From: Affinundibacterium baiyunense
Lineage (GTDB): Bacteria; Pseudomonadota; Gammaproteobacteria; Burkholderiales; Burkholderiaceae_D
Length of the DNA stretch: 64,000 bases
Assembly (NCBI RefSeq): GCF_018139645.1
Contig: NZ_JAGSPM010000006.1
Coordinates: 62,001-126,000, forward strand
Reading direction: 5' to 3'
Positions 1 through 64,000 of this stretch are shown piece after piece. The position numbers and the translations under genes were made by a program. Each line of letters opens with the position of its first letter. The first letter of the stretch is position 1. The notes beneath the pieces were generated by a model that was not told the origin of the DNA, did no database searches, and saw nothing but the letters and a program-made list of their open reading frames with translations.

Positions 1-1
1 G

Positions 2-442
2 TTGGCGGCGGTCGTGCGCGGACTTGCCGTTGGTTTAGGTGTGTTTGTAGTGACCGCATGGTTTGCACACTTGAGTTTTAGTGCGCCTTTATGGATCGCC
101 TTATTTGCTTTGATGAGTGCCTTCGTGCTCGGTACGATGGGATTAATCGTTGGTATTTGGGCAGAGAAATTCGATCAGCTCGCTGGTTTTCAGAATTTTG
201 TAATCGTGCCAGCAACTTTTTTGTCGGGCGTGTTTTATTCGATCAATTCACTGCCGCCGATTTGGCAAACCATTTCGCATTTCAATCCCTTCTTCTATAT
301 GATTGATGGCTTCCGTTATGGCTTTACTGGCCAGTCAGATGTCGATCCTGTACGTAGTCTTGTGATTGTGACGATTTTCTTGTTGGCATTGACGGCGGTT
401 GCGATGCAGATGCTGCGTAGTGGTTATAAACTACGCCACTAA
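2..442 (+). CDS. ABC-2 type transporter permease, C-terminal part (5' truncated by window edge)
   Basis: The reading frame is open from the first bases, so this is the last 146 residues of a longer protein whose true start lies outside the window. It is very hydrophobic with about four membrane segments. The segment FLSGVFYSINSLPPIWQTI followed by NPFFYMIDGFRYGFTGQSD is typical of the C-terminal half of ABC-2 family export permeases (YadH/NodJ type), where a short amphipathic turn precedes the last helix. The partner ATPase gene would be expected just upstream. In related genomes such a pair precedes a bolA-like gene and murA, as here. The substrate cannot be told from this fragment. Confidence 0.8.
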   Translation: MAAVVRGLAVGLGVFVVTAWFAHLSFSAPLWIALFALMSAFVLGTMGLIVGIWAEKFDQLAGFQNFVIVPATFLSGVFYSINSLPPIWQTISHFNPFFYMIDGFRYGFTGQSDVDPVRSLVIVTIFLLALTAVAMQMLRSGYKLRH

Positions 443-511
443 TTAGAAGATGAAATAAGCTTGTTTCGCACTTAAGAATTCATTTTAAAAAATATTTTAG
501 AAAGACCTATC

Positions 512-1998
<1,487 letters not shown>

Positions 1999-2046
1999 GC
2001 AAGTTCAAATAAGTTCGAGTGAATACAAATAAGTGAAGCAATCGAT

Positions 2047-2700
2047 ATGAGTTCTCAGCAACTAACTTTGGCCTTGTCCAAAGGGCGCATTTTTGAAGAA
2101 ACCTTACCGCTGTTGGAAGCGGCGGGTATCCACGTGACTGAAGATCCCGAAAAATCGCGTAAGTTGATTTTGGCGACCAACGATCCTGATGTGCGCGTGA
2201 TTATTGTGCGCGCTTCTGATGTGCCAACTTATGTGCAATACGGCGCGGCAGATTTTGGCGTGGCAGGTAAAGATGTGTTATTCGAGCATGGTGGTGCGGG
2301 CTTGTATCAACCTATTGATTTAGGCATCGCAAAATGCCGCATGTCAGTCGCAGTGTCGGTAGGCTTTGATTATGCGAACGCGGTGCGTCAAGGCGCGCGT
2401 CTACGTGTCGCAACCAAATACACAGAAACGGCGCGTCAGCATTTCGCTAGCAAAGGTGTGCATATTGATTTGATTAAGTTGTATGGCTCGATGGAATTAG
2501 CGCCGCTAGTTGGTTTGTCCGATGTAATCGTCGATTTGGTCAGTACGGGCAATACCTTGCGCGCGAATAATTTGGTCGAAGTCGAGGAGATCATGGATAT
2601 CTCTTCACGCTTAGTCGTGAATCAAGCGGCGTTAAAATTGAAACGCGAACGCTTACAGCCAATCTTGCAAGCGTTCGAACGCGCGTCGGAGGGCAAGTAA
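2047..2700 (+). CDS. hisG: ATP phosphoribosyltransferase, short form
   Basis: A 217-residue catalytic subunit. It catalyses ATP plus PRPP to phosphoribosyl-ATP, the first and feedback-regulated step of histidine synthesis. The start [21 protein letters not shown] and the PRPP-binding segment [18 protein letters not shown] are typical. At about 215 residues it lacks the C-terminal regulatory domain of long-form HisG. Short HisG proteins form a complex with HisZ, a histidyl-tRNA synthetase paralogue. No hisZ occurs in this window, so it must lie elsewhere. The last base of the stop codon is shared with the hisD ATG (TAATG), indicating translational coupling. Confidence 0.96.
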
Positions 2701-4022
2701 TGAGCTTCACAACAGCACTGACTCACTTAGATTCTACGCAGTCAGGTTTCGCGCAAACCTTACGCCAATTGCTAGCATTTGAAGCGAGTGAAGATGCCGC
2801 AATTGATCAGAGTGTAGTGCAGATTTTGCAGGCAGTTAAAACGCGCGGTGATGCCGCGGTGCTTGAGTATACTCAGCGTTTTGATCGTTTGTCTGCCGTC
2901 AGTTCTATGCACTCTTTGGAAATTCCACAAGCTGATTTGCATGCGGCGTTGGCGAGTATTTCTAATGAACGTCGTATTGCATTAGAGGCAGCAGCGCAGC
3001 GTGTGCGCGCCTACCACGAAGTGCAAAAGCGTGAATGTGGTTCGGCAGGATTTTCCTATACTGAAGCAGACGGCACGGTGCTAGGACAAAAAGTCACGCC
3101 TTTAGATCGCGTCGGCATTTACGTGCCGGGCGGTAAAGCGGCATATCCATCTTCTGTATTGATGAACGCGATTCCAGCAAAGGTCGCTGGTGTGCGTGAA
3201 ATTATTATGGTGGTGCCAACGCCTGATGGCGTGCGTAATCCTATGGTATTAGCTGCTGCTGCCATCGCGGGTGTTGATCGCGTGTTCACCATCGGTGGCG
3301 CGCAGGCAGTCGCCGCTTTGGCGTATGGCACCGAAAGCATTCCGCAAGTTGATAAAATTGTGGGACCAGGTAATGCCTATGTCGCGAACGCTAAGCGTCG
3401 TGTATTTGGCACAGTGGGTATTGACATGATTGCCGGGCCTTCTGAGATTTTAGTTTTATGCGATGGCACCACCGATCCCGATTGGGTTGCGATGGATTTG
3501 TTCTCGCAAGCGGAACATGATGAACTCGCGCAATCGATTCTGTTATGCCCAGATGCGGCGTACATTGATGCAGTACATGCCAGCATTGATAAGTTGATTG
3601 AAACAATGCCACGCGCGGAGATTATTCGAACTTCATTGAGAGATCGTGGCGCTTTGATCAAAGTGCGTGACATGCAAGAAGCGTGTGATATCGCGAATGA
3701 GATCGCGGCAGAGCATTTAGAAATTTCGGCAGAAAACCCACAGCAATGGGCGGATCAAATTCGTCATGCCGGTGCGATGTTCCTTGGACGTTTTTCTTCC
3801 GAATCATTGGGTGATTATTGCGCTGGGCCGAATCATGTTTTGCCGACTTCACGTACCGCGCGTTTCTCTTCGCCTTTAGGTGTGTATGATTTCCAGAAGC
3901 GTTCATCGATGATACAAGTCAGTGAGCAGGGCGCACAAACCTTGGGTAAGATCGCAGCTGAACTCGCGTATGGTGAAGGATTGCCGGCGCATGCGCGTAG
4001 TGCTGAATTGCGTTTGAAATAG
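2700..4022 (+). CDS. hisD: Histidinol dehydrogenase
   Basis: A 440-residue zinc enzyme that performs the last two oxidations from L-histidinol to L-histidine with NAD. The signature region is clear: [29 protein letters not shown], then [35 protein letters not shown], then AGPSEILVL and SQAEHD with the zinc-binding Gln and His. The late [31 protein letters not shown] completes the family pattern. It overlaps the hisG stop by one base. Downstream the operon is interrupted by a palindrome and a DNA methyltransferase gene before hisC resumes. Confidence 0.97.
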
Positions 4023-4050
4023 AAAAAGCAATGACAGTCAAAATCTATAA

Positions 4051-4117
4051 CCGCAGAGGCGCAGAGTACGCGGAGGAAAGCATGACTAATATCTCTGCGT
4101 TCTTTGCGCCTCTGCGG
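4051..4117. repeat. Large imperfect palindrome, REP-like element
   Basis: Two inverted arms of 25 bases (4051-4075 and 4093-4117) pair at 22 of 25 positions around a 17-base loop. The outer 13 bases (CCGCAGAGGCGCA and its complement) are perfect. The arms consist of GCAGAGGCGC-type units also seen in dispersed palindromic repeats of many proteobacteria. That family resemblance is from memory. It lies exactly between hisD and the methyltransferase gene. It is not followed by a clean T-run, so it is more like a mobile REP-type element than a simple terminator, although the RNA would fold strongly. Confidence 0.75.
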
Positions 4118-4143
4118 CTAGGTTTTTCTATTCGTTCAATCAT

Positions 4144-5067
4144 ATGAACAGCTTCCTCAATCAAATTTTTAACGAAGATGCCATCACCGGTTTGCATCGC
4201 ATACCCGATGGCAGTATCGATTTGATTTTGACCGATCCGCCTTATGGTTTGGGTAAGGATTACGGCAATGATTCTGATAAACAGGAAGCAGCTGATTACT
4301 TAGCATGGACTGAGCGTTGGATAGACGCCGCTTTGCCAAAACTCAAGCCAACTGGCTCGCTGTACATCTTTTTGACTTGGCGCTATTCGCCAGAAATTTT
4401 CGTGATGCTCAAGCAACGCATGACGATGATCAATGAAATTATTTGGGATAGACGCGTCCCGTCTATGGGCGGGAGCACACGTAGCTTTTCTTCAGTGCAT
4501 GACACGATAGGTTTATTCGTGAAATCGAAAAATTATTATTTCGATTTAGATGCTGTGCGCATTCCCTATGATGCGGCGACCAAAAAAGCCCGTTCGCGCT
4601 CTATCTTTGTTGGTGCCAAGTGGTTGGAACTCGGTTACAACCCAAAAGATTTGTGGAGTGTGTCACGTCTGCACAAAGAAGATGTGGAACGTGTTGAACA
4701 CCCAACCCAAAAACCTTTAGAAATTATTCAACGTATGGTGCTAGCATCTTGTCCAGAGAATGGCGTGGTACTTGATCCGTTTATGGGCAGTGGCACCACT
4801 GCGATCGCGGCACGACGTTGTGGTCGACAATTTGTCGGCTTTGAACTCAATCCAGATTACTGCGCCATCATTGAGGCGCGTCTACAATCGGCAGAGGCAG
4901 AATTACAAGTTCTGAATAATCAACCGACCGAACCAGTGCGGGCTAAACCTGTGCTTGCTAAAGTAAGTAAACGAATCAGTAAAGCGAAAACGGTGGTTAC
5001 CAAGGCAAAAGCTGAACGTACGAAATCAACAGTTCGAAAAAAGAGTGCAGCGTCACTTGAAACTTGA
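4144..5067 (+). CDS. Solitary site-specific DNA methyltransferase, beta class
   Basis: A 307-residue amino-methyltransferase (N6-adenine or N4-cytosine). The catalytic motif IV, LTDPPYGLG, is at about residues 29-37. The AdoMet-binding motif I, VVLDPFMGSGTTAIAARR, comes late at about 205-222, preceded by HPTQKPLEIIQRMV. That order (IV before I) defines the beta class. The last 45 or so residues are Lys/Ala/Thr-rich (KRISKAKTVVTKAKAERTKST), a basic tail beyond the catalytic fold. No restriction endonuclease gene is nearby, so it looks like an orphan regulatory or housekeeping methylase. It splits the his operon between hisD and hisC, on the same strand, and is presumably co-transcribed. The target sequence cannot be predicted. 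Confidence 0.88.
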   Translation: MNSFLNQIFNEDAITGLHRIPDGSIDLILTDPPYGLGKDYGNDSDKQEAADYLAWTERWIDAALPKLKPTGSLYIFLTWRYSPEIFVMLKQRMTMINEIIWDRRVPSMGGSTRSFSSVHDTIGLFVKSKNYYFDLDAVRIPYDAATKKARSRSIFVGAKWLELGYNPKDLWSVSRLHKEDVERVEHPTQKPLEIIQRMVLASCPENGVVLDPFMGSGTTAIAARRCGRQFVGFELNPDYCAIIEARLQSAEAELQVLNNQPTEPVRAKPVLAKVSKRISKAKTVVTKAKAERTKSTVRKKSAASLET

Positions 5068-5110
5068 TTCTTAAGAATTATTCATTGAATTTAAAACGAG
5101 CAACAGTCTC

Positions 5111-6205
5111 ATGTCTATAGTAGAGAATATTATTCGCGCTGATGTGCGCGCTTTGTCGGCGTATCACGTGCCGGACGCAACGGGTCTTTTGAAACTCGAT
5201 GCGATGGAAAATCCATACACCTTGACGCCAGCTTTGCAGCAAGCATTGGCGAAACGTTTATCAGAAACAGCCTTAAATCGTTATCCTGTGCCGAATTATT
5301 TGGCCATGAAAGAGGCGTTGAAAACCAACTTCGGTGTGCCTGATGGTTATGACTTGGTGTTGGGTAATGGTTCCGATGAATTGATCGCGATGATCAGTAT
5401 TGCTTGTGCCAAACCGGGCGCGAAAGTATTGGCGCCAATGCCGGGATTTGTGATGTATGCGATGTCTGCACAATTTGCGGGCATGGAGTTTGTTGGCGTA
5501 CCGCTGAACGCAGATTTCACACTCGACAAAGCGGCGATGTTGGCAGCGATTGCTGAGCATCGTCCGGCGATCACGTATTTGGCCTATCCGAATAATCCAA
5601 CTGGTACTTTGTTTGATGTCGCTGATATGGAAGAAATTATTTCGGCAGTGGGTGATAGCGGTGTGGTGATTGTCGATGAGGCATACCAACCATTTGCGCA
5701 AACAAGTTTTATGTCGCGTTTGCCAGAATTTTCGAATCTGGTTGTGATGCGCACGGTATCCAAATTAGGCTTGGCAGGAATACGCCTAGGATACATGTCG
5801 GCGTCTGCCGCTTTACTGCAAGAATTTGATAAAGTTCGCCCACCTTATAACGTAAATGTGTTGACCGAAGCGGCGATACTTTGCTTGCTAGAACACGCCG
5901 ATGTGTTTGAGCAGCAAGCGGCACAATTGCGCGCGCAACGCAGTCAGTTGTCTAGTCAACTTACCAGCTTGCCAGGCGTGGAAGTATTTCCCTCTGCGGC
6001 AAACTTTTTGCTAATTCGCCTGTCAAATCCCGAGAAAAGTGAGACATATGGCAATGAAGTCTTCACAAAATTGTTGGAACAAAAAATTTTGGTGAAAAAT
6101 GTGGGTAAAATGCATGCACTTTTGCAGAACTGTTTGCGCATCACCGTCAGTACGCCAGAAGAAAACGCCCAATTTCTAAATGCGTTTAGACTGGCTTTGG
6201 TATAA
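5111..6205 (+). CDS. hisC: Histidinol-phosphate aminotransferase
   Basis: A 364-residue PLP-dependent class I/II aminotransferase that converts imidazole-acetol phosphate to histidinol phosphate. Visible markers are [10 protein letters not shown] near the N-terminus, [12 protein letters not shown], the [11 protein letters not shown] substrate/PLP segment, [11 protein letters not shown], and the PLP lysine in [16 protein letters not shown]. Length and motifs fit the HisC2-like form of betaproteobacteria. It follows the methyltransferase gene by 43 bases and precedes hisB by 92. The gap to hisB contains short AGCTAACC direct repeats but no obvious terminator. Confidence 0.95.
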
Positions 6206-6297
6206 GTTTTTTTTGAAATTTTTATTAAAATTTTTCTGTCGAATTTCACTCAACAACATAATAGCTAACCAGCTAACCACAATTAGCTAATCTCATC

Positions 6298-6888
6298 ATG
6301 CAACGTACAGCGCAAGTTACACGCAATACCAATGAAACCAAGATTCGCGTCGCGATTAATCTCGATGGTACAGGCAAACAATCTTTAAAGACGGGTGTGC
6401 CGTTTTTGGATCATATGCTCGATCAAATTGCACGTCATGGATTGATCGATTTAGATATCGAAGCCGATGGTGATTTGCATATTGATGCGCATCACACGGT
6501 GGAAGATGTTGGTATCACTTTGGGACAAGCATTTGCACAAGCGATCGGTGATAAAAAAGGCATACGTCGCTATGGTCATGCCTATGTGCCACTCGATGAA
6601 GCTTTGTCACGTGTCGTGATTGATTTTTCTGGACGTCCTGGTCTTGAATATCATGTGGATTTCAAACGAGCGATGATCGGTTCATTTGATGTTGACTTGA
6701 CCCATGAATTTTTCCAAGGCTTTGTGAATCATGCTTTGGTCTCTCTACATATTGATAATCTGCGTGGTGAAAATGCACATCATCAATGTGAAACCATTTT
6801 CAAAGCCTTTGGTCGTGCGCTGCGTATGGCAGCCGAGTTAGATGAACGCGCCTTGGGCACCATTCCATCCACAAAAGGTAGTCTATAA
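6298..6888 (+). CDS. hisB: Imidazoleglycerol-phosphate dehydratase
   Basis: A 196-residue monofunctional HisB without the N-terminal phosphatase domain of enterobacterial HisB. The enzyme is a manganese-dependent dehydratase. Its duplicated metal motifs are present: [17 protein letters not shown] in the first half and [21 protein letters not shown] in the second. [13 protein letters not shown] and [17 protein letters not shown] are also typical. A separate histidinol-phosphate phosphatase must be encoded elsewhere, since none is visible in the window. Confidence 0.97.
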
Positions 6889-6898
6889 AAAAGCGATA

Positions 6899-6934
6899 GC
6901 GATGGCATAAAGCTTGCATGTTTATGCTATTCGC
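6899..6934 (+). other. Stem-loop between hisB and hisH
   Basis: An imperfect hairpin lies just after the hisB stop. GCATAAA pairs with TTTATGC, and GCGA with TCGC outside a small internal mismatch, around a 9-base loop. No T-run follows, so it is probably not a terminator. It could be an RNA-stability or processing site. Many Burkholderiales carry a marC-like gene at this junction; here there is only this 78-base spacer. Confidence 0.4.
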
Positions 6935-6966
6935 GAATACTTCACTATGCCTACTCCCTCATTGTT

Positions 6967-7605
6967 ATGAATAAGATAGTTGTCGTTGATTACGGCATGG
7001 GTAATGTGCGCTCTGTTGCGCAAGCATTGCGCGCGGTTGCCCCTGAAGCCGAGGTACTAATTTCAGGTTCGATTGCGGATATTCAATCGGCTGATCGTTT
7101 GGTCTTGCCAGGTCAAGGTGCGATGCCCGATTGCATGCGTAGTTTGCAAGAATCCGGTGTGCAAGAGGCCTTGCTACAAGCAGCACGAGTAAAGCCTCTA
7201 TTTGGCGTTTGTGTTGGTGAACAGATGTTGTTTGACATCAGCGCAGAAGGTAATACGCCATGCTTAGGCTTACTGCCAGGTAAGGTTGTACGCTTTGATT
7301 TAAGCGGACAATTGCAAGAAGATGGTTCCCGTTATAAAGTGCCACAAATGGGATGGAATCGCGTGCATCAAACGCAAGCGCATCCGCTTTGGAATGGCAT
7401 TGCTGACGATAGTTACTTTTACTTCGTGCATAGTTATTTTGTGCAAGCTGAAGATGAGCAAGATGTGGTTGGCACCACTGAATATGGTCAAGTATTTACT
7501 TCGGCCGTTGCACGAGAAAATATTTTTGCGACACAGTTTCATCCAGAGAAAAGTGCGGCTGCTGGATTGCAACTATATAAAAATTTTGTACACTGGAATC
7601 CTTAA
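6967..7605 (+). CDS. hisH: Imidazole glycerol phosphate synthase, glutaminase subunit
   Basis: A 212-residue class I glutamine amidotransferase that supplies ammonia to HisF. The catalytic triad is visible: the nucleophile Cys at about residue 82 in FGVCVGEQ, and His192 and Glu194 in TQFHPEKS. The oxyanion-side PGQGAMPDC and the interface segment VPQMGWNRV are present. It is of normal length. It is separated from hisA by a 112-base AT-rich gap, where an internal promoter is possible but not clearly defined. Confidence 0.96.
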
Positions 7606-7717
7606 TAAAAGGATAGAAGTGATTCAAATGATTGATGTTTCTATCGTTTGATTGTTGGTCTTTGTTGTTTAATACGTTTTCGTTCGATTCTATTTTTACA
7701 TATTATATAAACTCATC

Positions 7718-8509
7718 ATGCTGCTCATTCCTGCTATCGACCTGAAAGATGGTCACTGCGTACGTCTTAAACAAGGCGATATGGATCAAGCCACAGTATT
7801 TTCCGAAGAACCTGCTGATATGGCACGTCACTGGCTAGAGCAAGGCGCACGTCGTTTACATCTGGTGGATTTAAACGGCGCCTTCGCTGGAAAACCAAAA
7901 AATGAGGCGGCGATCAAGGCAATTATCAAAACCGTGCGTGAATATGCAGAAGAAACAGAAACCGAAGAAGTGCCGGTGCAGTTAGGTGGAGGCATTCGCG
8001 ACCTTGATACCATCGAGCGTTATTTAAACGCCGGTATTTCTTACATCATTATCGGCACCGCGGCGGTGAAGAGTCCAGGGTTTTTGGCGGATGCATGCAG
8101 TGCTTTTCCAGGTCAAATTATTGTCGGTATTGACGCCAAAGACGGCAAAGTAGCGACTGATGGCTGGAGCAAAATGTCGGGTCATGACGTGATTGATTTG
8201 GCGAAAAAATTTGAAGGCTATGGCGTCGAAGCGATTATCTATACCGACATCGGCCGCGATGGCATGATGGGTGGCGTGAATATTGAAGCTACCGTGAAGT
8301 TGGCACAGGCAGTTTCGATTCCGGTTATCGCATCTGGCGGTGTGCATGTGCTTGCCGATGTTGAAGCCTTGTGCGAGGTTCAAGACGAAGGTATCGAAGG
8401 TGTGATCTGTGGCCGTTCCATTTATGAAGGCACCTTAGATTTGGCCAGCGCACAAGATCGTGCTGATGAACTCAGTGGTGATTTGATTTACGAAGAAGAC
8501 GAAGAATGA
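7718..8509 (+). CDS. hisA: Phosphoribosylformimino-5-aminoimidazole carboxamide ribotide isomerase
   Basis: A 263-residue (beta/alpha)8 barrel that isomerises ProFAR to PRFAR. The two catalytic Asp residues sit in [15 protein letters not shown] (Asp8) and [29 protein letters not shown] and the late [23 protein letters not shown] form the phosphate sites. It is 10-15 residues longer than typical HisA because of an acidic insert (EETETEE) after helix 2 and an acidic tail ending DLIYEEDEE. The tail overlaps the hisF start by 4 bases, a sign of tight coupling. Confidence 0.96.
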
Positions 8510-9270
8510 CTTTAGCCAAAAGGATTATTCCTTGTCTGGATGTGAACGCTGGACGAGTGGTAAAAGGCGTCAATTTTCTCGAATTGCGTGACGCAGGTGA
8601 TCCTGTGGAGGTGGCGCGTCGTTACGACTTACAAGGTGCTGACGAAATTACCTTTTTGGATATCACCGCATCTTCGGACGACCGAGATTTAATCTTGCCT
8701 GTGATTGAAGCCGTTGCGTCCCAAGTATTTATTCCTTTGACTGTCGGTGGTGGCGTTAGAACAGTCGCTGATGTACGTCGACTACTCAATGCTGGTGCGG
8801 ATAAAGTTGGAATGAACACTTCAGCCGTGACAAATCCGCAGTTAGTTGCGGACGCGGCGCATAAATATGGCTCTCAATGTATCGTGGTTGCGATCGATGC
8901 GAAAGCGACCGCGCCTGGTCGGTGGGAAGTGTATACCCACGGCGGGCGCAATGCGACTGGCCTCGATGCTGTTGAATGGGCTCGCAAGATGGCTGCCTTA
9001 GGTGCAGGTGAGATTTTATTAACGAGTATGGATAAAGATGGCACGCGTTCTGGCTTTGACCTCGCTTTAACCAGAGCAGTCTCGGATGCGATTGACATTC
9101 CAGTGATTGCCTCGGGTGGTGTTGGCGGCTTACAAGACCTAACCGATGGTATTAAACTTGGTGGCGCAGATGCCGTTTTGGCAGCAAGTATTTTTCATTT
9201 TGGACAGCACACAGTGCAGGAAGCAAAACAATTTATGGCAGCACAACATATACCAATGAGGTTAGCATGA
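8506..9270 (+). CDS. hisF: Imidazole glycerol phosphate synthase, cyclase subunit
   Basis: A 254-residue barrel partner of HisH. It closes the imidazole ring of imidazole glycerol phosphate and releases AICAR. The catalytic Asp near the N-terminus ([18 protein letters not shown]) and the second Asp ([10 protein letters not shown]) are present. The phosphate-binding loops [15 protein letters not shown] and [11 protein letters not shown] are also present. The start overlaps the hisA stop by 4 bases and the stop overlaps the hisI start by 4 bases, so hisA-hisF-hisI form a translationally coupled block. Confidence 0.97.
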
Positions 9271-9665
9271 GTTTTCGTTGGTTAAATAAAGTGAAATGGG
9301 ATGAAGTTGGTCTCGTCCCCGTCATTGCGCAAGAAGTTGGTAGCAATGATGTGGTGATGTTCGCTTGGATGAATCGTGAAGCTTTGAGCCGCACCGTTGA
9401 AACCGGCGAGGCAGTTTATTGGAGCCGTTCACGTAAAAAACTCTGGCACAAAGGCGAAGAGTCTGGTCACGTTCAAAAGGTGAAAGAAATCCGCCTTGAT
9501 TGCGACGAGGATGTGATTCTTCTAAAGATTGAGCAAGTCGAAGGAATCGCATGTCATACCGGACGACATTCTTGTTTCTTCCAAAAATTTGAGGGAAATG
9601 TTGATGCAGGTGAATGGGTCACAGTCGATCCTGTGTTAAAAGACCCTGAGGCAATTTATAAATAA
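9267..9665 (+). CDS. hisI: Phosphoribosyl-AMP cyclohydrolase
   Basis: A 132-residue monofunctional HisI that opens the adenine ring of PR-AMP. The metal ligands are visible in [14 protein letters not shown] and in the zinc motif [24 protein letters not shown] and [23 protein letters not shown] are the usual substrate-binding blocks. In this lineage the cyclohydrolase and pyrophosphatase are separate genes, unlike the fused enterobacterial hisIE. hisE follows after an 87-base gap. Confidence 0.97.
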
Positions 9666-9752
9666 TTGCGCTACTAATCGATATGTCTTTGCTGCTTATT
9701 TAGTCATGCTAATAAGCAAGTAAATAAATAACTAAGTAAATTTCGTTACGCA

Positions 9753-10100
9753 ATGACTCAAGAATCTATATTGCATCAACTCGCCGCAGTGATTGAAAGC
9801 CGTAAAGCGGTCAATGGCGGCAATCCAGATACCTCATATGTCGCTAAGTTGTTCCATAAAGGCGATGATGCGATATTGAAGAAAATAGGTGAAGAGGCGA
9901 CCGAAACGGTGATGGCGGCAAAAGATGCGCGCGTTTCTGGCGATACATCGGATTTATTGTATGAGTGCGCGGACCTCTGGTTTCATTCGCTTGTCATGTT
10001 AGCCCAGTATAATTTGCATCCGCAACAAGTACTGGATGAGTTGGCACGGCGTGAAGGGATTTCTGGAATCGAAGAGAAAGCTGCTCGTCCCCAAAATTGA
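9753..10100 (+). CDS. hisE: Phosphoribosyl-ATP pyrophosphatase
   Basis: A 115-residue all-alpha MazG-like pyrophosphatase acting on PR-ATP, the second step of the pathway. The conserved block [31 protein letters not shown] with its Glu-x-x-Glu metal ligands is complete, followed by [13 protein letters not shown]. It is the last his gene. Its stop codon is part of the left arm of a strong terminator hairpin (see 10091-10122). Confidence 0.96.
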
Positions 10101-10122
10101 TAGGCTTCAATTTTGGTTTTTT
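10091..10122 (+). terminator. Intrinsic terminator overlapping the hisE stop codon
   Basis: A perfect 10-bp stem (CCAAAATTGA with TCAATTTTGG), a 6-base loop and a run of six T. The hisE stop TGA at 10098-10100 is inside the left arm. Readthrough would continue into hinT and tatABC, so this looks like the end of the his operon with an option for partial readthrough. Confidence 0.8.
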
Positions 10123-10145
10123 GTAACAATCTTTGAGTGGACAGT

Positions 10146-10505
10146 ATGGATAACTGCATTTTTTGTAAAATCGTTGAGAAGCAAATTCCTGCAACTATTT
10201 TGTATGAAGATGATGATTTAATGGCATTTAATGACATAAATCCTGCAGCACCTGTCCATTTCTTGATTATTCCCAAGAAGCATTTGTCAAGTTTGGCCGA
10301 TGCGAGTGCCGAAGATGCAGTATTGTTAGGTAAAATGTTGGAATTGGCTCCTAAGCTAGCAGCCCAACAAGCTTGTGCATATATTGAGCATGCAGATGGA
10401 TCAAAGTCGGGTGGTTTTAAAACGGTGATCAACACCGGACCGAACGGCGGTCAAGTTGTTTATCATTTACACATGCATGTGATTGGTGGCGCGAAGTTAG
10501 CGTGA
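10146..10505 (+). CDS. hinT: HIT family nucleotide hydrolase (HinT-like)
   Basis: A 119-residue histidine-triad protein. HinT enzymes hydrolyse purine nucleoside phosphoramidates and acyl-adenylates. NCIFCKIVEKQIPA with the usual Cys pair begins the protein. Next come DDLMAFNDINPAAPVHFLIIPKKH and the catalytic HLHMHVIGG close to the C-terminus. The ATG at 10146 was chosen because GAGTGG lies just upstream; a GTG at 10137 would leave no ribosome-binding site. In many betaproteobacteria hinT sits between hisE and tatA, as here. Confidence 0.94.
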   Translation: MDNCIFCKIVEKQIPATILYEDDDLMAFNDINPAAPVHFLIIPKKHLSSLADASAEDAVLLGKMLELAPKLAAQQACAYIEHADGSKSGGFKTVINTGPNGGQVVYHLHMHVIGGAKLA

Positions 10506-10557
10506 TTTACGGTATTTTAATTGATTGATTTTTGGCTCCGGCCTTGAAGGAAGCATG

Positions 10558-10767
10558 ATGGGTTCATTTAGTATTTGGCATTGGCTAATCGTATTGGTTG
10601 TAGTCGTTTTAGTATTTGGCACTAAAAAACTCGGCAACGTTGGTAGTGATTTGGGTAAAGCCGTTAAAGGTTTTAAAGATGGTGTGAAAGGTGAAGATGA
10701 GAAATCACCAAAAGCCGATGAACAAAAAACGATCGATGTCGATGCAAAGGATAAATCTACACACTAA
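10558..10767 (+). CDS. tatA: Sec-independent protein translocase TatA
   Basis: A 69-residue protein with one N-terminal membrane helix ([18 protein letters not shown]), the FG hinge, then an amphipathic helix ([22 protein letters not shown]) and a charged tail. TatA oligomers form the twin-arginine translocation path. Two adjacent ATGs (10555 and 10558) follow a good GAAGGAAG site; the second matches the family start [10 protein letters not shown] longer in-frame extension upstream is unlikely to be translated. The nearby Rieske protein PetA has a twin-arginine signal and is a plausible client. Confidence 0.95.
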
Positions 10768-10793
10768 TCTTCGGATGGTGTTAGAGCAGATTT

Positions 10794-11297
10794 ATGATAG
10801 ATCTCGGATTGACCAAGCTCGCCTTGATTGGGGCTGTAGCTTTGATAGTAATTGGCCCCAAAGAATTGCCTAAAGTGGCGCGCATGGCGGGTACCTTATT
10901 TGGTCGTGCGCAACGCTATATCAGTCAGGTCAAATCCGAAGTGAGTCGTGAAATCGAAATGGAAGAGTTGCGCAAAATGCAGAAAGAAGTTGAATCTGCG
11001 GCGCAAAATTTCGAGCAAGATATTCATAAGGAATTTTCTGAAGCCCAGCAAGAGTTGAATGAATTAGTGCAGCCATCTGCAAATTCTATTTACGCTGGTG
11101 ATGATACTTATGCGTCTCCCTCAGATGAAGCGATGATTGAAAAGGCGAAGAATTTTCGTCGCCGAAAAGTCGCTAAGACTTCTAACATTCCTCACTGGTA
11201 TAAGAGCCGACATGGCCATCGTAGTCAGGTCATTTCGGGTGCGGCGCGGATGGCAAAGCATCGTGTCAATCGCAGCCCTTCATCGAGTTTTTTCTAA
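10794..11297 (+). CDS. tatB: Sec-independent protein translocase TatB
   Basis: A 167-residue protein with the TatB N-terminus MIDLGLTKLALIGAVALIVIGPKELPKVARMAGTLFGRAQRYI: a short helix, the GPKELP hinge and an amphipathic helix. A long charged, partly coiled-coil region (about 50-110) and a basic C-terminus follow. TatB forms the twin-arginine receptor with TatC. It lies 26 bases after tatA and 31 before tatC. Confidence 0.95.
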   Translation: MIDLGLTKLALIGAVALIVIGPKELPKVARMAGTLFGRAQRYISQVKSEVSREIEMEELRKMQKEVESAAQNFEQDIHKEFSEAQQELNELVQPSANSIYAGDDTYASPSDEAMIEKAKNFRRRKVAKTSNIPHWYKSRHGHRSQVISGAARMAKHRVNRSPSSSFF

Positions 11298-11328
11298 ATG
11301 CTCTCAATTAATTATTTAAGGGCATGTC

Positions 11329-12096
11329 ATGAGTGATAATAATTTCTTAGGTATGCAAGATACCTTTATATCGCATCTGGTCGAATTAAGAGATCGATTA
11401 GTGAAGGCGTGTGCGGGTGTCGCCATTATTTGTGCAGCCTTGTTTGCTTGGCCGGGCCCTTCAGCGATTTATGATTTTCTGGCGCAGCCGATGATCGCAG
11501 CCTTACCAGCAGGTTCGAAGATGATCGCGACCGGCGTGATTTCGCCATTCTTGGTGCCGATGAAAGTGACTTTGTTATTGGCATTCTTGCTTGCTTTGCC
11601 TTGGGTGTTGTATCAAGCTTGGGCCTTTATCGCACCGGGCTTATACGCGCATGAAAAGCGTTTAATCGCACCATTGGTGATTTCTTCATCCGTGTTGTTT
11701 GCTGCTGGGGTGGCGTTTTGCTATTTCTTTGTTTTTGGTCGCGTATTTAAGTTTATTGCCGAATTTGCGCCGACCTCGATTACCGTTTCTCCCGATATCG
11801 AAAACTATCTCGATTTCATTATGTCGATGTGTTTGGCCTTTGGCTTGACCTTCGAAGTGCCGATCGTGGTGATCGTTTTGGTACGCACAGGGCTTCTGAC
11901 AGTAGAGAAACTAAAAGCGATACGCTCGTATGTGATTGTCGGTGCATTTATCATTGCAGCAATCGTGACACCACCAGACGTTGTTAGCCAACTGGCGTTG
12001 GCAATTCCTATGTGGATGCTGTTTGAATTAGGCTTATTTGTTGCGCCGATTTTTGTGAAAGCGACGCAAGCACCCGAATCTTCATCTGATAGTTAA
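11329..12096 (+). CDS. tatC: Sec-independent protein translocase TatC
   Basis: A 255-residue polytopic protein with six predicted membrane helices. It is the core twin-arginine signal receptor. The cytoplasmic N-terminus TFISHLVELRDRLVKA, the first periplasmic loop with KMIATGVISPFLVPMKVTLL, and FIAPGLYAHEKRLIAPL are conserved signature regions. Glu, Pro and FEVPIVVIVLV at helix 4 are also present. It ends the tatABC operon; the convergent DUF2461 gene begins only 6 bases beyond. Confidence 0.97.
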   Translation: MSDNNFLGMQDTFISHLVELRDRLVKACAGVAIICAALFAWPGPSAIYDFLAQPMIAALPAGSKMIATGVISPFLVPMKVTLLLAFLLALPWVLYQAWAFIAPGLYAHEKRLIAPLVISSSVLFAAGVAFCYFFVFGRVFKFIAEFAPTSITVSPDIENYLDFIMSMCLAFGLTFEVPIVVIVLVRTGLLTVEKLKAIRSYVIVGAFIIAAIVTPPDVVSQLALAIPMWMLFELGLFVAPIFVKATQAPESSSDS

Positions 12097-12102
12097 GTTG
12101 CA

Positions 12103-12780
12103 CTAGCTAAATTTTGCAGCCCTTAACCAAGTGACTAGTGGGAGTGCTGTTTTAAATCCGCTTAATAATTTTTTGTGTACGTCTTCGTACAGCATGCCCT
12201 CTAAAGGAATTTCGGTCCATACCATCATGCTCTTGAGTTTTAGATACTCGATTAAAGCATGCTCAGGATCGAAACCTTTAGGTGGTCGTATCAATTTCCC
12301 TTCTTCTTGCAACTCACCAAAGCAGTCTTTCATCGCTTTATTTTTGATCAGTTTTTTGAATCCAGTCTCATCTTCGAGGATATGTTGACGAATATTCTTT
12401 AAGCGATCTGACGGTGGCATATATTCGCCTACTGCAAACAACAAACGATTGTCTTGGCTGATCTGAAAATAGTAGGCGGGACCGCCACCTTCACTGGGTT
12501 TCTTGCGACCACTCGGTAAAATCGACGCGGAGAAATAAGTTTTATACGGTGATTTATCTTTGCCAAAGCGCACATCGCGATTGATCCGAAATAGGGCTTT
12601 CTTAGGATCACATTGCGCGATCGCGGGATCGAATTTGCTTAGCTCTTGGATTAGTCGTGTCACCATTTGTAAAAATTCCGCACGCAAAATATCGTAGCGC
12701 GGTTTATTCATAACAAACCAAGCACGGTTGTTATTCTCTGATAATTCAAACAGAAATCGACTGAGTTCGGCGACGTGCAT
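12103..12780 (-). CDS. DUF2461 (TIGR02453) family protein
   Basis: A 225-residue soluble protein. The family pattern is recognisable: FLFELSENNNRAWFVMNKPRYDILRAEF at the N-terminus, then FRINRDVRFGKDKSPYKTYFSASI, AYYFQISQDNRLLFAVGEYMP, and LKSMMVWTEIPLEGM. The biochemical function of this widespread family is not established. It starts 5 bases after the htrA stop, so the two are very probably one operon. Confidence 0.85.
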   Translation of the reverse strand: MHVAELSRFLFELSENNNRAWFVMNKPRYDILRAEFLQMVTRLIQELSKFDPAIAQCDPKKALFRINRDVRFGKDKSPYKTYFSASILPSGRKKPSEGGGPAYYFQISQDNRLLFAVGEYMPPSDRLKNIRQHILEDETGFKKLIKNKAMKDCFGELQEEGKLIRPPKGFDPEHALIEYLKLKSMMVWTEIPLEGMLYEDVHKKLLSGFKTALPLVTWLRAAKFS

Positions 12781-12785
12781 GGTGA

Positions 12786-13952
12786 TTAATCTTCCGGTTT
12801 AAATGGTGGACGTTTGCCGACCACGATATCTAATTGCATTTCGTTTGATTGTCGTACCAGCGTCAACTTGGCTTTAGAATTTGGCTTAAGTTGTGCGATT
12901 TGATTCATCATTTCACGACTATTGGAGAACGCTTTGCCGTCAATCGCAATACAAATATCACCAGGTTTAACGCCAGCTTGGTCTGCCGGGCCACCTCGCA
13001 CCACTGCGGCAACAATAGAGCCTTTGGTTTGTTTGATGTTGAAGCTCTCCGCCATCTCTTCTGTAATATCTTCAGGGCTAATGCCGAGATAGCCACGAAC
13101 AACTTGACCATCTGTAATGATCGCTTCCATCACCATTTTGATGGTTGAAACTGGAATAGCAAAACCGATTCCTAACGAACCACCGTTTTGTGAGTAAATC
13201 GCGGAATTGATGCCGAGTAAATTGCCGTTCGCATCCACCAAAGCACCGCCTGAGTTACCGGGATTGACCGCCGCATCAGTTTGAATAAAATTTTCATAGG
13301 TGTTGATGCCAACGCTATTGCGGCCAAGTGCAGAAATAATTCCCATCGTAACCGTTTGACCAACGCCAAATGGATTGCCGATTGCGAGGACCACATCGCC
13401 AACGTTTGCTTCTTCTGAATGACCAAGCGTGATAGTTGGCAAATCCTTTAAGTCAATCTGCAAAACCGCTAGATCGGTGTCTGGATCAGTGCCAATCACT
13501 TTAGCAGTAGCTTGTCGGCCATCCGCTAAGGCAACTTCGATCGCGCCTGCACCTTGGATGACATGATTATTCGTCAGAATATGACCTTGTGGACTCATGA
13601 TGACGCCAGAACCGCTACTCGATGGGCGTTCCGCTTTAGGTTTGGCTTGCTCGCCAAAAAAGCGTTTGAAAAACGGATCATTCAAAAGAGGATTGTTATT
13701 ACCTGAGCTACGTGTCGCACTGATATTCACCACCGAAGGCATCGCGCGCTTAGCTGCAAGATGATAGGTGCCAGGTGCATTGTTCTTATTGCTTGGTGCT
13801 TCTTTTAGTGTGGCCGACGAAGTCAAACTCACATTCTTATTAATTACCAAGCCTTGCTGCACCCAATTGGGCTTTAAGCTGGTTACAATAAACCACAGTG
13901 CCAAGCCGACAGTAACGGTTTGCGCAAATAACAGCCATAAACGACGCATCAT
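12786..13952 (-). CDS. Membrane-anchored HtrA-family serine protease (DegS/AlgW-like, one PDZ)
   Basis: A 388-residue S1C protease. An N-terminal helix (RRLWLLFAQTVTVGLALWFIV) anchors it in the inner membrane. The catalytic triad is His130 (LTNNHVI), Asp160 (DTDLAVL) and Ser234 (GNSGGAL). A single PDZ domain spans about 285-380 (GYLGISPEDI, GGPADQAGVKPGDICIAIDG). One PDZ plus an anchor resembles DegS/AlgW, which cut anti-sigma factors after envelope stress, rather than the two-PDZ DegP. No rpoE or rseA homologue is in the window. Two ATGs (13952, 13949) are possible and neither has a purine-rich site upstream. The start is only 9 bases from the divergent nif3 start. Confidence 0.93.
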   Translation of the reverse strand: MMRRLWLLFAQTVTVGLALWFIVTSLKPNWVQQGLVINKNVSLTSSATLKEAPSNKNNAPGTYHLAAKRAMPSVVNISATRSSGNNNPLLNDPFFKRFFGEQAKPKAERPSSSGSGVIMSPQGHILTNNHVIQGAGAIEVALADGRQATAKVIGTDPDTDLAVLQIDLKDLPTITLGHSEEANVGDVVLAIGNPFGVGQTVTMGIISALGRNSVGINTYENFIQTDAAVNPGNSGGALVDANGNLLGINSAIYSQNGGSLGIGFAIPVSTIKMVMEAIITDGQVVRGYLGISPEDITEEMAESFNIKQTKGSIVAAVVRGGPADQAGVKPGDICIAIDGKAFSNSREMMNQIAQLKPNSKAKLTLVRQSNEMQLDIVVGKRPPFKPED

Positions 13953-13961
13953 GAGGAGTAT

Positions 13962-14729
13962 ATGTTAGGAAAATCAATCGATAGGAATATGCTGACGCAA
14001 TTTTTGGCGAACGAATTGCAAGTCGCACGTTTTCGTGATTATTGCCCAAATGGGCTTCAGGTGGAAGGGCGAAAAGAAATTAAGAAGATCATTACTGGTG
14101 TCACAGCTTGTCAGGCGCTCTTAGACGAAGCGGTTCGGCTTGAAGCGGATGCCATTTTGGTGCATCACGGATATTTTTGGAAAGGCGAGGATATGCGTGT
14201 AGTAGGACAGAAATATCAGCGTCTCAAAACCTTAATAGAACACGAAATGTCACTGTTTGCCTATCATCTTCCTTTAGATTCGCATCCTAGTTTAGGCAAT
14301 AATGCACAATTGGCGCAGCTTTTTGGGTTTGAAGTGACGGGGCGATTTGGTGAGGATGATATAGCTTGGCTTGGAAAATCAATGGATGCTGGGATTTCTC
14401 AAGTTGGACAATTGGCAGCGCATATTTCTTCGAAATTAGGACGCGAAGCCTTAGTGATCGGTGATGCAGAACAAGCGGTGGGTACGATTGCTTGGTGCTC
14501 GGGTGCTGCACAGAATATGCTGGCCGTGGCGATCGACGCAGGTGCAAACGTTTATATTAGCGGTGAAATTTCTGAATCGACCGTGCATTTGGCCAGAGAG
14601 GCTGGTGTTAGCTATTTGGCTTGTGGTCATCACGCCAGCGAGCGTTATGGTGTTCAAGCCTTAGGGGAGATGATCGCGCGGGAATTTGGCATTCAACATC
14701 AGTTTGTTGACATCGCTAATCCAGTTTAA
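13962..14729 (+). CDS. Nif3-like dinuclear metal centre protein
   Basis: A 255-residue protein of the NIF3/YbgI (GTP cyclohydrolase I type 2-like) family. Metal ligands appear in the N-terminal half (ILVHHGYFW and FAYHLPLDSHPSLGNNAQLAQ) and near the C-terminus (LACGHHASERYGVQALGE). YCPNGLQVEGRKEIKKIITGV is the usual N-terminal signature. The first ATG at 13962 has GAGGAG only 3 bases upstream; a second in-frame ATG at 13989 is also possible. Such proteins form toroidal hexamers with a bimetal site, but the in vivo reaction is unclear. The htrA-nif3-petA neighbourhood is common in betaproteobacteria. Confidence 0.92.
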   Translation: MLGKSIDRNMLTQFLANELQVARFRDYCPNGLQVEGRKEIKKIITGVTACQALLDEAVRLEADAILVHHGYFWKGEDMRVVGQKYQRLKTLIEHEMSLFAYHLPLDSHPSLGNNAQLAQLFGFEVTGRFGEDDIAWLGKSMDAGISQVGQLAAHISSKLGREALVIGDAEQAVGTIAWCSGAAQNMLAVAIDAGANVYISGEISESTVHLAREAGVSYLACGHHASERYGVQALGEMIAREFGIQHQFVDIANPV

Positions 14730-14734
14730 TTGTG

Positions 14735-14765
14735 AAAATGCCACCAAGATTGGTGGCATTTTTTG
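14735..14765. terminator. Intrinsic terminator between nif3 and mscL (bidirectional)
   Basis: A perfect 12-bp stem (AAAATGCCACCA with TGGTGGCATTTT) with a 4-base loop AGAT. It has T-rich sequence on the + side and A-rich sequence on the other, so it can serve both convergent genes. Confidence 0.85.
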
Positions 14766-14783
14766 AGAACCTCATTCTGTAAA

Positions 14784-15215
14784 TTATTTTTTCAATGCAT
14801 CGCGAATTTCGCGCAACAACATCACATCTTCAGGCGTTGGTGGTGGTGCTGCAGGTGCTGCTGCGGCATCAGCTGCATCTTTCTTTTTCATTAGATTTAC
14901 CAAGCGTACCATTTGGAAAATAATAAACGCTAAGATAATGAAATTTAAAGATATCGTTAAGAAATTACCATAAGCGAGCACCGCACCTGCTTTTTTTGCC
15001 TCAGCTAAAGTTAGATCCGCCGCTTGGCCATTTAATGGTAAGTAGTAATTAGCGAAATCTAAGCCGCCAAAAATTTTTCCCACAACCGGCATTACGATGT
15101 CGCCAACTAATGAATCGACAATCTTACCGAATGCGGCACCAATAATAACGCCCACAGCTAAGTCAATCACATTACCTTGTGCCGCAAAGCTCTTAAATTC
15201 TTGCATCATGCCCAT
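14784..15215 (-). CDS. mscL: Large-conductance mechanosensitive channel
   Basis: A 143-residue MscL. The N-terminal amphipathic helix and first membrane helix are [43 protein letters not shown], with the highly conserved [19 protein letters not shown] gate-forming helix. The second helix is [23 protein letters not shown]. The C-terminal bundle ends [14 protein letters not shown] and is preceded by an Ala/Pro-rich linker longer than in E. coli MscL. The channel opens on membrane tension and protects cells from hypo-osmotic lysis. Confidence 0.97.
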
Positions 15216-15570
15216 AAAAATTCCCCTAACTAGTTTTAGATTTATCTAATTCAAATGTGAAGTATTTGCTCTAAGAATATGGCAAAACAGCAATATGATA
15301 ATCCGCAAAAGCGCTTTCGACTTGAATAATATTGTCAATTCTTGTGAATCGCGCATCGTTTTGTTGTAATTCTCCGTTCATGCCGCCACGGTTCGCTTAT
15401 TTTTTCATAGAAAATTTGTAGCATGTGGGTCATTTAGGTGCAAAAACAAGCTAAATCGGTCTGTAAAGCATCTTTTTCTTTAATTCACCTTCCGGCTCCT
15501 TTATAATTTAAGGTTGTAAGAAGTGGGGTTGTGCTTCGTCAAGTTTGATTTTTGATAGATTGGGGTTTGT
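15216..15570. other. Intergenic region between mscL and petA (divergent promoters)
   Basis: A 355-base AT-rich spacer with no convincing ORF. It must hold the divergent promoters of mscL (-) and the pet operon (+). A TATAAT at 15502-15507 lies about 65 bases before petA and is the best -10 candidate, but the matching -35 is poor. I see no clear operator. Confidence 0.4.
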
Positions 15571-16185
15571 ATGAGTATCGAAAAGCAGGTCGATCCAAGT
15601 CGTCGCGGCTTACTCGTTGCTACCTGTGTTGCAGGTGGAGCAGTGGGTGTCAGTACGGCGGTGTCACTAGTGAGTACTTTTCAGCCATCCGAGCGCGCAA
15701 AAGCGGCGGGTGCACCGGTTGAAGTGGATATCTCCACATTAAAACCAGGTGAAATGACGACAACAGAATGGCGTGGTAAGCCAGTGTGGATTTTAAAGCG
15801 CACGCCAGAGATGATGGAAAGTCTCAAAAAAACAGAGGCAAAAGTAGCAGATCCAAAGTCTGAAAAGCCTTATACGATGGATATGCCAGCGTATTGCGAC
15901 AAACAAACACGTTCTCGTAAAGAACATAGTGATATTTTGGTGACAGTTGGTATTTGCTCCCATTTGGGTTGCTCACCAATCTCCAAATTCACGCCAGGCG
16001 CACAGCCATCGTTGCCAGATGATTGGGATGGTGGATTTATCTGCCCATGTCACGGTTCTACATTTGATTTGGCTGGTCGCGTTTATAAAAACAAACCTGC
16101 ACCGCAAAATCTAGACGTGCCACCGCATATGTTTTTATCAGATACCAAAATCATCATCGGTAAAGATGAGAAAGGCGAGGCTTAA
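15571..16185 (+). CDS. petA: Ubiquinol-cytochrome c reductase, Rieske iron-sulfur subunit
   Basis: A 204-residue Rieske protein of the bc1 complex. The N-terminus PSRRGLLVATCVAGGAVGVSTAVSLVSTF is a twin-arginine signal anchor that stays as the membrane helix. The 2Fe-2S ligands are in CSHLGC and CPCHGS. The cluster head domain is on the periplasmic side, where it shuttles electrons from quinol to cytochrome c1. It is the first gene of petABC. Its Tat dependence links it to the tatABC operon 3 kb upstream. Confidence 0.97.
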   Translation: MSIEKQVDPSRRGLLVATCVAGGAVGVSTAVSLVSTFQPSERAKAAGAPVEVDISTLKPGEMTTTEWRGKPVWILKRTPEMMESLKKTEAKVADPKSEKPYTMDMPAYCDKQTRSRKEHSDILVTVGICSHLGCSPISKFTPGAQPSLPDDWDGGFICPCHGSTFDLAGRVYKNKPAPQNLDVPPHMFLSDTKIIIGKDEKGEA

Positions 16186-16187
16186 TC

Positions 16188-17597
16188 ATGGCATTTGTTG
16201 AGAAAAAACTTCCTGACGATGCGCCTATCGCAGCGAAAGCATTAAATTGGGTTGACTCTCGTTTTCCACTGACTAAATTGTGGAACGATCAATGGGGTCA
16301 ATACTACGCGCCAAAAAACTTTAACTTCTGGTACATCTTCGGCTCCTTAGCGATGCTGGTTTTGGTTATTCAGATTGTGACTGGTATTTTCTTGGTGATG
16401 CATTACAAACCAGATGCGAATTTAGCCTTTGCTTCTGTTGAGTACATCATGCGTGAAGTTCCATCAGGTTGGTTGGTGCGATACATGCACTCCACTGGTG
16501 CTTCTGCGTTCTTCATCATTGTGTATTTGCACATGACTCGCGCTTTATTGTACGGTTCATACCGCAAACCACGTGAGTTGATTTGGTTGTTTGGTTTCGC
16601 TATTTTCTTGTGCTTGATGGCCGAAGCGTTCTTCGGTTACCTCTTGCCTTGGGGACAAATGTCGTACTGGGGTGCACAGGTTATCGTGAACTTGTTTGGT
16701 GCGATTCCTTTCATCGGCCCAGATTTGTCATTGTGGATTCGTGGTGATTACGTTGTTTCTGATGCGACATTAAATCGCTTCTTTGCATTCCACGTTATCG
16801 CTATTCCATTGGTATTGTTAGGCTTGGTAGTCGCGCATTTGATCGCTTTGCATGAAGTTGGTTCTAACAACCCAGACGGTATTGAAATCAAAGAAAACTT
16901 AGATGCAGATGGTCATCCAGTTGATGGCGTGCCTTCTCATCCTTACTACACTTTCCATGATATTTTTGGTGTGACTGTGTTCTTGACGATCTTTACAGCA
17001 GTGGTGTTCTTTGCTCCAGAAATGGGCGGATACTTCTTGGAATACAATAACTTTATTCCAGCTGACTCATTAAAAACGCCTCCACATATTGCACCAACAT
17101 GGTACTTCACACCGTTCTACTCCATCTTGCGTGCAACTACTTCTGAGTTCTTGTATGTGATTCAAGCTGGTGTTGCTGCTTATGTTGCGTTGATTTGGTT
17201 GAAGTCTTCTTTGGGCTTTATGACTAAGGCCGCAATTGCAGTGATCGCATTGTTGGCAATTATCGGCATGATGCCTTTCGGTCTAGATGCAAAATTCTGG
17301 GGCGTTGTATTGTTTGGCGGTTCTGTTGTGATCTTGGCGTTCTTGCCTTGGTTAGATGTATCTCCAGTGAAGTCAATTCGTTATCGTCCTGATTGGCATA
17401 AATACGTGTACATCGTGTTTGGTATCGCATTTATCGTGCTGGGTTACCTTGGTGTACAAGCGCCATCCCCAATGGGTGAGCGTGTGTCACAAGTTTGCGC
17501 GCTGATCTACTTTGGTTTCTTCTTGTTGATGCCTTGGTGGAGCGGTATGGGTACATTTAAGATTGTGCCAAAACGCGTAACTTTTGCTGCGCATTGA
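16188..17597 (+). CDS. petB: Ubiquinol-cytochrome c reductase, cytochrome b subunit
   Basis: A 469-residue polytopic cytochrome b. The paired haem-ligand histidines are in RYMHSTGASAFFIIVYLHMTR and in FFAFHVIAIPLVLLGLVVAHLIALHEVGSNNP. The Qo-site motif PEW appears as the related FAPEMGG/ PTWYFTPFY region, and GYLLPWGQMSYWGAQVI is the classic Qi/Qo segment. It is longer than mitochondrial cytochrome b because of extra C-terminal helices, usual in betaproteobacteria. It starts 2 bases after petA. Confidence 0.97.
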   Translation: MAFVEKKLPDDAPIAAKALNWVDSRFPLTKLWNDQWGQYYAPKNFNFWYIFGSLAMLVLVIQIVTGIFLVMHYKPDANLAFASVEYIMREVPSGWLVRYMHSTGASAFFIIVYLHMTRALLYGSYRKPRELIWLFGFAIFLCLMAEAFFGYLLPWGQMSYWGAQVIVNLFGAIPFIGPDLSLWIRGDYVVSDATLNRFFAFHVIAIPLVLLGLVVAHLIALHEVGSNNPDGIEIKENLDADGHPVDGVPSHPYYTFHDIFGVTVFLTIFTAVVFFAPEMGGYFLEYNNFIPADSLKTPPHIAPTWYFTPFYSILRATTSEFLYVIQAGVAAYVALIWLKSSLGFMTKAAIAVIALLAIIGMMPFGLDAKFWGVVLFGGSVVILAFLPWLDVSPVKSIRYRPDWHKYVYIVFGIAFIVLGYLGVQAPSPMGERVSQVCALIYFGFFLLMPWWSGMGTFKIVPKRVTFAAH

Positions 17598-17622
17598 TCA
17601 GATTAAGCGAGGAAAAATTAGC

Positions 17623-18387
17623 ATGAAATTACTTAAAAAACTGATCTTAAGCTTGGCATTTGCTCCAGCCTTAGCGCTGGCTAGCGGTGGAAGCTTCCCA
17701 TTGGATCGCGCTCCAGAACGTACGAACGACTTATCTGCATTGCAAAATGGTGCGAAATTGTTTGTGAACTACTGCTTGAATTGCCACTCTGCTGTATCCA
17801 TGCGTTACAACCGTTTGCGCGATATTGGTTTGTCGGATGATCAAATCAAGAGCAATTTATTATTCACCGGAGAAAAAATTGGTGAATTGATGAAAACAAG
17901 CTTGAGCGCAAAAGATGCGAAAGAATGGTTCGGCGCTGTTCCGCCAGATTTGTCAGTTATCGCTCGCGCTAAAGCATCTGGCGCTGGTACTGGCGCAGAC
18001 TGGTTGTACACCTATTTACGTACTTACTACAAAGACGAAAGTCGTCCAACTGGTTGGAATAATATGTTGTTCCCAAATGTTGGTATGCCACATGCATTGT
18101 GGGAGTTGCAAGGTGTACGCGGTGCTAAATTCGAAGAAGTTAAAGATGCACATGATCCATCCAAAATGGAACACAAGTTTGTCGGCTTCGAGACTTTAAC
18201 GCCAGGAAAAATGACTGCAGTCGAGTACGACAATGCTGTCGGTGACTTGGTTGCTTACTTGCAGTGGATGGGTGAACCAGCACAAAATGATCGTAAGCGT
18301 TTAGGCGTTTGGGTTGTTTTGTTTATGGCCTTGCTCGCAACATTGGCATGGCGTTTGAATGCCTCTTACTGGAAAGAAGTGAAGTAA
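17623..18387 (+). CDS. petC: Ubiquinol-cytochrome c reductase, cytochrome c1 subunit
   Basis: A 254-residue precursor. A Sec signal (MKLLKKLILSLAFAPALALASG) is followed by the haem site NYCLNCHSAV (CxxCH) and MRYNRLRDIGLSDDQI. Near the end is the axial-Met region, then a C-terminal membrane helix (GVWVVLFMALLATLAWRLN). The ATG at 17623 was chosen over an upstream in-frame TTG because GCGAGGAAAA gives a good ribosome site and the signal peptide begins there. It receives electrons from the Rieske centre and passes them to soluble cytochrome c. Confidence 0.97.
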   Translation: MKLLKKLILSLAFAPALALASGGSFPLDRAPERTNDLSALQNGAKLFVNYCLNCHSAVSMRYNRLRDIGLSDDQIKSNLLFTGEKIGELMKTSLSAKDAKEWFGAVPPDLSVIARAKASGAGTGADWLYTYLRTYYKDESRPTGWNNMLFPNVGMPHALWELQGVRGAKFEEVKDAHDPSKMEHKFVGFETLTPGKMTAVEYDNAVGDLVAYLQWMGEPAQNDRKRLGVWVVLFMALLATLAWRLNASYWKEVK

Positions 18388-18395
18388 ATTAGTCG

Positions 18396-18468
18396 TCCGC
18401 TGAGAGATTCAGCGGATGTGTCATCCCAGGGTGAGGTCCGCTTTTTGCGCCTCGCCCTAATCGTTTTT
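18396..18468 (+). terminator. petC-sspA intergenic hairpins: stem-loop and terminator with possible alternative fold
   Basis: First hairpin: TCCGCTGA (18396-18403) with TCAGCGGA (18409-18416), an 8-bp perfect stem. Second hairpin: AGGGTGAGG (18428-18436) with CCTCGCCCT (18450-18458), 9 bp with one GU, followed by T5 at 18464-18468. A third pairing, AGCGGA (18411-18416) with TCCGCT (18437-18442), followed directly by T5, would compete with both. The region probably ends most petABC transcripts before sspA. The overlapping arms allow an attenuator-like switch. Confidence 0.55.
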
Positions 18469-18482
18469 AAGGAACTATAAAA

Positions 18483-19094
18483 ATGATGGTTCTCTACTCA
18501 GGTACAACCTGCCCATTTTCTCAACGTTGCCGTTTAGTCTTGTTTGAAAAAGGCATGGATTTTGAAATCCGTGACGTTGATTTGTTCAACAAACCAGAAG
18601 ATATCTCAACCATGAATCCTTACGGCCAAGTGCCGATTTTGGTAGAGCGTGAATTGGTATTGTACGAATCGAATATCATTAATGAGTATATCGACGAGCG
18701 TTTTCCTCACCCACAATTGATGCCCGCTGATCCATTGCAACGCGCTCGTGCGCGTTTGATGCTGTTTAATTTTGAAAAAGAATTATTCGTGCATGTGCAT
18801 ACTCTGGAAAATGAGAAAAACAATGCTTCTTCTAAAGTGTTGGATAAAGCGCGGGCAGAGATTCGTGATCGCTTGACACAGTTGGCGCCTTTGTTTGTGA
18901 AAAATAAATACATGTTGGGTGAAGAGTTCTCCATGTTAGACGTTGCGGTTGCACCGTTGTTGTGGCGTCTTGATCACTATGGCATCGACTTGTCCAAAAC
19001 AGCGGCACCATTGTTGAAATATGCAGAGCGCATTTTCTCGCGTCCTGCTTACATTGAAGCTTTGACACCGTCTGAAAAAGTAATGCGTCGTTAA
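18483..19094 (+). CDS. sspA: Stringent starvation protein A (GST-fold)
   Basis: A 203-residue glutathione-S-transferase-fold protein. The thioredoxin-like N-domain (MVLYSGTTCPFSQRCRLVLFEKGMDFEIRDVD, then NPYGQVPILVERELVLYESNIINEYIDERFPHPQLMP) and the all-helical C-domain ending SRPAYIEALTPSEKVMR match SspA. SspA binds RNA polymerase and alters transcription under starvation. It follows petC after a hairpin region and precedes sspB, a standard betaproteobacterial order. Confidence 0.95.
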   Translation: MMVLYSGTTCPFSQRCRLVLFEKGMDFEIRDVDLFNKPEDISTMNPYGQVPILVERELVLYESNIINEYIDERFPHPQLMPADPLQRARARLMLFNFEKELFVHVHTLENEKNNASSKVLDKARAEIRDRLTQLAPLFVKNKYMLGEEFSMLDVAVAPLLWRLDHYGIDLSKTAAPLLKYAERIFSRPAYIEALTPSEKVMRR

Positions 19095-19102
19095 TGAATT
19101 AG

Positions 19103-19141
19103 ACGACTAAGTGAGGCAAGTTCACACTTAGTCGTTTTTTT
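19103..19141 (+). terminator. Intrinsic terminator between sspA and sspB
   Basis: A perfect 11-bp stem (ACGACTAAGTG with CACTTAGTCGT), an 11-base loop and a run of seven T. It sits only 30 bases before sspB, so sspB expression depends on readthrough or on a promoter very close by. Confidence 0.8.
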
Positions 19142-19170
19142 CATGATTCTCAAGAAGGTATTTCAAGTCC

Positions 19171-19659
19171 ATGTCAGAAATTTCTACAAAGCCTTATTTG
19201 TTACGTGCTATTTACGAATGGTGCACGGATAACGGGTTTACACCGTATTTGTCAGTAAAAGTGAGTGGTGCTGTACAAGTTCCGATGGAATTTGTGCGTA
19301 AAGGTGAAATTGTTTTGAATATCGCTTTTTCTGCTACAAGCGGTTTAAAAATGGATAATGACGCCATTAGCTTTAAAGCCAGATTTGGTGGCGTATCACG
19401 AGATATTTATATTCCTGTGCGAAATGTGCAGGCGATTTTTTCGAGTGAGAATGGACAAGGAATGGTTTTTGATACGGTTGAAGACGAGCTGATGTCCGAA
19501 CCACCACCATCGGAGCCAAGTCGACCAAGTATTGGTTTGGCATCGGTGAATGCAAGGGAAGAAAAGCCCTTGATTGAAGTGGAAAAAGCGGAAGAAATAA
19601 AAGAATCAAAAGAAACACAAAAAAAATCAGAAAAACCTTCCCTAAAAGTCATAAAGTAG
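19171..19659 (+). CDS. sspB: ClpXP protease specificity-enhancing factor
   Basis: A 162-residue adaptor that delivers SsrA-tagged proteins to ClpXP. The folded N-domain (KPYLLRAIYEWCTDNGFTPYLSVKV, VQVPMEFVRKGEIVLNIAFSAT, FKARFGGVSRDIYIPVRNVQAIFSSENGQGMVF) is complete. It is followed by a long Glu/Lys-rich flexible linker and a C-terminal KPSLKVIK peptide that corresponds to the ClpX-docking tail. A TATAAT-like hexamer overlaps the region just after its stop and could be the promoter for the downstream tRNA gene. Confidence 0.94.
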   Translation: MSEISTKPYLLRAIYEWCTDNGFTPYLSVKVSGAVQVPMEFVRKGEIVLNIAFSATSGLKMDNDAISFKARFGGVSRDIYIPVRNVQAIFSSENGQGMVFDTVEDELMSEPPPSEPSRPSIGLASVNAREEKPLIEVEKAEEIKESKETQKKSEKPSLKVIK

Positions 19660-19661
19660 TC

Positions 19662-19667
19662 TATAAT
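19662..19667 (+). promoter_or_regulatory. Candidate -10 element before tRNA-Thr
   Basis: A perfect TATAAT lies two bases after the sspB stop and 60 bases before the tRNA. The expected -35 position inside the sspB tail is a poor match, so this is only a candidate. Confidence 0.35.
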
Positions 19668-19727
19668 CTTGTTCTTCGAGATTCGTTGCAAAACAAAAGT
19701 GATGCAATAAAGATTGAAACGATTTCC

Positions 19728-19803
19728 GCCGGCTTAGCTCACTTGGTAGAGCAGTTGACTTGTAATCATCAGGTAGCCAGTTCGATTCCGGCAGCCGGCA
19801 CCA
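19728..19803 (+). tRNA. tRNA-Thr (anticodon UGU)
   Basis: A 76-base cloverleaf including an encoded CCA. The acceptor stem GCCGGCT pairs with AGCCGGC. The D arm is GCTC...GAGC, the anticodon loop CTTGTAA gives UGU (Thr), and the T arm GCCAG-TTCGATT-CCGGC contains an A-C pair that, as I recall, E. coli thrU also has. The anticodon stem GTTGA/TCATC has a T-T mismatch at the second pair (27-43 numbering: 28-42). It is followed by a strong terminator. Confidence 0.96.
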
Positions 19804-19811
19804 GTAGTACT

Positions 19812-19841
19812 AAGGGCTCACAGAAATGTGAGCCCTTTTTT
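19812..19841 (+). terminator. Intrinsic terminator of tRNA-Thr
   Basis: A perfect 11-bp stem (AAGGGCTCACA with TGTGAGCCCTT) capped by GAAA and followed by T-rich sequence, 8 bases after the tRNA CCA end. Confidence 0.9.
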
Positions 19842-20096
19842 ATTGTGCATTTTCACCGCACAATCGATTCGACTCAGCATTGTTTCGGCATTTCCTCCTT
19901 ACATAGTTGATTCTAGATTTTAGAATTTCGCATCTTCATCAAGGTTTCGTCCCCTTTCCAGTCAGGCTCAGTAAAGTTGTTTTGTTGGGTGCTTTCGCAG
20001 AGTTGTGCTACAAGGCAATACTGCTTTATGCCATAATGGTTTTCGGATTGACCTTTCTTGTTTCAGTCTTATTTTTATTGGCTGAATTGATTCTAT

Positions 20097-20858
20097 ATGC
20101 GACTGTCGCCAACCAAATTTTGGAAGTCTTGCTGCTTGGGCGCGCTATATTTGCTTGCCCATAGCGTCGCTGCTTCAACTATTGATATCAAGGCCTATAC
20201 AGAAGAATGGCCGCCGTATAATTTTTTGAATGGAAAACAAGTTACAGGAATTTCCACAGATATCTTACGTGCTGCCTGCAATAACGCGCATCTTCAGTGT
20301 GAATTTCAACTTGTGCCGTGGACGCGAGCCTATAAGACGGTACAAGAAACAAAAAACACCATTATCTATACGATTGCACGTATTCCCACGCGTGAAGCAC
20401 AATTTGTATGGATAGGGCCACTTTTTCCTCGAACGACATGGATTTACGCGCGCGCTGAAGTCGCCGATAAAATTCACCATATGAAAGACTTGGAGAAATT
20501 TAGAGTCGGAGTGATTCGTGCCGAAGCTTCCTTAACCGATTTGACGGAGGCCGGTGTCCCATCATCTGCGATACGTATCTTTAATTCAAACACAGATGAA
20601 ATGCGTATGTTAAAAGCAGGTCAGATTGATGTTGTCGTCAATACAGAAATTGGTATGGCAGTCAATCAACAGCAGTTTGATATTGGCGCCGATAAGTTGG
20701 TAAAGCTGATGAAGCTTTATGATGCTGGTTCCTTGTATTTTGGTATGAATATCAACTCAGATCCGATTTTGATTGAGAAACTACAAAATGCAGTAGACAA
20801 ATTGCGTCGCGATGGCAAAATTCAATTGATTGTGCAGCAGTACACCAAAGCACATTGA
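20097..20858 (+). CDS. Periplasmic solute-binding protein, SBP_bac_3 family
   Basis: A 253-residue secreted protein. A signal sequence (FWKSCCLGALYLLAHSVAAS) ends near residue 27. The mature part begins IDIKAYTEEWPPYNFLNGKQVTGISTDILRAACNNA, the classic opening of family 3 solute-binding domains. VPWTRAYKTVQETKNTIIYTIARIPTREAQFVWIGPL, KFRVGVIRAEASLTDL and QIDVVVNTEIGMAV follow. No permease or ATPase gene is adjacent, so it belongs to the stand-alone group seen in many proteobacteria whose ligand and role are unknown. No good ribosome site is visible before the ATG. Confidence 0.85.
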   Translation: MRLSPTKFWKSCCLGALYLLAHSVAASTIDIKAYTEEWPPYNFLNGKQVTGISTDILRAACNNAHLQCEFQLVPWTRAYKTVQETKNTIIYTIARIPTREAQFVWIGPLFPRTTWIYARAEVADKIHHMKDLEKFRVGVIRAEASLTDLTEAGVPSSAIRIFNSNTDEMRMLKAGQIDVVVNTEIGMAVNQQQFDIGADKLVKLMKLYDAGSLYFGMNINSDPILIEKLQNAVDKLRRDGKIQLIVQQYTKAH

Positions 20859-20933
20859 GTTAGATTTGCCTTAGCTGTACTAGCTCATACTGATATCGCG
20901 TGCGTCTGTACGTCTCTTAGATTATAAGTTTCT

Positions 20934-21332
20934 ATGTTTTATACTCTAGCCGTTTTGTTGTTGTTCCAATGTGTCGGAGAGCTCATTGCCTTGGGATTGG
21001 CGTTGAGTATTCCAGGCTCGGTGATCGGTATGGTGCTGTTGTTCTTTGCTTTACTTGTCTCCCCGCGATTGATGGAAAAAGTGGAGGAATCCAGTCACCA
21101 TATCCTCAAGCATATGTCGCTGTTTTTTATTCCAGCTGGCGTCGGCATTATGGTCTCTGCAGCGGGTGTTATGCAGCACTGGCTGGCCGTTGTGATTGCC
21201 ATTATCTCCAGCACTTTATTGACCTTAGCTATCACTGCTATCAGTATGCGATGGTTGATGAATTCGATGCCACCAGCTACAGATGAAGTGATGGCAGATA
21301 AACCATCAACGCCATCCAGTTTGGATCAATGA
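20934..21332 (+). CDS. LrgA/CidA family holin-like membrane protein
   Basis: A 132-residue protein with four membrane helices and the family signature LALSIPGSVIGMVLLFFALL and HHILKHMSLFFIPAGVGIM. LrgA/CidA proteins are holin-like partners of LrgB/CidB. They have been tied to autolysis control and to transport of small carboxylates. The gene is followed one base later by the lrgB-like gene, so the two form a compact operon. The N-terminus is short relative to some homologues, and no clear ribosome site precedes the ATG. Confidence 0.9.
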   Translation: MFYTLAVLLLFQCVGELIALGLALSIPGSVIGMVLLFFALLVSPRLMEKVEESSHHILKHMSLFFIPAGVGIMVSAAGVMQHWLAVVIAIISSTLLTLAITAISMRWLMNSMPPATDEVMADKPSTPSSLDQ

Positions 21333-21333
21333 T

Positions 21334-22074
21334 ATGCGGTCGGCTTTCGATTTCATAACGGTTTGGCATTATCTAGCGCACTCTCCTATACTCGCTATTT
21401 GTTTGACGCTATCTGCCTATTTGTTGGCTACATGGATATCTTCTAAGTTCAATTTTTCGCCACTCGCTAACCCTGTCGTGATGGCGGTCGCGATGATTAT
21501 TCTCGTTTTAAGCACGGTTGGCATTTCATATGAAACGTATTTCGCTTCAGCGCAAGTGATTCATTTGATGCTTGGGCCAGTGACTGTGGCGTTGGCTATC
21601 CCGCTGGCACGTCAATTACCAAAATTACGGCGTCGATTTTTGCCCTTAACGATAGGTTTATTGTGCGGATCGATCACTGCAATCATTTCCGCGGTTTTTA
21701 TTATTATTTGGATGGGTGGTTCGAAAGAGTTAGCTCTATCAATTGGTCCTAAGTCGGCGACAACGCCAATCGCGATGAGCATTGCCGATAAGATTGGTGG
21801 CATTCCCTCCATTGCTGCTGCCATCGTCATTTTAACAGGCGCATTTGGAGCGCTAGTCGCACGGTATTTGTTCAATTGGATGCGGATTAGTTCGCCAGAG
21901 ATTCGTGGCTTTGCATTGGGTTTAGCCGCGCACGGAATTGGTACTGCACGTGCTTTTCAGGTGAGCCGAGAAATTGGTACTTTCGCCGGTTTAGGAATGG
22001 GTTTGAATGGTGTTTTGACTGCCTTACTGGCACCGACCTTGGTGCCAGTGATTGTGAACTATTTTTTTAAATAG
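21334..22074 (+). CDS. LrgB/CidB family membrane protein
   Basis: A 246-residue polytopic protein. MLGPVTVALAIPLARQLPKLRR, the central KSATTPIAMSIADKIGGIPSIAAAIVILTGAFGA and ALGLAAHGIGTARAFQVSREIGTFAGLGMGLNGVLTALLAP are the conserved LrgB blocks. It works with the upstream LrgA-like protein. The ATG follows the lrgA stop directly (one base between), implying translational coupling. No LytSR-type regulator is nearby. Confidence 0.92.
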   Translation: MRSAFDFITVWHYLAHSPILAICLTLSAYLLATWISSKFNFSPLANPVVMAVAMIILVLSTVGISYETYFASAQVIHLMLGPVTVALAIPLARQLPKLRRRFLPLTIGLLCGSITAIISAVFIIIWMGGSKELALSIGPKSATTPIAMSIADKIGGIPSIAAAIVILTGAFGALVARYLFNWMRISSPEIRGFALGLAAHGIGTARAFQVSREIGTFAGLGMGLNGVLTALLAPTLVPVIVNYFFK

Positions 22075-22095
22075 TGTCGATGTCGACATACATAG

Positions 22096-22114
22096 GAGAT
22101 CTTTGGTAGATCTC
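22096..22114. other. Short stem-loop after lrgB
   Basis: GAGATCT (22096-22102) pairs with AGATCTC (22108-22114) around a 5-base loop. It lies between the convergent lrgB and copZ-like genes but lacks a T-run. Confidence 0.35.
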
Positions 22115-22138
22115 ACTTTGTATTTGACTTCGCTCTAT

Positions 22139-22342
22139 TTAAGTATTCAGTAGCAAGGGCGTAAAACCCGCTTCACGAATCGCTACTTCAAGCGCTGCGT
22201 CTGATTGTGTGGAATTAATCGTAACCAAGTGTGCGGCGAGATCTACCGTGATGCTGGCTTGCGCATCGACTTCTTGAATCGCTTTGCTGATGCTCGCTTC
22301 ACAATGCTTGCATGTCATATCTTCTACTTGAAACCGTGGCAT
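22139..22342 (-). CDS. copZ: Heavy-metal-associated domain protein, CopZ-like copper chaperone
   Basis: A 67-residue single HMA domain. The metal site is MTCKHC at residues 9-14, and the fold pattern (PRFQVEDMTCKHCEASISKAIQEVDAQASITVDLAAHLVTIN) is standard. Such proteins carry Cu(I) to the CopA ATPase. The ATG at 22342 was chosen because AGGAG lies just upstream and it starts the domain; an upstream in-frame extension has no family match. It is divergent from copA across a shared control region containing a MerR-type operator. Confidence 0.9.
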   Translation of the reverse strand: MPRFQVEDMTCKHCEASISKAIQEVDAQASITVDLAAHLVTINSTQSDAALEVAIREAGFTPLLLNT

Positions 22343-22433
22343 GAAAATTCTCCTAAAAAGCTTTTGAATGAAATGATTGTAGTGGTTCTGACTGCGCTTT
22401 GCTTGCGCTCGCTCATGAAGTCTCAATTTTTCC

Positions 22434-22464
22434 TTGACCTTACCATAATGGGAAGCTATATCCT
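22434..22464 (+). promoter_or_regulatory. CueR-type copper promoter upstream of copA
   Basis: A TTGACC -35 (22434-22439) and TATCCT -10 (22459-22464) are separated by 19 bases, the long spacer typical of MerR-family promoters. A dyad ACCTTACCA/TGGGAAGCT (22437-22457, 7 of 9 pairs) fills the spacer, resembling known CueR boxes. The cueR-like gene lies at the end of the operon this promoter drives, suggesting autoregulation. Confidence 0.7.
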
Positions 22465-22556
22465 GATCGTATGTCAGAAATCTGCTGCTCCATAATTCGT
22501 TGATCAGCAGCTTCATGATGACCACCAAAGCGGTGGTTTAATCAGAGAGAAATTGT

Positions 22557-24962
22557 ATGGAAAATAAAATCAGTTTGCAGATTGAAGGAATGACCTGCTC
22601 GTCTTGTGTACGAAGAGTTGAAAAAGCTTTGCTCGCTACGGAAGGAGTGGCAGAAGCCACGGTGAATCTGGCAACGGAAAAAGCCAGCATCGCGCTAAAG
22701 TCGGGCGCTAGCTTACAGCATGTGCTTGCGAGTGTTGAAAAAGCTGGCTATCACGTGCGTACTAAAACTTGGACTTTGCAGGTCGAAGAGATGACCTGTG
22801 CCTCATGTGTTGGTCGGGTTGAGAAGGCATTCCTAGCGGTGCCGGGCGTGCTCAATGCCAGCGTGAATCTGGCGACTGAAAAAGCGCAAATCACCACGCT
22901 TGCAGACTTGGAATTGCTAAGCCTATTGGCTGCCGCAAAAAAAGCGGGTTACCCAGCGCAGTTAGTCGATGATCAACAGACTAGGCCGTCCCAGCAGCAA
23001 GCCGGACTCAGTCAAGCTTGGTTGGTAATGATCGCGATGGCTTTGAGTTTGCCTTTAATGGCTCCGATGCTTCTGGCGATTATTGGAATTCAATGGGCGA
23101 TTCCAGCTTGGGTGCAATTTGCACTCGCAACACCTGTGCAGTTTTGGCTTGGCGCGCGATTTTATAAAGCGGGATGGAAGGCGCTCATCGCTGGCAGCGG
23201 TAATATGGATTTGCTTGTGGCAATCGGCACCAGCTCGGCCTATGGTTTATCCGTGTATTTAATGTTTTGGCAGACCGATCACATCGCACATGGTATGCAA
23301 CACTTGTATTTTGAATCGTCTGCGGTGGTCATTAGTTTGGTATTGCTTGGTAAGTGGATGGAAGCGAAAGCCAAACATCAAACATTAGAAGCCTTGCGTG
23401 CATTGGAATCTTTGCGCGCCACGACAGCCTTAGTTCGTCGCGATGGACTAGAGGTAGAAGTGCCTGTATCGGAAGTGCGGGTTGGCGATATTGTGGTGAT
23501 TCGCCCTGGCGATCGTGTACCTGTTGATGGTGAGATTGTGGAAGGAATTAGCCATCTCGATGAATCACTGTTGACGGGTGAAAGCCTGCCTGTTAGCAAG
23601 CATGTTGGAGATGTGGTAATCGGTGGTTCAGTGAACGCGGATGGTCTTTTATTGGTGATTGCGCGCGGTGTTGGTGGTGCTACGATGCTTTCGCAAATCA
23701 TCAAGTTGGTAGAAGATGCGCAAGCTGTAAAAGCGCCGATACAGGCTTTAGTCGATCGAATCAGTGCGGTTTTTGTACCTATTGTATTGGGGATTTCCTT
23801 GCTTACTTTATTGCTGTGGGCTTGGATAATGGGAGATTGGCAGGCTGCTTTATTGAATGCAGTTGCGGTGCAGGTGATTGCATGCCCATGTGCTTTGGGC
23901 TTGGCAACACCGACGGCAATTATGGTTGGTACTGGTGTCGCTGCTAAATTTGGGATTCTGATTAAAGATGCGCAGGCTTTAGAAATCACGCACAGCTTAA
24001 CCGCAATCGCATTTGATAAAACGGGCACCTTGACCGAAGGTAAGCCACATCTTACTGCTACGCTTAGTCGTACCCACAGCGAACAGCAGTTATTGGAGTG
24101 GGCGGCAGCAGTGCAGCAATATAGTGATCATCCACTTGCGCACGCGGTTTTGCAAAGAGCGCAGCAACTTGGTTTGAATCTGCACGCAGTAGCTGCTGCG
24201 AAGGCATCACCAGGTCGAGGAGTGCAGGCGCAATTGAATGAGCTTACATTGTATTTAGGCAATCTGCGGTGGATGCAGGAATTGGGTGTCGATGTTAGTG
24301 AGTACGAACTAGTGGCGCAAGAACAGCAGCAATTGGGGCGCACCGTGTCGTATCTGGCGGTCTCAGCGAATGCGGGTTTGCAGTTGATTGGTGTTTTGAG
24401 CTTTGGTGATCAAGTGAAGGCGAGTGCAGCCCATGCGGTGAGACGTTTGCATGCATTGGGCGTACAATCGATTATGTTGAGCGGTGATAACTATGGCAGT
24501 GCAAATGCAGTTGCTGCAGTCGTTGGTATTAATGATGTCCGAGCGGAAGTTCTGCCAGCGGATAAAGCGAATATCGTGCGTGAGTTACAGCGATCTGGAT
24601 TGCGCGTCGGTATGGTCGGTGATGGAATTAATGATGCACCCGCATTAGCGGCCGCAGATGTGGGAATTGCGATGTCGACTGGTACCGATGTCGCGATGCA
24701 TACGGCGGGAATTACCTTAATGCGCGGTGACCCCTTGCTGCTCGCTGATGCAATTTCAATCTCGCAAAGAACCTATCGCAAAATTCGTCAAAATCTTGGA
24801 TGGGCGTTTATTTACAATATCGTTGGCATACCTTTAGCTGCCTTTGGCTTCTTGAATCCTATGTTGGCCGGAGCGGCGATGGCGCTTTCTAGTGTCAGTG
24901 TCGTGTCAAATGCTTTGCTATTACGTAATTGGAAACCGACGCGTACGCTGGAAGAAAAATAA
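22557..24962 (+). CDS. copA: Copper-exporting P1B-type ATPase
   Basis: An 801-residue Cu(I) export ATPase. Two N-terminal HMA domains carry GMTCSSC (about residue 11) and EMTCASC (about 80). Eight membrane helices include the intramembrane CPC at 443-445 ([13 protein letters not shown]). The actuator TGES, phosphorylation DKTGT (Asp487), nucleotide-binding SDHPLA and hinge GDGINDAP are all present. It pumps Cu(I) from the cytoplasm to the periplasm. The 3' end overlaps the start of the cueR-like gene by one base. The leader contains a small hairpin (ACCACC/GGTGGT) near 22520-22540. Confidence 0.97.
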
Positions 24963-25399
24963 TGGCGATGATGAACATTGGTCAGGTAGCAAAAGCTTCT
25001 GGGGTGAGCGCAAAGATGATTCGATATTATGAGAGCGTAGGCTTGATAGCGACTGCTGATCGTACTGAGGCAGGCTATCGGCAATATTCGGAAAATGATT
25101 TACACATACTAGGATTTATTCGGCGCGCTCGGGATCTGGGATTTTCTCTAGAACGTATTCAAACCTTGCTTGGGCTATGGCAAGACCGCAGTCGACAGAG
25201 TGCAGAAGTAAAAAAGCTAGCTGGATCTTACATCGCTGAGCTTGATGCACAAATTGAGAAGATGATGTTGATACGTCAGCAATTGGCGGATTTGGCACAG
25301 GCTTGCCATGGCGATACCCGTCCTGATTGTCCTATCCTTGACCAGTTGTCCGATCAGACTGGCAAGGATAAAACGGATTGTAAGAACACACTCAGTTAG
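24962..25399 (+). CDS. cueR: CueR-like MerR family copper regulator
   Basis: A 145-residue MerR-family activator. The winged helix (MNIGQVAKASGVSAKMIRYYESVGLI, GYRQYSENDLHILGFIRRARDLGFSLERI) is followed by a dimerisation helix. The metal loop CHGDTRPDCPIL has two Cys seven residues apart, as in Cu(I)-sensing CueR. The ATG at 24962 shares a base with the copA stop; two further ATGs (24968, 24971) could also be used. It should activate the long-spacer promoter ahead of copA, so the operon is self-regulating. Confidence 0.94.
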   Translation: MAMMNIGQVAKASGVSAKMIRYYESVGLIATADRTEAGYRQYSENDLHILGFIRRARDLGFSLERIQTLLGLWQDRSRQSAEVKKLAGSYIAELDAQIEKMMLIRQQLADLAQACHGDTRPDCPILDQLSDQTGKDKTDCKNTLS

Positions 25400-25405
25400 C
25401 AACTA

Positions 25406-25451
25406 AGTTAGCCACCAAAATAGAAATGTCTTGGTATTTTAGTGGCTAACT
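25406..25451. terminator. Bidirectional terminator between cueR and arginase
   Basis: A long stem: AGTTAGCCAC (25406-25415) pairs with GTGGCTAACT (25442-25451), and after one mismatch AAAATA pairs with TATTTT. It lies between convergent genes. The A/T-rich upper stem lacks a long external T-run, so efficiency is uncertain. Confidence 0.65.
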
Positions 25452-25464
25452 AATTTCAGTCGAA

Positions 25465-26388
25465 TTAGGCTTTAGGATTAATTCTAACCAAGGTTGATTT
25501 GCCGAATAAACTTTCGATTAAATCTACTGCCAAGATCGCCGTTTGATTACGTAAATCTAAAGCAGGATTGAGTTCGACTACATCTAAAGAGCCGAGCAAA
25601 CCAGTATCAGCAATCATTTCCATGCACAGTTGGGCTTCGCGATATGTTGGGCCGCCAAGCACCGCGGTTCCAACACCGGGCGCAATATCTGGATCGAGAC
25701 AGTCAAGATCAAAACTCACATGGATATGCGTGTTTTCATCAACCCCTTCTAAGGCTTTTAACATCACAGCGCGCATCCCATGTTCATCGATATAGCGCAT
25801 ATCAAACACGGGAATACCCATGTCGTGAATAAATTGACGCTCGCCATCATCGACGCTACGGATGCCTATTTGACGAATCTCATCCGCTTGCATCGCTGGT
25901 GTGTAACCACCATAAGCAATTAATTGCTCAGGTCCATGACCCATTAGACATGCAACGGGCATGCCGTGGATATTACCGGTTGGACTAATTGTTGATAAGT
26001 TGCTGTCCGCATGTGCATCAAACCACAATACGCGCAATTTTTTACCATGCTCTTTACAATGTTTTGCCACCGCACTGATAGAACCAATCGCTAAGCAGTG
26101 ATCGCCACCTAACATCATCGGCATGTGGCCAGCTTGCAAAGCATTGCTTACTTCGTTATAAACTGCTTGGTTCCAATCGATTGCTTCATTCAAATGGCGC
26201 AATCCATTCACTGGCGCTTGCCAAGGATTGGCCGGACCATGCAGATTGCCATGATCGATCACAGCCAAGTCTCTGGCTTCTAATGCTTGCACTAAGCCTG
26301 CAACACGCAGGGCATCAGGCCCCATGCCTGCACCTTTTACACTCGCGCCTACATCCGTAGGTGCGCCTATGAGTGAGATGGTTTTCAT
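25465..26388 (-). CDS. rocF: Arginase
   Basis: A 307-residue ureohydrolase that splits arginine to ornithine and urea. The bimanganese site is visible in MLGGDHCLAIGSI, LWFDAHADSNL (with the DAHAD ligands) and HVSFDLDCLDPDIAPGVGTAV. The N-terminus KTISLIGAPTDVGASVKGAGMGPDALRVAG is typical of true arginases rather than agmatinases. The ATG at 26388 begins at this conserved segment; an upstream in-frame extension is not conserved. It is divergent from an Lrp/AsnC regulator, the usual partner for arginine or ornithine control. Confidence 0.93.
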   Translation of the reverse strand: MKTISLIGAPTDVGASVKGAGMGPDALRVAGLVQALEARDLAVIDHGNLHGPANPWQAPVNGLRHLNEAIDWNQAVYNEVSNALQAGHMPMMLGGDHCLAIGSISAVAKHCKEHGKKLRVLWFDAHADSNLSTISPTGNIHGMPVACLMGHGPEQLIAYGGYTPAMQADEIRQIGIRSVDDGERQFIHDMGIPVFDMRYIDEHGMRAVMLKALEGVDENTHIHVSFDLDCLDPDIAPGVGTAVLGGPTYREAQLCMEMIADTGLLGSLDVVELNPALDLRNQTAILAVDLIESLFGKSTLVRINPKA

Positions 26389-26578
26389 TATTGAGCATTC
26401 ACTTTCAAAAGAGCTGATTGGAGTATGTGGTGCAGTTTGTGCACTAGCAGTTTGCACACAAGCACATCATGTTGGTCGTCGCCAAACACGATTCATTGAT
26501 GGCGTTGATTAGGTTGAATTATAGAGCGAAATAGAAAATTTTTGATTTCGTAATTGTTGTATATAATCGATTGATGAG

Positions 26579-26632
26579 AAATTAAATTCCTGATGTGACA
26601 TTAAATCGTAATTTAATTCCTCTTTTGTCATT
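26579..26632. promoter_or_regulatory. Tandem operator-like direct repeats upstream of the Lrp/AsnC gene
   Basis: Two copies of a 24-base repeat, at 26579-26602 and 26609-26632, have starts 30 bases apart (about three helical turns). They share AATTCCT and TGNCATT blocks. They lie 34-87 bases before the regulator ATG and in the divergent arginase control region. AT-rich phased sites of this kind suit an Lrp/AsnC octamer. Binding by the adjacent gene product is inferred. Confidence 0.55.
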
Positions 26633-26665
26633 CGAAGTGGAATTTTTGAACTTATTGAGGCCTAC

Positions 26666-27121
26666 ATGGATAACTACGATTTAAGTATATTGCGCCACTT
26701 GCAGGAAGATGGTCGTATTAGTAACTTGCAGTTGGCTGAAAAGATTCACCTATCGCCGCCACAGACTTTACGCCGTGTGCGTGCTTTAGAAGAGAGTAAA
26801 GTGATTCGCGCTTACACTGCTCAAGTCGCGCCAGAGGCGATTGGACTGGGGGTGATGGCTTTCGTGAGTTTATCGCTAGATCGAGAGCAATACCGTAATG
26901 TGCGAGAAATTGAAGGCAATTTACGCGCTTTTCCCGATATTATTGAATGCCATACGATTTCGGGGGATTTCGATTATTTATTAAAAGTGGTTGCCAGTGA
27001 TTTGAAGAGTTTGTCGCAGTTTTTGACAGATAAATTGATGCAGGTTCAGGGGGTTGGCAACTTACGCTCGATGATCTGCATGGAAGAGATTAAGCCAGTT
27101 AGTGCCTTACCGATTCGCTAG
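26666..27121 (+). CDS. Lrp/AsnC family transcriptional regulator
   Basis: A 151-residue regulator with an N-terminal helix-turn-helix (YDLSILRHLQEDGRISNLQLAEKIHLSPPQTLRRVRALEE) and a C-terminal RAM ligand domain (VMAFVSLSLDRE..., FPDIIECHTISGDFDYLLKVVASDLKSL). It is transcribed away from the arginase gene and most likely controls it in response to an amino acid such as arginine or ornithine. Direct repeats before its ATG may be its own binding sites. Confidence 0.92.
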   Translation: MDNYDLSILRHLQEDGRISNLQLAEKIHLSPPQTLRRVRALEESKVIRAYTAQVAPEAIGLGVMAFVSLSLDREQYRNVREIEGNLRAFPDIIECHTISGDFDYLLKVVASDLKSLSQFLTDKLMQVQGVGNLRSMICMEEIKPVSALPIR

Positions 27122-27320
27122 AGTTATTGATACTTCGATGGCGGTTGCTGTAATTCTGCGACTTCTGCAACGAATTACAAATAAATTCTGACGTAGACGA
27201 TTGCCTGCGGGTAAAATGCCAATTTTGTACGAAACTCCGGCAATGCTTGGTCGCTCATTGGTAATGACCAATTAAAATTTGCGGTGGTTTTTTTAAAAAC
27301 TCCTTGATAGGTGAATCCTC

Positions 27321-27893
27321 ATGTTAAAGAAAAATATTCTGGCTGCGGCCTTTGTTTTAGGTAGTGCATTAGTCAGTGCTCATGCAGCAGCACAGGTTTC
27401 TTATTTTGGTGGTTCTGTTGGTCGCGCAAAGTGGAATTTTGACTGCGCTGGCTCAACAAGTTGCCACACTGCGGCTGCTAGCTGGAAGTTGTATGGCGGC
27501 TATGAGTTTTCACCAAATTTTGGTGTGGAAGGTAGCTATATTTACTTAAACGAAGTGGGTGCTAGTGATTCTGCATTGAAAGCGACTTTCAATGGTCGTG
27601 GTGCTGATTTGGCAGCAATTGTTAAGACCACACCAATGAATAATTTTGTTGGTTTTGCTAAGTTGGGCGTAGCGTTTATGAAAGGTGAAATTGTGGCGAG
27701 TACGCGTGATTTCGCTGCATCGGAAACACATTACTCGGGTCAGCCTTTGATCTCATTAGGCGCTTTGTATTACGTCGATAAAAAAGTGGCGATTCGTGCT
27801 GAAGTTGATCACCGTCGCGTAAAAGTTGCTGGCTTTACCCAGACAACTTCTGGTGTGACTAACTTCTCTATCGGTGTGCAATCAGAGTTCTAA
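27321..27893 (+). CDS. Small outer-membrane beta-barrel protein
   Basis: A 190-residue protein with a signal peptide (MLKKNILAAAFVLGSALVSAHAAAQ) and an eight-strand barrel pattern of alternating aromatic and polar residues, ending in the C-terminal Phe (FSIGVQSEF) recognised by the BAM machine. ASWKLYGGYEFSPNFGVEGSYIYL is typical of OmpW/OmpX/OmpA-like small barrels. Two Cys (DCAGSTSCH) lie in the first external loop, an unusual feature that could form a disulfide. The specific role is unknown. AGGTGA precedes the ATG, and a strong terminator lies about 100 bases past the stop. Confidence 0.8.
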   Translation: MLKKNILAAAFVLGSALVSAHAAAQVSYFGGSVGRAKWNFDCAGSTSCHTAAASWKLYGGYEFSPNFGVEGSYIYLNEVGASDSALKATFNGRGADLAAIVKTTPMNNFVGFAKLGVAFMKGEIVASTRDFAASETHYSGQPLISLGALYYVDKKVAIRAEVDHRRVKVAGFTQTTSGVTNFSIGVQSEF

Positions 27894-27989
27894 TCTCTGA
27901 TTTCACAGGCGCTCACAATAGATAGCTTTCGTGATGTACGAATCGTACAGTGCAGTTGAAGAGAGCAGCTAAAGAGAATCGCTAGAAGC

Positions 27990-28022
27990 AAAAAAGCAGC
28001 CTAAGCAGGCTGCTTTTTTTTT
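27990..28022 (+). terminator. Intrinsic terminator downstream of the small barrel gene
   Basis: A perfect 13-bp stem (AAAAAAGCAGCCT with AGGCTGCTTTTTT) around AAGC, with a run of nine T. It insulates the pectin locus control region that follows. Confidence 0.92.
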
Positions 28023-28060
28023 GCGCAGATTAGTCCAAAATAGACTTGGAATTGATGTGG

Positions 28061-28138
28061 GTGGTAAGACTATTTTTGCGATTTGGATTGACCAAAATCA
28101 TAAATTTGGTGAACCAAAAACACATCTGGTAAGACCAA
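28061..28138. promoter_or_regulatory. Array of four GntR-type operators upstream of the pectin TonB receptor
   Basis: Four related dyads: GTGGTAAGACTAT (28061-28073, degenerate), TTGGATTGACCAA (28083-28095), TTTGGTGAACCAAA (28105-28118, one base shorter core) and CTGGTAAGACCAA (28126-28138). Their centres are 21-22 bases apart, two helical turns. The same TTGG-N5-CCAA word occurs before the GH105 operon and the GntR gene at 44 kb. The remainder of 28139-28553 is AT-rich leader with no ORF. Confidence 0.7.
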
Positions 28139-28553
28139 TTGTTGTTTTTTGGACGCTAGATTGATAAATATTTTACCGCCGATATGTCTGTAAAAAATAA
28201 AAATATATCTATTTATTTATGGAAATAAAAAATATTTTGGAAGAATTTGCATGCAACTTAACTTGATTTAAATGATTTTGGCGATAAAAATACCAATAGA
28301 GAAAATTTGAAAAATTCTTTCAATGGATGCATTTTAATTAAATTTACTATTTTTGCATCGTTAAAAGTTCTCGCGTTGGGCTGATAAATACTTTTAGAAT
28401 CGAATCAAAGTTAAAAAAATCGAAATGTAATCGTTTTTTGTTGCCGTGTTGGTGCGTCTGATCAGCGCCCAGTGAAACTAAGGGAAACAAAAAGCCAGAT
28501 ATTTTTTAACTTCTGCTTTATAAAAACTATTCGAGACCAAAAGGACAAACATC

Positions 28554-31499
28554 ATGCGTAACAGAAACTTTAGGAAAGAATTCGGACGATTTGCCTTGAC
28601 GACGTCGGTCATGGCGATGGCGATCAGCGGTGCTTACGCGCAAGAAAGTAAGCCAAAAGTGGATGAACAACCATCGGTAGTGGTGGTGACGGGCTTACGG
28701 GCCTCATTAGAAAGTGCCTTAAATAAAAAGCGCGATGATAATGGCATCGTCGATGTGGTGAAGTCAGAAGATATGGGTAAGTTTCCGGATACAAACTTGG
28801 CCGAGTCTTTGCAACGTATTCCAGGTGTCGTGATTGATCGCGATGCCGGTGAAGGACGCAGCGTCACGGTACGTGGTTTGGGACAAGATTTCACACGTGT
28901 GCGTATCAATGGTATCGAAGGTTTGGCGACAACTGGTGGTACCGACAGTTCAGGTGGTGCAAACCGCTCGCGTGGATTTGACTTCAACGTCTTTCCATCG
29001 GAATTATTTAATTCCTTAACCGTTCGTAAAAGTGCTTCTGCTGATGTTGATGAAGGTTCTTTGGGCGCGACCGTAGATTTGCAAACCATGCGTCCGTTTG
29101 ATTTGCGTGGTTTCAATGCAAGTGTGATGGCGAAAGGGCGCTACAATGATTTGTCACAGAAAACTGATCCGCGTGTTGGCTTCTTAGTGTCGAATACGTT
29201 TGCGAACAATACTTTCGGTGCGTTGTTGTCCGGTGCGTTTTCTAAGCGCCGAGTTTTCGAAGAAGGTTTTAGTACAGTGCGTTGGGATAATGGTCCATCC
29301 TCTGGTGGTTGGTGCGCACCGATGGGTGTGACTCCAGCAAATCCAACAACGTCCACCGCAACGACTTGCGGACCTGCGGCGCAAGGCGTGTCACGATTAC
29401 CTGGAACAGCGGAAAATATTGCCGCCTATAATTTAGCAAGTTCTGCAGATAATTTTGTGCCACGATTACCGCGCTATGGCCGTTTGACCCATGATCAAGA
29501 TCGCCTCGGTTTAACCGCTTCTTTACAATACAAACCACAACGCGGTACGGTGTTTTCATTTGATATGCTGTATTCAAAACTCGAAGCAACACGTCAAGAA
29601 GATTTCTTGGAGGCGATTTCATTTAGCCGTTCTGCCAGCCAAGGTGGTAAGCCACAAACCAGCGTGGTTAAAACGGAATATGCGCCAAATGGTGCACTGC
29701 TGTACGGCATGTATAACGGTGTCGATGTGCGTGCTGAATCGCGCTTCGATGAGTTATCCACCACATTCACACAGCCTACACTCACTTTGGATCATCAATT
29801 CAGTGACACTTTCCGCATGAATGCAAGAATTGGTCGTGCTACTTCCAAGTTCGCGAATCCTGTGCAAACCACCACCACTTTAGATGCGATCAATGTTAAT
29901 GGTTACGCTTTAGATTTCCGTGGTGATGATCGTGCGCCGGTGATTACCTATCCTTTTGATGTTACCTCCGCGACTGGACCAATGACTTTGGCTAGCGTGC
30001 CACAAGTGACGTCCGGTACACAGGCAGGAACTGTGCCAAACACAACTACGAGTGAAATCCGTATTCGTCCACAAGGCGCGAATAACCGTAATGATGTTGT
30101 GCATGTCGATTTCTCTTGGGATGCGATTGAAGATAAATTGACTTTGCGTGCCGGCGCAGATGTGAAGAAATACAATTTTGATTCTTATGAGTCGCGACGT
30201 GTGAATCAAAACGACACGATTTTTGCACCGAATGCGGGAACAAATATCGCTAGCTTAACGACACAATTGACAGGTTTTGGTCGTGGTCAAAATTTGCCAG
30301 CGGGTACCCCAACTTCGTGGTTGATCCCTGACCTCAACGCAATCGCAAAAGCATATGATATTTACTGTAATTGTTTGAAGAGTGGACCTGCAGGTGGCCC
30401 TGGTGATTTCACCTTGTCTTCGATCACGAATGGTAATGCGCGTGGTAATAATCGTGCCGTCGAAGAAAATGACAAGAGTGTTTTCTTGATGGGTGATTTT
30501 AACAATACCGTAGCAGGATATCGTGTACGTGGTAACTTCGGTGCGCGCTATGTGCAAACTGAGCAGATCGCAACTGGTTATCAAGCTGCTGGTGGTGGTA
30601 CCCCAGTTACTGTACGTAACACCTACAATGATTTCTTACCATCTGCGAATATCGCGATTAATGTGAGCCGTGATTTTATCGCGCGTTTCGCTGCTGCTAA
30701 AGTGATGGCACGCCCACAGTTGGGTAACCTAAATCCAGGTGGCACGATCTCGACCACAGGCACCTTATCGGTGACCAGTGGTAATCCATTATTGCAGCCA
30801 TTCCGTGCTGATACTTTTGATTCCAATTTTGAGTGGTATTTCGGTAAAAATGCTTTCTTAGGTTTGGGTTTATTTCAGAAGAATATCAATACCTATATTC
30901 AAAGTATTCGTACCAACGTAGCATACAAAGACACAGGTTTGCCGATGTCTTTATTGCCAGCGAACTTTACTGGTGAAGAGGTGTTTCAAGTTACGGCACC
31001 GATTAATACCAAGGGCGGTAAGTTGAGTGGCTTTGAGTTGAATTATCAGCAGCCATTTACCTTCTTGCCAGCTTGGGGTAAAAACTTTGGTACTTTGTTG
31101 AACTACACCTATGTGAAATCGAAGATTGAATATGTGGTTTCACCAACCAGTAGCGCAACTATTACCGATGATTTGTTGAATCTCTCTCCTAAATCTTGGA
31201 ATGCCACTTTGTACTACGATGATGGTTCATTCAGTGCCCGCGTCTCTGCTTCTAAACGTTCTTCGTTTGTGACTCGTGTTCCAGGTCAAAATAATAATGA
31301 CGTCGAAGGTAAAAATAGCACGGTCAACGTTGATCTCTCAGTCACATACAAGATCAACAATCAATGGGAAATCAGCTTTGAAGGTTCTAACTTGACCAAC
31401 CAAGCAAATGATCAATTCATTAGCCGCTTGCGCGATAGCGTCGTGGTGAACAATGTGACAGGACGTGAATATTTACTTGGTGTTCGTTATAAATTCTAA
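28554..31499 (+). CDS. TonB-dependent receptor (TIGR01782-like), probable pectin-oligosaccharide transporter
   Basis: A 981-residue outer-membrane receptor. A signal peptide ends at AYAQ (about residue 29). The plug follows, with VVVVTGLRASLESALNKKRDDNGIVDVVKSEDMGKFPDTNLAESLQRIPGV and VRGLGQDFTRVRINGIE, the hallmark of the large Xanthomonas/Caulobacter-type carbohydrate receptors. The barrel ends YLLGVRYKF with the terminal Phe. AAGGAC precedes the ATG. The operator array upstream matches sites at the pectinase operon and regulator, so uptake of oligogalacturonides or rhamnogalacturonides is inferred. Confidence 0.88.
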   Translation: MRNRNFRKEFGRFALTTSVMAMAISGAYAQESKPKVDEQPSVVVVTGLRASLESALNKKRDDNGIVDVVKSEDMGKFPDTNLAESLQRIPGVVIDRDAGEGRSVTVRGLGQDFTRVRINGIEGLATTGGTDSSGGANRSRGFDFNVFPSELFNSLTVRKSASADVDEGSLGATVDLQTMRPFDLRGFNASVMAKGRYNDLSQKTDPRVGFLVSNTFANNTFGALLSGAFSKRRVFEEGFSTVRWDNGPSSGGWCAPMGVTPANPTTSTATTCGPAAQGVSRLPGTAENIAAYNLASSADNFVPRLPRYGRLTHDQDRLGLTASLQYKPQRGTVFSFDMLYSKLEATRQEDFLEAISFSRSASQGGKPQTSVVKTEYAPNGALLYGMYNGVDVRAESRFDELSTTFTQPTLTLDHQFSDTFRMNARIGRATSKFANPVQTTTTLDAINVNGYALDFRGDDRAPVITYPFDVTSATGPMTLASVPQVTSGTQAGTVPNTTTSEIRIRPQGANNRNDVVHVDFSWDAIEDKLTLRAGADVKKYNFDSYESRRVNQNDTIFAPNAGTNIASLTTQLTGFGRGQNLPAGTPTSWLIPDLNAIAKAYDIYCNCLKSGPAGGPGDFTLSSITNGNARGNNRAVEENDKSVFLMGDFNNTVAGYRVRGNFGARYVQTEQIATGYQAAGGGTPVTVRNTYNDFLPSANIAINVSRDFIARFAAAKVMARPQLGNLNPGGTISTTGTLSVTSGNPLLQPFRADTFDSNFEWYFGKNAFLGLGLFQKNINTYIQSIRTNVAYKDTGLPMSLLPANFTGEEVFQVTAPINTKGGKLSGFELNYQQPFTFLPAWGKNFGTLLNYTYVKSKIEYVVSPTSSATITDDLLNLSPKSWNATLYYDDGSFSARVSASKRSSFVTRVPGQNNNDVEGKNSTVNVDLSVTYKINNQWEISFEGSNLTNQANDQFISRLRDSVVVNNVTGREYLLGVRYKF

Positions 31500-31563
31500 A
31501 ATTTCATCCTCCCTAGGACGAAAGCGATGTTCGGTTTGATTGATCATCGTGTGCAGTAGACGA

Positions 31564-31610
31564 TAGCGCAGCTTAACAAGACTCCCCCGTTAAGTTGCGC
31601 TATTTTTTTT
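31564..31610 (+). terminator. Intrinsic terminator after the TonB receptor
   Basis: A 14-bp stem with a single G-T pair (TAGCGCAGCTTAAC with GTTAAGTTGCGCTA), a loop of 11 bases, then eight T. It separates the receptor from the pectate lyase gene. Confidence 0.9.
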
Positions 31611-31669
31611 GGTAAGAAAAGCGGCGGCGCTGGTTGTTAGCAGCATCGCTGAAAATTGATGGAATGCGA

Positions 31670-33046
31670 ATGATGATGCGTCAAATGGTTGGCATTTTTT
31701 TTAATCGACAAGGACTTGGTTTGCGACTTGATCGGTTTATTTTTCTGGCGCTACTCGCCATCCTCATTAATTTGTTCATTGTAGTAATTGGCAAGGCAAA
31801 TGAAACGGATGTATTGTATAAAAACTATGCGTTTCCAAATGGGTTTGCCTGGCTCGATGAAGTAAAAGGAGGGCAAGGCGGCAAGATTATTCGTGTGACG
31901 AATTTACGCAAAGAAGGCACAGGTTCCTTACGCGCAGCGCTAGAAACCAAGGGGGCGAGAACCATTGTCTTCGAAGTTGCTGGTGTGATCGATTTAGAGC
32001 GCAGCGTATTGCAAGTCAATGAAGGTTTCGTGACGATTGCGGGGCAAACTGCGCCCTCGCCAGGGATTACCTTGATTCGCGGTGGAATCAATATTCGCGC
32101 TTCGCATGTGATTATTCAGCATCTTCGTATCCGCACCGGTGCCGACGGGCAGACCAAAGCAAGTGGCTGGGAAGTTGATGGTCTGAATATCTCCGCGGCG
32201 CACCATGTAATTATTGATCACTGTAGTATGAGTTGGGCCATCGATGAAAACATGTCGGTATCTGGTCCTCGGTTTAAAGGGAATACACCAGAGGAATGGC
32301 GTAATGCAACCAGTCATCACATTTTGTTTTCAAATAATCTTGCAGCAGAAGGTTTAGCTGAATCGACACACGCAAAGGGAGAACATTCAAAAGGAAGCTT
32401 AGTTCATGACAATGTGACGAATGTGATTTTTTATCGCAATATTTGGGCACATAACGTAGAACGTAATCCTCTGTTAAAAGGCGGCGCCAGCGCGACCATT
32501 GCGAATAACTTGATTTACAACCCAAGGTCAAAAGCGATTCATTACAACTTGATGGCATTGGAATGGGGCGATCATCCATATCAAACAGGTAAGCTGAATG
32601 TGGTTGCGAATGTGTTGCGAGGTGGAATGTCAACCAAGAAAGCTTTGCCATTGATGATGTTGGGTGGGGATGGTGATCTCGCTTACTTTGCGAAAGATAA
32701 TATCGCGGTCGATCAGTTTGGTAATCAACTCCCGCTATTCGGGCGCTATGGTGAGACGCGAGCCCAGCTACTTTTGCAATCAACGCCTATCGATTGGCCG
32801 CAAGGACTTAAGGTGCTCGATGCAAGAATGGTCGAGTCAGAATTGCTACGTTATGCAGGTGCGCGTCCTTGGGATAGAGATAAGGATGACACGCGCGTGA
32901 TTTATTACATCGCAGAAGGGCGCGGCACTATCATCAATGATGAGCGTGAGGTCAGTACTTATCCTCAGCAGAAAGAGACCCAATTACGTTTTTCTGAAGA
33001 AGATTGGGATACACGGAAATGGTTGCCTAGATTGAATCGCAAGTGA
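31670..33046 (+). CDS. Pectate lyase family protein (parallel beta-helix)
   Basis: About 458 residues. An N-terminal hydrophobic helix (RFIFLALLAILINLFIVVIG) acts as signal or anchor. The mature part has GGKIIRVTNLRKEGTGSLRAALETKGARTIVFEVAGVIDL, TIAGQTAPSPGITLIRGG and HHVIIDHCSMSWAIDENMSV, the beta-helix and calcium/catalytic segments of PL1-type pectate lyases, which cleave polygalacturonate by beta-elimination. Several starts are possible (31664, 31670, 31673); GGA lies 6 bases before 31670. It has no operator of its own that I can see. It lies between the TonB receptor and the accessory segment. Confidence 0.82.
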   Translation: MMMRQMVGIFFNRQGLGLRLDRFIFLALLAILINLFIVVIGKANETDVLYKNYAFPNGFAWLDEVKGGQGGKIIRVTNLRKEGTGSLRAALETKGARTIVFEVAGVIDLERSVLQVNEGFVTIAGQTAPSPGITLIRGGINIRASHVIIQHLRIRTGADGQTKASGWEVDGLNISAAHHVIIDHCSMSWAIDENMSVSGPRFKGNTPEEWRNATSHHILFSNNLAAEGLAESTHAKGEHSKGSLVHDNVTNVIFYRNIWAHNVERNPLLKGGASATIANNLIYNPRSKAIHYNLMALEWGDHPYQTGKLNVVANVLRGGMSTKKALPLMMLGGDGDLAYFAKDNIAVDQFGNQLPLFGRYGETRAQLLLQSTPIDWPQGLKVLDARMVESELLRYAGARPWDRDKDDTRVIYYIAEGRGTIINDEREVSTYPQQKETQLRFSEEDWDTRKWLPRLNRK

Positions 33047-33326
33047 AGACAACGCGACGATAGATTTGGGGGGGAACTTAGACCACGCTTCCATTCTGCG
33101 GCTAGTGACGGTGCATTTTTCGGCTTGAGTTTTTTTAACTGGTTAAATAAAATAGAATTTAATAAAGTAATATATTTGTGTAATTAGTGTTTATTTTGAA
33201 TACATAAGGTAATTCCCTCGGCTCTGATGGGGGGGGCTTACCAAGGTTTAATCTACTCGACGGTCAGTTTGAAACTTTAGTCTCAATCAAAATAAGGGAA
33301 AGTTCAATACAGAAGGAAGGTGACTC
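33047..33326. other. AT-rich spacer with two G-runs
   Basis: No gene is recognisable between the pectate lyase and 33327. Two homopolymeric runs, seven G at 33068-33074 and eight G at 33229-33236, stand out in AT-rich surroundings. This is the left edge of the accessory segment. Confidence 0.4.
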
Positions 33327-33521
33327 ATGGAACGTTTTGTCAGCATTTCAGTGAGATATTCCGAAAATCAGCGCAGCAAAGAGAGTGTAAGGTGGTTGAC
33401 GGCATTTGATGGAGGATCGTGCCATGTTTGTCTGAGTGTACCGCCGAAATATTCGGCATCAAATGAAGATTGGGCTGTAGGAGGATTACTGTGTACTAGA
33501 GGCTTTGAGGCGCCCAAGTAA
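33327..33521 (+). CDS. Unrecognised small protein
   Basis: A 64-residue ORF with a very good ribosome-binding site (GAAGGAAGGTGAC just before the ATG). It has no signal peptide, is Ser/Arg-rich and contains two Cys-x-x-Cys-like cysteines (CHVC). I recognise no family. It might be a real small gene of the accessory segment, or a chance or remnant ORF. The quality of the ribosome site is the main support. Confidence 0.3.
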   Translation: MERFVSISVRYSENQRSKESVRWLTAFDGGSCHVCLSVPPKYSASNEDWAVGGLLCTRGFEAPK

Positions 33522-33925
33522 TAAACCACTGGCTTTGTCGGAGGAAATTTAATTTATTCAACTTCAACAAAAAAACTTTCCCCTCAGTGACGTAAAAATG
33601 TGACTTGACGAGAGTGCTTCAATGAACGAGCTGGCAGGTAATCGTTTTACTAAATTGGCAGTCCGAAGCTGCAACACGCTCTAGCTGCCGTTTACCTAAA
33701 TTGTTTCAATGTTCCAATCGGGGGCGATCATTACTTGACCAGATTTTGGTATTTTGAAAATCGTAGTGTGGCGAAGACAAGCTCGATAAGAAGGCAAAAC
33801 ATTTCTCTTGAATAGCGCATGTTACCCAGAAAATGTTTTTTTGTGTTGGTGAGTGGATTGTTTCGCCGAATTTTTCTAAAACTAGATAGTACGATTCATA
33901 TATACGTTAATCATGTGAGACTGCG
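33522..33925. other. Non-coding stretch before the secreted unknown pair
   Basis: About 400 bases of AT-rich sequence without a supported ORF. I see no clear repeat or operator. The promoter of the two secreted-protein genes should lie here. Confidence 0.3.
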
Positions 33926-35125
33926 ATGCGATACATAAAATTTTTCAGAACTTCATGGTTATTAACGGTTTTTCTTTTGATGTCTAATTTAGCCTTTGCC
34001 GAATTTACCTATTTGGTTAGCATGGAGGGTAAAAAAGGAGAGCGTGTTGCCTATTATGTTGGATCTAACGTGCTTTCTAGAACGCCTGTCAATATGAAGG
34101 ATTTGTTTGCATCGACATACGTTAGTCAAATTACCATGTACATTGTCTATGAAGCTGAGCCACAGCCAGAATGGTCAATCATGCGTTTACAATTCGTGTG
34201 TCATCATAAGAAAGACCATCTGGGTAAAGTCTTTGCTAATGTTCCTAATGCGACTGACCCTGTGCAAGTACGAGTGGCCGATAGTAGTGTAAATTTTATT
34301 CGTCGAACACTTAACGGTGAGCCGATTCCTGAAACAGAGTTTTCTTCAATTGGCAGTCATGTAATGTTGCAAACGCAAAAAGTTGCGTGTCTGGAGCATG
34401 AACAAAATCAAGTTTCTAAAGCAGTGGTGAATGCTATTAAGAACAATCATTTTAATAAAGAAGACTTTAATCAGAAACTCAAGTTGCTTGGCTTTCAAGC
34501 ACCAATTCATGTGGTTGATGTTGATGCTACAGCGCCCGCACTTACTACGTTTACATGGAAGGTGTTATGGGAGGGTAGCGTTAAGCCAGTTAGCCCAGCA
34601 GATCGAGTGCTGACAAAAGCAGAGATTGATGAAAGAGCAAAGCAATTAGGTTCAATTAGCGAAAAGATGAATACTTTGAAGTCGCGAATTGAAGAGGAAT
34701 ACTTGCCTGAAATTGAAAAAAAACATATCGACGATGCATTTGCCAAATATGCTTTAAAAGTCCGTGGTTCAAGAGAGTTAAGTAATACAGAATCTTCTGC
34801 CATCATGATTTGGCAAGGTCAAACTGAAGAACTACTTATTAAGCGAATGGGAGCAGGTTTGTTTAGCGAAGCTGAGCAATTGCGTTTTAGGCGATACAGT
34901 CAAAGTTTTGATAACCGTGCTTTTTTGCAAAATAGATCAACAGGACAAGTGATTGAGAGTGGTGTTTTGAGAAGTTGCGATGTGGATTTTGTTTTAGCTA
35001 AGGATAAAAAACACACTTTCAGGGTGGCAGATGTTCGTATCAGTAGCTCGACAAGTGATATTCGTGCCGGTGGTAATGCGTGTCAAGATTTAATTAAGAC
35101 TCCACAAAATGCTTCTGCTAAGTAA
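33926..35125 (+). CDS. Unrecognised secreted protein (399 aa)
   Basis: A signal peptide (FRTSWLLTVFLLMSNLAFA, cut after about residue 25) starts a 399-residue protein I cannot place in a family. The middle (about 225-280) is Lys/Glu-rich and predicted helical, with coiled-coil character (RAKQLGSISEKMNTLKSRIEEEYLPEIEKKHIDDAFAKYALK). The C-terminal part contains paired cysteines (SCDVDF, NACQDL). Codon use is more AT-rich than in the neighbouring his or pet genes, suggesting acquisition. It is followed after 53 bases by a second secreted unknown with its own good ribosome site, so the two are probably one operon. Confidence 0.7.
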   Translation: MRYIKFFRTSWLLTVFLLMSNLAFAEFTYLVSMEGKKGERVAYYVGSNVLSRTPVNMKDLFASTYVSQITMYIVYEAEPQPEWSIMRLQFVCHHKKDHLGKVFANVPNATDPVQVRVADSSVNFIRRTLNGEPIPETEFSSIGSHVMLQTQKVACLEHEQNQVSKAVVNAIKNNHFNKEDFNQKLKLLGFQAPIHVVDVDATAPALTTFTWKVLWEGSVKPVSPADRVLTKAEIDERAKQLGSISEKMNTLKSRIEEEYLPEIEKKHIDDAFAKYALKVRGSRELSNTESSAIMIWQGQTEELLIKRMGAGLFSEAEQLRFRRYSQSFDNRAFLQNRSTGQVIESGVLRSCDVDFVLAKDKKHTFRVADVRISSSTSDIRAGGNACQDLIKTPQNASAK

Positions 35126-35178
35126 GCAAGTATTCAAAATGTAGACAATCAAAGGAAGAAAAAGGAGAGGAAATTAAA

Positions 35179-35874
35179 ATGTACAAAAAAATTTCACCAC
35201 AAATTTTGTTGTTGGCTGCAATAAACTTATGTCTACCAAATGCAAGTTCTGCTGCATGGGCAAATCCACAAGAAGCTAATGTAGGGCTGCCAAATATATT
35301 GTTTGGAGCATCTGGAGCACCAACAAGCAAGATGAAGTACAAAGGAATGTATGATATGCCAGTGCCTTCGATGCCAGGCTTGTCTGATCCAGAGTTAATT
35401 TATGAGGAGCGTGATGACAGTGTTTGGGTGTTATATGACGGGAAGAAGGTTGAAATAGGACCGCGCTGCATGGCAGCATATGTGGAGCTTGATTCGGGAG
35501 GCATGTTCTATAACTGGGGAATAGGAAAGGATGCTATGTCCAGTATAGTGTACAGGGGAGGCAGCATTCCTGAAAATAAAGGAGAGATGAAAAAGGTCGA
35601 GGTTACCATGCGTGTGAATGGTGAAACGGGAAAGTTTCCATTTTTCCATATAGGAAACGCATTGATCATACCTGTAAAAATGGAGGCAACTTTAAAAGCT
35701 GTCGAAGATAAAAGTAAAGTAGAACTTCTTTTAGATGGCAAATCGGTATTAACTTTAAATTTTGAGGGTACTCTTAAGGCTAAAGCTGCGCTCTATAAAT
35801 GTATGGGAGTACGAGAAACTTTAAAGAATAGGGCAAATTATATGTGTGATGAGTCCATAAGAGCCTGCAAATAG
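35179..35874 (+). CDS. Unrecognised secreted protein (231 aa)
   Basis: A signal peptide (KISPQILLLAAINLCLPNASSAAWA) precedes about 205 mature residues of mostly beta character with four cysteines (RCMAAY, KCMGV, MCDES, ACK), likely two disulfides. GGAGAGG lies before the ATG. I recognise no family. It is downstream of another secreted unknown on the same strand and directly upstream of a YD/RHS-repeat remnant, which raises the possibility that the pair belonged to an RHS-type effector locus. That link is context only. Confidence 0.7.
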   Translation: MYKKISPQILLLAAINLCLPNASSAAWANPQEANVGLPNILFGASGAPTSKMKYKGMYDMPVPSMPGLSDPELIYEERDDSVWVLYDGKKVEIGPRCMAAYVELDSGGMFYNWGIGKDAMSSIVYRGGSIPENKGEMKKVEVTMRVNGETGKFPFFHIGNALIIPVKMEATLKAVEDKSKVELLLDGKSVLTLNFEGTLKAKAALYKCMGVRETLKNRANYMCDESIRACK

Positions 35875-35881
35875 GGGGTAA

Positions 35882-36046
35882 GGACAAATAAATCTACGAC
35901 GTCCCAACAGGGTAACTCGCATCACGGATCAACCAGGCATCGTCGCCTACAATTACGACACACCCAACCTCAACAACCTGATCCCCTTCAACAACAGAGC
36001 AAAAGGGGCGAGGAAGCATCTCATGTCCCGAGAGCTCAATACCTGA
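35882..36046 (+). pseudogene. RHS/YD-repeat protein remnant
   Basis: An open frame without a start codon. Its translation contains RVTRITDQPGIVAYNYD, a recognisable YD (tyrosine-aspartate) repeat of RHS proteins, then PNLNNLIPF and about 20 further residues before a TGA. RHS proteins are large repeat-cage polymorphic toxins. Only one repeat remains, with higher GC than its flanks and no long ORF on either side. It is best read as a fragment left by recombination or deletion. Confidence 0.55.
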
Positions 36047-36157
36047 TTATGCTAAAAACATACATTTTCTATACATTTCAAATAAATATTTCTGAAGTCT
36101 CAAAAGTATGTTGACATGTATAGTACAAATTCTTTTTTACTATTTTATGGGTGGGTG

Positions 36158-37417
36158 ATGTCTACTAAGCTTTCAAGGTATGTCTTATTTTTTTTCTCAT
36201 TGGCAATGCTATTGTCAACGTGTAACAGCTTCGCAATGAAAACAAGCGTGTCGTTAGATGGAAATGTTGAGACCAAAACGCAATCTGCAGATGTGCACGC
36301 CCAAATTGATGCCATTGTCGAGCAGCGAATCAAAGAGGGAGGGATGGTCGGAGTTGGTGGCGCCATTATCGTGAACAAGAAAGTAGTCTGGATGAAGGGA
36401 TATGGCTTCGCCGACAAGGAACACGCGAGAGCATTCACTCCCGATACAATTATGAACATCGGATCGATCAGCAAGACTTTCACTGGTGTAGCGCTGATGC
36501 GAGCGGTACAAGAGGGAAAAGTCTCTCTTGATGAAAACATCAATTCTTATCTGCCTTTCAAAGTTATTAATCCCCATCATCCGAGCGAGCCCATTACGTT
36601 AAGGCAACTGGCTACCCACACCTCGGGAATCACAGATAGACAGTCGGCCTACGAACGCGTGTATCACTTCGGAGGCGACTCTCCGGAAGCCCTTGGCGAT
36701 TTCTTGCAGAACTACTTCGCGCGCAACGGCAAATACTATTCGAACGACAACTTCCTAAAGGCCAAACCGGGGACGTCCCGCGAATACTCGAACATTGGAG
36801 CTGCGCTGGCTGGCTACATCGTCGAGGTTGTTGTCGGCGAGAAGCTCAATACCTATACCAAGCGTCACATCTTTGCCCCTCTGCGAATGAAAAACTCTGG
36901 CTGGTTCTTATCTGAAATATCGCCTGCGAAGCACGCACGACTGTACGTCTCGCAAGGCCTCCGCATTCCTATTCCACAGTACGGGATAACGACATATCCA
37001 GAAGGTGGAGTCCGCACCTCAGTGTCCGACCTCGCCAAGTTCTTTATCGCGTTGCTAAATGATGGCAAATATGAAGGGACGCGAATGCTTGAGCAGAAGT
37101 CAGTCGACGAGATGCTCAGGTTCCAATACACCAGTGCAAATAAGCCTGATAATGTCAACATACAAGGGGAAGACTCGGTCAATTCTGGAATTTTCTGGGC
37201 CACGAAGCACGACACCACTAGGATCGGACATAACGGATCCGATCCCGGAGTGAGAACAATCATGCTGGCGGATCCAAACAAGGAAATCGGCGTGATCCTG
37301 TTTACAAACACTTCTATGCATGATGAAGAATCTGGACACTACTACAATATCTTCGAGACACTTTGGAAGCATGCAGTGCAAATGAAGATTCAAGCAGATA
37401 AAGCAGCCAAACAGTAA
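36158..37417 (+). CDS. Secreted serine hydrolase, beta-lactamase/class C-like family
   Basis: A 419-residue protein of the PF00144 fold. A signal peptide (MSTKLSRYVLFFFSLAMLLSTCNSFA) is followed by the catalytic SxxK (NIGSISKTF), YxN (REYSNIGAAL) and the HxG-type third motif (GHNGSDPG). Family members are beta-lactamases, DD-peptidases, esterases or D-aminopeptidases, and the substrate cannot be told here. The ATG at 36158 starts the signal peptide; an upstream ATG at 36116 would add 14 residues. Base composition is more GC-rich than the two genes before it, in keeping with a mosaic accessory segment. Confidence 0.85.
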   Translation: MSTKLSRYVLFFFSLAMLLSTCNSFAMKTSVSLDGNVETKTQSADVHAQIDAIVEQRIKEGGMVGVGGAIIVNKKVVWMKGYGFADKEHARAFTPDTIMNIGSISKTFTGVALMRAVQEGKVSLDENINSYLPFKVINPHHPSEPITLRQLATHTSGITDRQSAYERVYHFGGDSPEALGDFLQNYFARNGKYYSNDNFLKAKPGTSREYSNIGAALAGYIVEVVVGEKLNTYTKRHIFAPLRMKNSGWFLSEISPAKHARLYVSQGLRIPIPQYGITTYPEGGVRTSVSDLAKFFIALLNDGKYEGTRMLEQKSVDEMLRFQYTSANKPDNVNIQGEDSVNSGIFWATKHDTTRIGHNGSDPGVRTIMLADPNKEIGVILFTNTSMHDEESGHYYNIFETLWKHAVQMKIQADKAAKQ

Positions 37418-37843
37418 TGTTTAGGTAGCAACGGGGGCTGTTTCAATGTCCCAGTGATGAGCTCGCGGTATTGTGGGGAGTGCAGTTAAGTGTCTCAATA
37501 TGGCCGTTGCGCGGCTGGGGCAGGCGCTACACTCCCTATTTTTCCATTATCCAATTGCAACAAGCATGGAGTCACCCATAAGTCCCCCGGTAGTCGAGTA
37601 GTCGAACCAAATACACGCGAACTACCGCGATAAAAAATTCTCTATAACGCCATCACAAATGCAACTCAAAATGCCTTTAAGCCTTTTGCTTTGTCTTGCT
37701 GTTGCGTGAATCGCACCAGTCACCAATGTGGTTCTGGAGAAAAATGCTGTCGCTGTTTTCGCCTGAGTAGCGCCGCTACTCCATAAGCATCACAGTACCC
37801 CTTTGCGTCCAATTTGAAGAACAGAATCGTTCAGCTATGCTAG
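37418..37843. other. Degraded non-coding stretch in the accessory segment
   Basis: There is no intact gene. On the reverse strand one frame (roughly 37480-37830) reads through long open blocks broken by a few in-frame stops, which suggests a decayed gene whose family I could not identify. No transposase or terminal inverted repeats could be made out. Confidence 0.35.
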
Positions 37844-38233
37844 CGACTACATTGGCATGATTTACCTGGGAAAAATTTCGCACGTCTCTGTGCCATCATC
37901 TCAGGAGTCACTAGCACGGTCGCCCATGCCGGCGGCCCACCAATTCTGGTGTATTTGATGGCGAGGAACTTGGCAAAGCAAACTTTTGTAGCCACCACCG
38001 CGGTATTTTTTACAGTGCTTAATACGGGTAAATTATTGCCCTATGCCGCGTTGGGATTTTTCACGCTAGATAGTTGGAAGATTGCCGCAAGTTTGGCGAT
38101 TTTTGCCCCCACGGGTGTATGGCTGGGTTTGTATGTATTGAAGATCATTCCAGAGCGCTATTTCTATTCGCTGGCAACTAGCTTATTGGGTATTTCAGGA
38201 ATCAAGTTACTCTACGATGCGCTTCAATTGTGA
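37844..38233 (+). pseudogene. TSUP (TauE/SafE) family transporter, 5' truncated remnant
   Basis: The frame contains ISGVTSTVAHAGGPPILVYLMARNLAKQTFVATTAVFFTVLNTGKLLPYAALG, the conserved start of the second half of TSUP anion/sulfite exporters, and then runs to a normal C-terminus (YFYSLATSLLGISGIKLLYDAL). About 130 N-terminal residues, including the first four or so helices, are missing. Upstream the frame ends at a stop at 37841. The deletion end coincides with the right edge of the accessory segment, so the insertion or recombination probably destroyed this gene. Confidence 0.7.
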
Positions 38234-38314
38234 GGCATATTTTGCGAGTCATTGTTTGAACAATGACTCGCATGATTTAGATCTAAATTAGTTTCAATTT
38301 AGCACCAATCCAGC

Positions 38315-40162
38315 TTAGGTCGAGATCGTTTCTGAATAAGATTTTCCATTGATTGTGATGTTGCGCAATTGCAGATTCTGCACATGATGTAAGAACCACG
38401 GTGCTTTATCATTGCGCACTGTGCCAAAGTCGCAATTGCTGATGCTGACATTTTGTATCGGGAAAATCGCTTGTTTCGTTTTGCCGTTATAGCTGGAAGC
38501 GACCGGTCCTAGCAACACAAATGCTTGATAACTCGAGTAATTTCCTCCGCCGATATTGACCGTGCCAACTTTAATATCAGAGACGTGGATGTCTGAAATC
38601 ACTGGTGGACGAATACGCACGCTGTCATCCGCTGGCGCGTAATCACAATCAATAGTGATAACCGCGCCTGCTGTTGACGGAACCGACTGCGGTGCTATCA
38701 ATGAATCTGGCAAAGGTTTATAAAACGCGGGCATGGTTTTGACGCCATTCGGAATACTCACATCGCGTACATAGAAGTGACGTAGAAAACCGCCGCGATT
38801 CATATTGGTCTTCATTCGGATTGCTGTATTTAAAGGATCATGATCCCAATTCATATTGCGGAAATCCAAATGTTGCGCATAGATATACTCGATACCTGCC
38901 GCCATCTCACTACCTAAAGTGACTGCACCGTGACCACTATTCATTACGCAGTGTTGCACGACAATGTTACGCGTTGGACCAAATTGCGTGTCGCGGTTTT
39001 TACCAGATTTGATGGCGATACAATCATCACCAGTGTTAAAGGTGCAGTTTTCGATCAAAACAGTGTCGCAAGATTCGGGATCAAAACCATCACTGTTGGG
39101 TCCCATGCTATCCATATTAACTTTGTTGATATGCACTTTGCGGCACTTGACAGGATGATGCAACCAGAACGGTGCGGCTTGTATTTTATAGCCTTGTAAT
39201 AGCACGTTATGACAGCCGATCAATTCAATCATGCTCGGACGTAAATAATGTCCAATACCAAATATTCTGCGCGCGGTTGGAATGCCGAGTTCGGACAATA
39301 CCGGTAGAAAGCGTGAATCAGTGCGCCATTTATCGCCTATGCCTTGCACCAATTTTTTAGCATCTTCGTTTAAATTCGGTGCGAGCTGATCTAAATTTTC
39401 TGGGTTATTTGCATTTACATTTACTTCTGAAAATTGAATCGGCTTTTTAGGATTCTTGCGACCTTTCCAATCCCACCAATTGCCTGAACCATCTTCAAAT
39501 GGCGTACCGCCTTGGCCATCGAAAATACTGCTCCAATCTTCGCCTGTAATCGCAATATTTTTTTCGTTGTAGGCATAGATCATCGGCGAGTAATTGAGGC
39601 AATCATTGCCTTGCCAACGAGAGACCACGAGCTTGCCGTTTTTACCGCAATCGATATCGCCATATTTGGCGTAGTCAGCGGGATTAGCACTAAAGAAGAC
39701 GTGTGCATTCGCAGCTAGATGTAGATGAACGTTTGAGCGCAAACGTATTGGCCCTGCACAGTACCAATTCCCTGCTGGGATCACAACGCGCCCACCGCCG
39801 GCTTTATTGCAGGCGATGATTGCTTGGTTAATCGCTTGATAGCAATCGGCTGAGCCAGTCTGAGGCGTTGGAATAATGCCCTCGATTGCACCTTCGGTAT
39901 CTGATGCAACTTGGCCGTTGATATTTTGCAGTTCGCACGTCTTTGCGCCAAATTGTGTAATCAGAAAATCGCGTTTGGCAAATTTAATCGGCTTAGTAAA
40001 CTGCGCAATAATTTGTTCCGCATGTTTCCACGGATTGTGTTTTACTGGATTGCTCGTCGCTTGGCTCAGGGTAGGGAATGTCGATAAGCCGAATAGGCTA
40101 GCAGCGCTAGAGTAGCGCAGTAATGAACGACGCTGTTGGTTGATTATTTGATGGGTTGGCAT
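38315..40162 (-). CDS. Polygalacturonase-like glycoside hydrolase family 28 protein
   Basis: A 615-residue parallel beta-helix enzyme. An N-terminal twin-arginine-like signal (QQRRSLLRYSSAASLFGLS) suggests Tat export. The GH28 catalytic region is clear: FNTGDDCIAIKSGKN with the paired Asp, then MNSGHGAVTLGSEMAAGI with the catalytic His, and TAIRMKTN (equivalent of the RIK motif). GH28 enzymes hydrolyse polygalacturonate or rhamnogalacturonan. The long N-terminal region is normal for bacterial exo-type enzymes. It is the third gene of a minus-strand operon with the DUF4861 and GH105 genes. Confidence 0.9.
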   Translation of the reverse strand: MPTHQIINQQRRSLLRYSSAASLFGLSTFPTLSQATSNPVKHNPWKHAEQIIAQFTKPIKFAKRDFLITQFGAKTCELQNINGQVASDTEGAIEGIIPTPQTGSADCYQAINQAIIACNKAGGGRVVIPAGNWYCAGPIRLRSNVHLHLAANAHVFFSANPADYAKYGDIDCGKNGKLVVSRWQGNDCLNYSPMIYAYNEKNIAITGEDWSSIFDGQGGTPFEDGSGNWWDWKGRKNPKKPIQFSEVNVNANNPENLDQLAPNLNEDAKKLVQGIGDKWRTDSRFLPVLSELGIPTARRIFGIGHYLRPSMIELIGCHNVLLQGYKIQAAPFWLHHPVKCRKVHINKVNMDSMGPNSDGFDPESCDTVLIENCTFNTGDDCIAIKSGKNRDTQFGPTRNIVVQHCVMNSGHGAVTLGSEMAAGIEYIYAQHLDFRNMNWDHDPLNTAIRMKTNMNRGGFLRHFYVRDVSIPNGVKTMPAFYKPLPDSLIAPQSVPSTAGAVITIDCDYAPADDSVRIRPPVISDIHVSDIKVGTVNIGGGNYSSYQAFVLLGPVASSYNGKTKQAIFPIQNVSISNCDFGTVRNDKAPWFLHHVQNLQLRNITINGKSYSETIST

Positions 40163-40232
40163 GATGTGCTCGATGATTTAGGTCGAAAATTGATATACGT
40201 GTTTAGATAATCAAATTGAAATCTGATTAGTA

Positions 40233-41519
40233 TTAAGGCGTTTGATTGCCGATCGAACTTAAACTTACTTTGACCGGATCACGATAGCGCGCCGCCATTT
40301 TGTTTATGTAATCCAACCAAGCTTCTTGTGTTTTTACATCGCCCCAGCGTTCCCAAATCGCACCTGCGTAGTAAGTCATTTTTTGACCGCTGGTGACAGG
40401 TTTCAAGATCAGATGATTGAGACTATCTTCGCTATAAGCATCCGCACCTGGAAGAATAATTGCGGTGCCAATCGCACCGTTGCCCGATTGTTCTATCCAT
40501 TGTGATAAAGAAGATGATGCAAAATCTTTTTCGACGTGAATCTTGGCTTGTTGACCTTTGTCGGATGGTGTTTTGTTGAGACCAACAGCGGCAACAAGTT
40601 GAGGATTGGCAGTTGATGTATTGAATTGGAAGGTACTCTCAATTTTGTCGAGATAATGGCCGGCATCAATCGTGAAGCGTTTGGTTTCAGTAACGGCAAC
40701 GCCTGCCGCATCCCAGCTTGGGTAGCTCAGTTCAAAGATGGTGCGGATTGGACCATTCGCGAGTATTTTCCACTGTGAATAATTGATACTGGTATGTAAT
40801 TGTTTGCCGTCCCAAATGCCAGTTCCACCGCATCCGCGAGAGCGACCGACGTTATACATATCGAGACCTTCGCCTTCGTCCTTATGATAATGATCATGTC
40901 CTTTGTTATACCAGCGATCGACAATCGGATAGGGCACGCGCTTAAACCAAATATCGATACCGCTGGTGACTAATACTTCCTTGGTCACGCCAGCAGGTGC
41001 GGGCGCTGCTAATGCAGGGCCATAGGTGCGGTGCGCAATCTTATCGGTTTCCCAAGCAAAGTCATCGAGCCGCTCTGGTATCTGTCTTGCGAAGGTTTTT
41101 GTCTCAAATACTGGCGCGACTGTATCGATTTTCTCTATCGTAAAGCTTGCTTGTTTTTCACCTGCCGCAAAGTGATGTTGGAAGATCAGTTCACCATAAG
41201 CGATACCAATTCCCTGCGGGTCTTTGGCTTGTGGCGCAATATTGGTGACCTGATGTGGCAATACTTTGCCGTGTTGATCTTTGATTGCAATTTTCTGTAT
41301 CAACGCACCTGGCAAATATTGATTTACTTGCGTCCATGGAATCGTAATGGTTTCTGAAGGACGCGCTTCGGCTAGCTGATGAGTTACCGTTACTTTGAAT
41401 TTATCTTGAGCTAAACCAATTGCTGGCATAAGGCTCAATCCCAGCGCGACTGCTTTGAGCTTGAATCGCAAGTTGCGCTGACCGGGTTGCGTCATCTTGT
41501 GGTTGTTAAATTGAAGCAT
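40233..41519 (-). CDS. DUF4861 family secreted protein of the pectin operon
   Basis: A 428-residue protein with a signal peptide (FKLKAVALGLSLMPAIGLAQ). The body resembles the DUF4861 family found in pectin and rhamnogalacturonan utilisation loci: ITIPWTQVNQYLPGA, YGELIFQHHFAAGE, HRTYGPALAAPA, WYNKGHDHYHKDEGEGLDMYNVGRSRGCGGTGIWDGKQLHTSINY, and YYAGAIWERWGD. The His/Asp-rich GHDHYHKDEGEGLD block looks like a metal or catalytic site. The activity of this family is not settled to my knowledge. It lies 70 bases upstream of GH28 and 75 downstream of GH105. Confidence 0.75.
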   Translation of the reverse strand: MLQFNNHKMTQPGQRNLRFKLKAVALGLSLMPAIGLAQDKFKVTVTHQLAEARPSETITIPWTQVNQYLPGALIQKIAIKDQHGKVLPHQVTNIAPQAKDPQGIGIAYGELIFQHHFAAGEKQASFTIEKIDTVAPVFETKTFARQIPERLDDFAWETDKIAHRTYGPALAAPAPAGVTKEVLVTSGIDIWFKRVPYPIVDRWYNKGHDHYHKDEGEGLDMYNVGRSRGCGGTGIWDGKQLHTSINYSQWKILANGPIRTIFELSYPSWDAAGVAVTETKRFTIDAGHYLDKIESTFQFNTSTANPQLVAAVGLNKTPSDKGQQAKIHVEKDFASSSLSQWIEQSGNGAIGTAIILPGADAYSEDSLNHLILKPVTSGQKMTYYAGAIWERWGDVKTQEAWLDYINKMAARYRDPVKVSLSSIGNQTP

Positions 41520-41594
41520 GTCTCATTCCTATCACTGAATTGTTTAGGTTTAGGCAGTACTGGTATCGTTTGGATTCTGCGCTTGCTCTTTACA

Positions 41595-43001
41595 TTAGTG
41601 ATGCTCGCGATAATCGGTTTTTGCGGCACCCGTCGGCACGTAGTGATAAGTTCTGACCTTATGTTCAATGTTAAACGCTGGATTCTTTAGCATTTGTATG
41701 ACTTCGGCTCCAGCCATCAACATCGGTCCATAGCCATGCAAAGCTTCGACGCTGGTCGGACGATTGTAGTAATACGCGTGATCGCTAGCGAAGGTGGTGC
41801 CCACACAGATTCCTTCAATCTCGCCTTTGTCAGTGATACGTGTTGATAAGCCTATCCAACCTGCTTGCGCGATAGAGCCCCAAGTACTTGGACTAATCCA
41901 ACCTTGATTGACCGCATGCGCAATCGCATACACAAACATTGCGCTCGCTGAAGTTTCGAGATAGGAATCATTGCGGTCTAGCATTTGATGCCATAAACCT
42001 TTGCCAGATTGAAGCTCGGCAATTCCCTTCAAGCTGGCACGTAATTGATTCAATACTTTCGGATAACCAGGATGATTTTTCGGTAATACGTCGAGCAGAT
42101 CTGACATCGCCAATACTGCCCAGCCATTCGCACGCGCCCAGTAGAAGCGTGGTGCATCGGGATTGTTCTCATTCCAACCATGTGTGTATAAACCGCGTTG
42201 CGCATTAAACATATACGCGGACATTTGCAGCACATTGTTTACCGCATCGTCGAAGTAGGCATTGTCACCAGTGAGTCGACCTAGTTCGGCAAGTGCCGGA
42301 ATGCTCATATACATATCATCTGCCCATAAGGAAACCGCCTGTGGACGTTTGCGCGCGAGTGTGCCATCTGCTAAACGGAACTGCTGTTTTGATACCCAGT
42401 TACCGCAGATGTCGATCATGTGTTTCAAATCTGGCCCAACTTTGGCCAAGCGTGCGCGAATCAGTGCGGCACACATCGAGCCACTATCGTCTAGCGAACG
42501 CGGGTCTAGAAAACGAGAAAAACTATTTGCGCGTTCCAAGTGGAATTGCGCTTCTTGCGCCTTGAAATAAGGCATGGTGTCAACGAAGAAGCGGAAATGA
42601 CGCTCGGTCATATCGGTGAAGCTTTTGTCATCCGTTGCGGCGCGTGCTTTCAGTAAGCCAGAATGCACCACACCCATCTCATACACCATGATGCCGTAGT
42701 CACCTTTGCTAGGTTCAAAGATCGCTTCTTTAATTGGCTTTTTAAAATCGCTAATCGGTGCGCCGGTCGATTTATTAATTACTCGTGTTGGCGTAGTTGA
42801 TTCGAGATAGTTCCGAATTTTATGTAAGGAATCGGTAATTTCTTTAATCACCGGTTTTTTATACGGGATCGGATAAGTTCCTTCACCCTTGTCTGCCAAA
42901 TTAGGATTATCTGGGTTTCTATATTGCTTATCGGCCAATGCAATATCGCTCAACAAGCACGAGCAAAGTAAGGAGCAGAGCAAGGTAGTCTGAAGTTTCA
43001 T
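41595..43001 (-). CDS. GH105 unsaturated (rhamno)galacturonyl hydrolase
   Basis: A 468-residue secreted protein with a signal peptide (LLCSLLCSCLLSDIALA). The (alpha/alpha)6-barrel motifs of GH105 (YteR/YesR) are visible: SLWADDMYMSIPALAELGRLTGD with the catalytic Asp, FYWARANGWAVLAMSDLLDVLP, GLWHQMLDRNDSYLETSASAMFVYAI, and SVEALHGYGPMLMAGAEVI. These enzymes remove the unsaturated uronic acid left by lyases, complementing the pectate lyase. It is the first gene of the minus-strand operon and has three operator-like sites within 120 bases of its ATG. Confidence 0.9.
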   Translation of the reverse strand: MKLQTTLLCSLLCSCLLSDIALADKQYRNPDNPNLADKGEGTYPIPYKKPVIKEITDSLHKIRNYLESTTPTRVINKSTGAPISDFKKPIKEAIFEPSKGDYGIMVYEMGVVHSGLLKARAATDDKSFTDMTERHFRFFVDTMPYFKAQEAQFHLERANSFSRFLDPRSLDDSGSMCAALIRARLAKVGPDLKHMIDICGNWVSKQQFRLADGTLARKRPQAVSLWADDMYMSIPALAELGRLTGDNAYFDDAVNNVLQMSAYMFNAQRGLYTHGWNENNPDAPRFYWARANGWAVLAMSDLLDVLPKNHPGYPKVLNQLRASLKGIAELQSGKGLWHQMLDRNDSYLETSASAMFVYAIAHAVNQGWISPSTWGSIAQAGWIGLSTRITDKGEIEGICVGTTFASDHAYYYNRPTSVEALHGYGPMLMAGAEVIQMLKNPAFNIEHKVRTYHYVPTGAAKTDYREHH

Positions 43002-43063
43002 AGCGGTCTCTTTATGATTTTGAGTTGATCGTGATCGAATACTTTAATTGCAATAGCTTAAAT

Positions 43064-43117
43064 TTGGTCAGACCATTTTAATGTGGTAAGACCAAATATG
43101 CAATGTGGACTAGCCGA
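43064..43117. promoter_or_regulatory. GntR-type operators upstream of the GH105-DUF4861-GH28 operon
   Basis: TTGGTCAGACCAT (43064-43076) and GTGGTAAGACCAA (43083-43095) are close copies of the TTGG-N5-CCAA operator. A degenerate third copy is at 43105-43117. They lie 63-116 bases before the GH105 ATG on the minus strand. The rest of 43118-43280 shows no ORF. Confidence 0.7.
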
Positions 43118-43280
43118 ATGTCGTATTTTTATTAGAAAATAATGATAACTAAGGATATGACTTTATTACATTCACATCCTTACACATCAAGTTTGTGCAG
43201 CGTTTAGTGAGACGAGTTATCTTATTTATGTCAATTCACGTCAACATGGGTAGACATAAAATTATATAAAGCTACATAAG

Positions 43281-43309
43281 CAAACGACCAGCTAGTAGCT
43301 GGTCGTTTG
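43281..43309. other. Perfect 13-bp stem-loop beyond the gntR gene
   Basis: CAAACGACCAGCT (43281-43293) and AGCTGGTCGTTTG (43297-43309) with a 3-base loop. It lies just downstream of the gntR stop on the minus strand and probably ends that transcript, although a long T-run is lacking. Confidence 0.6.
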
Positions 43310-43341
43310 TTGAGCGAAGTCTATGATGAATACGCGAAAAT

Positions 43342-44040
43342 TTATCCGCGTGAAAAAGTCCGGCTGACTCGGTCGAGATGGGCGCGCATCGCCTGTTTTG
43401 CGCCATTAGCATCATGCGCTGCGATCGCTTCTAAGATCGCACGATGATCAAGCAGTGTTTGTTTGCGTAACTCTTCTGTTTGAAAATGTTCTTTTAACTT
43501 ATGCCACAAGCTACCACGTTGATTCCATAAATATTCGATCACCCCAACTAAAGCACTATTGCCGGTGGCACGTGCAATCGCCAGATGGAAGTTGCGATCT
43601 GCCATTTCATTTTCATTGCGATTGTCGTGATGACGTTCCATCTCTAACACCGCTTTGAGGATGGCATCAATCGCAGAATCGGTCGCATTCTTTGCCGCGA
43701 TGGCAGCAACTTCAGATTCAATTAAGCGACGTGCTGACAACACTTCAAACGGGCCAGGACCACCTTCCGGTACATCTTTATCTACTTTCGCTTGCTCGCT
43801 GACATAGACGCCAGAGCCGCCGCGTACTTCGACAATCCCACCTAGTTCTAAGGCAATTAAAGCTTCTCGCAATGAGGCACGACTGACATTGAGCTTGCTA
43901 GCTAAATCGCGTTCAGAAGGAAGGCGCTCTCCAGCCGCGATATTTTCGTCCTTGATCAGTTGTTGGATGCGGTTAGAGACAACGCGATATAAGCGTGGTT
44001 CTGGCGCGATATTTTCTAATGCAGCAGCAACTTTTTTCAT
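43342..44040 (-). CDS. GntR family regulator, FCD (FadR) subfamily, probable pectin/galacturonate repressor
   Basis: A 232-residue regulator. The winged helix-turn-helix is RLPSERDLASKLNVSRASLREALIALELGGIVEVRGGSGVYV. The C-terminal FCD domain (about 90-225) has RRLIESEVAAIAAKNA, NFHLAIARATGNSALVGVIEYLW and LLDHRAILEAIAAHDANGAKQAMRAHLDR, which carry its metal-binding His and Asp residues. Related UxuR/ExuR/PdhR-type regulators bind TGGT-N3-ACCA sequences and respond to sugar acids. Such sites occur before this gene, the GH105 operon and the TonB receptor, so it probably controls all three. An autoregulatory site lies 74-86 bases before its ATG. Confidence 0.9.
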   Translation of the reverse strand: MKKVAAALENIAPEPRLYRVVSNRIQQLIKDENIAAGERLPSERDLASKLNVSRASLREALIALELGGIVEVRGGSGVYVSEQAKVDKDVPEGGPGPFEVLSARRLIESEVAAIAAKNATDSAIDAILKAVLEMERHHDNRNENEMADRNFHLAIARATGNSALVGVIEYLWNQRGSLWHKLKEHFQTEELRKQTLLDHRAILEAIAAHDANGAKQAMRAHLDRVSRTFSRG

Positions 44041-44113
44041 TGAGTTTCGGTGTGGTGAAGAACGTGAAGAAATGGGTGATAAATGAAGTCAAGCAGACAA
44101 GGTTTATTCTAAA

Positions 44114-44126
44114 TTGGTCTGTCCAA
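44114..44126. promoter_or_regulatory. GntR-type operator upstream of gntR (autoregulation)
   Basis: TTGGTCTGTCCAA (extended ATTGGTCTGTCCAAT) is a perfect TTGG-N5-CCAA dyad. It is 74-86 bases before the gntR start and 265 bases before the divergent SEDS-like gene. The remaining spacer (44127-44390) has no recognisable gene. Confidence 0.7.
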
Positions 44127-44390
44127 TGCCGCAAGCGGTGAATGTATTGATTGCATTGTATAAGCCTGAGCGGCTGTTGTTATTGCACATGCTATCAAGT
44201 TCTAAGGTAAAAGATAAATTTAATTAATAAACGCAACTTCTAGTGTCGTGGAATCAATATAATCAGCTCGTCAAATTCATTAGCTTTTTTTGCTTTATCT
44301 AGACGAATGCATCGATAGCTCAAACCTAAATACACAGAACTGAGAATTAAGTGTGATGTCTAAAGACGTGTAAGTCTGAAGCAACGAATA

Positions 44391-45260
44391 ATGCTATATA
44401 ACTTTTCTTTTTCTCGAAATATGCGATCTTTACTTTTTTTTGCACCGATTCCGGCTGTGTTGATGAGTATCGTCTTGATGCAGTTTGTCGGTGTTAGCAG
44501 ATTTGTGTGGATACAACAAGTCGTAGTCAGTGTGTTCGCTCTGGGTCTTGCCTACGCAATGTCAAGACGAAACTTTGTTGCGGTGTCGACGAAATGGCAC
44601 ATCTATCTAGTTCTATTTTTGGGTCTGCTACTTTTTTTACCACCAGTACTCGGATCAAGTCCCGATCCGCAACGGTGGTTAGTGCTGGGAGGCTTTCGTC
44701 TCTACATTGCTGCTTGCGTTTTACCCTTACTCGTTTTACTTCTAGAAAATCTGATTCATCAAAGAAATACGCAAGCTCAAATTTGGATATTTTTCTATCC
44801 GGTCATTGCTGCGGCTTTGGCTTGGCAACCTGATGCGTCGCAAAGTTTGGCTGTCGCATTGATTGGACTTATATCGATTATGCGCACGGATAATAGGACG
44901 GTGATAAAACTGATGTGCATCATTACCTTGTTAGTGGCAAGTATTTTGTCGTCTGCGCAGCCGGATCCTCTAAAACCCGTGTCGTATGTAGAAGGCGTGA
45001 TTCAGTTAGGCGCGACTATGCATTTGAGTATTGCTGCAATATTGTTGTTGGTGCTGGCAATTATCCCCATCTCTTTAATTTGGATTGGACGACGACATCA
45101 ACACACCACATTCTATTTGCCTGCCTTGTACTATCTTGTGATCGATATTTGTGCATTTTTACAACTTACCCCTATGCCATTATTGGGCTTTGGTGCAGGA
45201 CCGATACTTGGTTATGCTTTGATGGCGTATGCATGTAGTAGACAAATTCAACAACGGTGA
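44391..45260 (+). CDS. Short SEDS-like (RodA/FtsW-related) membrane protein
   Basis: A 289-residue protein with about eight hydrophobic segments. Three blocks resemble SEDS glycosyltransferases in the correct order. SSPDPQRWLVLGGFRLY at 89-105 matches the GAQRWLxLGxxRxQPSE region. WQPDASQSLAVALIGL at 145-160 matches the QPDLGTS region of RodA. PMPLLGFGAGPILGY at 261-275 matches the PLPFxSYGGSS region. The protein is about 80 residues shorter than RodA. The HTDFIF-type segment with the catalytic Asp of the large periplasmic loop is absent, and the corresponding stretch reads SYVEGVIQLGATMH. It is probably non-catalytic; its role is unknown. Confidence 0.6.
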   Translation: MLYNFSFSRNMRSLLFFAPIPAVLMSIVLMQFVGVSRFVWIQQVVVSVFALGLAYAMSRRNFVAVSTKWHIYLVLFLGLLLFLPPVLGSSPDPQRWLVLGGFRLYIAACVLPLLVLLLENLIHQRNTQAQIWIFFYPVIAAALAWQPDASQSLAVALIGLISIMRTDNRTVIKLMCIITLLVASILSSAQPDPLKPVSYVEGVIQLGATMHLSIAAILLLVLAIIPISLIWIGRRHQHTTFYLPALYYLVIDICAFLQLTPMPLLGFGAGPILGYALMAYACSRQIQQR

Positions 45261-45460
45261 ATCTATTGATTCTCGCTTGGCGCTAACAGGCTTAGTTTTG
45301 GCAACGAATATAGGTAGCGGCGTCCATTATTTAGTTCTAACTATTTTGTTTTCAATAAGGCTTGTTGTATCAGCGTCAGATTGCGTGCCTAAGTCTCTAT
45401 AAAAATCCTCTGTTCAAAATGAATCGTGCACAATGGAAACTCGATGCCGACGATTAAATT
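45261..45460. other. Spacer before the M20 amidohydrolase
   Basis: About 200 bases. No ORF, operator or strong hairpin is seen. It should contain the promoter of the following gene. Confidence 0.3.
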
Positions 45461-46840
45461 ATGGAGATGCACTTGAAACCAACTAAGCAACTTATTCGAT
45501 CAAGCTTGAAATTCAATTTACGATCAATCGGAGTCGCCGTGGCGATAATGGGGGCGTTTGCACAATCTGCAAACGCGGCGGATAGTGAACTCAAAACGGC
45601 GATTGCAAAAAATTATCAATCGCAGTTGAAGCCCTTATTTGAGTACTTTCACCAAAATCCTGAGCTTTCGTTTATGGAAACCAATACGGCGGCACGTCTG
45701 GCAAAGGAATTGCGCGCAGCGGGTTTTGAGGTTACCGAAGGGGTTGGAAAGACGGGTGTGGTCGCGATCTTGAAAAATGGTCCGGGTCCCTTAGTCATGC
45801 TTCGTGCGGACATGGACGGTCTGCCTTTAGAAGAAAAATCGGGTTTGCCGTATGCATCGAAAGTACAGCAAAAAGATCCAGATGGAAAATTGCAGCATGT
45901 GATGCACGCTTGTGGTCATGATGTGCATATCACTAGTTTAGTTGGTACCGCAGTACAAATGGCTGCACGTAAGCAACAGTGGTCAGGCACCTTGATGTTG
46001 ATAGGCCAGCCAGCAGAAGAGCGGGTTGGTGGTGCAGCTGCGATGATGAAAGATCAAATTTGGAAACGTTTTGGGAAACCTAAATATGCTTTAGCGTTCC
46101 ATGTTGATTCTGGCTCAGAAGCTGGCAAGATCGTCGCTGAAGAAGGCTCGCCTTATTCTGGCGTAGATACGGTGGAGATAACGGTACACGGTATTGGTAC
46201 ACATGGTGCCTATCCGCATTTGGGCAAAGACCCGGTTGTCATCGGTTCGCAAATTGTTTTAGCTTTACAGACGATAGTCACACGTGAAGTGGCGCCGCGT
46301 GAACCAGCAGTGATCACTGTTGGATCCTTCCATTCAGGTACGAAGTCCAACATTATTTCAGACCAAGCGAAGTTGCAATTAAGTGTGCGCAGCGAAAGTA
46401 AAGAAACTCGCGCTCTATTATTGTCCGCAATTAAACGTGTCGCTCTCAATACAGCGCGCGCAGCAGGTCTACCAGAAAATTTATTGCCCGAAGTGGTCGA
46501 AGTCGATACGCCAACACCTCCAACTCTGAACGATATTCCACTGACGCAGCATTTGAAAAAAGTTTGGACAGAGAAGCTAGGCAAAGACGCGTTCGCAACA
46601 CCGAAAATGCGTGACGGCATGGGCGCAGAAGACTTTCCTTTCTTCGTGAGTGAGCCGTATATCCCTAGCGTGTATTTTTCAATCGGTGGCACGCCAAAAG
46701 AAGATTTTGAAAGAGAAAGCAAAGGCGGCCCAGCCGTGCCAGGTCATCACAGTCCTTTGTTTAAAATCACACCTGAACCAGCAGTACGGGCAGGGGTTGA
46801 GGCGAGTGTGATTGCTTTGTTGGATTTGTTGAAGAAGTAA
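45461..46840 (+). CDS. Secreted M20 family metallo-amidohydrolase
   Basis: A 459-residue M20D-type amidohydrolase with a signal peptide (FNLRSIGVAVAIMGAFAQSANA). Metal ligands are in MLRADMDGLPLEE, VMHACGHDVHIT and GQPAEERVGGAAAM. The dimerisation domain begins GVDTVEITVHGIGTHGAYPHLGKDPVVIG, and the late GMGAEDFPFF and PGHHSPLF complete the site. Homologues hydrolyse N-acyl amino acids or aminoacylated compounds (hippurate, IAA conjugates). Periplasmic export and the neighbouring TonB receptors suggest scavenging. Starts at 45461 or 45467 are both possible. Confidence 0.9.
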   Translation: MEMHLKPTKQLIRSSLKFNLRSIGVAVAIMGAFAQSANAADSELKTAIAKNYQSQLKPLFEYFHQNPELSFMETNTAARLAKELRAAGFEVTEGVGKTGVVAILKNGPGPLVMLRADMDGLPLEEKSGLPYASKVQQKDPDGKLQHVMHACGHDVHITSLVGTAVQMAARKQQWSGTLMLIGQPAEERVGGAAAMMKDQIWKRFGKPKYALAFHVDSGSEAGKIVAEEGSPYSGVDTVEITVHGIGTHGAYPHLGKDPVVIGSQIVLALQTIVTREVAPREPAVITVGSFHSGTKSNIISDQAKLQLSVRSESKETRALLLSAIKRVALNTARAAGLPENLLPEVVEVDTPTPPTLNDIPLTQHLKKVWTEKLGKDAFATPKMRDGMGAEDFPFFVSEPYIPSVYFSIGGTPKEDFERESKGGPAVPGHHSPLFKITPEPAVRAGVEASVIALLDLLKK

Positions 46841-46866
46841 TTGGACTGATTTTTATGTAACTTCAT

Positions 46867-46896
46867 AAGGCGGTTTAGATACCGCCTTTGGTTTTT
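46867..46896. terminator. Terminator between the amidohydrolase and the TonB receptor
   Basis: An 8-bp stem (AAGGCGGT with ACCGCCTT), 6-base loop and a downstream T5. It lies between convergent genes and could act for both. Confidence 0.75.
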
Positions 46897-49080
46897 CTAG
46901 AAGCTATGGTCAAAGCTTAGTTTGAGTTGCCGGTAATAGCGATTACTTGAATATTGAGACACTTCGCTTTCGGGATTGAACCATTGCATTAGATTATGAA
47001 ATCTGCGATTCAGTAAGTTATCGATGGCTAAACGAAGTTTTGTTTTTGGCGTAAATTTCCATAAGCCATAAATATCCAATTCAATTGAACTCGGAGACGA
47101 GGAACGCTGATTCTCAGCGAGTAAATAGGGCTGTGATTGGCGATAGCGCCAATTTCCACCAAGACTTAGCGGCAAATTAGTCGAGTTGTAGTCGAGGTTT
47201 AGGCTTGCGTTCATTGGTGTTGATGTTAATTTGTTGTCAGGCGCAGGTAAATAAGACACGCTCGACCAATTTTTGGAAATGTTAAAACTGAGATTGATAT
47301 CGGGACTCTCCACCCAAAACCGCTTGAGCGGAAATTGAGTATTTAAATCGACACGTTTGCTGACTCCATTGCCAGCGTTTACAACTTGCCGCCACCAAAA
47401 ATCATTGATGAATTTTGTTTCCATACGATGTAGATCGGAGATGCGACGTACGATGAATTTAGCGCTGTAGGTGAGTTCCTTCGTATCATTATGTTCGTAA
47501 CTTGCTTCGAGTGACCAAGCGAGTTCAGGCTTTAACATGGGGTTGCCGTGTATGCTCGGATTCTGTTCTGAGTTATTTGGGAGTACGAACTTAGGATGAA
47601 TTAAGAAAAAATTTCCTGGTGCTTTGAATGTGCGAGAGACACCAAATCGAAGACGGTCTGTATTTTCTGAATTTAACTGCCAAAGTGTTTGCAAGATCGG
47701 ACTCCAGACACTAGATATATTTCTAGCAGAGAGTTGCGCAGTGCCTTCACTAGAAACCGCGACGGATTCCCAACGTAGGCCTAAATAAGCAGAAGATTCT
47801 TTGCGAAATCTCCATTCATCTTGAACGAAAGCTGCGTAATTGTTGACGACTGAATGTGTATTTTGATGCGGCTCTCTGTCAACTATAAGTACCGGTGGGG
47901 GGAAGGGGCCAGTTAATTCTTGGTGGCGCTGTTGACGGTTATTGATGCTAGAGAGATTGATGCCACCAACCAAGTCGTGCTCTTCAACGGTGAGGACGCT
48001 TAGTTTGAGTGATGTATTGATTCTGTTTTCAAGCTCTTGTGAATGCACTTGACGATCAAATAGTAAGCGATTCTGTTGATCAAAATTACTATCTTGATCT
48101 CGGAATTGATTCCGTTTACCAGATAATCCCACACTAAGGTCGATCTTGGTTACCTCGCCGAGCTTATCTAAAACTTTGAGAGTGGTGCCGCCATTTATGT
48201 CATGTAGCTTATTCGATCGGTGGATGCGAGGATAGGGAACTGGACTACCTTTCTGAAAGAAATATTCTTGCTCAGCAGTATTTTGTCCTTCACTGGTTTG
48301 AACATAGCTTGTTAGTTTGAGATTCAGTCCGTCAGGTTTTTTATATTGAATTACCGGACTCACATAAAAGCTCTTTACTGGAAATTCAGAATTGTCGGCA
48401 GTAGAGTATGCGCGTATGAGTTCGTTTCTTCGATTATATTCATAGCTCTGCATCTCCCCCTTTGAGTATGAAACATACTTTCTAGCAGATGTGGTCAATG
48501 AGTATGACCATTCGTCCCATTTGTCCGAACTGGTCCATGTTACATAGGGCGATGTTTTTAATTCGTGAGTTACGCCAAAGTTGATGTTTTGTTGCTTAGT
48601 CTGCGGAATTTTTTTCAAAACGATATTAATCGTCCCCGCTATTCCTTGACTGCTAAATTCCGCACTTCCTAAACGATAGATTTCCACACGCTCTATACTT
48701 TGCATGGGGATGTCATTGATATTGATGCCGCGTGGTGGCTCATTATCAACAAGGATTTGTGTATAGCCGCTGTTTAATCCAGGCAATTGCATTACACCTT
48801 TGATGACGATGACACCGGGCACGCGTTTCATTGCTTCGGTGATGTTGGTGTCTCCGTAACGTGCCAGATCGGCATTGCTAACGATGTTTTTTGCAGCGGC
48901 ATCACGACTTAGATTTTCGATTTCACTTTTTGCTTTGACTTCAACCGCTTGTATCTTTTCTTGACTACTCTCTTGCTTAACGTTGGTGGAAGCAGCTTGT
49001 GTTTGTGCTTGAATGGGGGAGCATAGGCAAGCTGTTGCTAGCAGTGAGGCCTGCAACAGGGTTGAGGTTTTGAAGGGCAT
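46897..49080 (-). CDS. TonB-dependent receptor, second copy of a tandem pair
   Basis: A 727-residue outer-membrane receptor with a signal peptide (LQASLLATACLCSPIQAQ). The plug contains VEVKAKSEIENLSRDAAAKNIVSNADLARYGDTNITEAMKRVPGVIV, YTQILVDNEPPRGININDIPMQSIERVEIYRLGSAEFSSQGIAGTINIVLKKIP. The barrel ends QLKLSFDHSF. It is clearly a paralogue of the receptor encoded immediately upstream (49380-51575): the plug segments align nearly residue for residue while the barrels differ more. The substrate is unknown. The adjacent secreted amidohydrolase hints at amino acid or acyl-conjugate uptake. Confidence 0.9.
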   Translation of the reverse strand: MPFKTSTLLQASLLATACLCSPIQAQTQAASTNVKQESSQEKIQAVEVKAKSEIENLSRDAAAKNIVSNADLARYGDTNITEAMKRVPGVIVIKGVMQLPGLNSGYTQILVDNEPPRGININDIPMQSIERVEIYRLGSAEFSSQGIAGTINIVLKKIPQTKQQNINFGVTHELKTSPYVTWTSSDKWDEWSYSLTTSARKYVSYSKGEMQSYEYNRRNELIRAYSTADNSEFPVKSFYVSPVIQYKKPDGLNLKLTSYVQTSEGQNTAEQEYFFQKGSPVPYPRIHRSNKLHDINGGTTLKVLDKLGEVTKIDLSVGLSGKRNQFRDQDSNFDQQNRLLFDRQVHSQELENRINTSLKLSVLTVEEHDLVGGINLSSINNRQQRHQELTGPFPPPVLIVDREPHQNTHSVVNNYAAFVQDEWRFRKESSAYLGLRWESVAVSSEGTAQLSARNISSVWSPILQTLWQLNSENTDRLRFGVSRTFKAPGNFFLIHPKFVLPNNSEQNPSIHGNPMLKPELAWSLEASYEHNDTKELTYSAKFIVRRISDLHRMETKFINDFWWRQVVNAGNGVSKRVDLNTQFPLKRFWVESPDINLSFNISKNWSSVSYLPAPDNKLTSTPMNASLNLDYNSTNLPLSLGGNWRYRQSQPYLLAENQRSSSPSSIELDIYGLWKFTPKTKLRLAIDNLLNRRFHNLMQWFNPESEVSQYSSNRYYRQLKLSFDHSF

Positions 49081-49379
49081 GAGAGGGAATGAAAATTAAT
49101 GATTAAATATTTTCATCGTGTTTAGATTAATTGTCAATTTTATGCGCTTATTTATGCACTGATAATTGTGTGCTGTATTTGTCGGGAGTTTTTCTCAGGT
49201 ATGTTCCAAAGAAGCTTAGCGCGAAATGCGCATCTCGGAACAATTCATCAACGTGAGGACGCATATTGAGTTCGCCGACGATTAAGGTAGACGTTGTTGA
49301 AATTATGAGCGGTATGAACAGATGTATTTAATGATATTAAGTGCTCCGTACTATTAGTCTGCTCGATCGCTTTGTTTAT

Positions 49380-51575
49380 CTAGAATTGGTGTTCAAGGGC
49401 GAGAGACACTTTACGATATTCCGGTGAATGCCATCGGCTCAGTGTGCGTAAGCCAGCAAATCGCTGCTCACTGAAATTGTTAGACTGGCGTTTCAATAAA
49501 TTATCTATCGATGTACGCAGTAGAGTTTTCTGATCGAACTTCCACACTGCGTAGAGATCAAGCGCAAGTGGCGTTGGATTGTATATGCGTTGTGTGTTAC
49601 TCGTTTGTTGCCAGCGACTATCGCTATATCTGACGTTATATCCTAAAGTGAGAGGTAGATCCTTTGCGCGATAATCCATACTTAATTTCGTGTTGAATGT
49701 ATTTGGACTGAGGATGTTGGCTGGCCCAGGTAAATTGGAGACGCTAGACCAATGTTTGTTTAGGTCAAAACTGATATCGATGTTCGGTGAGTCCTTTATC
49801 CATCTTTTGAGTGGAAATTGCAGATCAAATTCTATGCTCTTGCTGATCGCTTTTCCCGCATTGACTAGAGAGTACCACCATAGGTTCCCGTCATAGCTAA
49901 TAACTTCTTGATGCAAGTCCGTGATGTGACGTACTTTTCCGCGAATTGTGTAGTTCAGTTCGTCTTTGCCATTGTGCTCGAAAGCCGCATCTAAAGACCA
50001 AGCTGATTCTGGGCGTAAGCTCGGGCTACCACGACGATTTGGGTCGATCATCGAATTGTTGAGTGAATTGTAGATCGGTGATGCAAGCTGAAACTCCGAA
50101 GGTGCCTTAAAGTGTCTGGATAAGCCTAGACGCACGCGATCTGTATTTTCAGGATTGAGTTGCCATAGCGTTTGCATTATCGGGCTCAGAACACTTGATT
50201 GGTGCTTTATTTTGGCGTGAGCCGTGCTTTCACTTTGTAACTCAATTGCCTCCCATCGCAAACCGAAGTAGGCAGATGATTGTTTGCGAAACCTCCATTC
50301 ATCTTGAATGAAGAAAGCGAGATTATTGATCGCTACTGCCGTGGTTTGAAGGCTGTTTTCAGTGGATGTAGGTAAGTGATTTACTTGCTGCTCATTTTTT
50401 CTGCTGTTGTCTATCGATCTTGAAAGAGTCCAGCCGCCAACGATATCGTGTTCTTCATCGCCAGCCACGGTAATTTTTCCAGAGTGATTGAAAGCGCGGG
50501 TTTTGCGATGAATATATAAGTCTCGATCAAGTGATGCACGATCATCAGGATTCTTCGCGGTATCGGAGTATTTGATCATATTGGTGATCAAGGTGAGACC
50601 TGCACTTATGTCGAATTTGAGCTTATTTGTTGTGCTTAACAATCTTAGATTGGTGCTGCCAAAATTGCTGTCGCTGCGATAGTTTTGCGTGTTTTTCCCT
50701 ACCGGTAAAGTTGAACCAATTAAAAATAAATTGCTCGTGTCCTGAGTGAATTTTGCACGATTGGCATTCAATGAAGAGGAAGAAGTGAGAGTAGTTCCGG
50801 CCTCATTCGTGTATTGGATCCGAGGGTTGATACGAAAACTGTGGGCGGTCAAGTCGCGTAAATCCTGCTGAGTGAATTTTCTTATCAGTTGATTTTTCTC
50901 ATCAAAAAATTCATTGATGTAGGCTGTTGAAGCACTACTTAAGCCACCACTATCTCTGGCACTGAGGGATAAAGAGTAAGATAGTTTATCTTGCTTATCG
51001 GATACCAACCATTCGACTGCACCAGTGTTTCGATAGCTATTGGCGAAGTTGACTTTTAATTGATTGCGCTGATTGCTAGGAATACGTTTGAGTACGATAT
51101 TGATCGTTCCTGCGATGGCTTGACTGCTAAATTGCGCGTTGCCAGCGCGATAGATTTCAACACGTTCGATTAACGTCATCGGTAAATCGTTAATGGATAC
51201 CCCGCGCGGTGGTTCGCCATCAATTAAAATCTGCGTGTATCCCGCATTCATGCCTGGCAACTGTAATTGATCTTTGACGACAAGTACGCCAGAGACGCGC
51301 TTCATCGCGTCGTTGATATTGGTATCGCCATAGCGCATGAGTTCTTCATTGCTTATTACAGTCTTGGCAGCAGTATCACCCCTCGCATTTTCTATTTCAC
51401 TCTTCGCTTTAATTTCAATTTGTTGCGATTTGGTTTGGCTTTGCTGTGTGCTTGATGGTGCTGCGGTCGATGGCGTGACTTCTTGTGGCAGTGCATAAGC
51501 GCTTGCTAGCAGTAACATCGTAAGAGAGATTACGCGAATGCGCTTTCGATGTTGTTGAAGTGGTGCACTTGGCAT
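49380..51575 (-). CDS. TonB-dependent receptor, first copy of a tandem pair
   Basis: A 731-residue receptor. The ATG at 51575 (MPSAPLQQHRKR) is preferred to an upstream in-frame TTG, since the signal peptide (RVISLTMLLLASAYALPQ) follows it. The plug has IEIKAKSEIENARGDTAAKTVISNEELMRYGDTNINDAMKRVSGVLVV and YTQILIDGEPPRGVSINDLPMTLIERVEIYRAGNAQFSSQAIAGTINIVLKRIP. The barrel ends KVSLALEHQF. Its close paralogue lies 300 bases downstream on the same strand. No substrate or regulator can be assigned from sequence, and neither gene carries an extra sigma-signalling N-domain. Confidence 0.9.
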   Translation of the reverse strand: MPSAPLQQHRKRIRVISLTMLLLASAYALPQEVTPSTAAPSSTQQSQTKSQQIEIKAKSEIENARGDTAAKTVISNEELMRYGDTNINDAMKRVSGVLVVKDQLQLPGMNAGYTQILIDGEPPRGVSINDLPMTLIERVEIYRAGNAQFSSQAIAGTINIVLKRIPSNQRNQLKVNFANSYRNTGAVEWLVSDKQDKLSYSLSLSARDSGGLSSASTAYINEFFDEKNQLIRKFTQQDLRDLTAHSFRINPRIQYTNEAGTTLTSSSSLNANRAKFTQDTSNLFLIGSTLPVGKNTQNYRSDSNFGSTNLRLLSTTNKLKFDISAGLTLITNMIKYSDTAKNPDDRASLDRDLYIHRKTRAFNHSGKITVAGDEEHDIVGGWTLSRSIDNSRKNEQQVNHLPTSTENSLQTTAVAINNLAFFIQDEWRFRKQSSAYFGLRWEAIELQSESTAHAKIKHQSSVLSPIMQTLWQLNPENTDRVRLGLSRHFKAPSEFQLASPIYNSLNNSMIDPNRRGSPSLRPESAWSLDAAFEHNGKDELNYTIRGKVRHITDLHQEVISYDGNLWWYSLVNAGKAISKSIEFDLQFPLKRWIKDSPNIDISFDLNKHWSSVSNLPGPANILSPNTFNTKLSMDYRAKDLPLTLGYNVRYSDSRWQQTSNTQRIYNPTPLALDLYAVWKFDQKTLLRTSIDNLLKRQSNNFSEQRFAGLRTLSRWHSPEYRKVSLALEHQF

Positions 51576-51694
51576 GAAGTAAATAAGCAATTAGATTTAT
51601 TTTTGCAATCTTGGATTCTGTTGCTTAAGTGCTCAATAGTCAATCAGACTAAGATAGAAATTCTGTGCAAATTATTGGTTGATTTGTTGAAGGC

Positions 51695-52363
51695 TTATTT
51701 AGTATTGCCTGCAATCTCGTCCAGAATTTCATTCCCTAGATGCGTCACATCTCCCCAGTCGATGAGTGAGAGTTCACCGTTTTCGAAAGAAAAGCGATTG
51801 ATGCTCGCGTTGTAAATGGTAATGGTTCGTTCGGCATTCAGTGGCAGCTTCATGGCAGCGCGATAGGCGCATTCGAGTACGCCGCCGTGGGCAACGATGG
51901 CGATTTTCTTGCCTTGATATTGGTTCGCATAGTGCGATATTGCATCGATGGTTCGGTGCTGAAATTCTCGTATGCTCTCACCGACGTTGTTGGGATCGTC
52001 TTGTTTGGCGGGAAAATGAAAATCAGGATCGCGCGCGCGCCATTGCGCGTACTCATCTGGATAAAGTTCCGGTAGCTCGCTGTATAGCTTTCCTTCAAAA
52101 TCACCAAAGCAGCGTTCGCGCAATGCTGCATCGATTTTGGTTGGTATGCCTTGCAAGCGGGCGATCTCGCCAGCCGTTTGCATCGCGCGTTGTAGATCGC
52201 TAGAAATGATGGCGGCCAGCGTTTCATGCTGCAATCCTGCAGCAAGTGCTTTGGCTTGACGTCGCCCCTCCGCATTGAGTGGAATATCTAAGTGACCTTG
52301 TAATTTGCGCACGGCGTTCCATGCTGTTTCGCCGTGACGAATTAATAAAATTTCTGTGCGCAC
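51695..52363 (-). CDS. Histidine phosphatase family protein (phosphoglycerate mutase-like)
   Basis: A 222-residue enzyme of the branch-1 histidine phosphatase superfamily. The phosphohistidine motif ILLIRHGETAWN is at residues 5-16. A second basic pocket is formed by SSDLQRAMQTA, ERCFGDFEGK and VAHGGVLECAYR. It is most like the cofactor-dependent phosphatases GpmB/CobC/PhoE, and its substrate is not predictable. It follows dtd by 13 bases on the minus strand, forming an operon tyrS-dtd-phosphatase. Confidence 0.9.
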   Translation of the reverse strand: MRTEILLIRHGETAWNAVRKLQGHLDIPLNAEGRRQAKALAAGLQHETLAAIISSDLQRAMQTAGEIARLQGIPTKIDAALRERCFGDFEGKLYSELPELYPDEYAQWRARDPDFHFPAKQDDPNNVGESIREFQHRTIDAISHYANQYQGKKIAIVAHGGVLECAYRAAMKLPLNAERTITIYNASINRFSFENGELSLIDWGDVTHLGNEILDEIAGNTK

Positions 52364-52376
52364 TTATTTTTCTAGT

Positions 52377-52832
52377 TTATGTATCTGCTTTGGCTTTAGT
52401 TTGTAACCAAAAGGTTACGGGGCCGTCATTGGTCAGGGTGACTTTCATATCTGCACCAAATTGGCCTGTTTCGACGTATGCATGTCGTTGTTTTGCCAAC
52501 GCGACAAAGTGATCAAATAATTGTTTGCCGAGTGCAGGTGGAGCTGCTGGAGTGAATGAAGGGCGCGTACCAGATTGCGTATCGGCGGCAAGGGTAAATT
52601 GTGGCACTAGGAGCAAGCCACCTTGTACATCAGTCACGCTGCGGTTCATTTTGCCAGCATCGTCTGAGAACACGCGATAGCTGAGCAATCGCGTCAGTAA
52701 TTGCTCAGCATCTTTCTCGGTGTCATTGCGTTCGGCGCAAACTAGCACCATCAATCCAGCGTCGATCGCGCCTATGGTGGCGCCATCGACGACGACTTGG
52801 GCATGTGTGACGCGTTGCAGTAAAGCGATCAT
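52377..52832 (-). CDS. dtd: D-aminoacyl-tRNA deacylase
   Basis: A 151-residue DTD that hydrolyses D-aminoacyl-tRNAs and proofreads tRNA charging. The two active-site signatures are present: [20 protein letters not shown] (SQFTL-type, here PQFTL) and the Gly-cisPro segment [13 protein letters not shown] at the C-terminus. Its start overlaps the tyrS stop by 4 bases, consistent with a functional pairing with tyrosyl-tRNA synthetase, an enzyme that can misload D-Tyr. Confidence 0.95.
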
Positions 52833-54088
52833 GCTGTCAGTGTGACTTTCGCAAATTTACGTTTACCGACTTGCAGCACAACCGTACCCGCCTGTACTTG
52901 TAATTGCTTGTCGCTGATCACTGCGCCATCGATACGCACACCACCTTGATCAACCATGCGCATTGCTTCTGAAGTGGAAGCACACAAATTGGCTTGTTTC
53001 AGCAATTGTGCAATCCCGATTGGTGCGCCGCTTAAACTAACTTCAGCGATGTCGTCAGGGATGCCGCCTTTTGATCGATTCACAAAATCTGCCAACGCAT
53101 CTTCCGCCGCTTGTTTGTTATGGAAGCGCGTGACGATTTCTTGTGCAATAGCGACTTTGATGTCGCGTGGATTTTGACCTTCTGCGACAGATTTTTTGTA
53201 TTGCGCGATTTGTTCTAAGGAGCAGAACGACAGTAAATCGTAGTAGCGCCACATCATTTCGTCAGAAATACTCATGACTTTGGCGAACATCGTATTGGCT
53301 GGTTCGGTAATCGCGATGTAGTTGTTTTTCGATTTGGACATTTTTTCCACGCCATCTAAACCTTCTAGTAATGGCATCGTCAAAATACATTGTTGCTCTT
53401 GCCCATAGTCTTTTTGTAGTTCACGACCGACCAACAGATTGAATTTCTGATCTGTTCCGCCTAATTCCAAATCCGCATGCAGGGCAACAGAATCATAGCC
53501 TTGCATCAATGGATACAAGAATTCGTGCACAGAAATTGGCGTACCTGCTTTAAAGCGTTTGGTGAAGTCATCGCGCTCCATCATGCGCGCCACGGTGTAT
53601 TTAGACGAAAGCTGGATCAAACCACGTGAACCGAGTGGATCGCACCATTCGGAGTTGTAGCGAATTTCAGTTTTGCTTGGGTCTAATACCAAGGATGCTT
53701 GCTTAAAATAGGTTTGTGCATTTTCCTCGATTTGTTCACGCGTCAATGGTGGGCGAGTTGCATTGCGGCCAGATGGATCACCAATCATTGAAGTGAAGTC
53801 ACCAATCAAGAAAATGACGGTATGTCCTAAATCTTGCAATTGGCGCATCTTATTCAAGACTACGGTGTGACCTAGGTGCAAATCAGGTGCTGTAGGATCA
53901 AGTCCTAATTTGATTCGTAGTGGTTTGCCGGTTTTTTCGCTACGCGCTAATTTTTGTGCAAATTCGGATTCAATTAATAGTTCATCGACACCGCGTTTGG
54001 TAACCGCTAACGCGTGTTGCACTGCATCAGAAAGCGGCAGAAGAGTCGTAGCGCTGGGCGCTTTATCATTGGATTGTGGCAAGGTCAT
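52829..54088 (-). CDS. tyrS: Tyrosyl-tRNA synthetase
   Basis: A 419-residue class I synthetase. HLGH (about 71-74) in [18 protein letters not shown] and [10 protein letters not shown] (about 250) form the ATP site. [15 protein letters not shown] and the C-terminal S4-like domain ([32 protein letters not shown]) are present. The shape is that of the TyrZ-like group with an N-terminal extension. The divergent M23 peptidase gene begins 264 bases away. Confidence 0.96.
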
Positions 54089-54352
54089 GATGGTATTTAC
54101 TAATTAATTAAATAGAATTCGAGATGAATCAAAGTATGTCAAAAAGTTTTGTAACAAGACTAGCGAAAAAAGTCGCTCGCTCGCATAATCGTTAGCTTGC
54201 ATTATTCGCCATTTGCTTTACAATCGGGCGACTAATTTTCGCCCCCATTTTCAATAATAAATTAATAAAAATAAAAGAAGTGGGTTTGCAAACAAGCTAT
54301 TTGGTGCCAGATTTCATGATCTGACAGCGAAATATCAATTTTAACTTATTGC

Positions 54353-55747
54353 ATGCGTTTATCCGATAAATTCCGTCAATTAGCTGCAACTACGCAAGTT
54401 AAAGTCAAATCCCTGATTGAAGTCAGCATTGCGAATGCACGTGGTATGCGTGCGTCGCGTGTGATTCCTTTTACAGGCTTGTTCTTTGCCGTATGTGCAG
54501 TGGGTGCGGTCGGTGTTGCTCCATTGGCACCAGACGCTTCCAATCTTCCCGTCAAGACGGTGACGCAAGACTTGGTGTTGCCATCTTTAGATGAGCAAAT
54601 TTCTAAAATCGTGTTGCAGCAACAGCACTATGTCAAAGAAGAAAAAATCCAACGTGGCGACACCTTGGCTTCTTTGTTGCAGCGCCTAGGTGTTGATGAT
54701 GTCAATGCAGCGAATTTTTTAAAGACCGATCCGGTTGCGCGTGGCGTGTTGCAAGCACGTGCGGGCAAATCGATTCGCGTAAAGACCACCGATGAAGGTA
54801 CCTTAGAGTGGTTGCGCGTGGGGTTGGATGGCAACGATAACGCTGCTAAGACTTTGCTCGTATCTCGACGTGATCAAAATGGATTTCAAGCTGCTGAAGT
54901 GAATGAACAACTTGAACGTCGTATTGAAATGCGCTCAGGTGATATTCAATCTTCCTTGTTCGTTGCAACGGATAAGGCATTGATTCCAGCAGCGATTGCT
55001 GATCAAATTGTGAAGATGTTTGAAACAAGTATCGACTTCCGTCGTCTGCAACGTGGAGATTATTTCAACGTTGTGTACGAAACCTTCTGGCTCAATGGCG
55101 AATTAGTGAAGACCGGACGTTTGTTGTCTGGTGAATTTAAAAATTCAGGTAAATTGTCGCAAGCAGTTTGGTTTGATGAAGGTGCTGGTGAAGGTGGTTA
55201 CTATAGCTTTGATGGCAAATCATTGAAAAAAGCATTCTTAAAATCGCCACTCGAATTCTCTCGGGTATCTTCCGGTTTTTCTATGCGTGTGCATCCAATC
55301 TCAGGTAAGTGGAAACGTCATACTGGCATCGATTTCGCTGCTGCAACTGGAACACCAATCCGCGCATCGGCGGATGGCACCATCGAACACGCTGGACCAC
55401 AAGGTGGTTATGGCAATATGGTGATCATTAAGCATTGGAATGGCTACAGCACTGCTTATGCACACATGAGTCGTTTTGCACCGGGCGCTCGCAAAGGCAC
55501 GCGAGTCACACAAGGTCAAGTAATTGGTTATGTTGGCTCTACCGGCTGGTCAACTGGACCGCATTTGCATTATGAGTTCCGCGTTAACAATGAGCCGCGT
55601 GATCCAAATACCATTAGCGTGCAAAGTGCAGCGGCATTGGCGGCGCACGAGTTGCCAAAATTTAGAGCTGTTGCTGCCGAAATGGCACACCGCTTTGATT
55701 TATTGCGACCAGAAAGAAATTCTGCAACTTTGGTCGCGGCACGTTAA
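54353..55747 (+). CDS. M23 family peptidoglycan DD-metallopeptidase
   Basis: A 464-residue envelope peptidase. One N-terminal membrane helix (IPFTGLFFAVCAVGAVGVAPLAP) anchors or exports it. A LysM/OapA-like segment (EEKIQRGDTLASLLQRLGVDD) precedes the LytM/M23 domain. The zinc ligands are His and Asp in KRHTGIDFAAATGTPIRA and the His pair in GPHLHYEFRVNNEPRDP. Such MepM-like enzymes cleave peptide crosslinks during wall growth. The order tyrS divergent from this gene and followed by anmK is common in betaproteobacteria, linking wall turnover genes. Confidence 0.93.
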   Translation: MRLSDKFRQLAATTQVKVKSLIEVSIANARGMRASRVIPFTGLFFAVCAVGAVGVAPLAPDASNLPVKTVTQDLVLPSLDEQISKIVLQQQHYVKEEKIQRGDTLASLLQRLGVDDVNAANFLKTDPVARGVLQARAGKSIRVKTTDEGTLEWLRVGLDGNDNAAKTLLVSRRDQNGFQAAEVNEQLERRIEMRSGDIQSSLFVATDKALIPAAIADQIVKMFETSIDFRRLQRGDYFNVVYETFWLNGELVKTGRLLSGEFKNSGKLSQAVWFDEGAGEGGYYSFDGKSLKKAFLKSPLEFSRVSSGFSMRVHPISGKWKRHTGIDFAAATGTPIRASADGTIEHAGPQGGYGNMVIIKHWNGYSTAYAHMSRFAPGARKGTRVTQGQVIGYVGSTGWSTGPHLHYEFRVNNEPRDPNTISVQSAAALAAHELPKFRAVAAEMAHRFDLLRPERNSATLVAAR

Positions 55748-55768
55748 GTTATAACTTGCATGTCAACG

Positions 55769-55793
55769 AAGCCGAACCTAGTTCGGCTTTTTT
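55769..55793 (+). terminator. Intrinsic terminator after the M23 peptidase gene
   Basis: A 9-bp perfect stem (AAGCCGAAC with GTTCGGCTT), 3-base loop and six T. Confidence 0.88.
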
Positions 55794-55817
55794 GTTGTGA
55801 ACATCTAATTTGAGCGA

Positions 55818-56933
55818 ATGCTTATGCAAGAAAAATCGAGTTGCTATATTGGCCTCATGTCGGGAACGAGCTTGGATGGTGTTGATGGCGTGTTGGTCTC
55901 GTTTTCAGAAGACCAGGGCGCAACTTTGCATTTGCATGCCAGTGCGCATGTGCCGTTTTCTATCGAGTTGAAGCGGCAGGCGATGCAATTGCAGCAGGCT
56001 GGCGAAAATGAGATTGAACGCGAAGCTTTATTAGCAAATCAATTGGTAAGGATTTACGCTGACTGTGTACACGCGTTATGTCGCCAGTGCCCAGAAGTGT
56101 TCGTGCAAGCGATTGGTGTGCATGGGCAAACTATTCGGCATCGACCTGATTTGGGATTTACTAGACAAACGAATAATCCCGCACTGTTAGCGGAGTTGAC
56201 TGGAATTGATGTCATCGCTGATTTTCGTAGTCGCGACATCGCGGCGGGTGGGCAGGGCGCGCCCTTGGTTCCGGCATTTCATCGCGCGATGTTTGCCAAA
56301 GAGGGCGAGTGCCGTGTGGTATTAAACATCGGTGGCATTAGTAATATCAGCGCACTGCATGCAGATGGCCGCACTATAGGATTTGATACTGGCCCAGGTA
56401 ATCTGTTAATGGATGCTTGGATACATCAACATCATGGACTTGCTTACGATGTCGATGGTGCGTGGGCTGCTCAAGGACAAACGCATGACGCTTTGCTTGC
56501 GAGTTTGTGTGATGAAGATTTCTTTAAGATGCCACCACCAAAAAGCACCGGAAGAGATCTTTTCCATTCGTCTTGGCTGCAAGCCAAGTTGGCGCAGTTT
56601 GCCACATTAAGCCCAGTCGATGTGCAAGCCAGTTTGTGTAGTTTCACTGCTGCGACGATCAGCGATGCGATTGCGCAATTCGCGCCAGACTGTCAGGCAG
56701 TCTATGTGTGTGGCGGTGGTGCTTATAATCAAACTCTGATGCAACAACTTGCCGATCGCATGCCATGCAGACAGATTGACACCACCGATAGTTTGGGGAT
56801 TGCTGCGAATCATGTAGAGGCAATTGCGTTTGCTTGGCTCGCACAACGATTTGTGCAAAGAAAGACGGCTAACTTGAGCGAAGTAACCGCAGCACGTGGC
56901 GCACGAATTCTCGGCGCTTTATATCCAGCTTAA
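55818..56933 (+). CDS. anmK: Anhydro-N-acetylmuramic acid kinase
   Basis: A 371-residue sugar kinase of the ASKHA fold. It phosphorylates and opens 1,6-anhydroMurNAc recovered from peptidoglycan turnover. The signature YIGLMSGTSLDGVDGVLV, IGVHGQTIRHRP, DFRSRDIAAGGQGAPLVPAFH, NIGGISNISAL, FDTGPGNLLMDAW, and the late VCGGGAYNQTLM are all present. ATG at 55818 or 55824 could be used. It fits functionally with the upstream wall peptidase. Confidence 0.95.
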   Translation: MLMQEKSSCYIGLMSGTSLDGVDGVLVSFSEDQGATLHLHASAHVPFSIELKRQAMQLQQAGENEIEREALLANQLVRIYADCVHALCRQCPEVFVQAIGVHGQTIRHRPDLGFTRQTNNPALLAELTGIDVIADFRSRDIAAGGQGAPLVPAFHRAMFAKEGECRVVLNIGGISNISALHADGRTIGFDTGPGNLLMDAWIHQHHGLAYDVDGAWAAQGQTHDALLASLCDEDFFKMPPPKSTGRDLFHSSWLQAKLAQFATLSPVDVQASLCSFTAATISDAIAQFAPDCQAVYVCGGGAYNQTLMQQLADRMPCRQIDTTDSLGIAANHVEAIAFAWLAQRFVQRKTANLSEVTAARGARILGALYPA

Positions 56934-56948
56934 TTTTATTAAGAGACG

Positions 56949-57620
56949 ATGAATCAGAATATGACAAGCAAGTTCCTTTATATCGCCGACCCGATGTGCT
57001 CTTGGTGCTATGGATTTAGTTTGGAGTTGCAAAAATTTTTAGCCGATATGCCAGACGCTGAATTAGATATTGTGCTGGGTGGCTTACGCGCATATAACAC
57101 GCAAAAAATGGATGCAGACCAGCGCGATATGATTTTGTCGCATTGGGAAAAAGTACAGCAAGTGAGCGGATTACCGTTTGATATGACAGGCTTGAATAAG
57201 CCCAATTTTATCTACGATACAGAACCCGCATGTCGTGCCGTCGTCGCTGCGAAAATGCTGACGCAAGATATGCCAACAAAAATCAATTTCGCTGTGTTTC
57301 AAGCAATTCAGCATGCCTTTTATGCTGAGGGAAAGAATGTTACTCAAGAAACTCTGTTAGCAGAGATCGCGGTCGAAGCGCTCAACCGATTCGAGCAAGC
57401 GGAAGTTTTTGATTACGATAGTTTCTTAGAGACGCTCTCTTCAGCAGAGTGTAAAGATGAAACACGACTGCATTTTCAACAAATTCAACAATGGGGCGTG
57501 CGTGGCTTTCCAGTTCTATTGCTCGTTAGAGAAGATGGCTTGCACATGCTCAGTTCTGGCTACGCAAAGGCTGAAGTGATTTCTAAAAATTTCAAAGAAG
57601 TTTTACAGGGTCTAAGCTAG
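56949..57620 (+). CDS. DsbA family protein (FrnE-like thioredoxin-fold)
   Basis: A 223-residue thioredoxin-fold protein of the DsbA superfamily without a signal peptide, so probably cytoplasmic. The redox motif is CSWC in YIADPMCSWCYGFSLEL (about residues 17-20). GVRGFPVLLLV carries the cis-Pro that faces the active site. The helical insert is about 90 residues, as in FrnE/2-hydroxychromene-isomerase-like members. It lies 15 bases after anmK and is likely co-transcribed. The substrate is unknown. Confidence 0.88.
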   Translation: MNQNMTSKFLYIADPMCSWCYGFSLELQKFLADMPDAELDIVLGGLRAYNTQKMDADQRDMILSHWEKVQQVSGLPFDMTGLNKPNFIYDTEPACRAVVAAKMLTQDMPTKINFAVFQAIQHAFYAEGKNVTQETLLAEIAVEALNRFEQAEVFDYDSFLETLSSAECKDETRLHFQQIQQWGVRGFPVLLLVREDGLHMLSSGYAKAEVISKNFKEVLQGLS

Positions 57621-57730
57621 ATTGATTAAAAAATATGCAGAAAAATATTAAACAAAATAAAACTTGTCTGATGTATAATATTGCTTCATATTTTTTGAAA
57701 ACTATATCTAGAAAGATCGGAAATTCTCTA

Positions 57731-58093
57731 ATGAAAAAGACAGCTTTATTCACTTCTTTATTCGCCGTATTTGCTCTGTCCGGCTGCGCATCTATTTTGA
57801 ATGACAAGACACAAGCAATTAATGTTTCTGCATCAAATGGCAAAGAAATCAGCGGCACGATTGATGGTGCGACATTTAAAGCACCAGGAATTGTGAATGT
57901 CACACGCGAAAACAAAAATAAGATGGTATTGGTTTCAACCGAAGGTTGTGCAAAAGAAACTTCAGTAGAGAAATCTGTTGATCCAAAGTTCTTTATTAAC
58001 ATTCTCAGCGGCGGTGCGTTCGGCTCTACAACAGACTATTCCACAGAAAAAATGTGGCGTTATTCAGAGAACGTTGTTGTTTCATGCAAATAA
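57731..58093 (+). CDS. Small outer-membrane or periplasmic lipoprotein
   Basis: A 120-residue lipoprotein. The signal MKKTALFTSLFAVFALSGCAS has a good lipobox (LSGC, lipidated Cys at about 19). The mature part is short, beta-rich, with TQAINVSASNGKEISGTIDGATFKAPGIVNVTRENKNKMVLVSTEGC and a GG-rich GGAFGSTTDYS region. Similar small lipoproteins occur singly in many betaproteobacteria, with no known function. The ATG at 57731 begins the signal; an upstream ATG would spoil it. A strong terminator follows 17 bases after the stop but inside the next gene. Confidence 0.8.
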   Translation: MKKTALFTSLFAVFALSGCASILNDKTQAINVSASNGKEISGTIDGATFKAPGIVNVTRENKNKMVLVSTEGCAKETSVEKSVDPKFFINILSGGAFGSTTDYSTEKMWRYSENVVVSCK

Positions 58094-59991
58094 TTCGCGT
58101 TCCCGTTAGCAAAAAAAGCGGCTCTCTAGCCGCTTTTTTTTCATTACGTTTTCTAATTTCCTTTTGTTTGGGATGCTGGTGTAGTCAAGCTCTTCCTGCC
58201 GTAGCGCAGCATCAGTCACAAGAAAACTTGTACAAATATTTGGAACTCGCGCAGCAAAAGAATTTGGCGAGACATCCTGTGTGGTCAGGCCTGCTGCACG
58301 TAAGCAATGGTCGACCCAATATTCATAGCCGTCAATTTTTATTAACAGCAGATTCCTTTTCCTTGGTTGCAGAATTAAATGCAACGCTAAAAATACTCTA
58401 CAGTGGCGAGGTGAATCAGCAATGTCGTTTCCCAGCGCGTTATTTGTGGTTGCGTCAGCAGCTCGATCTACCCGAACTGTCATTGCAAGATTGTACGGAG
58501 TTTCAAGAGTTTAAAACGCGTGCGCCAGCAACAGAAATTAGTCTTGCATTTGCTTCTGAAAATTTGGCTCAGCCTTCGAGTATGATGGGGCATATCTTTT
58601 TGAAGTTGCGTGGACTTGATTCGAATGGTAATCCTCTTGAACATGCGATCTCATTTTTTACTGACGCAGGCGGGATCAATATCCCCAGGTTGTTTTATGA
58701 AAGCATGGTCGTTGGTAAAACTGGTTACTTCAGTTTATCTCCATATCAAGAGAAGATCGCACTCTATTTGGGCGAAGAGCAACGTAGTATTTGGGAATAT
58801 TCTCTAAAATTGAGCGATTTTCAAAAGGAATTGATACAGGCGCATTTAATTGAATTGCGTCAGACCGATTTGGTTTACTTTTTTCAGAAATATAACTGTG
58901 CCACAGTCATTGATTTTGTACTGTCATTGGCCGCAACTGAGTCATTAAACAATACCGGATTTTGGTTAACGCCCAAAGACGTGGTGAAACGTGCTGAAAA
59001 ATTAAATCTAATTGAACAAAGCCGCTTGATTTCACCCAATCGATGGTTGATTCGGGCATTACGTGAGCAACTACCTTCTGATCAAAGTAAGGCAATTCAA
59101 GAAGATATTGATGCCCTGCGCCTGCCCGAGGTAACTCAGTTGGAACCGAATCAAGCCTTCCTGCAGTTGCAATTGGCGAAAGCTTATCTTGCTTATCAAA
59201 CAGAGACCGCAACGCCTCAAGACAAGCGAGTTGGAGTGCAAAGCAATTCACTCAAGTCAAAGATTTCACACGAATTGCAGGAGAAATATCCAAGTCACGT
59301 TCTGCAAGTACTGGAACAGAAAAATCCGATAGAGTCACCTCAAGACTCGCAGATCGCGATTGGCTTAACGCGACGTAATGAGCAAAATTACTTGCGTATG
59401 AGTTTAACTCCAGCTTCGCACCAGCTTGATGATGATAATCGTCAGTATTTTAGCGAAACTGAGTTACTGTTGTTTGATGTGTCGATACTTAAAGATCTTC
59501 GCAGCAGACAAATACTGCTCGATCAGTTCACCGTTTATTCTGCAAAATCATTGATTCCTTATGATGCAATGAGTGGAGGTATTTCTGGAACGTTTCGCAT
59601 AGGGGTTGCACCTCAATATGACGCACAATTGCGTTCTCATAAAGCAGCATTTATCGAAGGTGGGCTTGGTATAACGCATCGTGCAGGTCATGATTTGGAT
59701 AGTTTTGCACTTCTTGGACTTGGTGTGCGTTGGCAATCAGGGCGGGCACAATTGTATACTCAGCCAGAAATAGGCTTTATATTGCGTGAAGTATTTGATA
59801 TGAAATCACGGATTTCTGTCGTAATGAAATCGGATCTGGCTGGGAATGGGCAATCTCATATGCATTTTCGTTTTGTTCAGTCTAAATATTTCAAATCTAA
59901 AGACGTTTCTTTACACTTGAGCATTGATCGTATTCGTTCCCGTGAAAAAACACTGTCGCAATTTGAATTTAGCTTAAAAAAGATGTTCTAG
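58084..59991 (+). CDS. DUF4105 (Lnb N-terminal domain-like) envelope protein
   Basis: About 635 residues. A signal or anchor (FFSLRFLISFCLGCWCSQALPAVA) precedes the DUF4105 domain: SLAFASENLAQPSSMMGHIFLKLRG with a conserved His at about 170, and YFFQKYNCATVIDFVL with a Cys at about 272. This Cys/His pair is the proposed active site of Lnb-type lipoprotein N-acyltransferases of this family. Whether this member acylates lipoproteins is unknown. The C-terminal half (from about 390) is beta-rich and may be a barrel. The ATG at 58084 overlaps the end of the lipoprotein gene, and the codons for SKKSGSLAAFF form a terminator hairpin. Confidence 0.75.
   Translation: MQIIRVPVSKKSGSLAAFFSLRFLISFCLGCWCSQALPAVAQHQSQENLYKYLELAQQKNLARHPVWSGLLHVSNGRPNIHSRQFLLTADSFSLVAELNATLKILYSGEVNQQCRFPARYLWLRQQLDLPELSLQDCTEFQEFKTRAPATEISLAFASENLAQPSSMMGHIFLKLRGLDSNGNPLEHAISFFTDAGGINIPRLFYESMVVGKTGYFSLSPYQEKIALYLGEEQRSIWEYSLKLSDFQKELIQAHLIELRQTDLVYFFQKYNCATVIDFVLSLAATESLNNTGFWLTPKDVVKRAEKLNLIEQSRLISPNRWLIRALREQLPSDQSKAIQEDIDALRLPEVTQLEPNQAFLQLQLAKAYLAYQTETATPQDKRVGVQSNSLKSKISHELQEKYPSHVLQVLEQKNPIESPQDSQIAIGLTRRNEQNYLRMSLTPASHQLDDDNRQYFSETELLLFDVSILKDLRSRQILLDQFTVYSAKSLIPYDAMSGGISGTFRIGVAPQYDAQLRSHKAAFIEGGLGITHRAGHDLDSFALLGLGVRWQSGRAQLYTQPEIGFILREVFDMKSRISVVMKSDLAGNGQSHMHFRFVQSKYFKSKDVSLHLSIDRIRSREKTLSQFEFSLKKMF
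58111..58141 (+). terminator. Strong intrinsic terminator inside the start of the DUF4105 gene
   Basis: A perfect 13-bp stem (AAAAAAAGCGGCT with AGCCGCTTTTTTT), loop CTCT and eight T. It ends the lipoprotein transcript but lies within the DUF4105 reading frame, 27 bases after the proposed ATG. Confidence 0.9.
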
Positions 59992-60068
59992 TTGTTGCGC
60001 TTGTTCCTAATAAAATCGAAGATAATGAGCGAGCTATCAACTTGCTTTAACTTAAACAATCTAATCCT

Positions 60069-60977
60069 ATGCCTTCATTAACTTCCCGATTGCAAATTGC
60101 GCCGCAGGGGCCGGAATTTTCTCGTATTGTTTTAGGCTTGTGGCGTTTATCTGCTTGGCAAATGACGCCTGTCGAGCGCGTCGCTTTTCTACATGCTGCT
60201 TTAGATCTTGGCATTACGACGATAGACCAAGCCGATATTTATGGCGACTATACAAGCGAACTTTTGCTGGGCGAAGCATTTGCTTTGGAACCGCAATTGC
60301 GGCAGCAGTTTCAGATTGTGACGAAATGCGGGATTCAATTTCCTTCACCGCAGAGGCCGCATCAACGTGCGCATATTTATAATACGACTGCTGCACATAT
60401 TATCGCCTCGGCAGAGAATTCTTTGCGTAGCATGCGCCTCGAGAAAATTGACTTGCTCTTGATTCATCGTCCTGATCCATTGATGGATGCGGATGAAATC
60501 GCAGATGCATTTTCGCAATTGAAGCAAGCGGGCAAAGTCAGTCATTTTGGGGTCTCCAATTTTTCCCCGGCACAGTTTGAATTACTTGCATCGCGTTTTC
60601 CTCTCGTTACTAATCAAGTGGAATGCTCTTTGCTGCATCACGCGCCTATCTATGATGGAACCTTTGATCAGTGCCAACGACTTCGTATGTCGCCGATGAT
60701 TTGGTCAGCGCTCGCTGGTGGACGATTGTTTAGCGAGCAAAGCGAGCAAACGCAAAAACTACAAGCGCAGTTGGATCGTATTGCCAGTGAATTGGGCGTT
60801 ACTGCTGCATGTGTTGCAATCGCATGGATTTTACAATTACCTTCTCGCCCTATGGTATTAACCGGCTCTAGCCGAGTAAAAGTATTGGCGGAAGCGGTGC
60901 AGGCCTTGAATTGTTCTTTGAGTCGTGAACAGTGGTTTGACTTGTGGCGAGCCGCTACCGGGACAGAATTGCCTTAA
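60069..60977 (+). CDS. Aldo/keto reductase
   Basis: A 302-residue AKR-fold oxidoreductase. The tetrad residues appear as Asp in TIDQADIYG with the adjacent Tyr, Lys in IVTKCGI and His in LLIHRPDPL. FGVSNFSPAQFELL and the C-terminal TGSSRVKVLAEAV bind NADPH. It resembles the YdhF-like subgroup of predicted reductases. No operon partner is evident. Confidence 0.92.
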   Translation: MPSLTSRLQIAPQGPEFSRIVLGLWRLSAWQMTPVERVAFLHAALDLGITTIDQADIYGDYTSELLLGEAFALEPQLRQQFQIVTKCGIQFPSPQRPHQRAHIYNTTAAHIIASAENSLRSMRLEKIDLLLIHRPDPLMDADEIADAFSQLKQAGKVSHFGVSNFSPAQFELLASRFPLVTNQVECSLLHHAPIYDGTFDQCQRLRMSPMIWSALAGGRLFSEQSEQTQKLQAQLDRIASELGVTAACVAIAWILQLPSRPMVLTGSSRVKVLAEAVQALNCSLSREQWFDLWRAATGTELP

Positions 60978-61192
60978 AAATTAGTGTGGGCTTTCGATCT
61001 GAATTATTAAAAAATACTTTTCAGCAAGAATAAAACAGCGTATAAAAGAAAACTCGCTGGCTACGATTTTGTCATCGTGATTATTTAATGTGGATGCAAT
61101 GTTGACGCGAATCGCATCGAAGAGAGATAAATCGGTGACGCTTGTTCGATGCAACTGGTATGGCAGTTAAGTCTATATCTATGGGGCAATAA

Positions 61193-63526
61193 TTGAAGAT
61201 TGTTCGTCCGTATTTACGTCGCTTTTTGCGCGCTCAACGTCTGCCCGCAAGAGATCTCCAATTTTGGCGAGATCAAATGCTTAACGCCATTCTCTCCGTT
61301 GCATTGGTGCTAGGAACGCTGACGGCTATTCCTAGTGTTCTCATGGCGATCCGCGATTCGCTCTATTCCATCGTTTTGATTGATGTGTTGGCAATTAGCT
61401 GGTTATTTGTTTTATGGCGAGGTCATTTCCTTAGTTTTAGCGCCAAGAGCTGGAATTTTTTATTCATCGTTTATGGTGTTGGAGTCTTTTTTCTATTTAA
61501 AGTTGGCCCGGTCAGTCAGATATATCTAATGGCGGTACCTGTTCTAACCGCACTGCTGCTAGGTTTGCGCTCCGCTGTTTTTGTCTTGGTTCTAAATGCG
61601 GTAACGTTGATTTCAGTCGGGTACGCATTTGATATCGATTTGCAGTTTGATCGTTACCACGACCAGCCATTTTTACGCTGGATTATCATCACGCTCAATT
61701 TCACCTTTATTAGCTCGGTGATCACGGTTTCATGTGCGGTTTTATTGCGCCGCCTTGAAGAATCATTACGTAAGCAATTGCAAATTAGTTTGTCTTTGCA
61801 AGAAGAGCAAAATTCGTTGAAGAAGGCGAACGAAGAATTGCGATTGATTTCAGCGGCGGTCGAAAATTTGAACGATATGGTGATGATTACGGACAATAAT
61901 TTGCAAGAAGATGGTCCGCATTTGGTGTTTGTGAATAAGGCTTTCGAGCGTAGCACTGGTTATAGTCGCGCAGAGGCGATTGGGCGTAATTTAGAAATGT
62001 TGTACGGCCCCAATTCAGACATTCACGAAGTACATCGAATTCGTTCGGCAATGAGCACGCGTCACGCGATTCGTTCAGAAATCATTAGCTATACAAAATC
62101 GCAAGAAGAATTTTGGTTGGAGGTTGATATTCGTCCGATCAATGATCAGCAGGGGAAGTGCACACATTATGTTGCGATTGAACGGGATATTACAGATCGG
62201 AAAAAGGCTGAGTTAGATATCTATCGGTTGGCATTTTTTGATGTGTTAACTGGTCTTCCGAATCGGCGCTTACTACGCGATCGCATGGGAGTGCAACTCG
62301 CCAATGCGCAACGAACTGGTAACTACAGCGCGGTCTTGTTTATCGATTTGGATCACTTTAAAACGATCAACGATGCGCGCGGGCACGCAACTGGTGATTT
62401 GCTGTTAGTCGAAGTGGCAAGTCGATTAAATCAATTATTGCGAGAAGTCGATACGGTGGCGCGTATCGGTGGTGATGAGTTTGTTGTGTTGGTTGATAGT
62501 CTTGATCCGCATATTGAAGTAGCTGGGAAACTGGCATTAACCATTGCGGAAAAAATTCGCCATGCGCTTTCTCAAGATTTCATCTTGAATGGACAAGTAT
62601 ATAGTTCAAGTTGCAGTATCGGTGTTAGCTTGATGCCTAAAGCAGTACAGAAAGCAGATGATCTATTGCGAGAGTCAGATACCGCGATGTATCGAGCTAA
62701 ATCTGCTGGTCGCAATCAAATTGCCTTCTTTGAAGGAAATATGCAAATCGAGGTCGAACAACGTTTGACACTTGAACGCGATCTGGCAAAAGCCTTGGAG
62801 CAAAATGAATTGCAGATGGTGATGCAAGCTCAGGTCAATAAAGACGCGCAAGCAGTTGGCGCAGAGTTATTAATGCGCTGGAATAGTAAGACACGCGGCA
62901 TGGTTTCACCAGCCTTATTTATCCCTTTGGCGGAAGAGTCGGGCTTGATTGTCAAAATTGGTGATTGGGTTTTGTCGGAAGCTTGCACCATATTGAAACG
63001 GTTGCACGCAAACGGCTTTCAATTTCCGCTATCGATCAATGTCAGCCCTAAGCAATTTCGGCAAAAGGATTTTGTCGAAAAAGTACGTTCAATTTTAGAG
63101 CAGCATCAGGTCAGTGGTGAATATTTAATATTTGAGGTGACCGAAGGATTGTTCATTGATAATTTGCCCGAAACTATCTCACGTATGAATATTCTGGCGG
63201 ATTTAGGGATACGTTTTTCGATTGATGATTTTGGTACTGGTTATTCGAGTTTGAATTACTTAAAACGTTTGCCTTTGTATGAATTGAAGATCGATAAAAG
63301 TTTTGTGCAAGATGTCCCTGGTGATGCGAACGGTATGGCGATCGTTGTCTCAATCTTATCGATGGCAAAACAATTCGGCTTAAAAGTGGTTGCTGAAGGC
63401 GTCGAAACGATCGAACAAGCAAATTACTTGATCGAGAATGATTGTGATTCTATGCAAGGTTTCCTGTACTCACGACCAACCGCGCCCGATGTTTGGATTG
63501 CGAATCAAGTACCGTCTGCAGCATAA
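61193..63526 (+). CDS. PAS-GGDEF-EAL cyclic di-GMP enzyme with N-terminal membrane domain
   Basis: A 777-residue bifunctional-type protein. Six N-terminal membrane helices (about 28-190), a short coiled coil (about 195-222), a PAS domain (about 222-345), GGDEF (about 350-510, RIGGDEF) and EAL (about 525-770). The I-site Arg-x-x-Asp (REVD) is five residues before GGDEF, so product inhibition is likely. In the EAL domain the signature reads ELL in GAELLMRW, but NVSPKQF, FEVTEG, IDDFGTGYSSL, LKIDKSFV and VVAEGVET are intact. A TTG start with GGGG upstream is used because no in-frame ATG precedes the first helix. Confidence 0.93.
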   Translation: MKIVRPYLRRFLRAQRLPARDLQFWRDQMLNAILSVALVLGTLTAIPSVLMAIRDSLYSIVLIDVLAISWLFVLWRGHFLSFSAKSWNFLFIVYGVGVFFLFKVGPVSQIYLMAVPVLTALLLGLRSAVFVLVLNAVTLISVGYAFDIDLQFDRYHDQPFLRWIIITLNFTFISSVITVSCAVLLRRLEESLRKQLQISLSLQEEQNSLKKANEELRLISAAVENLNDMVMITDNNLQEDGPHLVFVNKAFERSTGYSRAEAIGRNLEMLYGPNSDIHEVHRIRSAMSTRHAIRSEIISYTKSQEEFWLEVDIRPINDQQGKCTHYVAIERDITDRKKAELDIYRLAFFDVLTGLPNRRLLRDRMGVQLANAQRTGNYSAVLFIDLDHFKTINDARGHATGDLLLVEVASRLNQLLREVDTVARIGGDEFVVLVDSLDPHIEVAGKLALTIAEKIRHALSQDFILNGQVYSSSCSIGVSLMPKAVQKADDLLRESDTAMYRAKSAGRNQIAFFEGNMQIEVEQRLTLERDLAKALEQNELQMVMQAQVNKDAQAVGAELLMRWNSKTRGMVSPALFIPLAEESGLIVKIGDWVLSEACTILKRLHANGFQFPLSINVSPKQFRQKDFVEKVRSILEQHQVSGEYLIFEVTEGLFIDNLPETISRMNILADLGIRFSIDDFGTGYSSLNYLKRLPLYELKIDKSFVQDVPGDANGMAIVVSILSMAKQFGLKVVAEGVETIEQANYLIENDCDSMQGFLYSRPTAPDVWIANQVPSAA

Positions 63527-63654
63527 GTGAAATTACCAATGGCTATCGTGGACACTTAGCAGAAGTGAACCGTCGCTGAAGAACGCAAGTATAATTCGAG
63601 CTCAATTAGCTGGTGGCTGGTATTACTTGTTATTTATTCGCGCTTAAGAGATTT

Positions 63655-64000
63655 ATGATGATCGCATCTTCAACCAATCAAAACAAACAAGCTGGGTCGT
63701 TTAAACTTGGTATCGTTGTTGGCGTAGTCTTATTGCTTGTTTCCATATTTGCCTACCAATCATTTAATAGCAAGCAGGCTGCACCTAAGTTAGATTTCAC
63801 CAACATTCAAGGTAAAACACTGACCCAGCAGTCCTTGCAAGGCAAAGTGTACATGGTCAACTTCTGGGCAACTTCGTGTGCTACCTGCATTAAAGAAATG
63901 CCACAGATGATCGCTAGTTATGAAAAATACCGTTCACAAGGGCTAGAGTTTTTTGCAGTAGCGATGAGCTATGATCCGCCAAACTACGTTTTAAATTTCA
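63655..64000 (+). CDS. TlpA/ResA-like thioredoxin-fold protein, 3' truncated by window edge
   Basis: The first 115 residues of a membrane-anchored thioredoxin. One N-terminal helix (FKLGIVVGVVLLLVSIFAY) is followed by the periplasmic domain opening APKLDFTNIQGKTLTQQSLQGKVYMVNFWATSCATCIKEMPQM. The redox site is CATC (after WATS). Proteins of this type reduce disulfides in the periplasm, for example in cytochrome c maturation. Adjacent ATGs at 63655 and 63658 are both possible. The rest lies beyond the window. Confidence 0.9.
   Translation, partial: MMIASSTNQNKQAGSFKLGIVVGVVLLLVSIFAYQSFNSKQAAPKLDFTNIQGKTLTQQSLQGKVYMVNFWATSCATCIKEMPQMIASYEKYRSQGLEFFAVAMSYDPPNYVLNF

Follow-up and report, generated by a model that had tools for sequence, protein, structure and literature searches.

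A common operator appears to switch pectin-uptake and pectin-breaking genes in a freshwater bacterium

Pectin genes and operator dyads in the window

The window (the whole 64-kb stretch of DNA from the freshwater bacterium Affinundibacterium baiyunense that was analysed, assigned here to Undibacterium) contains two arms of a pectin locus. The minus strand encodes a GH88/GH105-family hydrolase of the unsaturated uronyl hydrolase type (41595..43001; PF07470, 265.6 bits), a DUF4861/BT_3233-family polysaccharide-utilisation protein (40233..41519; PF16153, 267.8 bits; NF058564, 323 bits at a cut-off of 320) and a GH28-family enzyme of the polygalacturonase/galacturonidase type (38315..40162; PF00295, 63.6 bits), which scored 213.5 bits against NF049892, under the cut-off of 800. 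On the plus strand lie the gene of a TonB-dependent receptor (28554..31499; TIGR01782, 656.8 bits at a cut-off of 310; PF00593 and PF07715), whose context suggests the uptake of pectin oligosaccharides, and downstream of it a gene for a pectate-lyase-like protein with an uncertain start (31634..33046; PF00544, 21.7 bits, just below the cut-off of 24; NF041900 PelZ, 351 bits, short of the cut-off of 840). The two genes also adjoin each other in loci L006-L009, L011 and L012 of relatives. An earlier note on this DNA had called the pectin locus split, which it is not. Its receptor-lyase and GH105 arms face each other, and the three genes between them in the window are absent in five of the six relatives in which both arms are visible. 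The gene gntR1 (43342..44040, minus strand) encodes a GntR/FCD regulator of the FadR subfamily with a length of 232 amino acids.

The dyads described in the earlier note are present, at five sites. Two precede the TonB receptor on the plus strand (TGGATTGACCA at 28084-28094 and TGGTAAGACCA at 28127-28137), two precede the GH105-DUF4861-GH28 operon on the minus strand (O2, TGGTAAGACCA, minus strand TGGTCTTACCA, at 43084-43094; O3, TGGTCAGACCA, minus strand TGGTCTGACCA, at 43065-43075, 19 bp from O2) and one lies in the gntR1 promoter, likewise on the minus strand (TGGTCTGTCCA, minus strand TGGACAGACCA, at 44115-44125). Absent from that account were the degenerate minus-strand dyad O1 (CGGCTAGTCCA, 43106-43116, 7.7 bits), upstream of O2 at a distance of 22 bp, a 10-bp dyad with a spacer one base shorter before the receptor (TGGTGAACCA, 28107-28116, plus strand) and the promoter hexamers flanking the dyads. 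A weak dyad before the receptor (TGGTAAGACTA, 28062-28072, plus strand) scored 7.3 bits. The window sites can be read as palindromic operators of the TKGT/ACMA type, in which 2-3 nt separate GT from AC. With a matrix derived from 31 distinct sites, all in loci under names other than Undibacterium, the five dyads occupied ranks 1-5 of all positions in the 64 kb (23.4, 19.7, 18.4, 16.4 and 16.0 bits), followed by a sixth position at 11.9 bits. The claim that the dyad occurs at only three kinds of place does not hold literally: there are further exact copies of TTGG-N5-CCAA (50650 and 60547) and TGGT-N3-ACCA (31135 and 62901), all of them within open reading frames.

Promoter-nested geometry and its distribution

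Upstream of gntR and GH105 genes the dyad TGG-N5-CCA is centred in a 17-bp promoter spacer in the arrangement TTGCNN-N3-dyad-N3-TARAAT. For gntR1 the putative -35 element TTGCGG (44129..44134, minus strand) ends 3 bp before the dyad and the putative -10 element TAGAAT (44106..44111, minus strand) begins 3 bp after it, and for the GH105 operon O2 is flanked in the same manner by TTGCAT (43098..43103, minus strand; putative -35) and TAAAAT (43075..43080, minus strand; putative -10), the latter having one base in common with O3. We infer that these hexamers form the promoters of gntR1 and of the GH105 operon. Further dyads often lie upstream of the spacer dyad at a distance of 22 bp and downstream of it at 19 bp. 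Of the shared 13-bp operator proposed earlier the dyads themselves proved genuine, but the unit is larger, i.e., a promoter-nested and often triple array instead of an isolated 13-bp site.

The spacing of TGG-N5-CCA pairs was counted over 1.59 Mb of sequence from 80 orthologous gntR loci. These loci are the best 80 among 116 confirmed relatives and are mutually related, so that the counts are not independent. Peaks occurred at spacings of 19 (51 pairs), 22 (53) and 41 (31), with at most 4 pairs at each of the remaining spacings from 11 to 60. Two control patterns gave 0 at all three of these peaks and never more than 9 at any spacing. The combination TTGC-N5-dyad-N3-TARAAT was found 82 times at its own gap pair and at most 4 times at any other of 144 gap pairs; TTGA replaces TTGC in some loci. 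After thinning 138 promoter rows at 80% identity, the O1 offset was occupied in 49 and the O3 offset in 34 of the 78 non-redundant promoters; columns that the search pattern itself dictates are uninformative in this set. The gntR1 operator 11-mer TGGACAGACCA is identical upstream of gntR in all eight close loci (L005-L012), and the O1-type sequence GGCTAGTCC was found again in relatives.

The receptor array lacks the TTGC/TARAAT frame and hereby differs in layout from the gntR and GH105 promoters; its reading as a promoter of this type was dropped since the elements are not conserved in relatives. Within otherwise diverged DNA its footprint is conserved: among seven readable receptor upstream regions, the window's own counted, the 11-mer TGGATTGACCA and the 10-bp dyad TGGTGAACCA each recur in six, TGGTARGRCCA at the position of 28127-28137 in all seven, and the weak dyad of 28062-28072 in three.

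A search of the 4.27-Mb genome with the strict pattern returned three exact places, before GH105, gntR1 and gntR2 (reversed control, 0). Across the family 32 places were found in 16 of 145 genomes (reversed control, 0), and none of 290 genomes outside the family had the pattern. Of the 32 places, 30 are found before genes of the regulon type: 13 before gntR, 11 before GH105, four before GDSL-esterase and two before TonB-receptor genes. The remaining two are situated upstream of frames encoding a pectate-lyase domain, at distances of 590 and 832 bp. The GntR regulator is present in 25 of the 145 genomes, a set that includes every one of the 16 with the pattern (hypergeometric 2.6e-15, ignoring relatedness and assuming that both searches drew the same 145 genomes, of which the regulator listing names 45). 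The strict pattern is missing in 9 of the 25, for part of which TTGA in place of TTGC may be the explanation.

In the 80 loci, chosen around gntR and scored with a matrix partly derived from them, 205 of 218 sites of at least 15 bits had the start of a regulon-type gene no more than 450 bp downstream, as counted by homology. Placement by the ORF caller, with 49 of the 218 strong sites inside frames, was discarded because of spurious frames over known promoters and antisense frames in clusters. No gene of the pectin query set was found within the fetched flanks of six of the 80 loci; in five of these (L046, L048, L053, L054 and L062) strong sites precede no recognised target, and in L046, L054 and L062 the next frame is of a 274-aa type without Pfam match.

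In the window's own genome the three exact places of the nested pattern all precede regulon genes; strong dyad-only matches also fell in unrelated genes. The bare palindrome TGGTN3ACCA, with 133 places vs 99 for the reversed control, was too loose for defining the regulon, and sharper dyad patterns gave 34 distinct genome places, 7 of them in the regulon. Twenty of the other 27 were examined, of which ten scored at least 12 bits, eight of these ten being inside open frames. The only intergenic places of at least 15 bits among the 20 (C73:287231, near recX and a succinyl-CoA-ligase-like gene, and C91:97101, before a GGDEF-EAL gene) had no visible pectin link and were left out of the regulon; the double-dyad match C26:538258 was rejected as it did not fit the consensus.

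Regulators, regulon model and alternatives

GntR1 combines a GntR winged HTH domain (PF00392, 65.3 bits, cut-off 27) with an FCD domain (PF07729, 90 bits, cut-off 24.3), which is the domain composition of the FadR (FCD) subfamily. Its best NCBIfam models were UxuR (157 bits) and ExuR (145.7 bits), both far under the equivalog cut-offs of 442 and 396. The metal ligands of the FCD pocket are an Asp and three His. GntR1 has the residues D148-x3-H152, H199 and H221 as well as the helix SRASLRE. Among 81 proteins the D-x3-H pattern was found in 80 and the third-His pattern in 76; the second-His pattern, which was too strict, matched 38.

The earlier note had assumed one regulator, which is unsafe, as the genome encodes a paralogue in which the helix SRASLRE is identical and whose own gene is preceded by the same operator. 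GntR2 is 72% identical to GntR1 (tblastn), and its gene, preceded by a promoter-nested triple array, is located on contig C73 at another pectin locus, where it adjoins a galactarate dehydratase gene that is itself preceded by an operator dyad. In the tree, the GntR sequences split into a clade of 47 rows that includes the window protein and another of 35 that includes the paralogue (support 100/99), and the operator is found with members of both. The E. coli paralogues ExuR and UxuR are reported to cross-regulate, probably as heterodimers, in the parts of PMC9369180 drawn on here. The regulon is probably common to the two paralogues; that both bind the same operators, perhaps as heterodimers, with GntR2 governing the window genes equally, we rate at even odds. 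Against this, only one copy was seen (E<=1e-50) in 17 of the 25 regulator-bearing genomes, and ten of the 17 carry the strict pattern, so that one copy suffices in these ten.

Three other explanations concern what the sites do and who reads them. The protein might act as an activator or dual regulator at some promoters, above all at the TonB receptor, where the array (28062-28137) lies about 260-330 bp upstream of the region's only TARAAT on that strand (28395), near which a separate conserved block (TTCTCGCGTTG ... TAGAATC) is found in most aligned relatives; we consider this unlikely, since the dyad lies exactly over the promoter spacer at gntR and GH105, a position for blocking RNA polymerase and not for recruiting it. 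It is still less probable that the receptor sites are owned by another FCD regulator of the LldR, PdhR or GlcC type reading the same kind of dyad. TKGT/ACMA boxes in which GT and AC are separated by 2-3 nt are common to the FadR subfamily according to the available text of PMC4494728, and two further FCD proteins are encoded in the genome; however, the pectin-locus matrix from other genera gives the two receptor sites 18.4 and 16.0 bits, and in L014, L017 and L021 the receptor gene stands third in a single gene order, GH105-DUF4861-receptor. If the sites were no more than random hits of a loose palindrome in AT-rich intergenic DNA, this would agree with the 59 window matches to TTGG-N5-CCAA with one mismatch vs 29.7 expected, and with the highest maxima of 15.6 to 20.3 bits among 30 shuffled windows scored with the first matrix, because of which single-site scores are weaker evidence. 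With that matrix, eight window sites reached at least 10 bits, compared with an average of 2.4 in the shuffled windows. The comparative results, together with reversed-pattern controls of 0 in the 145 family genomes and 0 in the 300 genomes of the search that covered the 290 outside the family, make chance a very improbable explanation of the sites as a group.

We favour a uronate-responsive repressor regulon of a FadR-type GntR/FCD protein, to which we assign a probability of roughly 0.86. The earlier proposal that a FadR-subfamily GntR protein ties pectin uptake to depolymerisation receives strong support from the footprints, the regulator-motif co-occurrence and the whole-genome pattern search. 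Starting from what was observed directly (sites, fixed geometry, conservation, target genes and regulator co-occurrence), we infer that a GntR protein binds these dyads, that it represses rather than activates, and that its effector is a uronate-derived ligand. In the absence of pectin, dimers of GntR1, and probably also of GntR2, would occupy the TGG-N5-CCA dyads, and at the gntR genes and GH105-DUF4861-GH28 the main dyad in the 17-bp TTGC/TARAAT spacer, often with helper dyads, would block the loading of RNA polymerase. The ligand would enter the FCD pocket and release the protein from the DNA. Both arms in the window (TonB receptor with lyase, and GH105-DUF4861-GH28) would then be opened together with the second pectin-enzyme locus and the galactarate-dehydratase operon. 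The gntR genes would repress themselves, gntR1 presumably via the dyad at 44115-44125, in line with the operator before the regulator's own gene in gntR loci. A bolder extension, which we regard as speculative, is that the O1 / -35 / O2 / -10 / O3 block of ~55 bp is an indivisible promoter-operator cassette placed before different genes across the family (the two regulators, GH105, TonB receptors, esterases, lyases). Both GntR paralogues would read it cooperatively as one graded switch, in which one of them reports polymer breakdown and the other oxidative galacturonate catabolism.

Comparison with known systems

The UxuR and ExuR proteins, to which both GntR proteins have their best NCBIfam matches, are hexuronate regulators of Gammaproteobacteria within the GntR family, FadR subfamily. 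In the parts of PMC9369180 considered they are described as a paralogous pair with autorepression and hexuronate-linked targets, and a paralogous pair with predicted autorepression is likewise found here. As excerpted from PMC4494728, the ExuR dyad has 3 nt between GT and AC, as in the present sites, whereas the published UxuR motif has 2 nt, a distance seen here only in the 10-bp site at 28107. The targets differ in that those predicted here are pectin uptake, depolymerisation and galactarate dehydratase. The earlier note had named the uronate catabolic genes uxaC and kduI among possible targets; neither UxaC (PF02614) nor KduI was found in the genome, so that UxuR/ExuR-type control of Ashwell-pathway genes such as uxaC does not apply, and the galactarate dehydratase gene has an operator dyad instead. 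GguR of Halomonas, a GntR-family regulator of a galactarate/glucarate and hexuronate regulon with an oxidative route including Udh, is similar by description in family and route, but the portion of PMC5507952 consulted names no polysaccharide enzymes or TonB receptors for it.

Palindromic TKGT/ACMA boxes with extra weaker boxes nearby were described for the FadR subfamily by Suvorova, Korostelev and Gelfand (2015; PMC4494728, in part), and the present sites resemble them in both respects. Those extra half-sites lie 7-12 nt from the site centre, whereas here whole dyads are found at fixed distances of 19 and 22 bp, locked to the hexamers; no words beginning with 'promoter' or 'tandem' were found in the available text of that paper. 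Among the matches listed in titles and abstract starts of open papers, no description of a regulon with the nested layout was found. The 29-bp pattern offers a transferable rule by which pectin and galacturonate genes can be located in Undibacterium, Massilia, Duganella and relatives, it predicts that outer-membrane uptake is coupled to depolymerisation via a cytosolic sugar-acid repressor in these bacteria, and the nested geometry provides a simple and quickly testable case of multi-operator promoter occlusion.

The closest solved structure by sequence was that of NanR (PDB 6on4, 77.5 bits over residues 15-229). NanR has the same GntR-FCD architecture as GntR1 but binds direct repeats, as stated in the excerpted text of PMC4494728, whereas the sites described here are palindromic.

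The operator and its putative promoter

The TGG-N5-CCA dyads were confirmed at the positions given in the earlier note, and the top matrix sites lie where that note had placed all dyads, before the TonB receptor, the GH105-DUF4861-GH28 operon and the window's GntR/FCD gene (gntR1), and exact TTGG-N5-CCAA matches also occur inside reading frames, at 50650 and 60547. Because TTGG-N5-CCAA with one mismatch allowed gave 59 matches in the window against 29.7 expected, and exact matches fall inside frames too, bare palindrome patterns are weak evidence. Using a test matrix of 31 distinct sites from loci not named Undibacterium, the top five positions in the 64 kb were 43065, 43084, 28127, 44115, and 28084 (23.4 to 16.0 bits), followed by a sixth-ranked position at 11.9 bits.

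For comparison 80 orthologous gntR loci (the best 80 of 116) from Undibacterium, Massilia, Duganella, and relatives were used. Counted by centre spacing, TGG-N5-CCA pairs in these loci numbered 51 at 19 bp, 53 at 22 bp, and 31 at 41 bp, and no more than four at each of the remaining spacings between 11 and 60; control patterns gave no pairs at 19, 22, and 41 and at most nine at any other. The peaks arise from a triple dyad array in the promoters, typically TGGCTAGTCCA-N11-TGGTCTGACCA-N8-TGGCCTGACCA among the gntR-locus promoters listed, in which TTGC sits between dyads 1 and 2 and TARAAT between dyads 2 and 3. Of the 144 gap pairs tried, the one in TTGC-N5-dyad-N3-TARAAT gave 82 occurrences and no other gave more than four. 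The hexamers, which would be the actual promoter, are spaced by 17 bp with the dyad exactly in the centre. The upstream dyad position was filled (at least 5/6 half-site bases) in 49 and the downstream position in 34 of the 78 non-redundant promoters, in which the columns beyond the array carry almost no information; this promoter-nested layout is unusually rigid. The window's GH105 promoter (43065-43116) has three dyads and its gntR promoter (44106-44134) a single dyad in the same TTGC/TARAAT frame. In one Undibacterium group (L041, L067, L069, L084) the putative gntR -35 element is TTGATG, not TTGCNN, with unchanged spacing.

Distribution of the pattern and choice of regulator

The window is positions 62001-126000 of contig C83, and the genome around it (4.27 Mb, 91 contigs, 99.45% completeness) was searched for TTG-N6-dyad-N3-TARAAT, which was found at three exact places, namely before the GH105 operon, gntR1, and a second gntR (gntR2) on contig C73, and at one place with a mismatch; the reversed control had no match in the genome. 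A stricter pattern occurred at 32 places in 16 of 145 family genomes (control 0), of which 30 precede gntR (13), GH105 (11), GDSL-esterase (4), or TonB-receptor (2) genes. Of the other two, one is 590 bp and the other 832 bp upstream of a frame with a pectate-lyase domain; the adjoining frames are one PEP-CTERM and one without identification. The pattern was found in none of 290 genomes outside the family (among 300 of the order). Random scatter of the hits, which the earlier note had named as refuting its proposal, is not seen for the promoter-anchored matches but is seen for the bare-dyad matches.

At E ≤ 1e-50 the regulator was found in 25 of the 145 family genomes, in one of them as a partial match, and these 25 include every one of the 16 pattern-bearing genomes (hypergeometric chance 2.6e-15, relatedness ignored). 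The strict pattern was missing in nine regulator-bearing genomes, and several loci have TTGA in place of TTGC. The proposed GntR regulon proved real and its kind of regulator correctly named. The regulon is new, of an already known type, and well supported; GntR binding, the effector, and the direction of control are inferred.

Four FCD proteins were found in the genome, two of them of the pectin-regulon GntR type. The window GntR matches its counterpart in Undibacterium macrobrachii KCTC 23916 at 100% identity (rounded) and GntR2 at 72%; the tree separates two clades (support 100/99), one of 47 rows with the window protein and one of 35 with the C73 paralogue. A single regulator, as proposed earlier, agrees with the 10 single-copy family genomes that carry the pattern too, but this genome has the second GntR with its own operator. 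Because both paralogues have the SRASLRE helix and the operator was found with members of both clades, sharing of the operator by the two and control by one master regulator are about equally likely; such sharing is described for ExuR and UxuR (PMC9369180).

The converging arms and the receptor

The TonB-dependent receptor (28554-31499) and the pectate-lyase-like gene (31634-33046) lie on the plus strand, and GH28, DUF4861, GH105, and gntR together at 38315-44040 on the minus strand, so that the supposedly split locus consists of two converging arms. Between them, at 33926-37417, are three genes, two without Pfam match and one beta-lactamase-family, partly present in L005 and L007. Among the six relatives with both GH28 and lyase visible (L006-L009, L011, L012), five have none of these genes between the two, and in the sixth only the beta-lactamase-family gene is found there; the absence in five relatives suggests insertion.

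A search of 39 genomes from the genus found the receptor in 8, and seven upstream regions, the window's own included, were compared (the eighth ended at a contig end). TGGTARGRCCA was found in all seven, TGGATTGACCA and the 10-bp TGGTGAACCA each in six, and the first weak dyad in three; the dyads are kept while the surrounding upstream DNA has strongly diverged. The receptor array showed no TTGC/TARAAT frame; the only TARAAT on its strand is 260-330 bp downstream of it. An independent tie to the regulon comes from L014, L017, and L021, where the gene order is GH105, DUF4861, and then the same receptor. Relatives' receptor upstreams also share a block, ATTGTTGTTTTTT, directly after the last dyad (28138-28150) and, in most, TTCTCGCGTTG ... 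TAGAATC ... TCAAAG (about 28367-28412). Beside the pectin locus two adjacent, similar genes (46897-51590, minus strand; TonB-dependent receptor-like by translation only) are without a strong operator.

Further targets

C73:352000-390000 (L085 and L086) contains a second pectin locus, which includes the gntR paralogue. There, gntR2 shares one strand with a second TonB receptor, a GDSL esterase, a GH28-pectinesterase fusion, and a GH28 enzyme, and the opposite strand encodes a galactarate dehydratase (fragment scoring 727.5 against a cut-off of 730.85 set for the whole protein) and a Udh-like dehydrogenase, likely a uronate dehydrogenase judging from its epimerase/dehydratase domain and position. 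The galactarate dehydratase ATG is preceded by one dyad, TGGTCAGACCA at C73:371563, with 86 bp from the end of the dyad to the ATG. The expected uronate catabolic targets uxaC and kduI were not found in the genome, and the catabolic link seen is therefore the oxidative route. Two high-scoring intergenic dyads, near recX/succinyl-CoA ligase (C73:287231; L115:3001) and before a GGDEF-EAL gene (contig C91:97101; L118:3001), had no visible pectin link.

Across the 80 loci, a regulon-type gene starts within 450 bp downstream of 205 of the 218 sites of at least 15 bits. Counted by locus, and bearing in mind that one site may be counted for two genes and that the loci were picked around gntR, these genes are gntR (55), galactarate dehydratase (36), GH105 (20), TonB receptor (20), GDSL esterase (19), BD-FAE esterase (6), pectate-lyase/pectinesterase (6), and GH43 (1). 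In 74/80 loci one or more genes of the pectin query set were present; the six exceptions are L010 and five loci from Massilia in which the strong sites precede no recognised target. In L046 (14053-14877), L054, and L062, of a Massilia clade with the same GntR, a 274-aa protein type that has no Pfam match begins about 235-330 bp downstream of strong sites; no pectin query gene is seen nearby, and the protein is possibly a different target of GntR in this clade.
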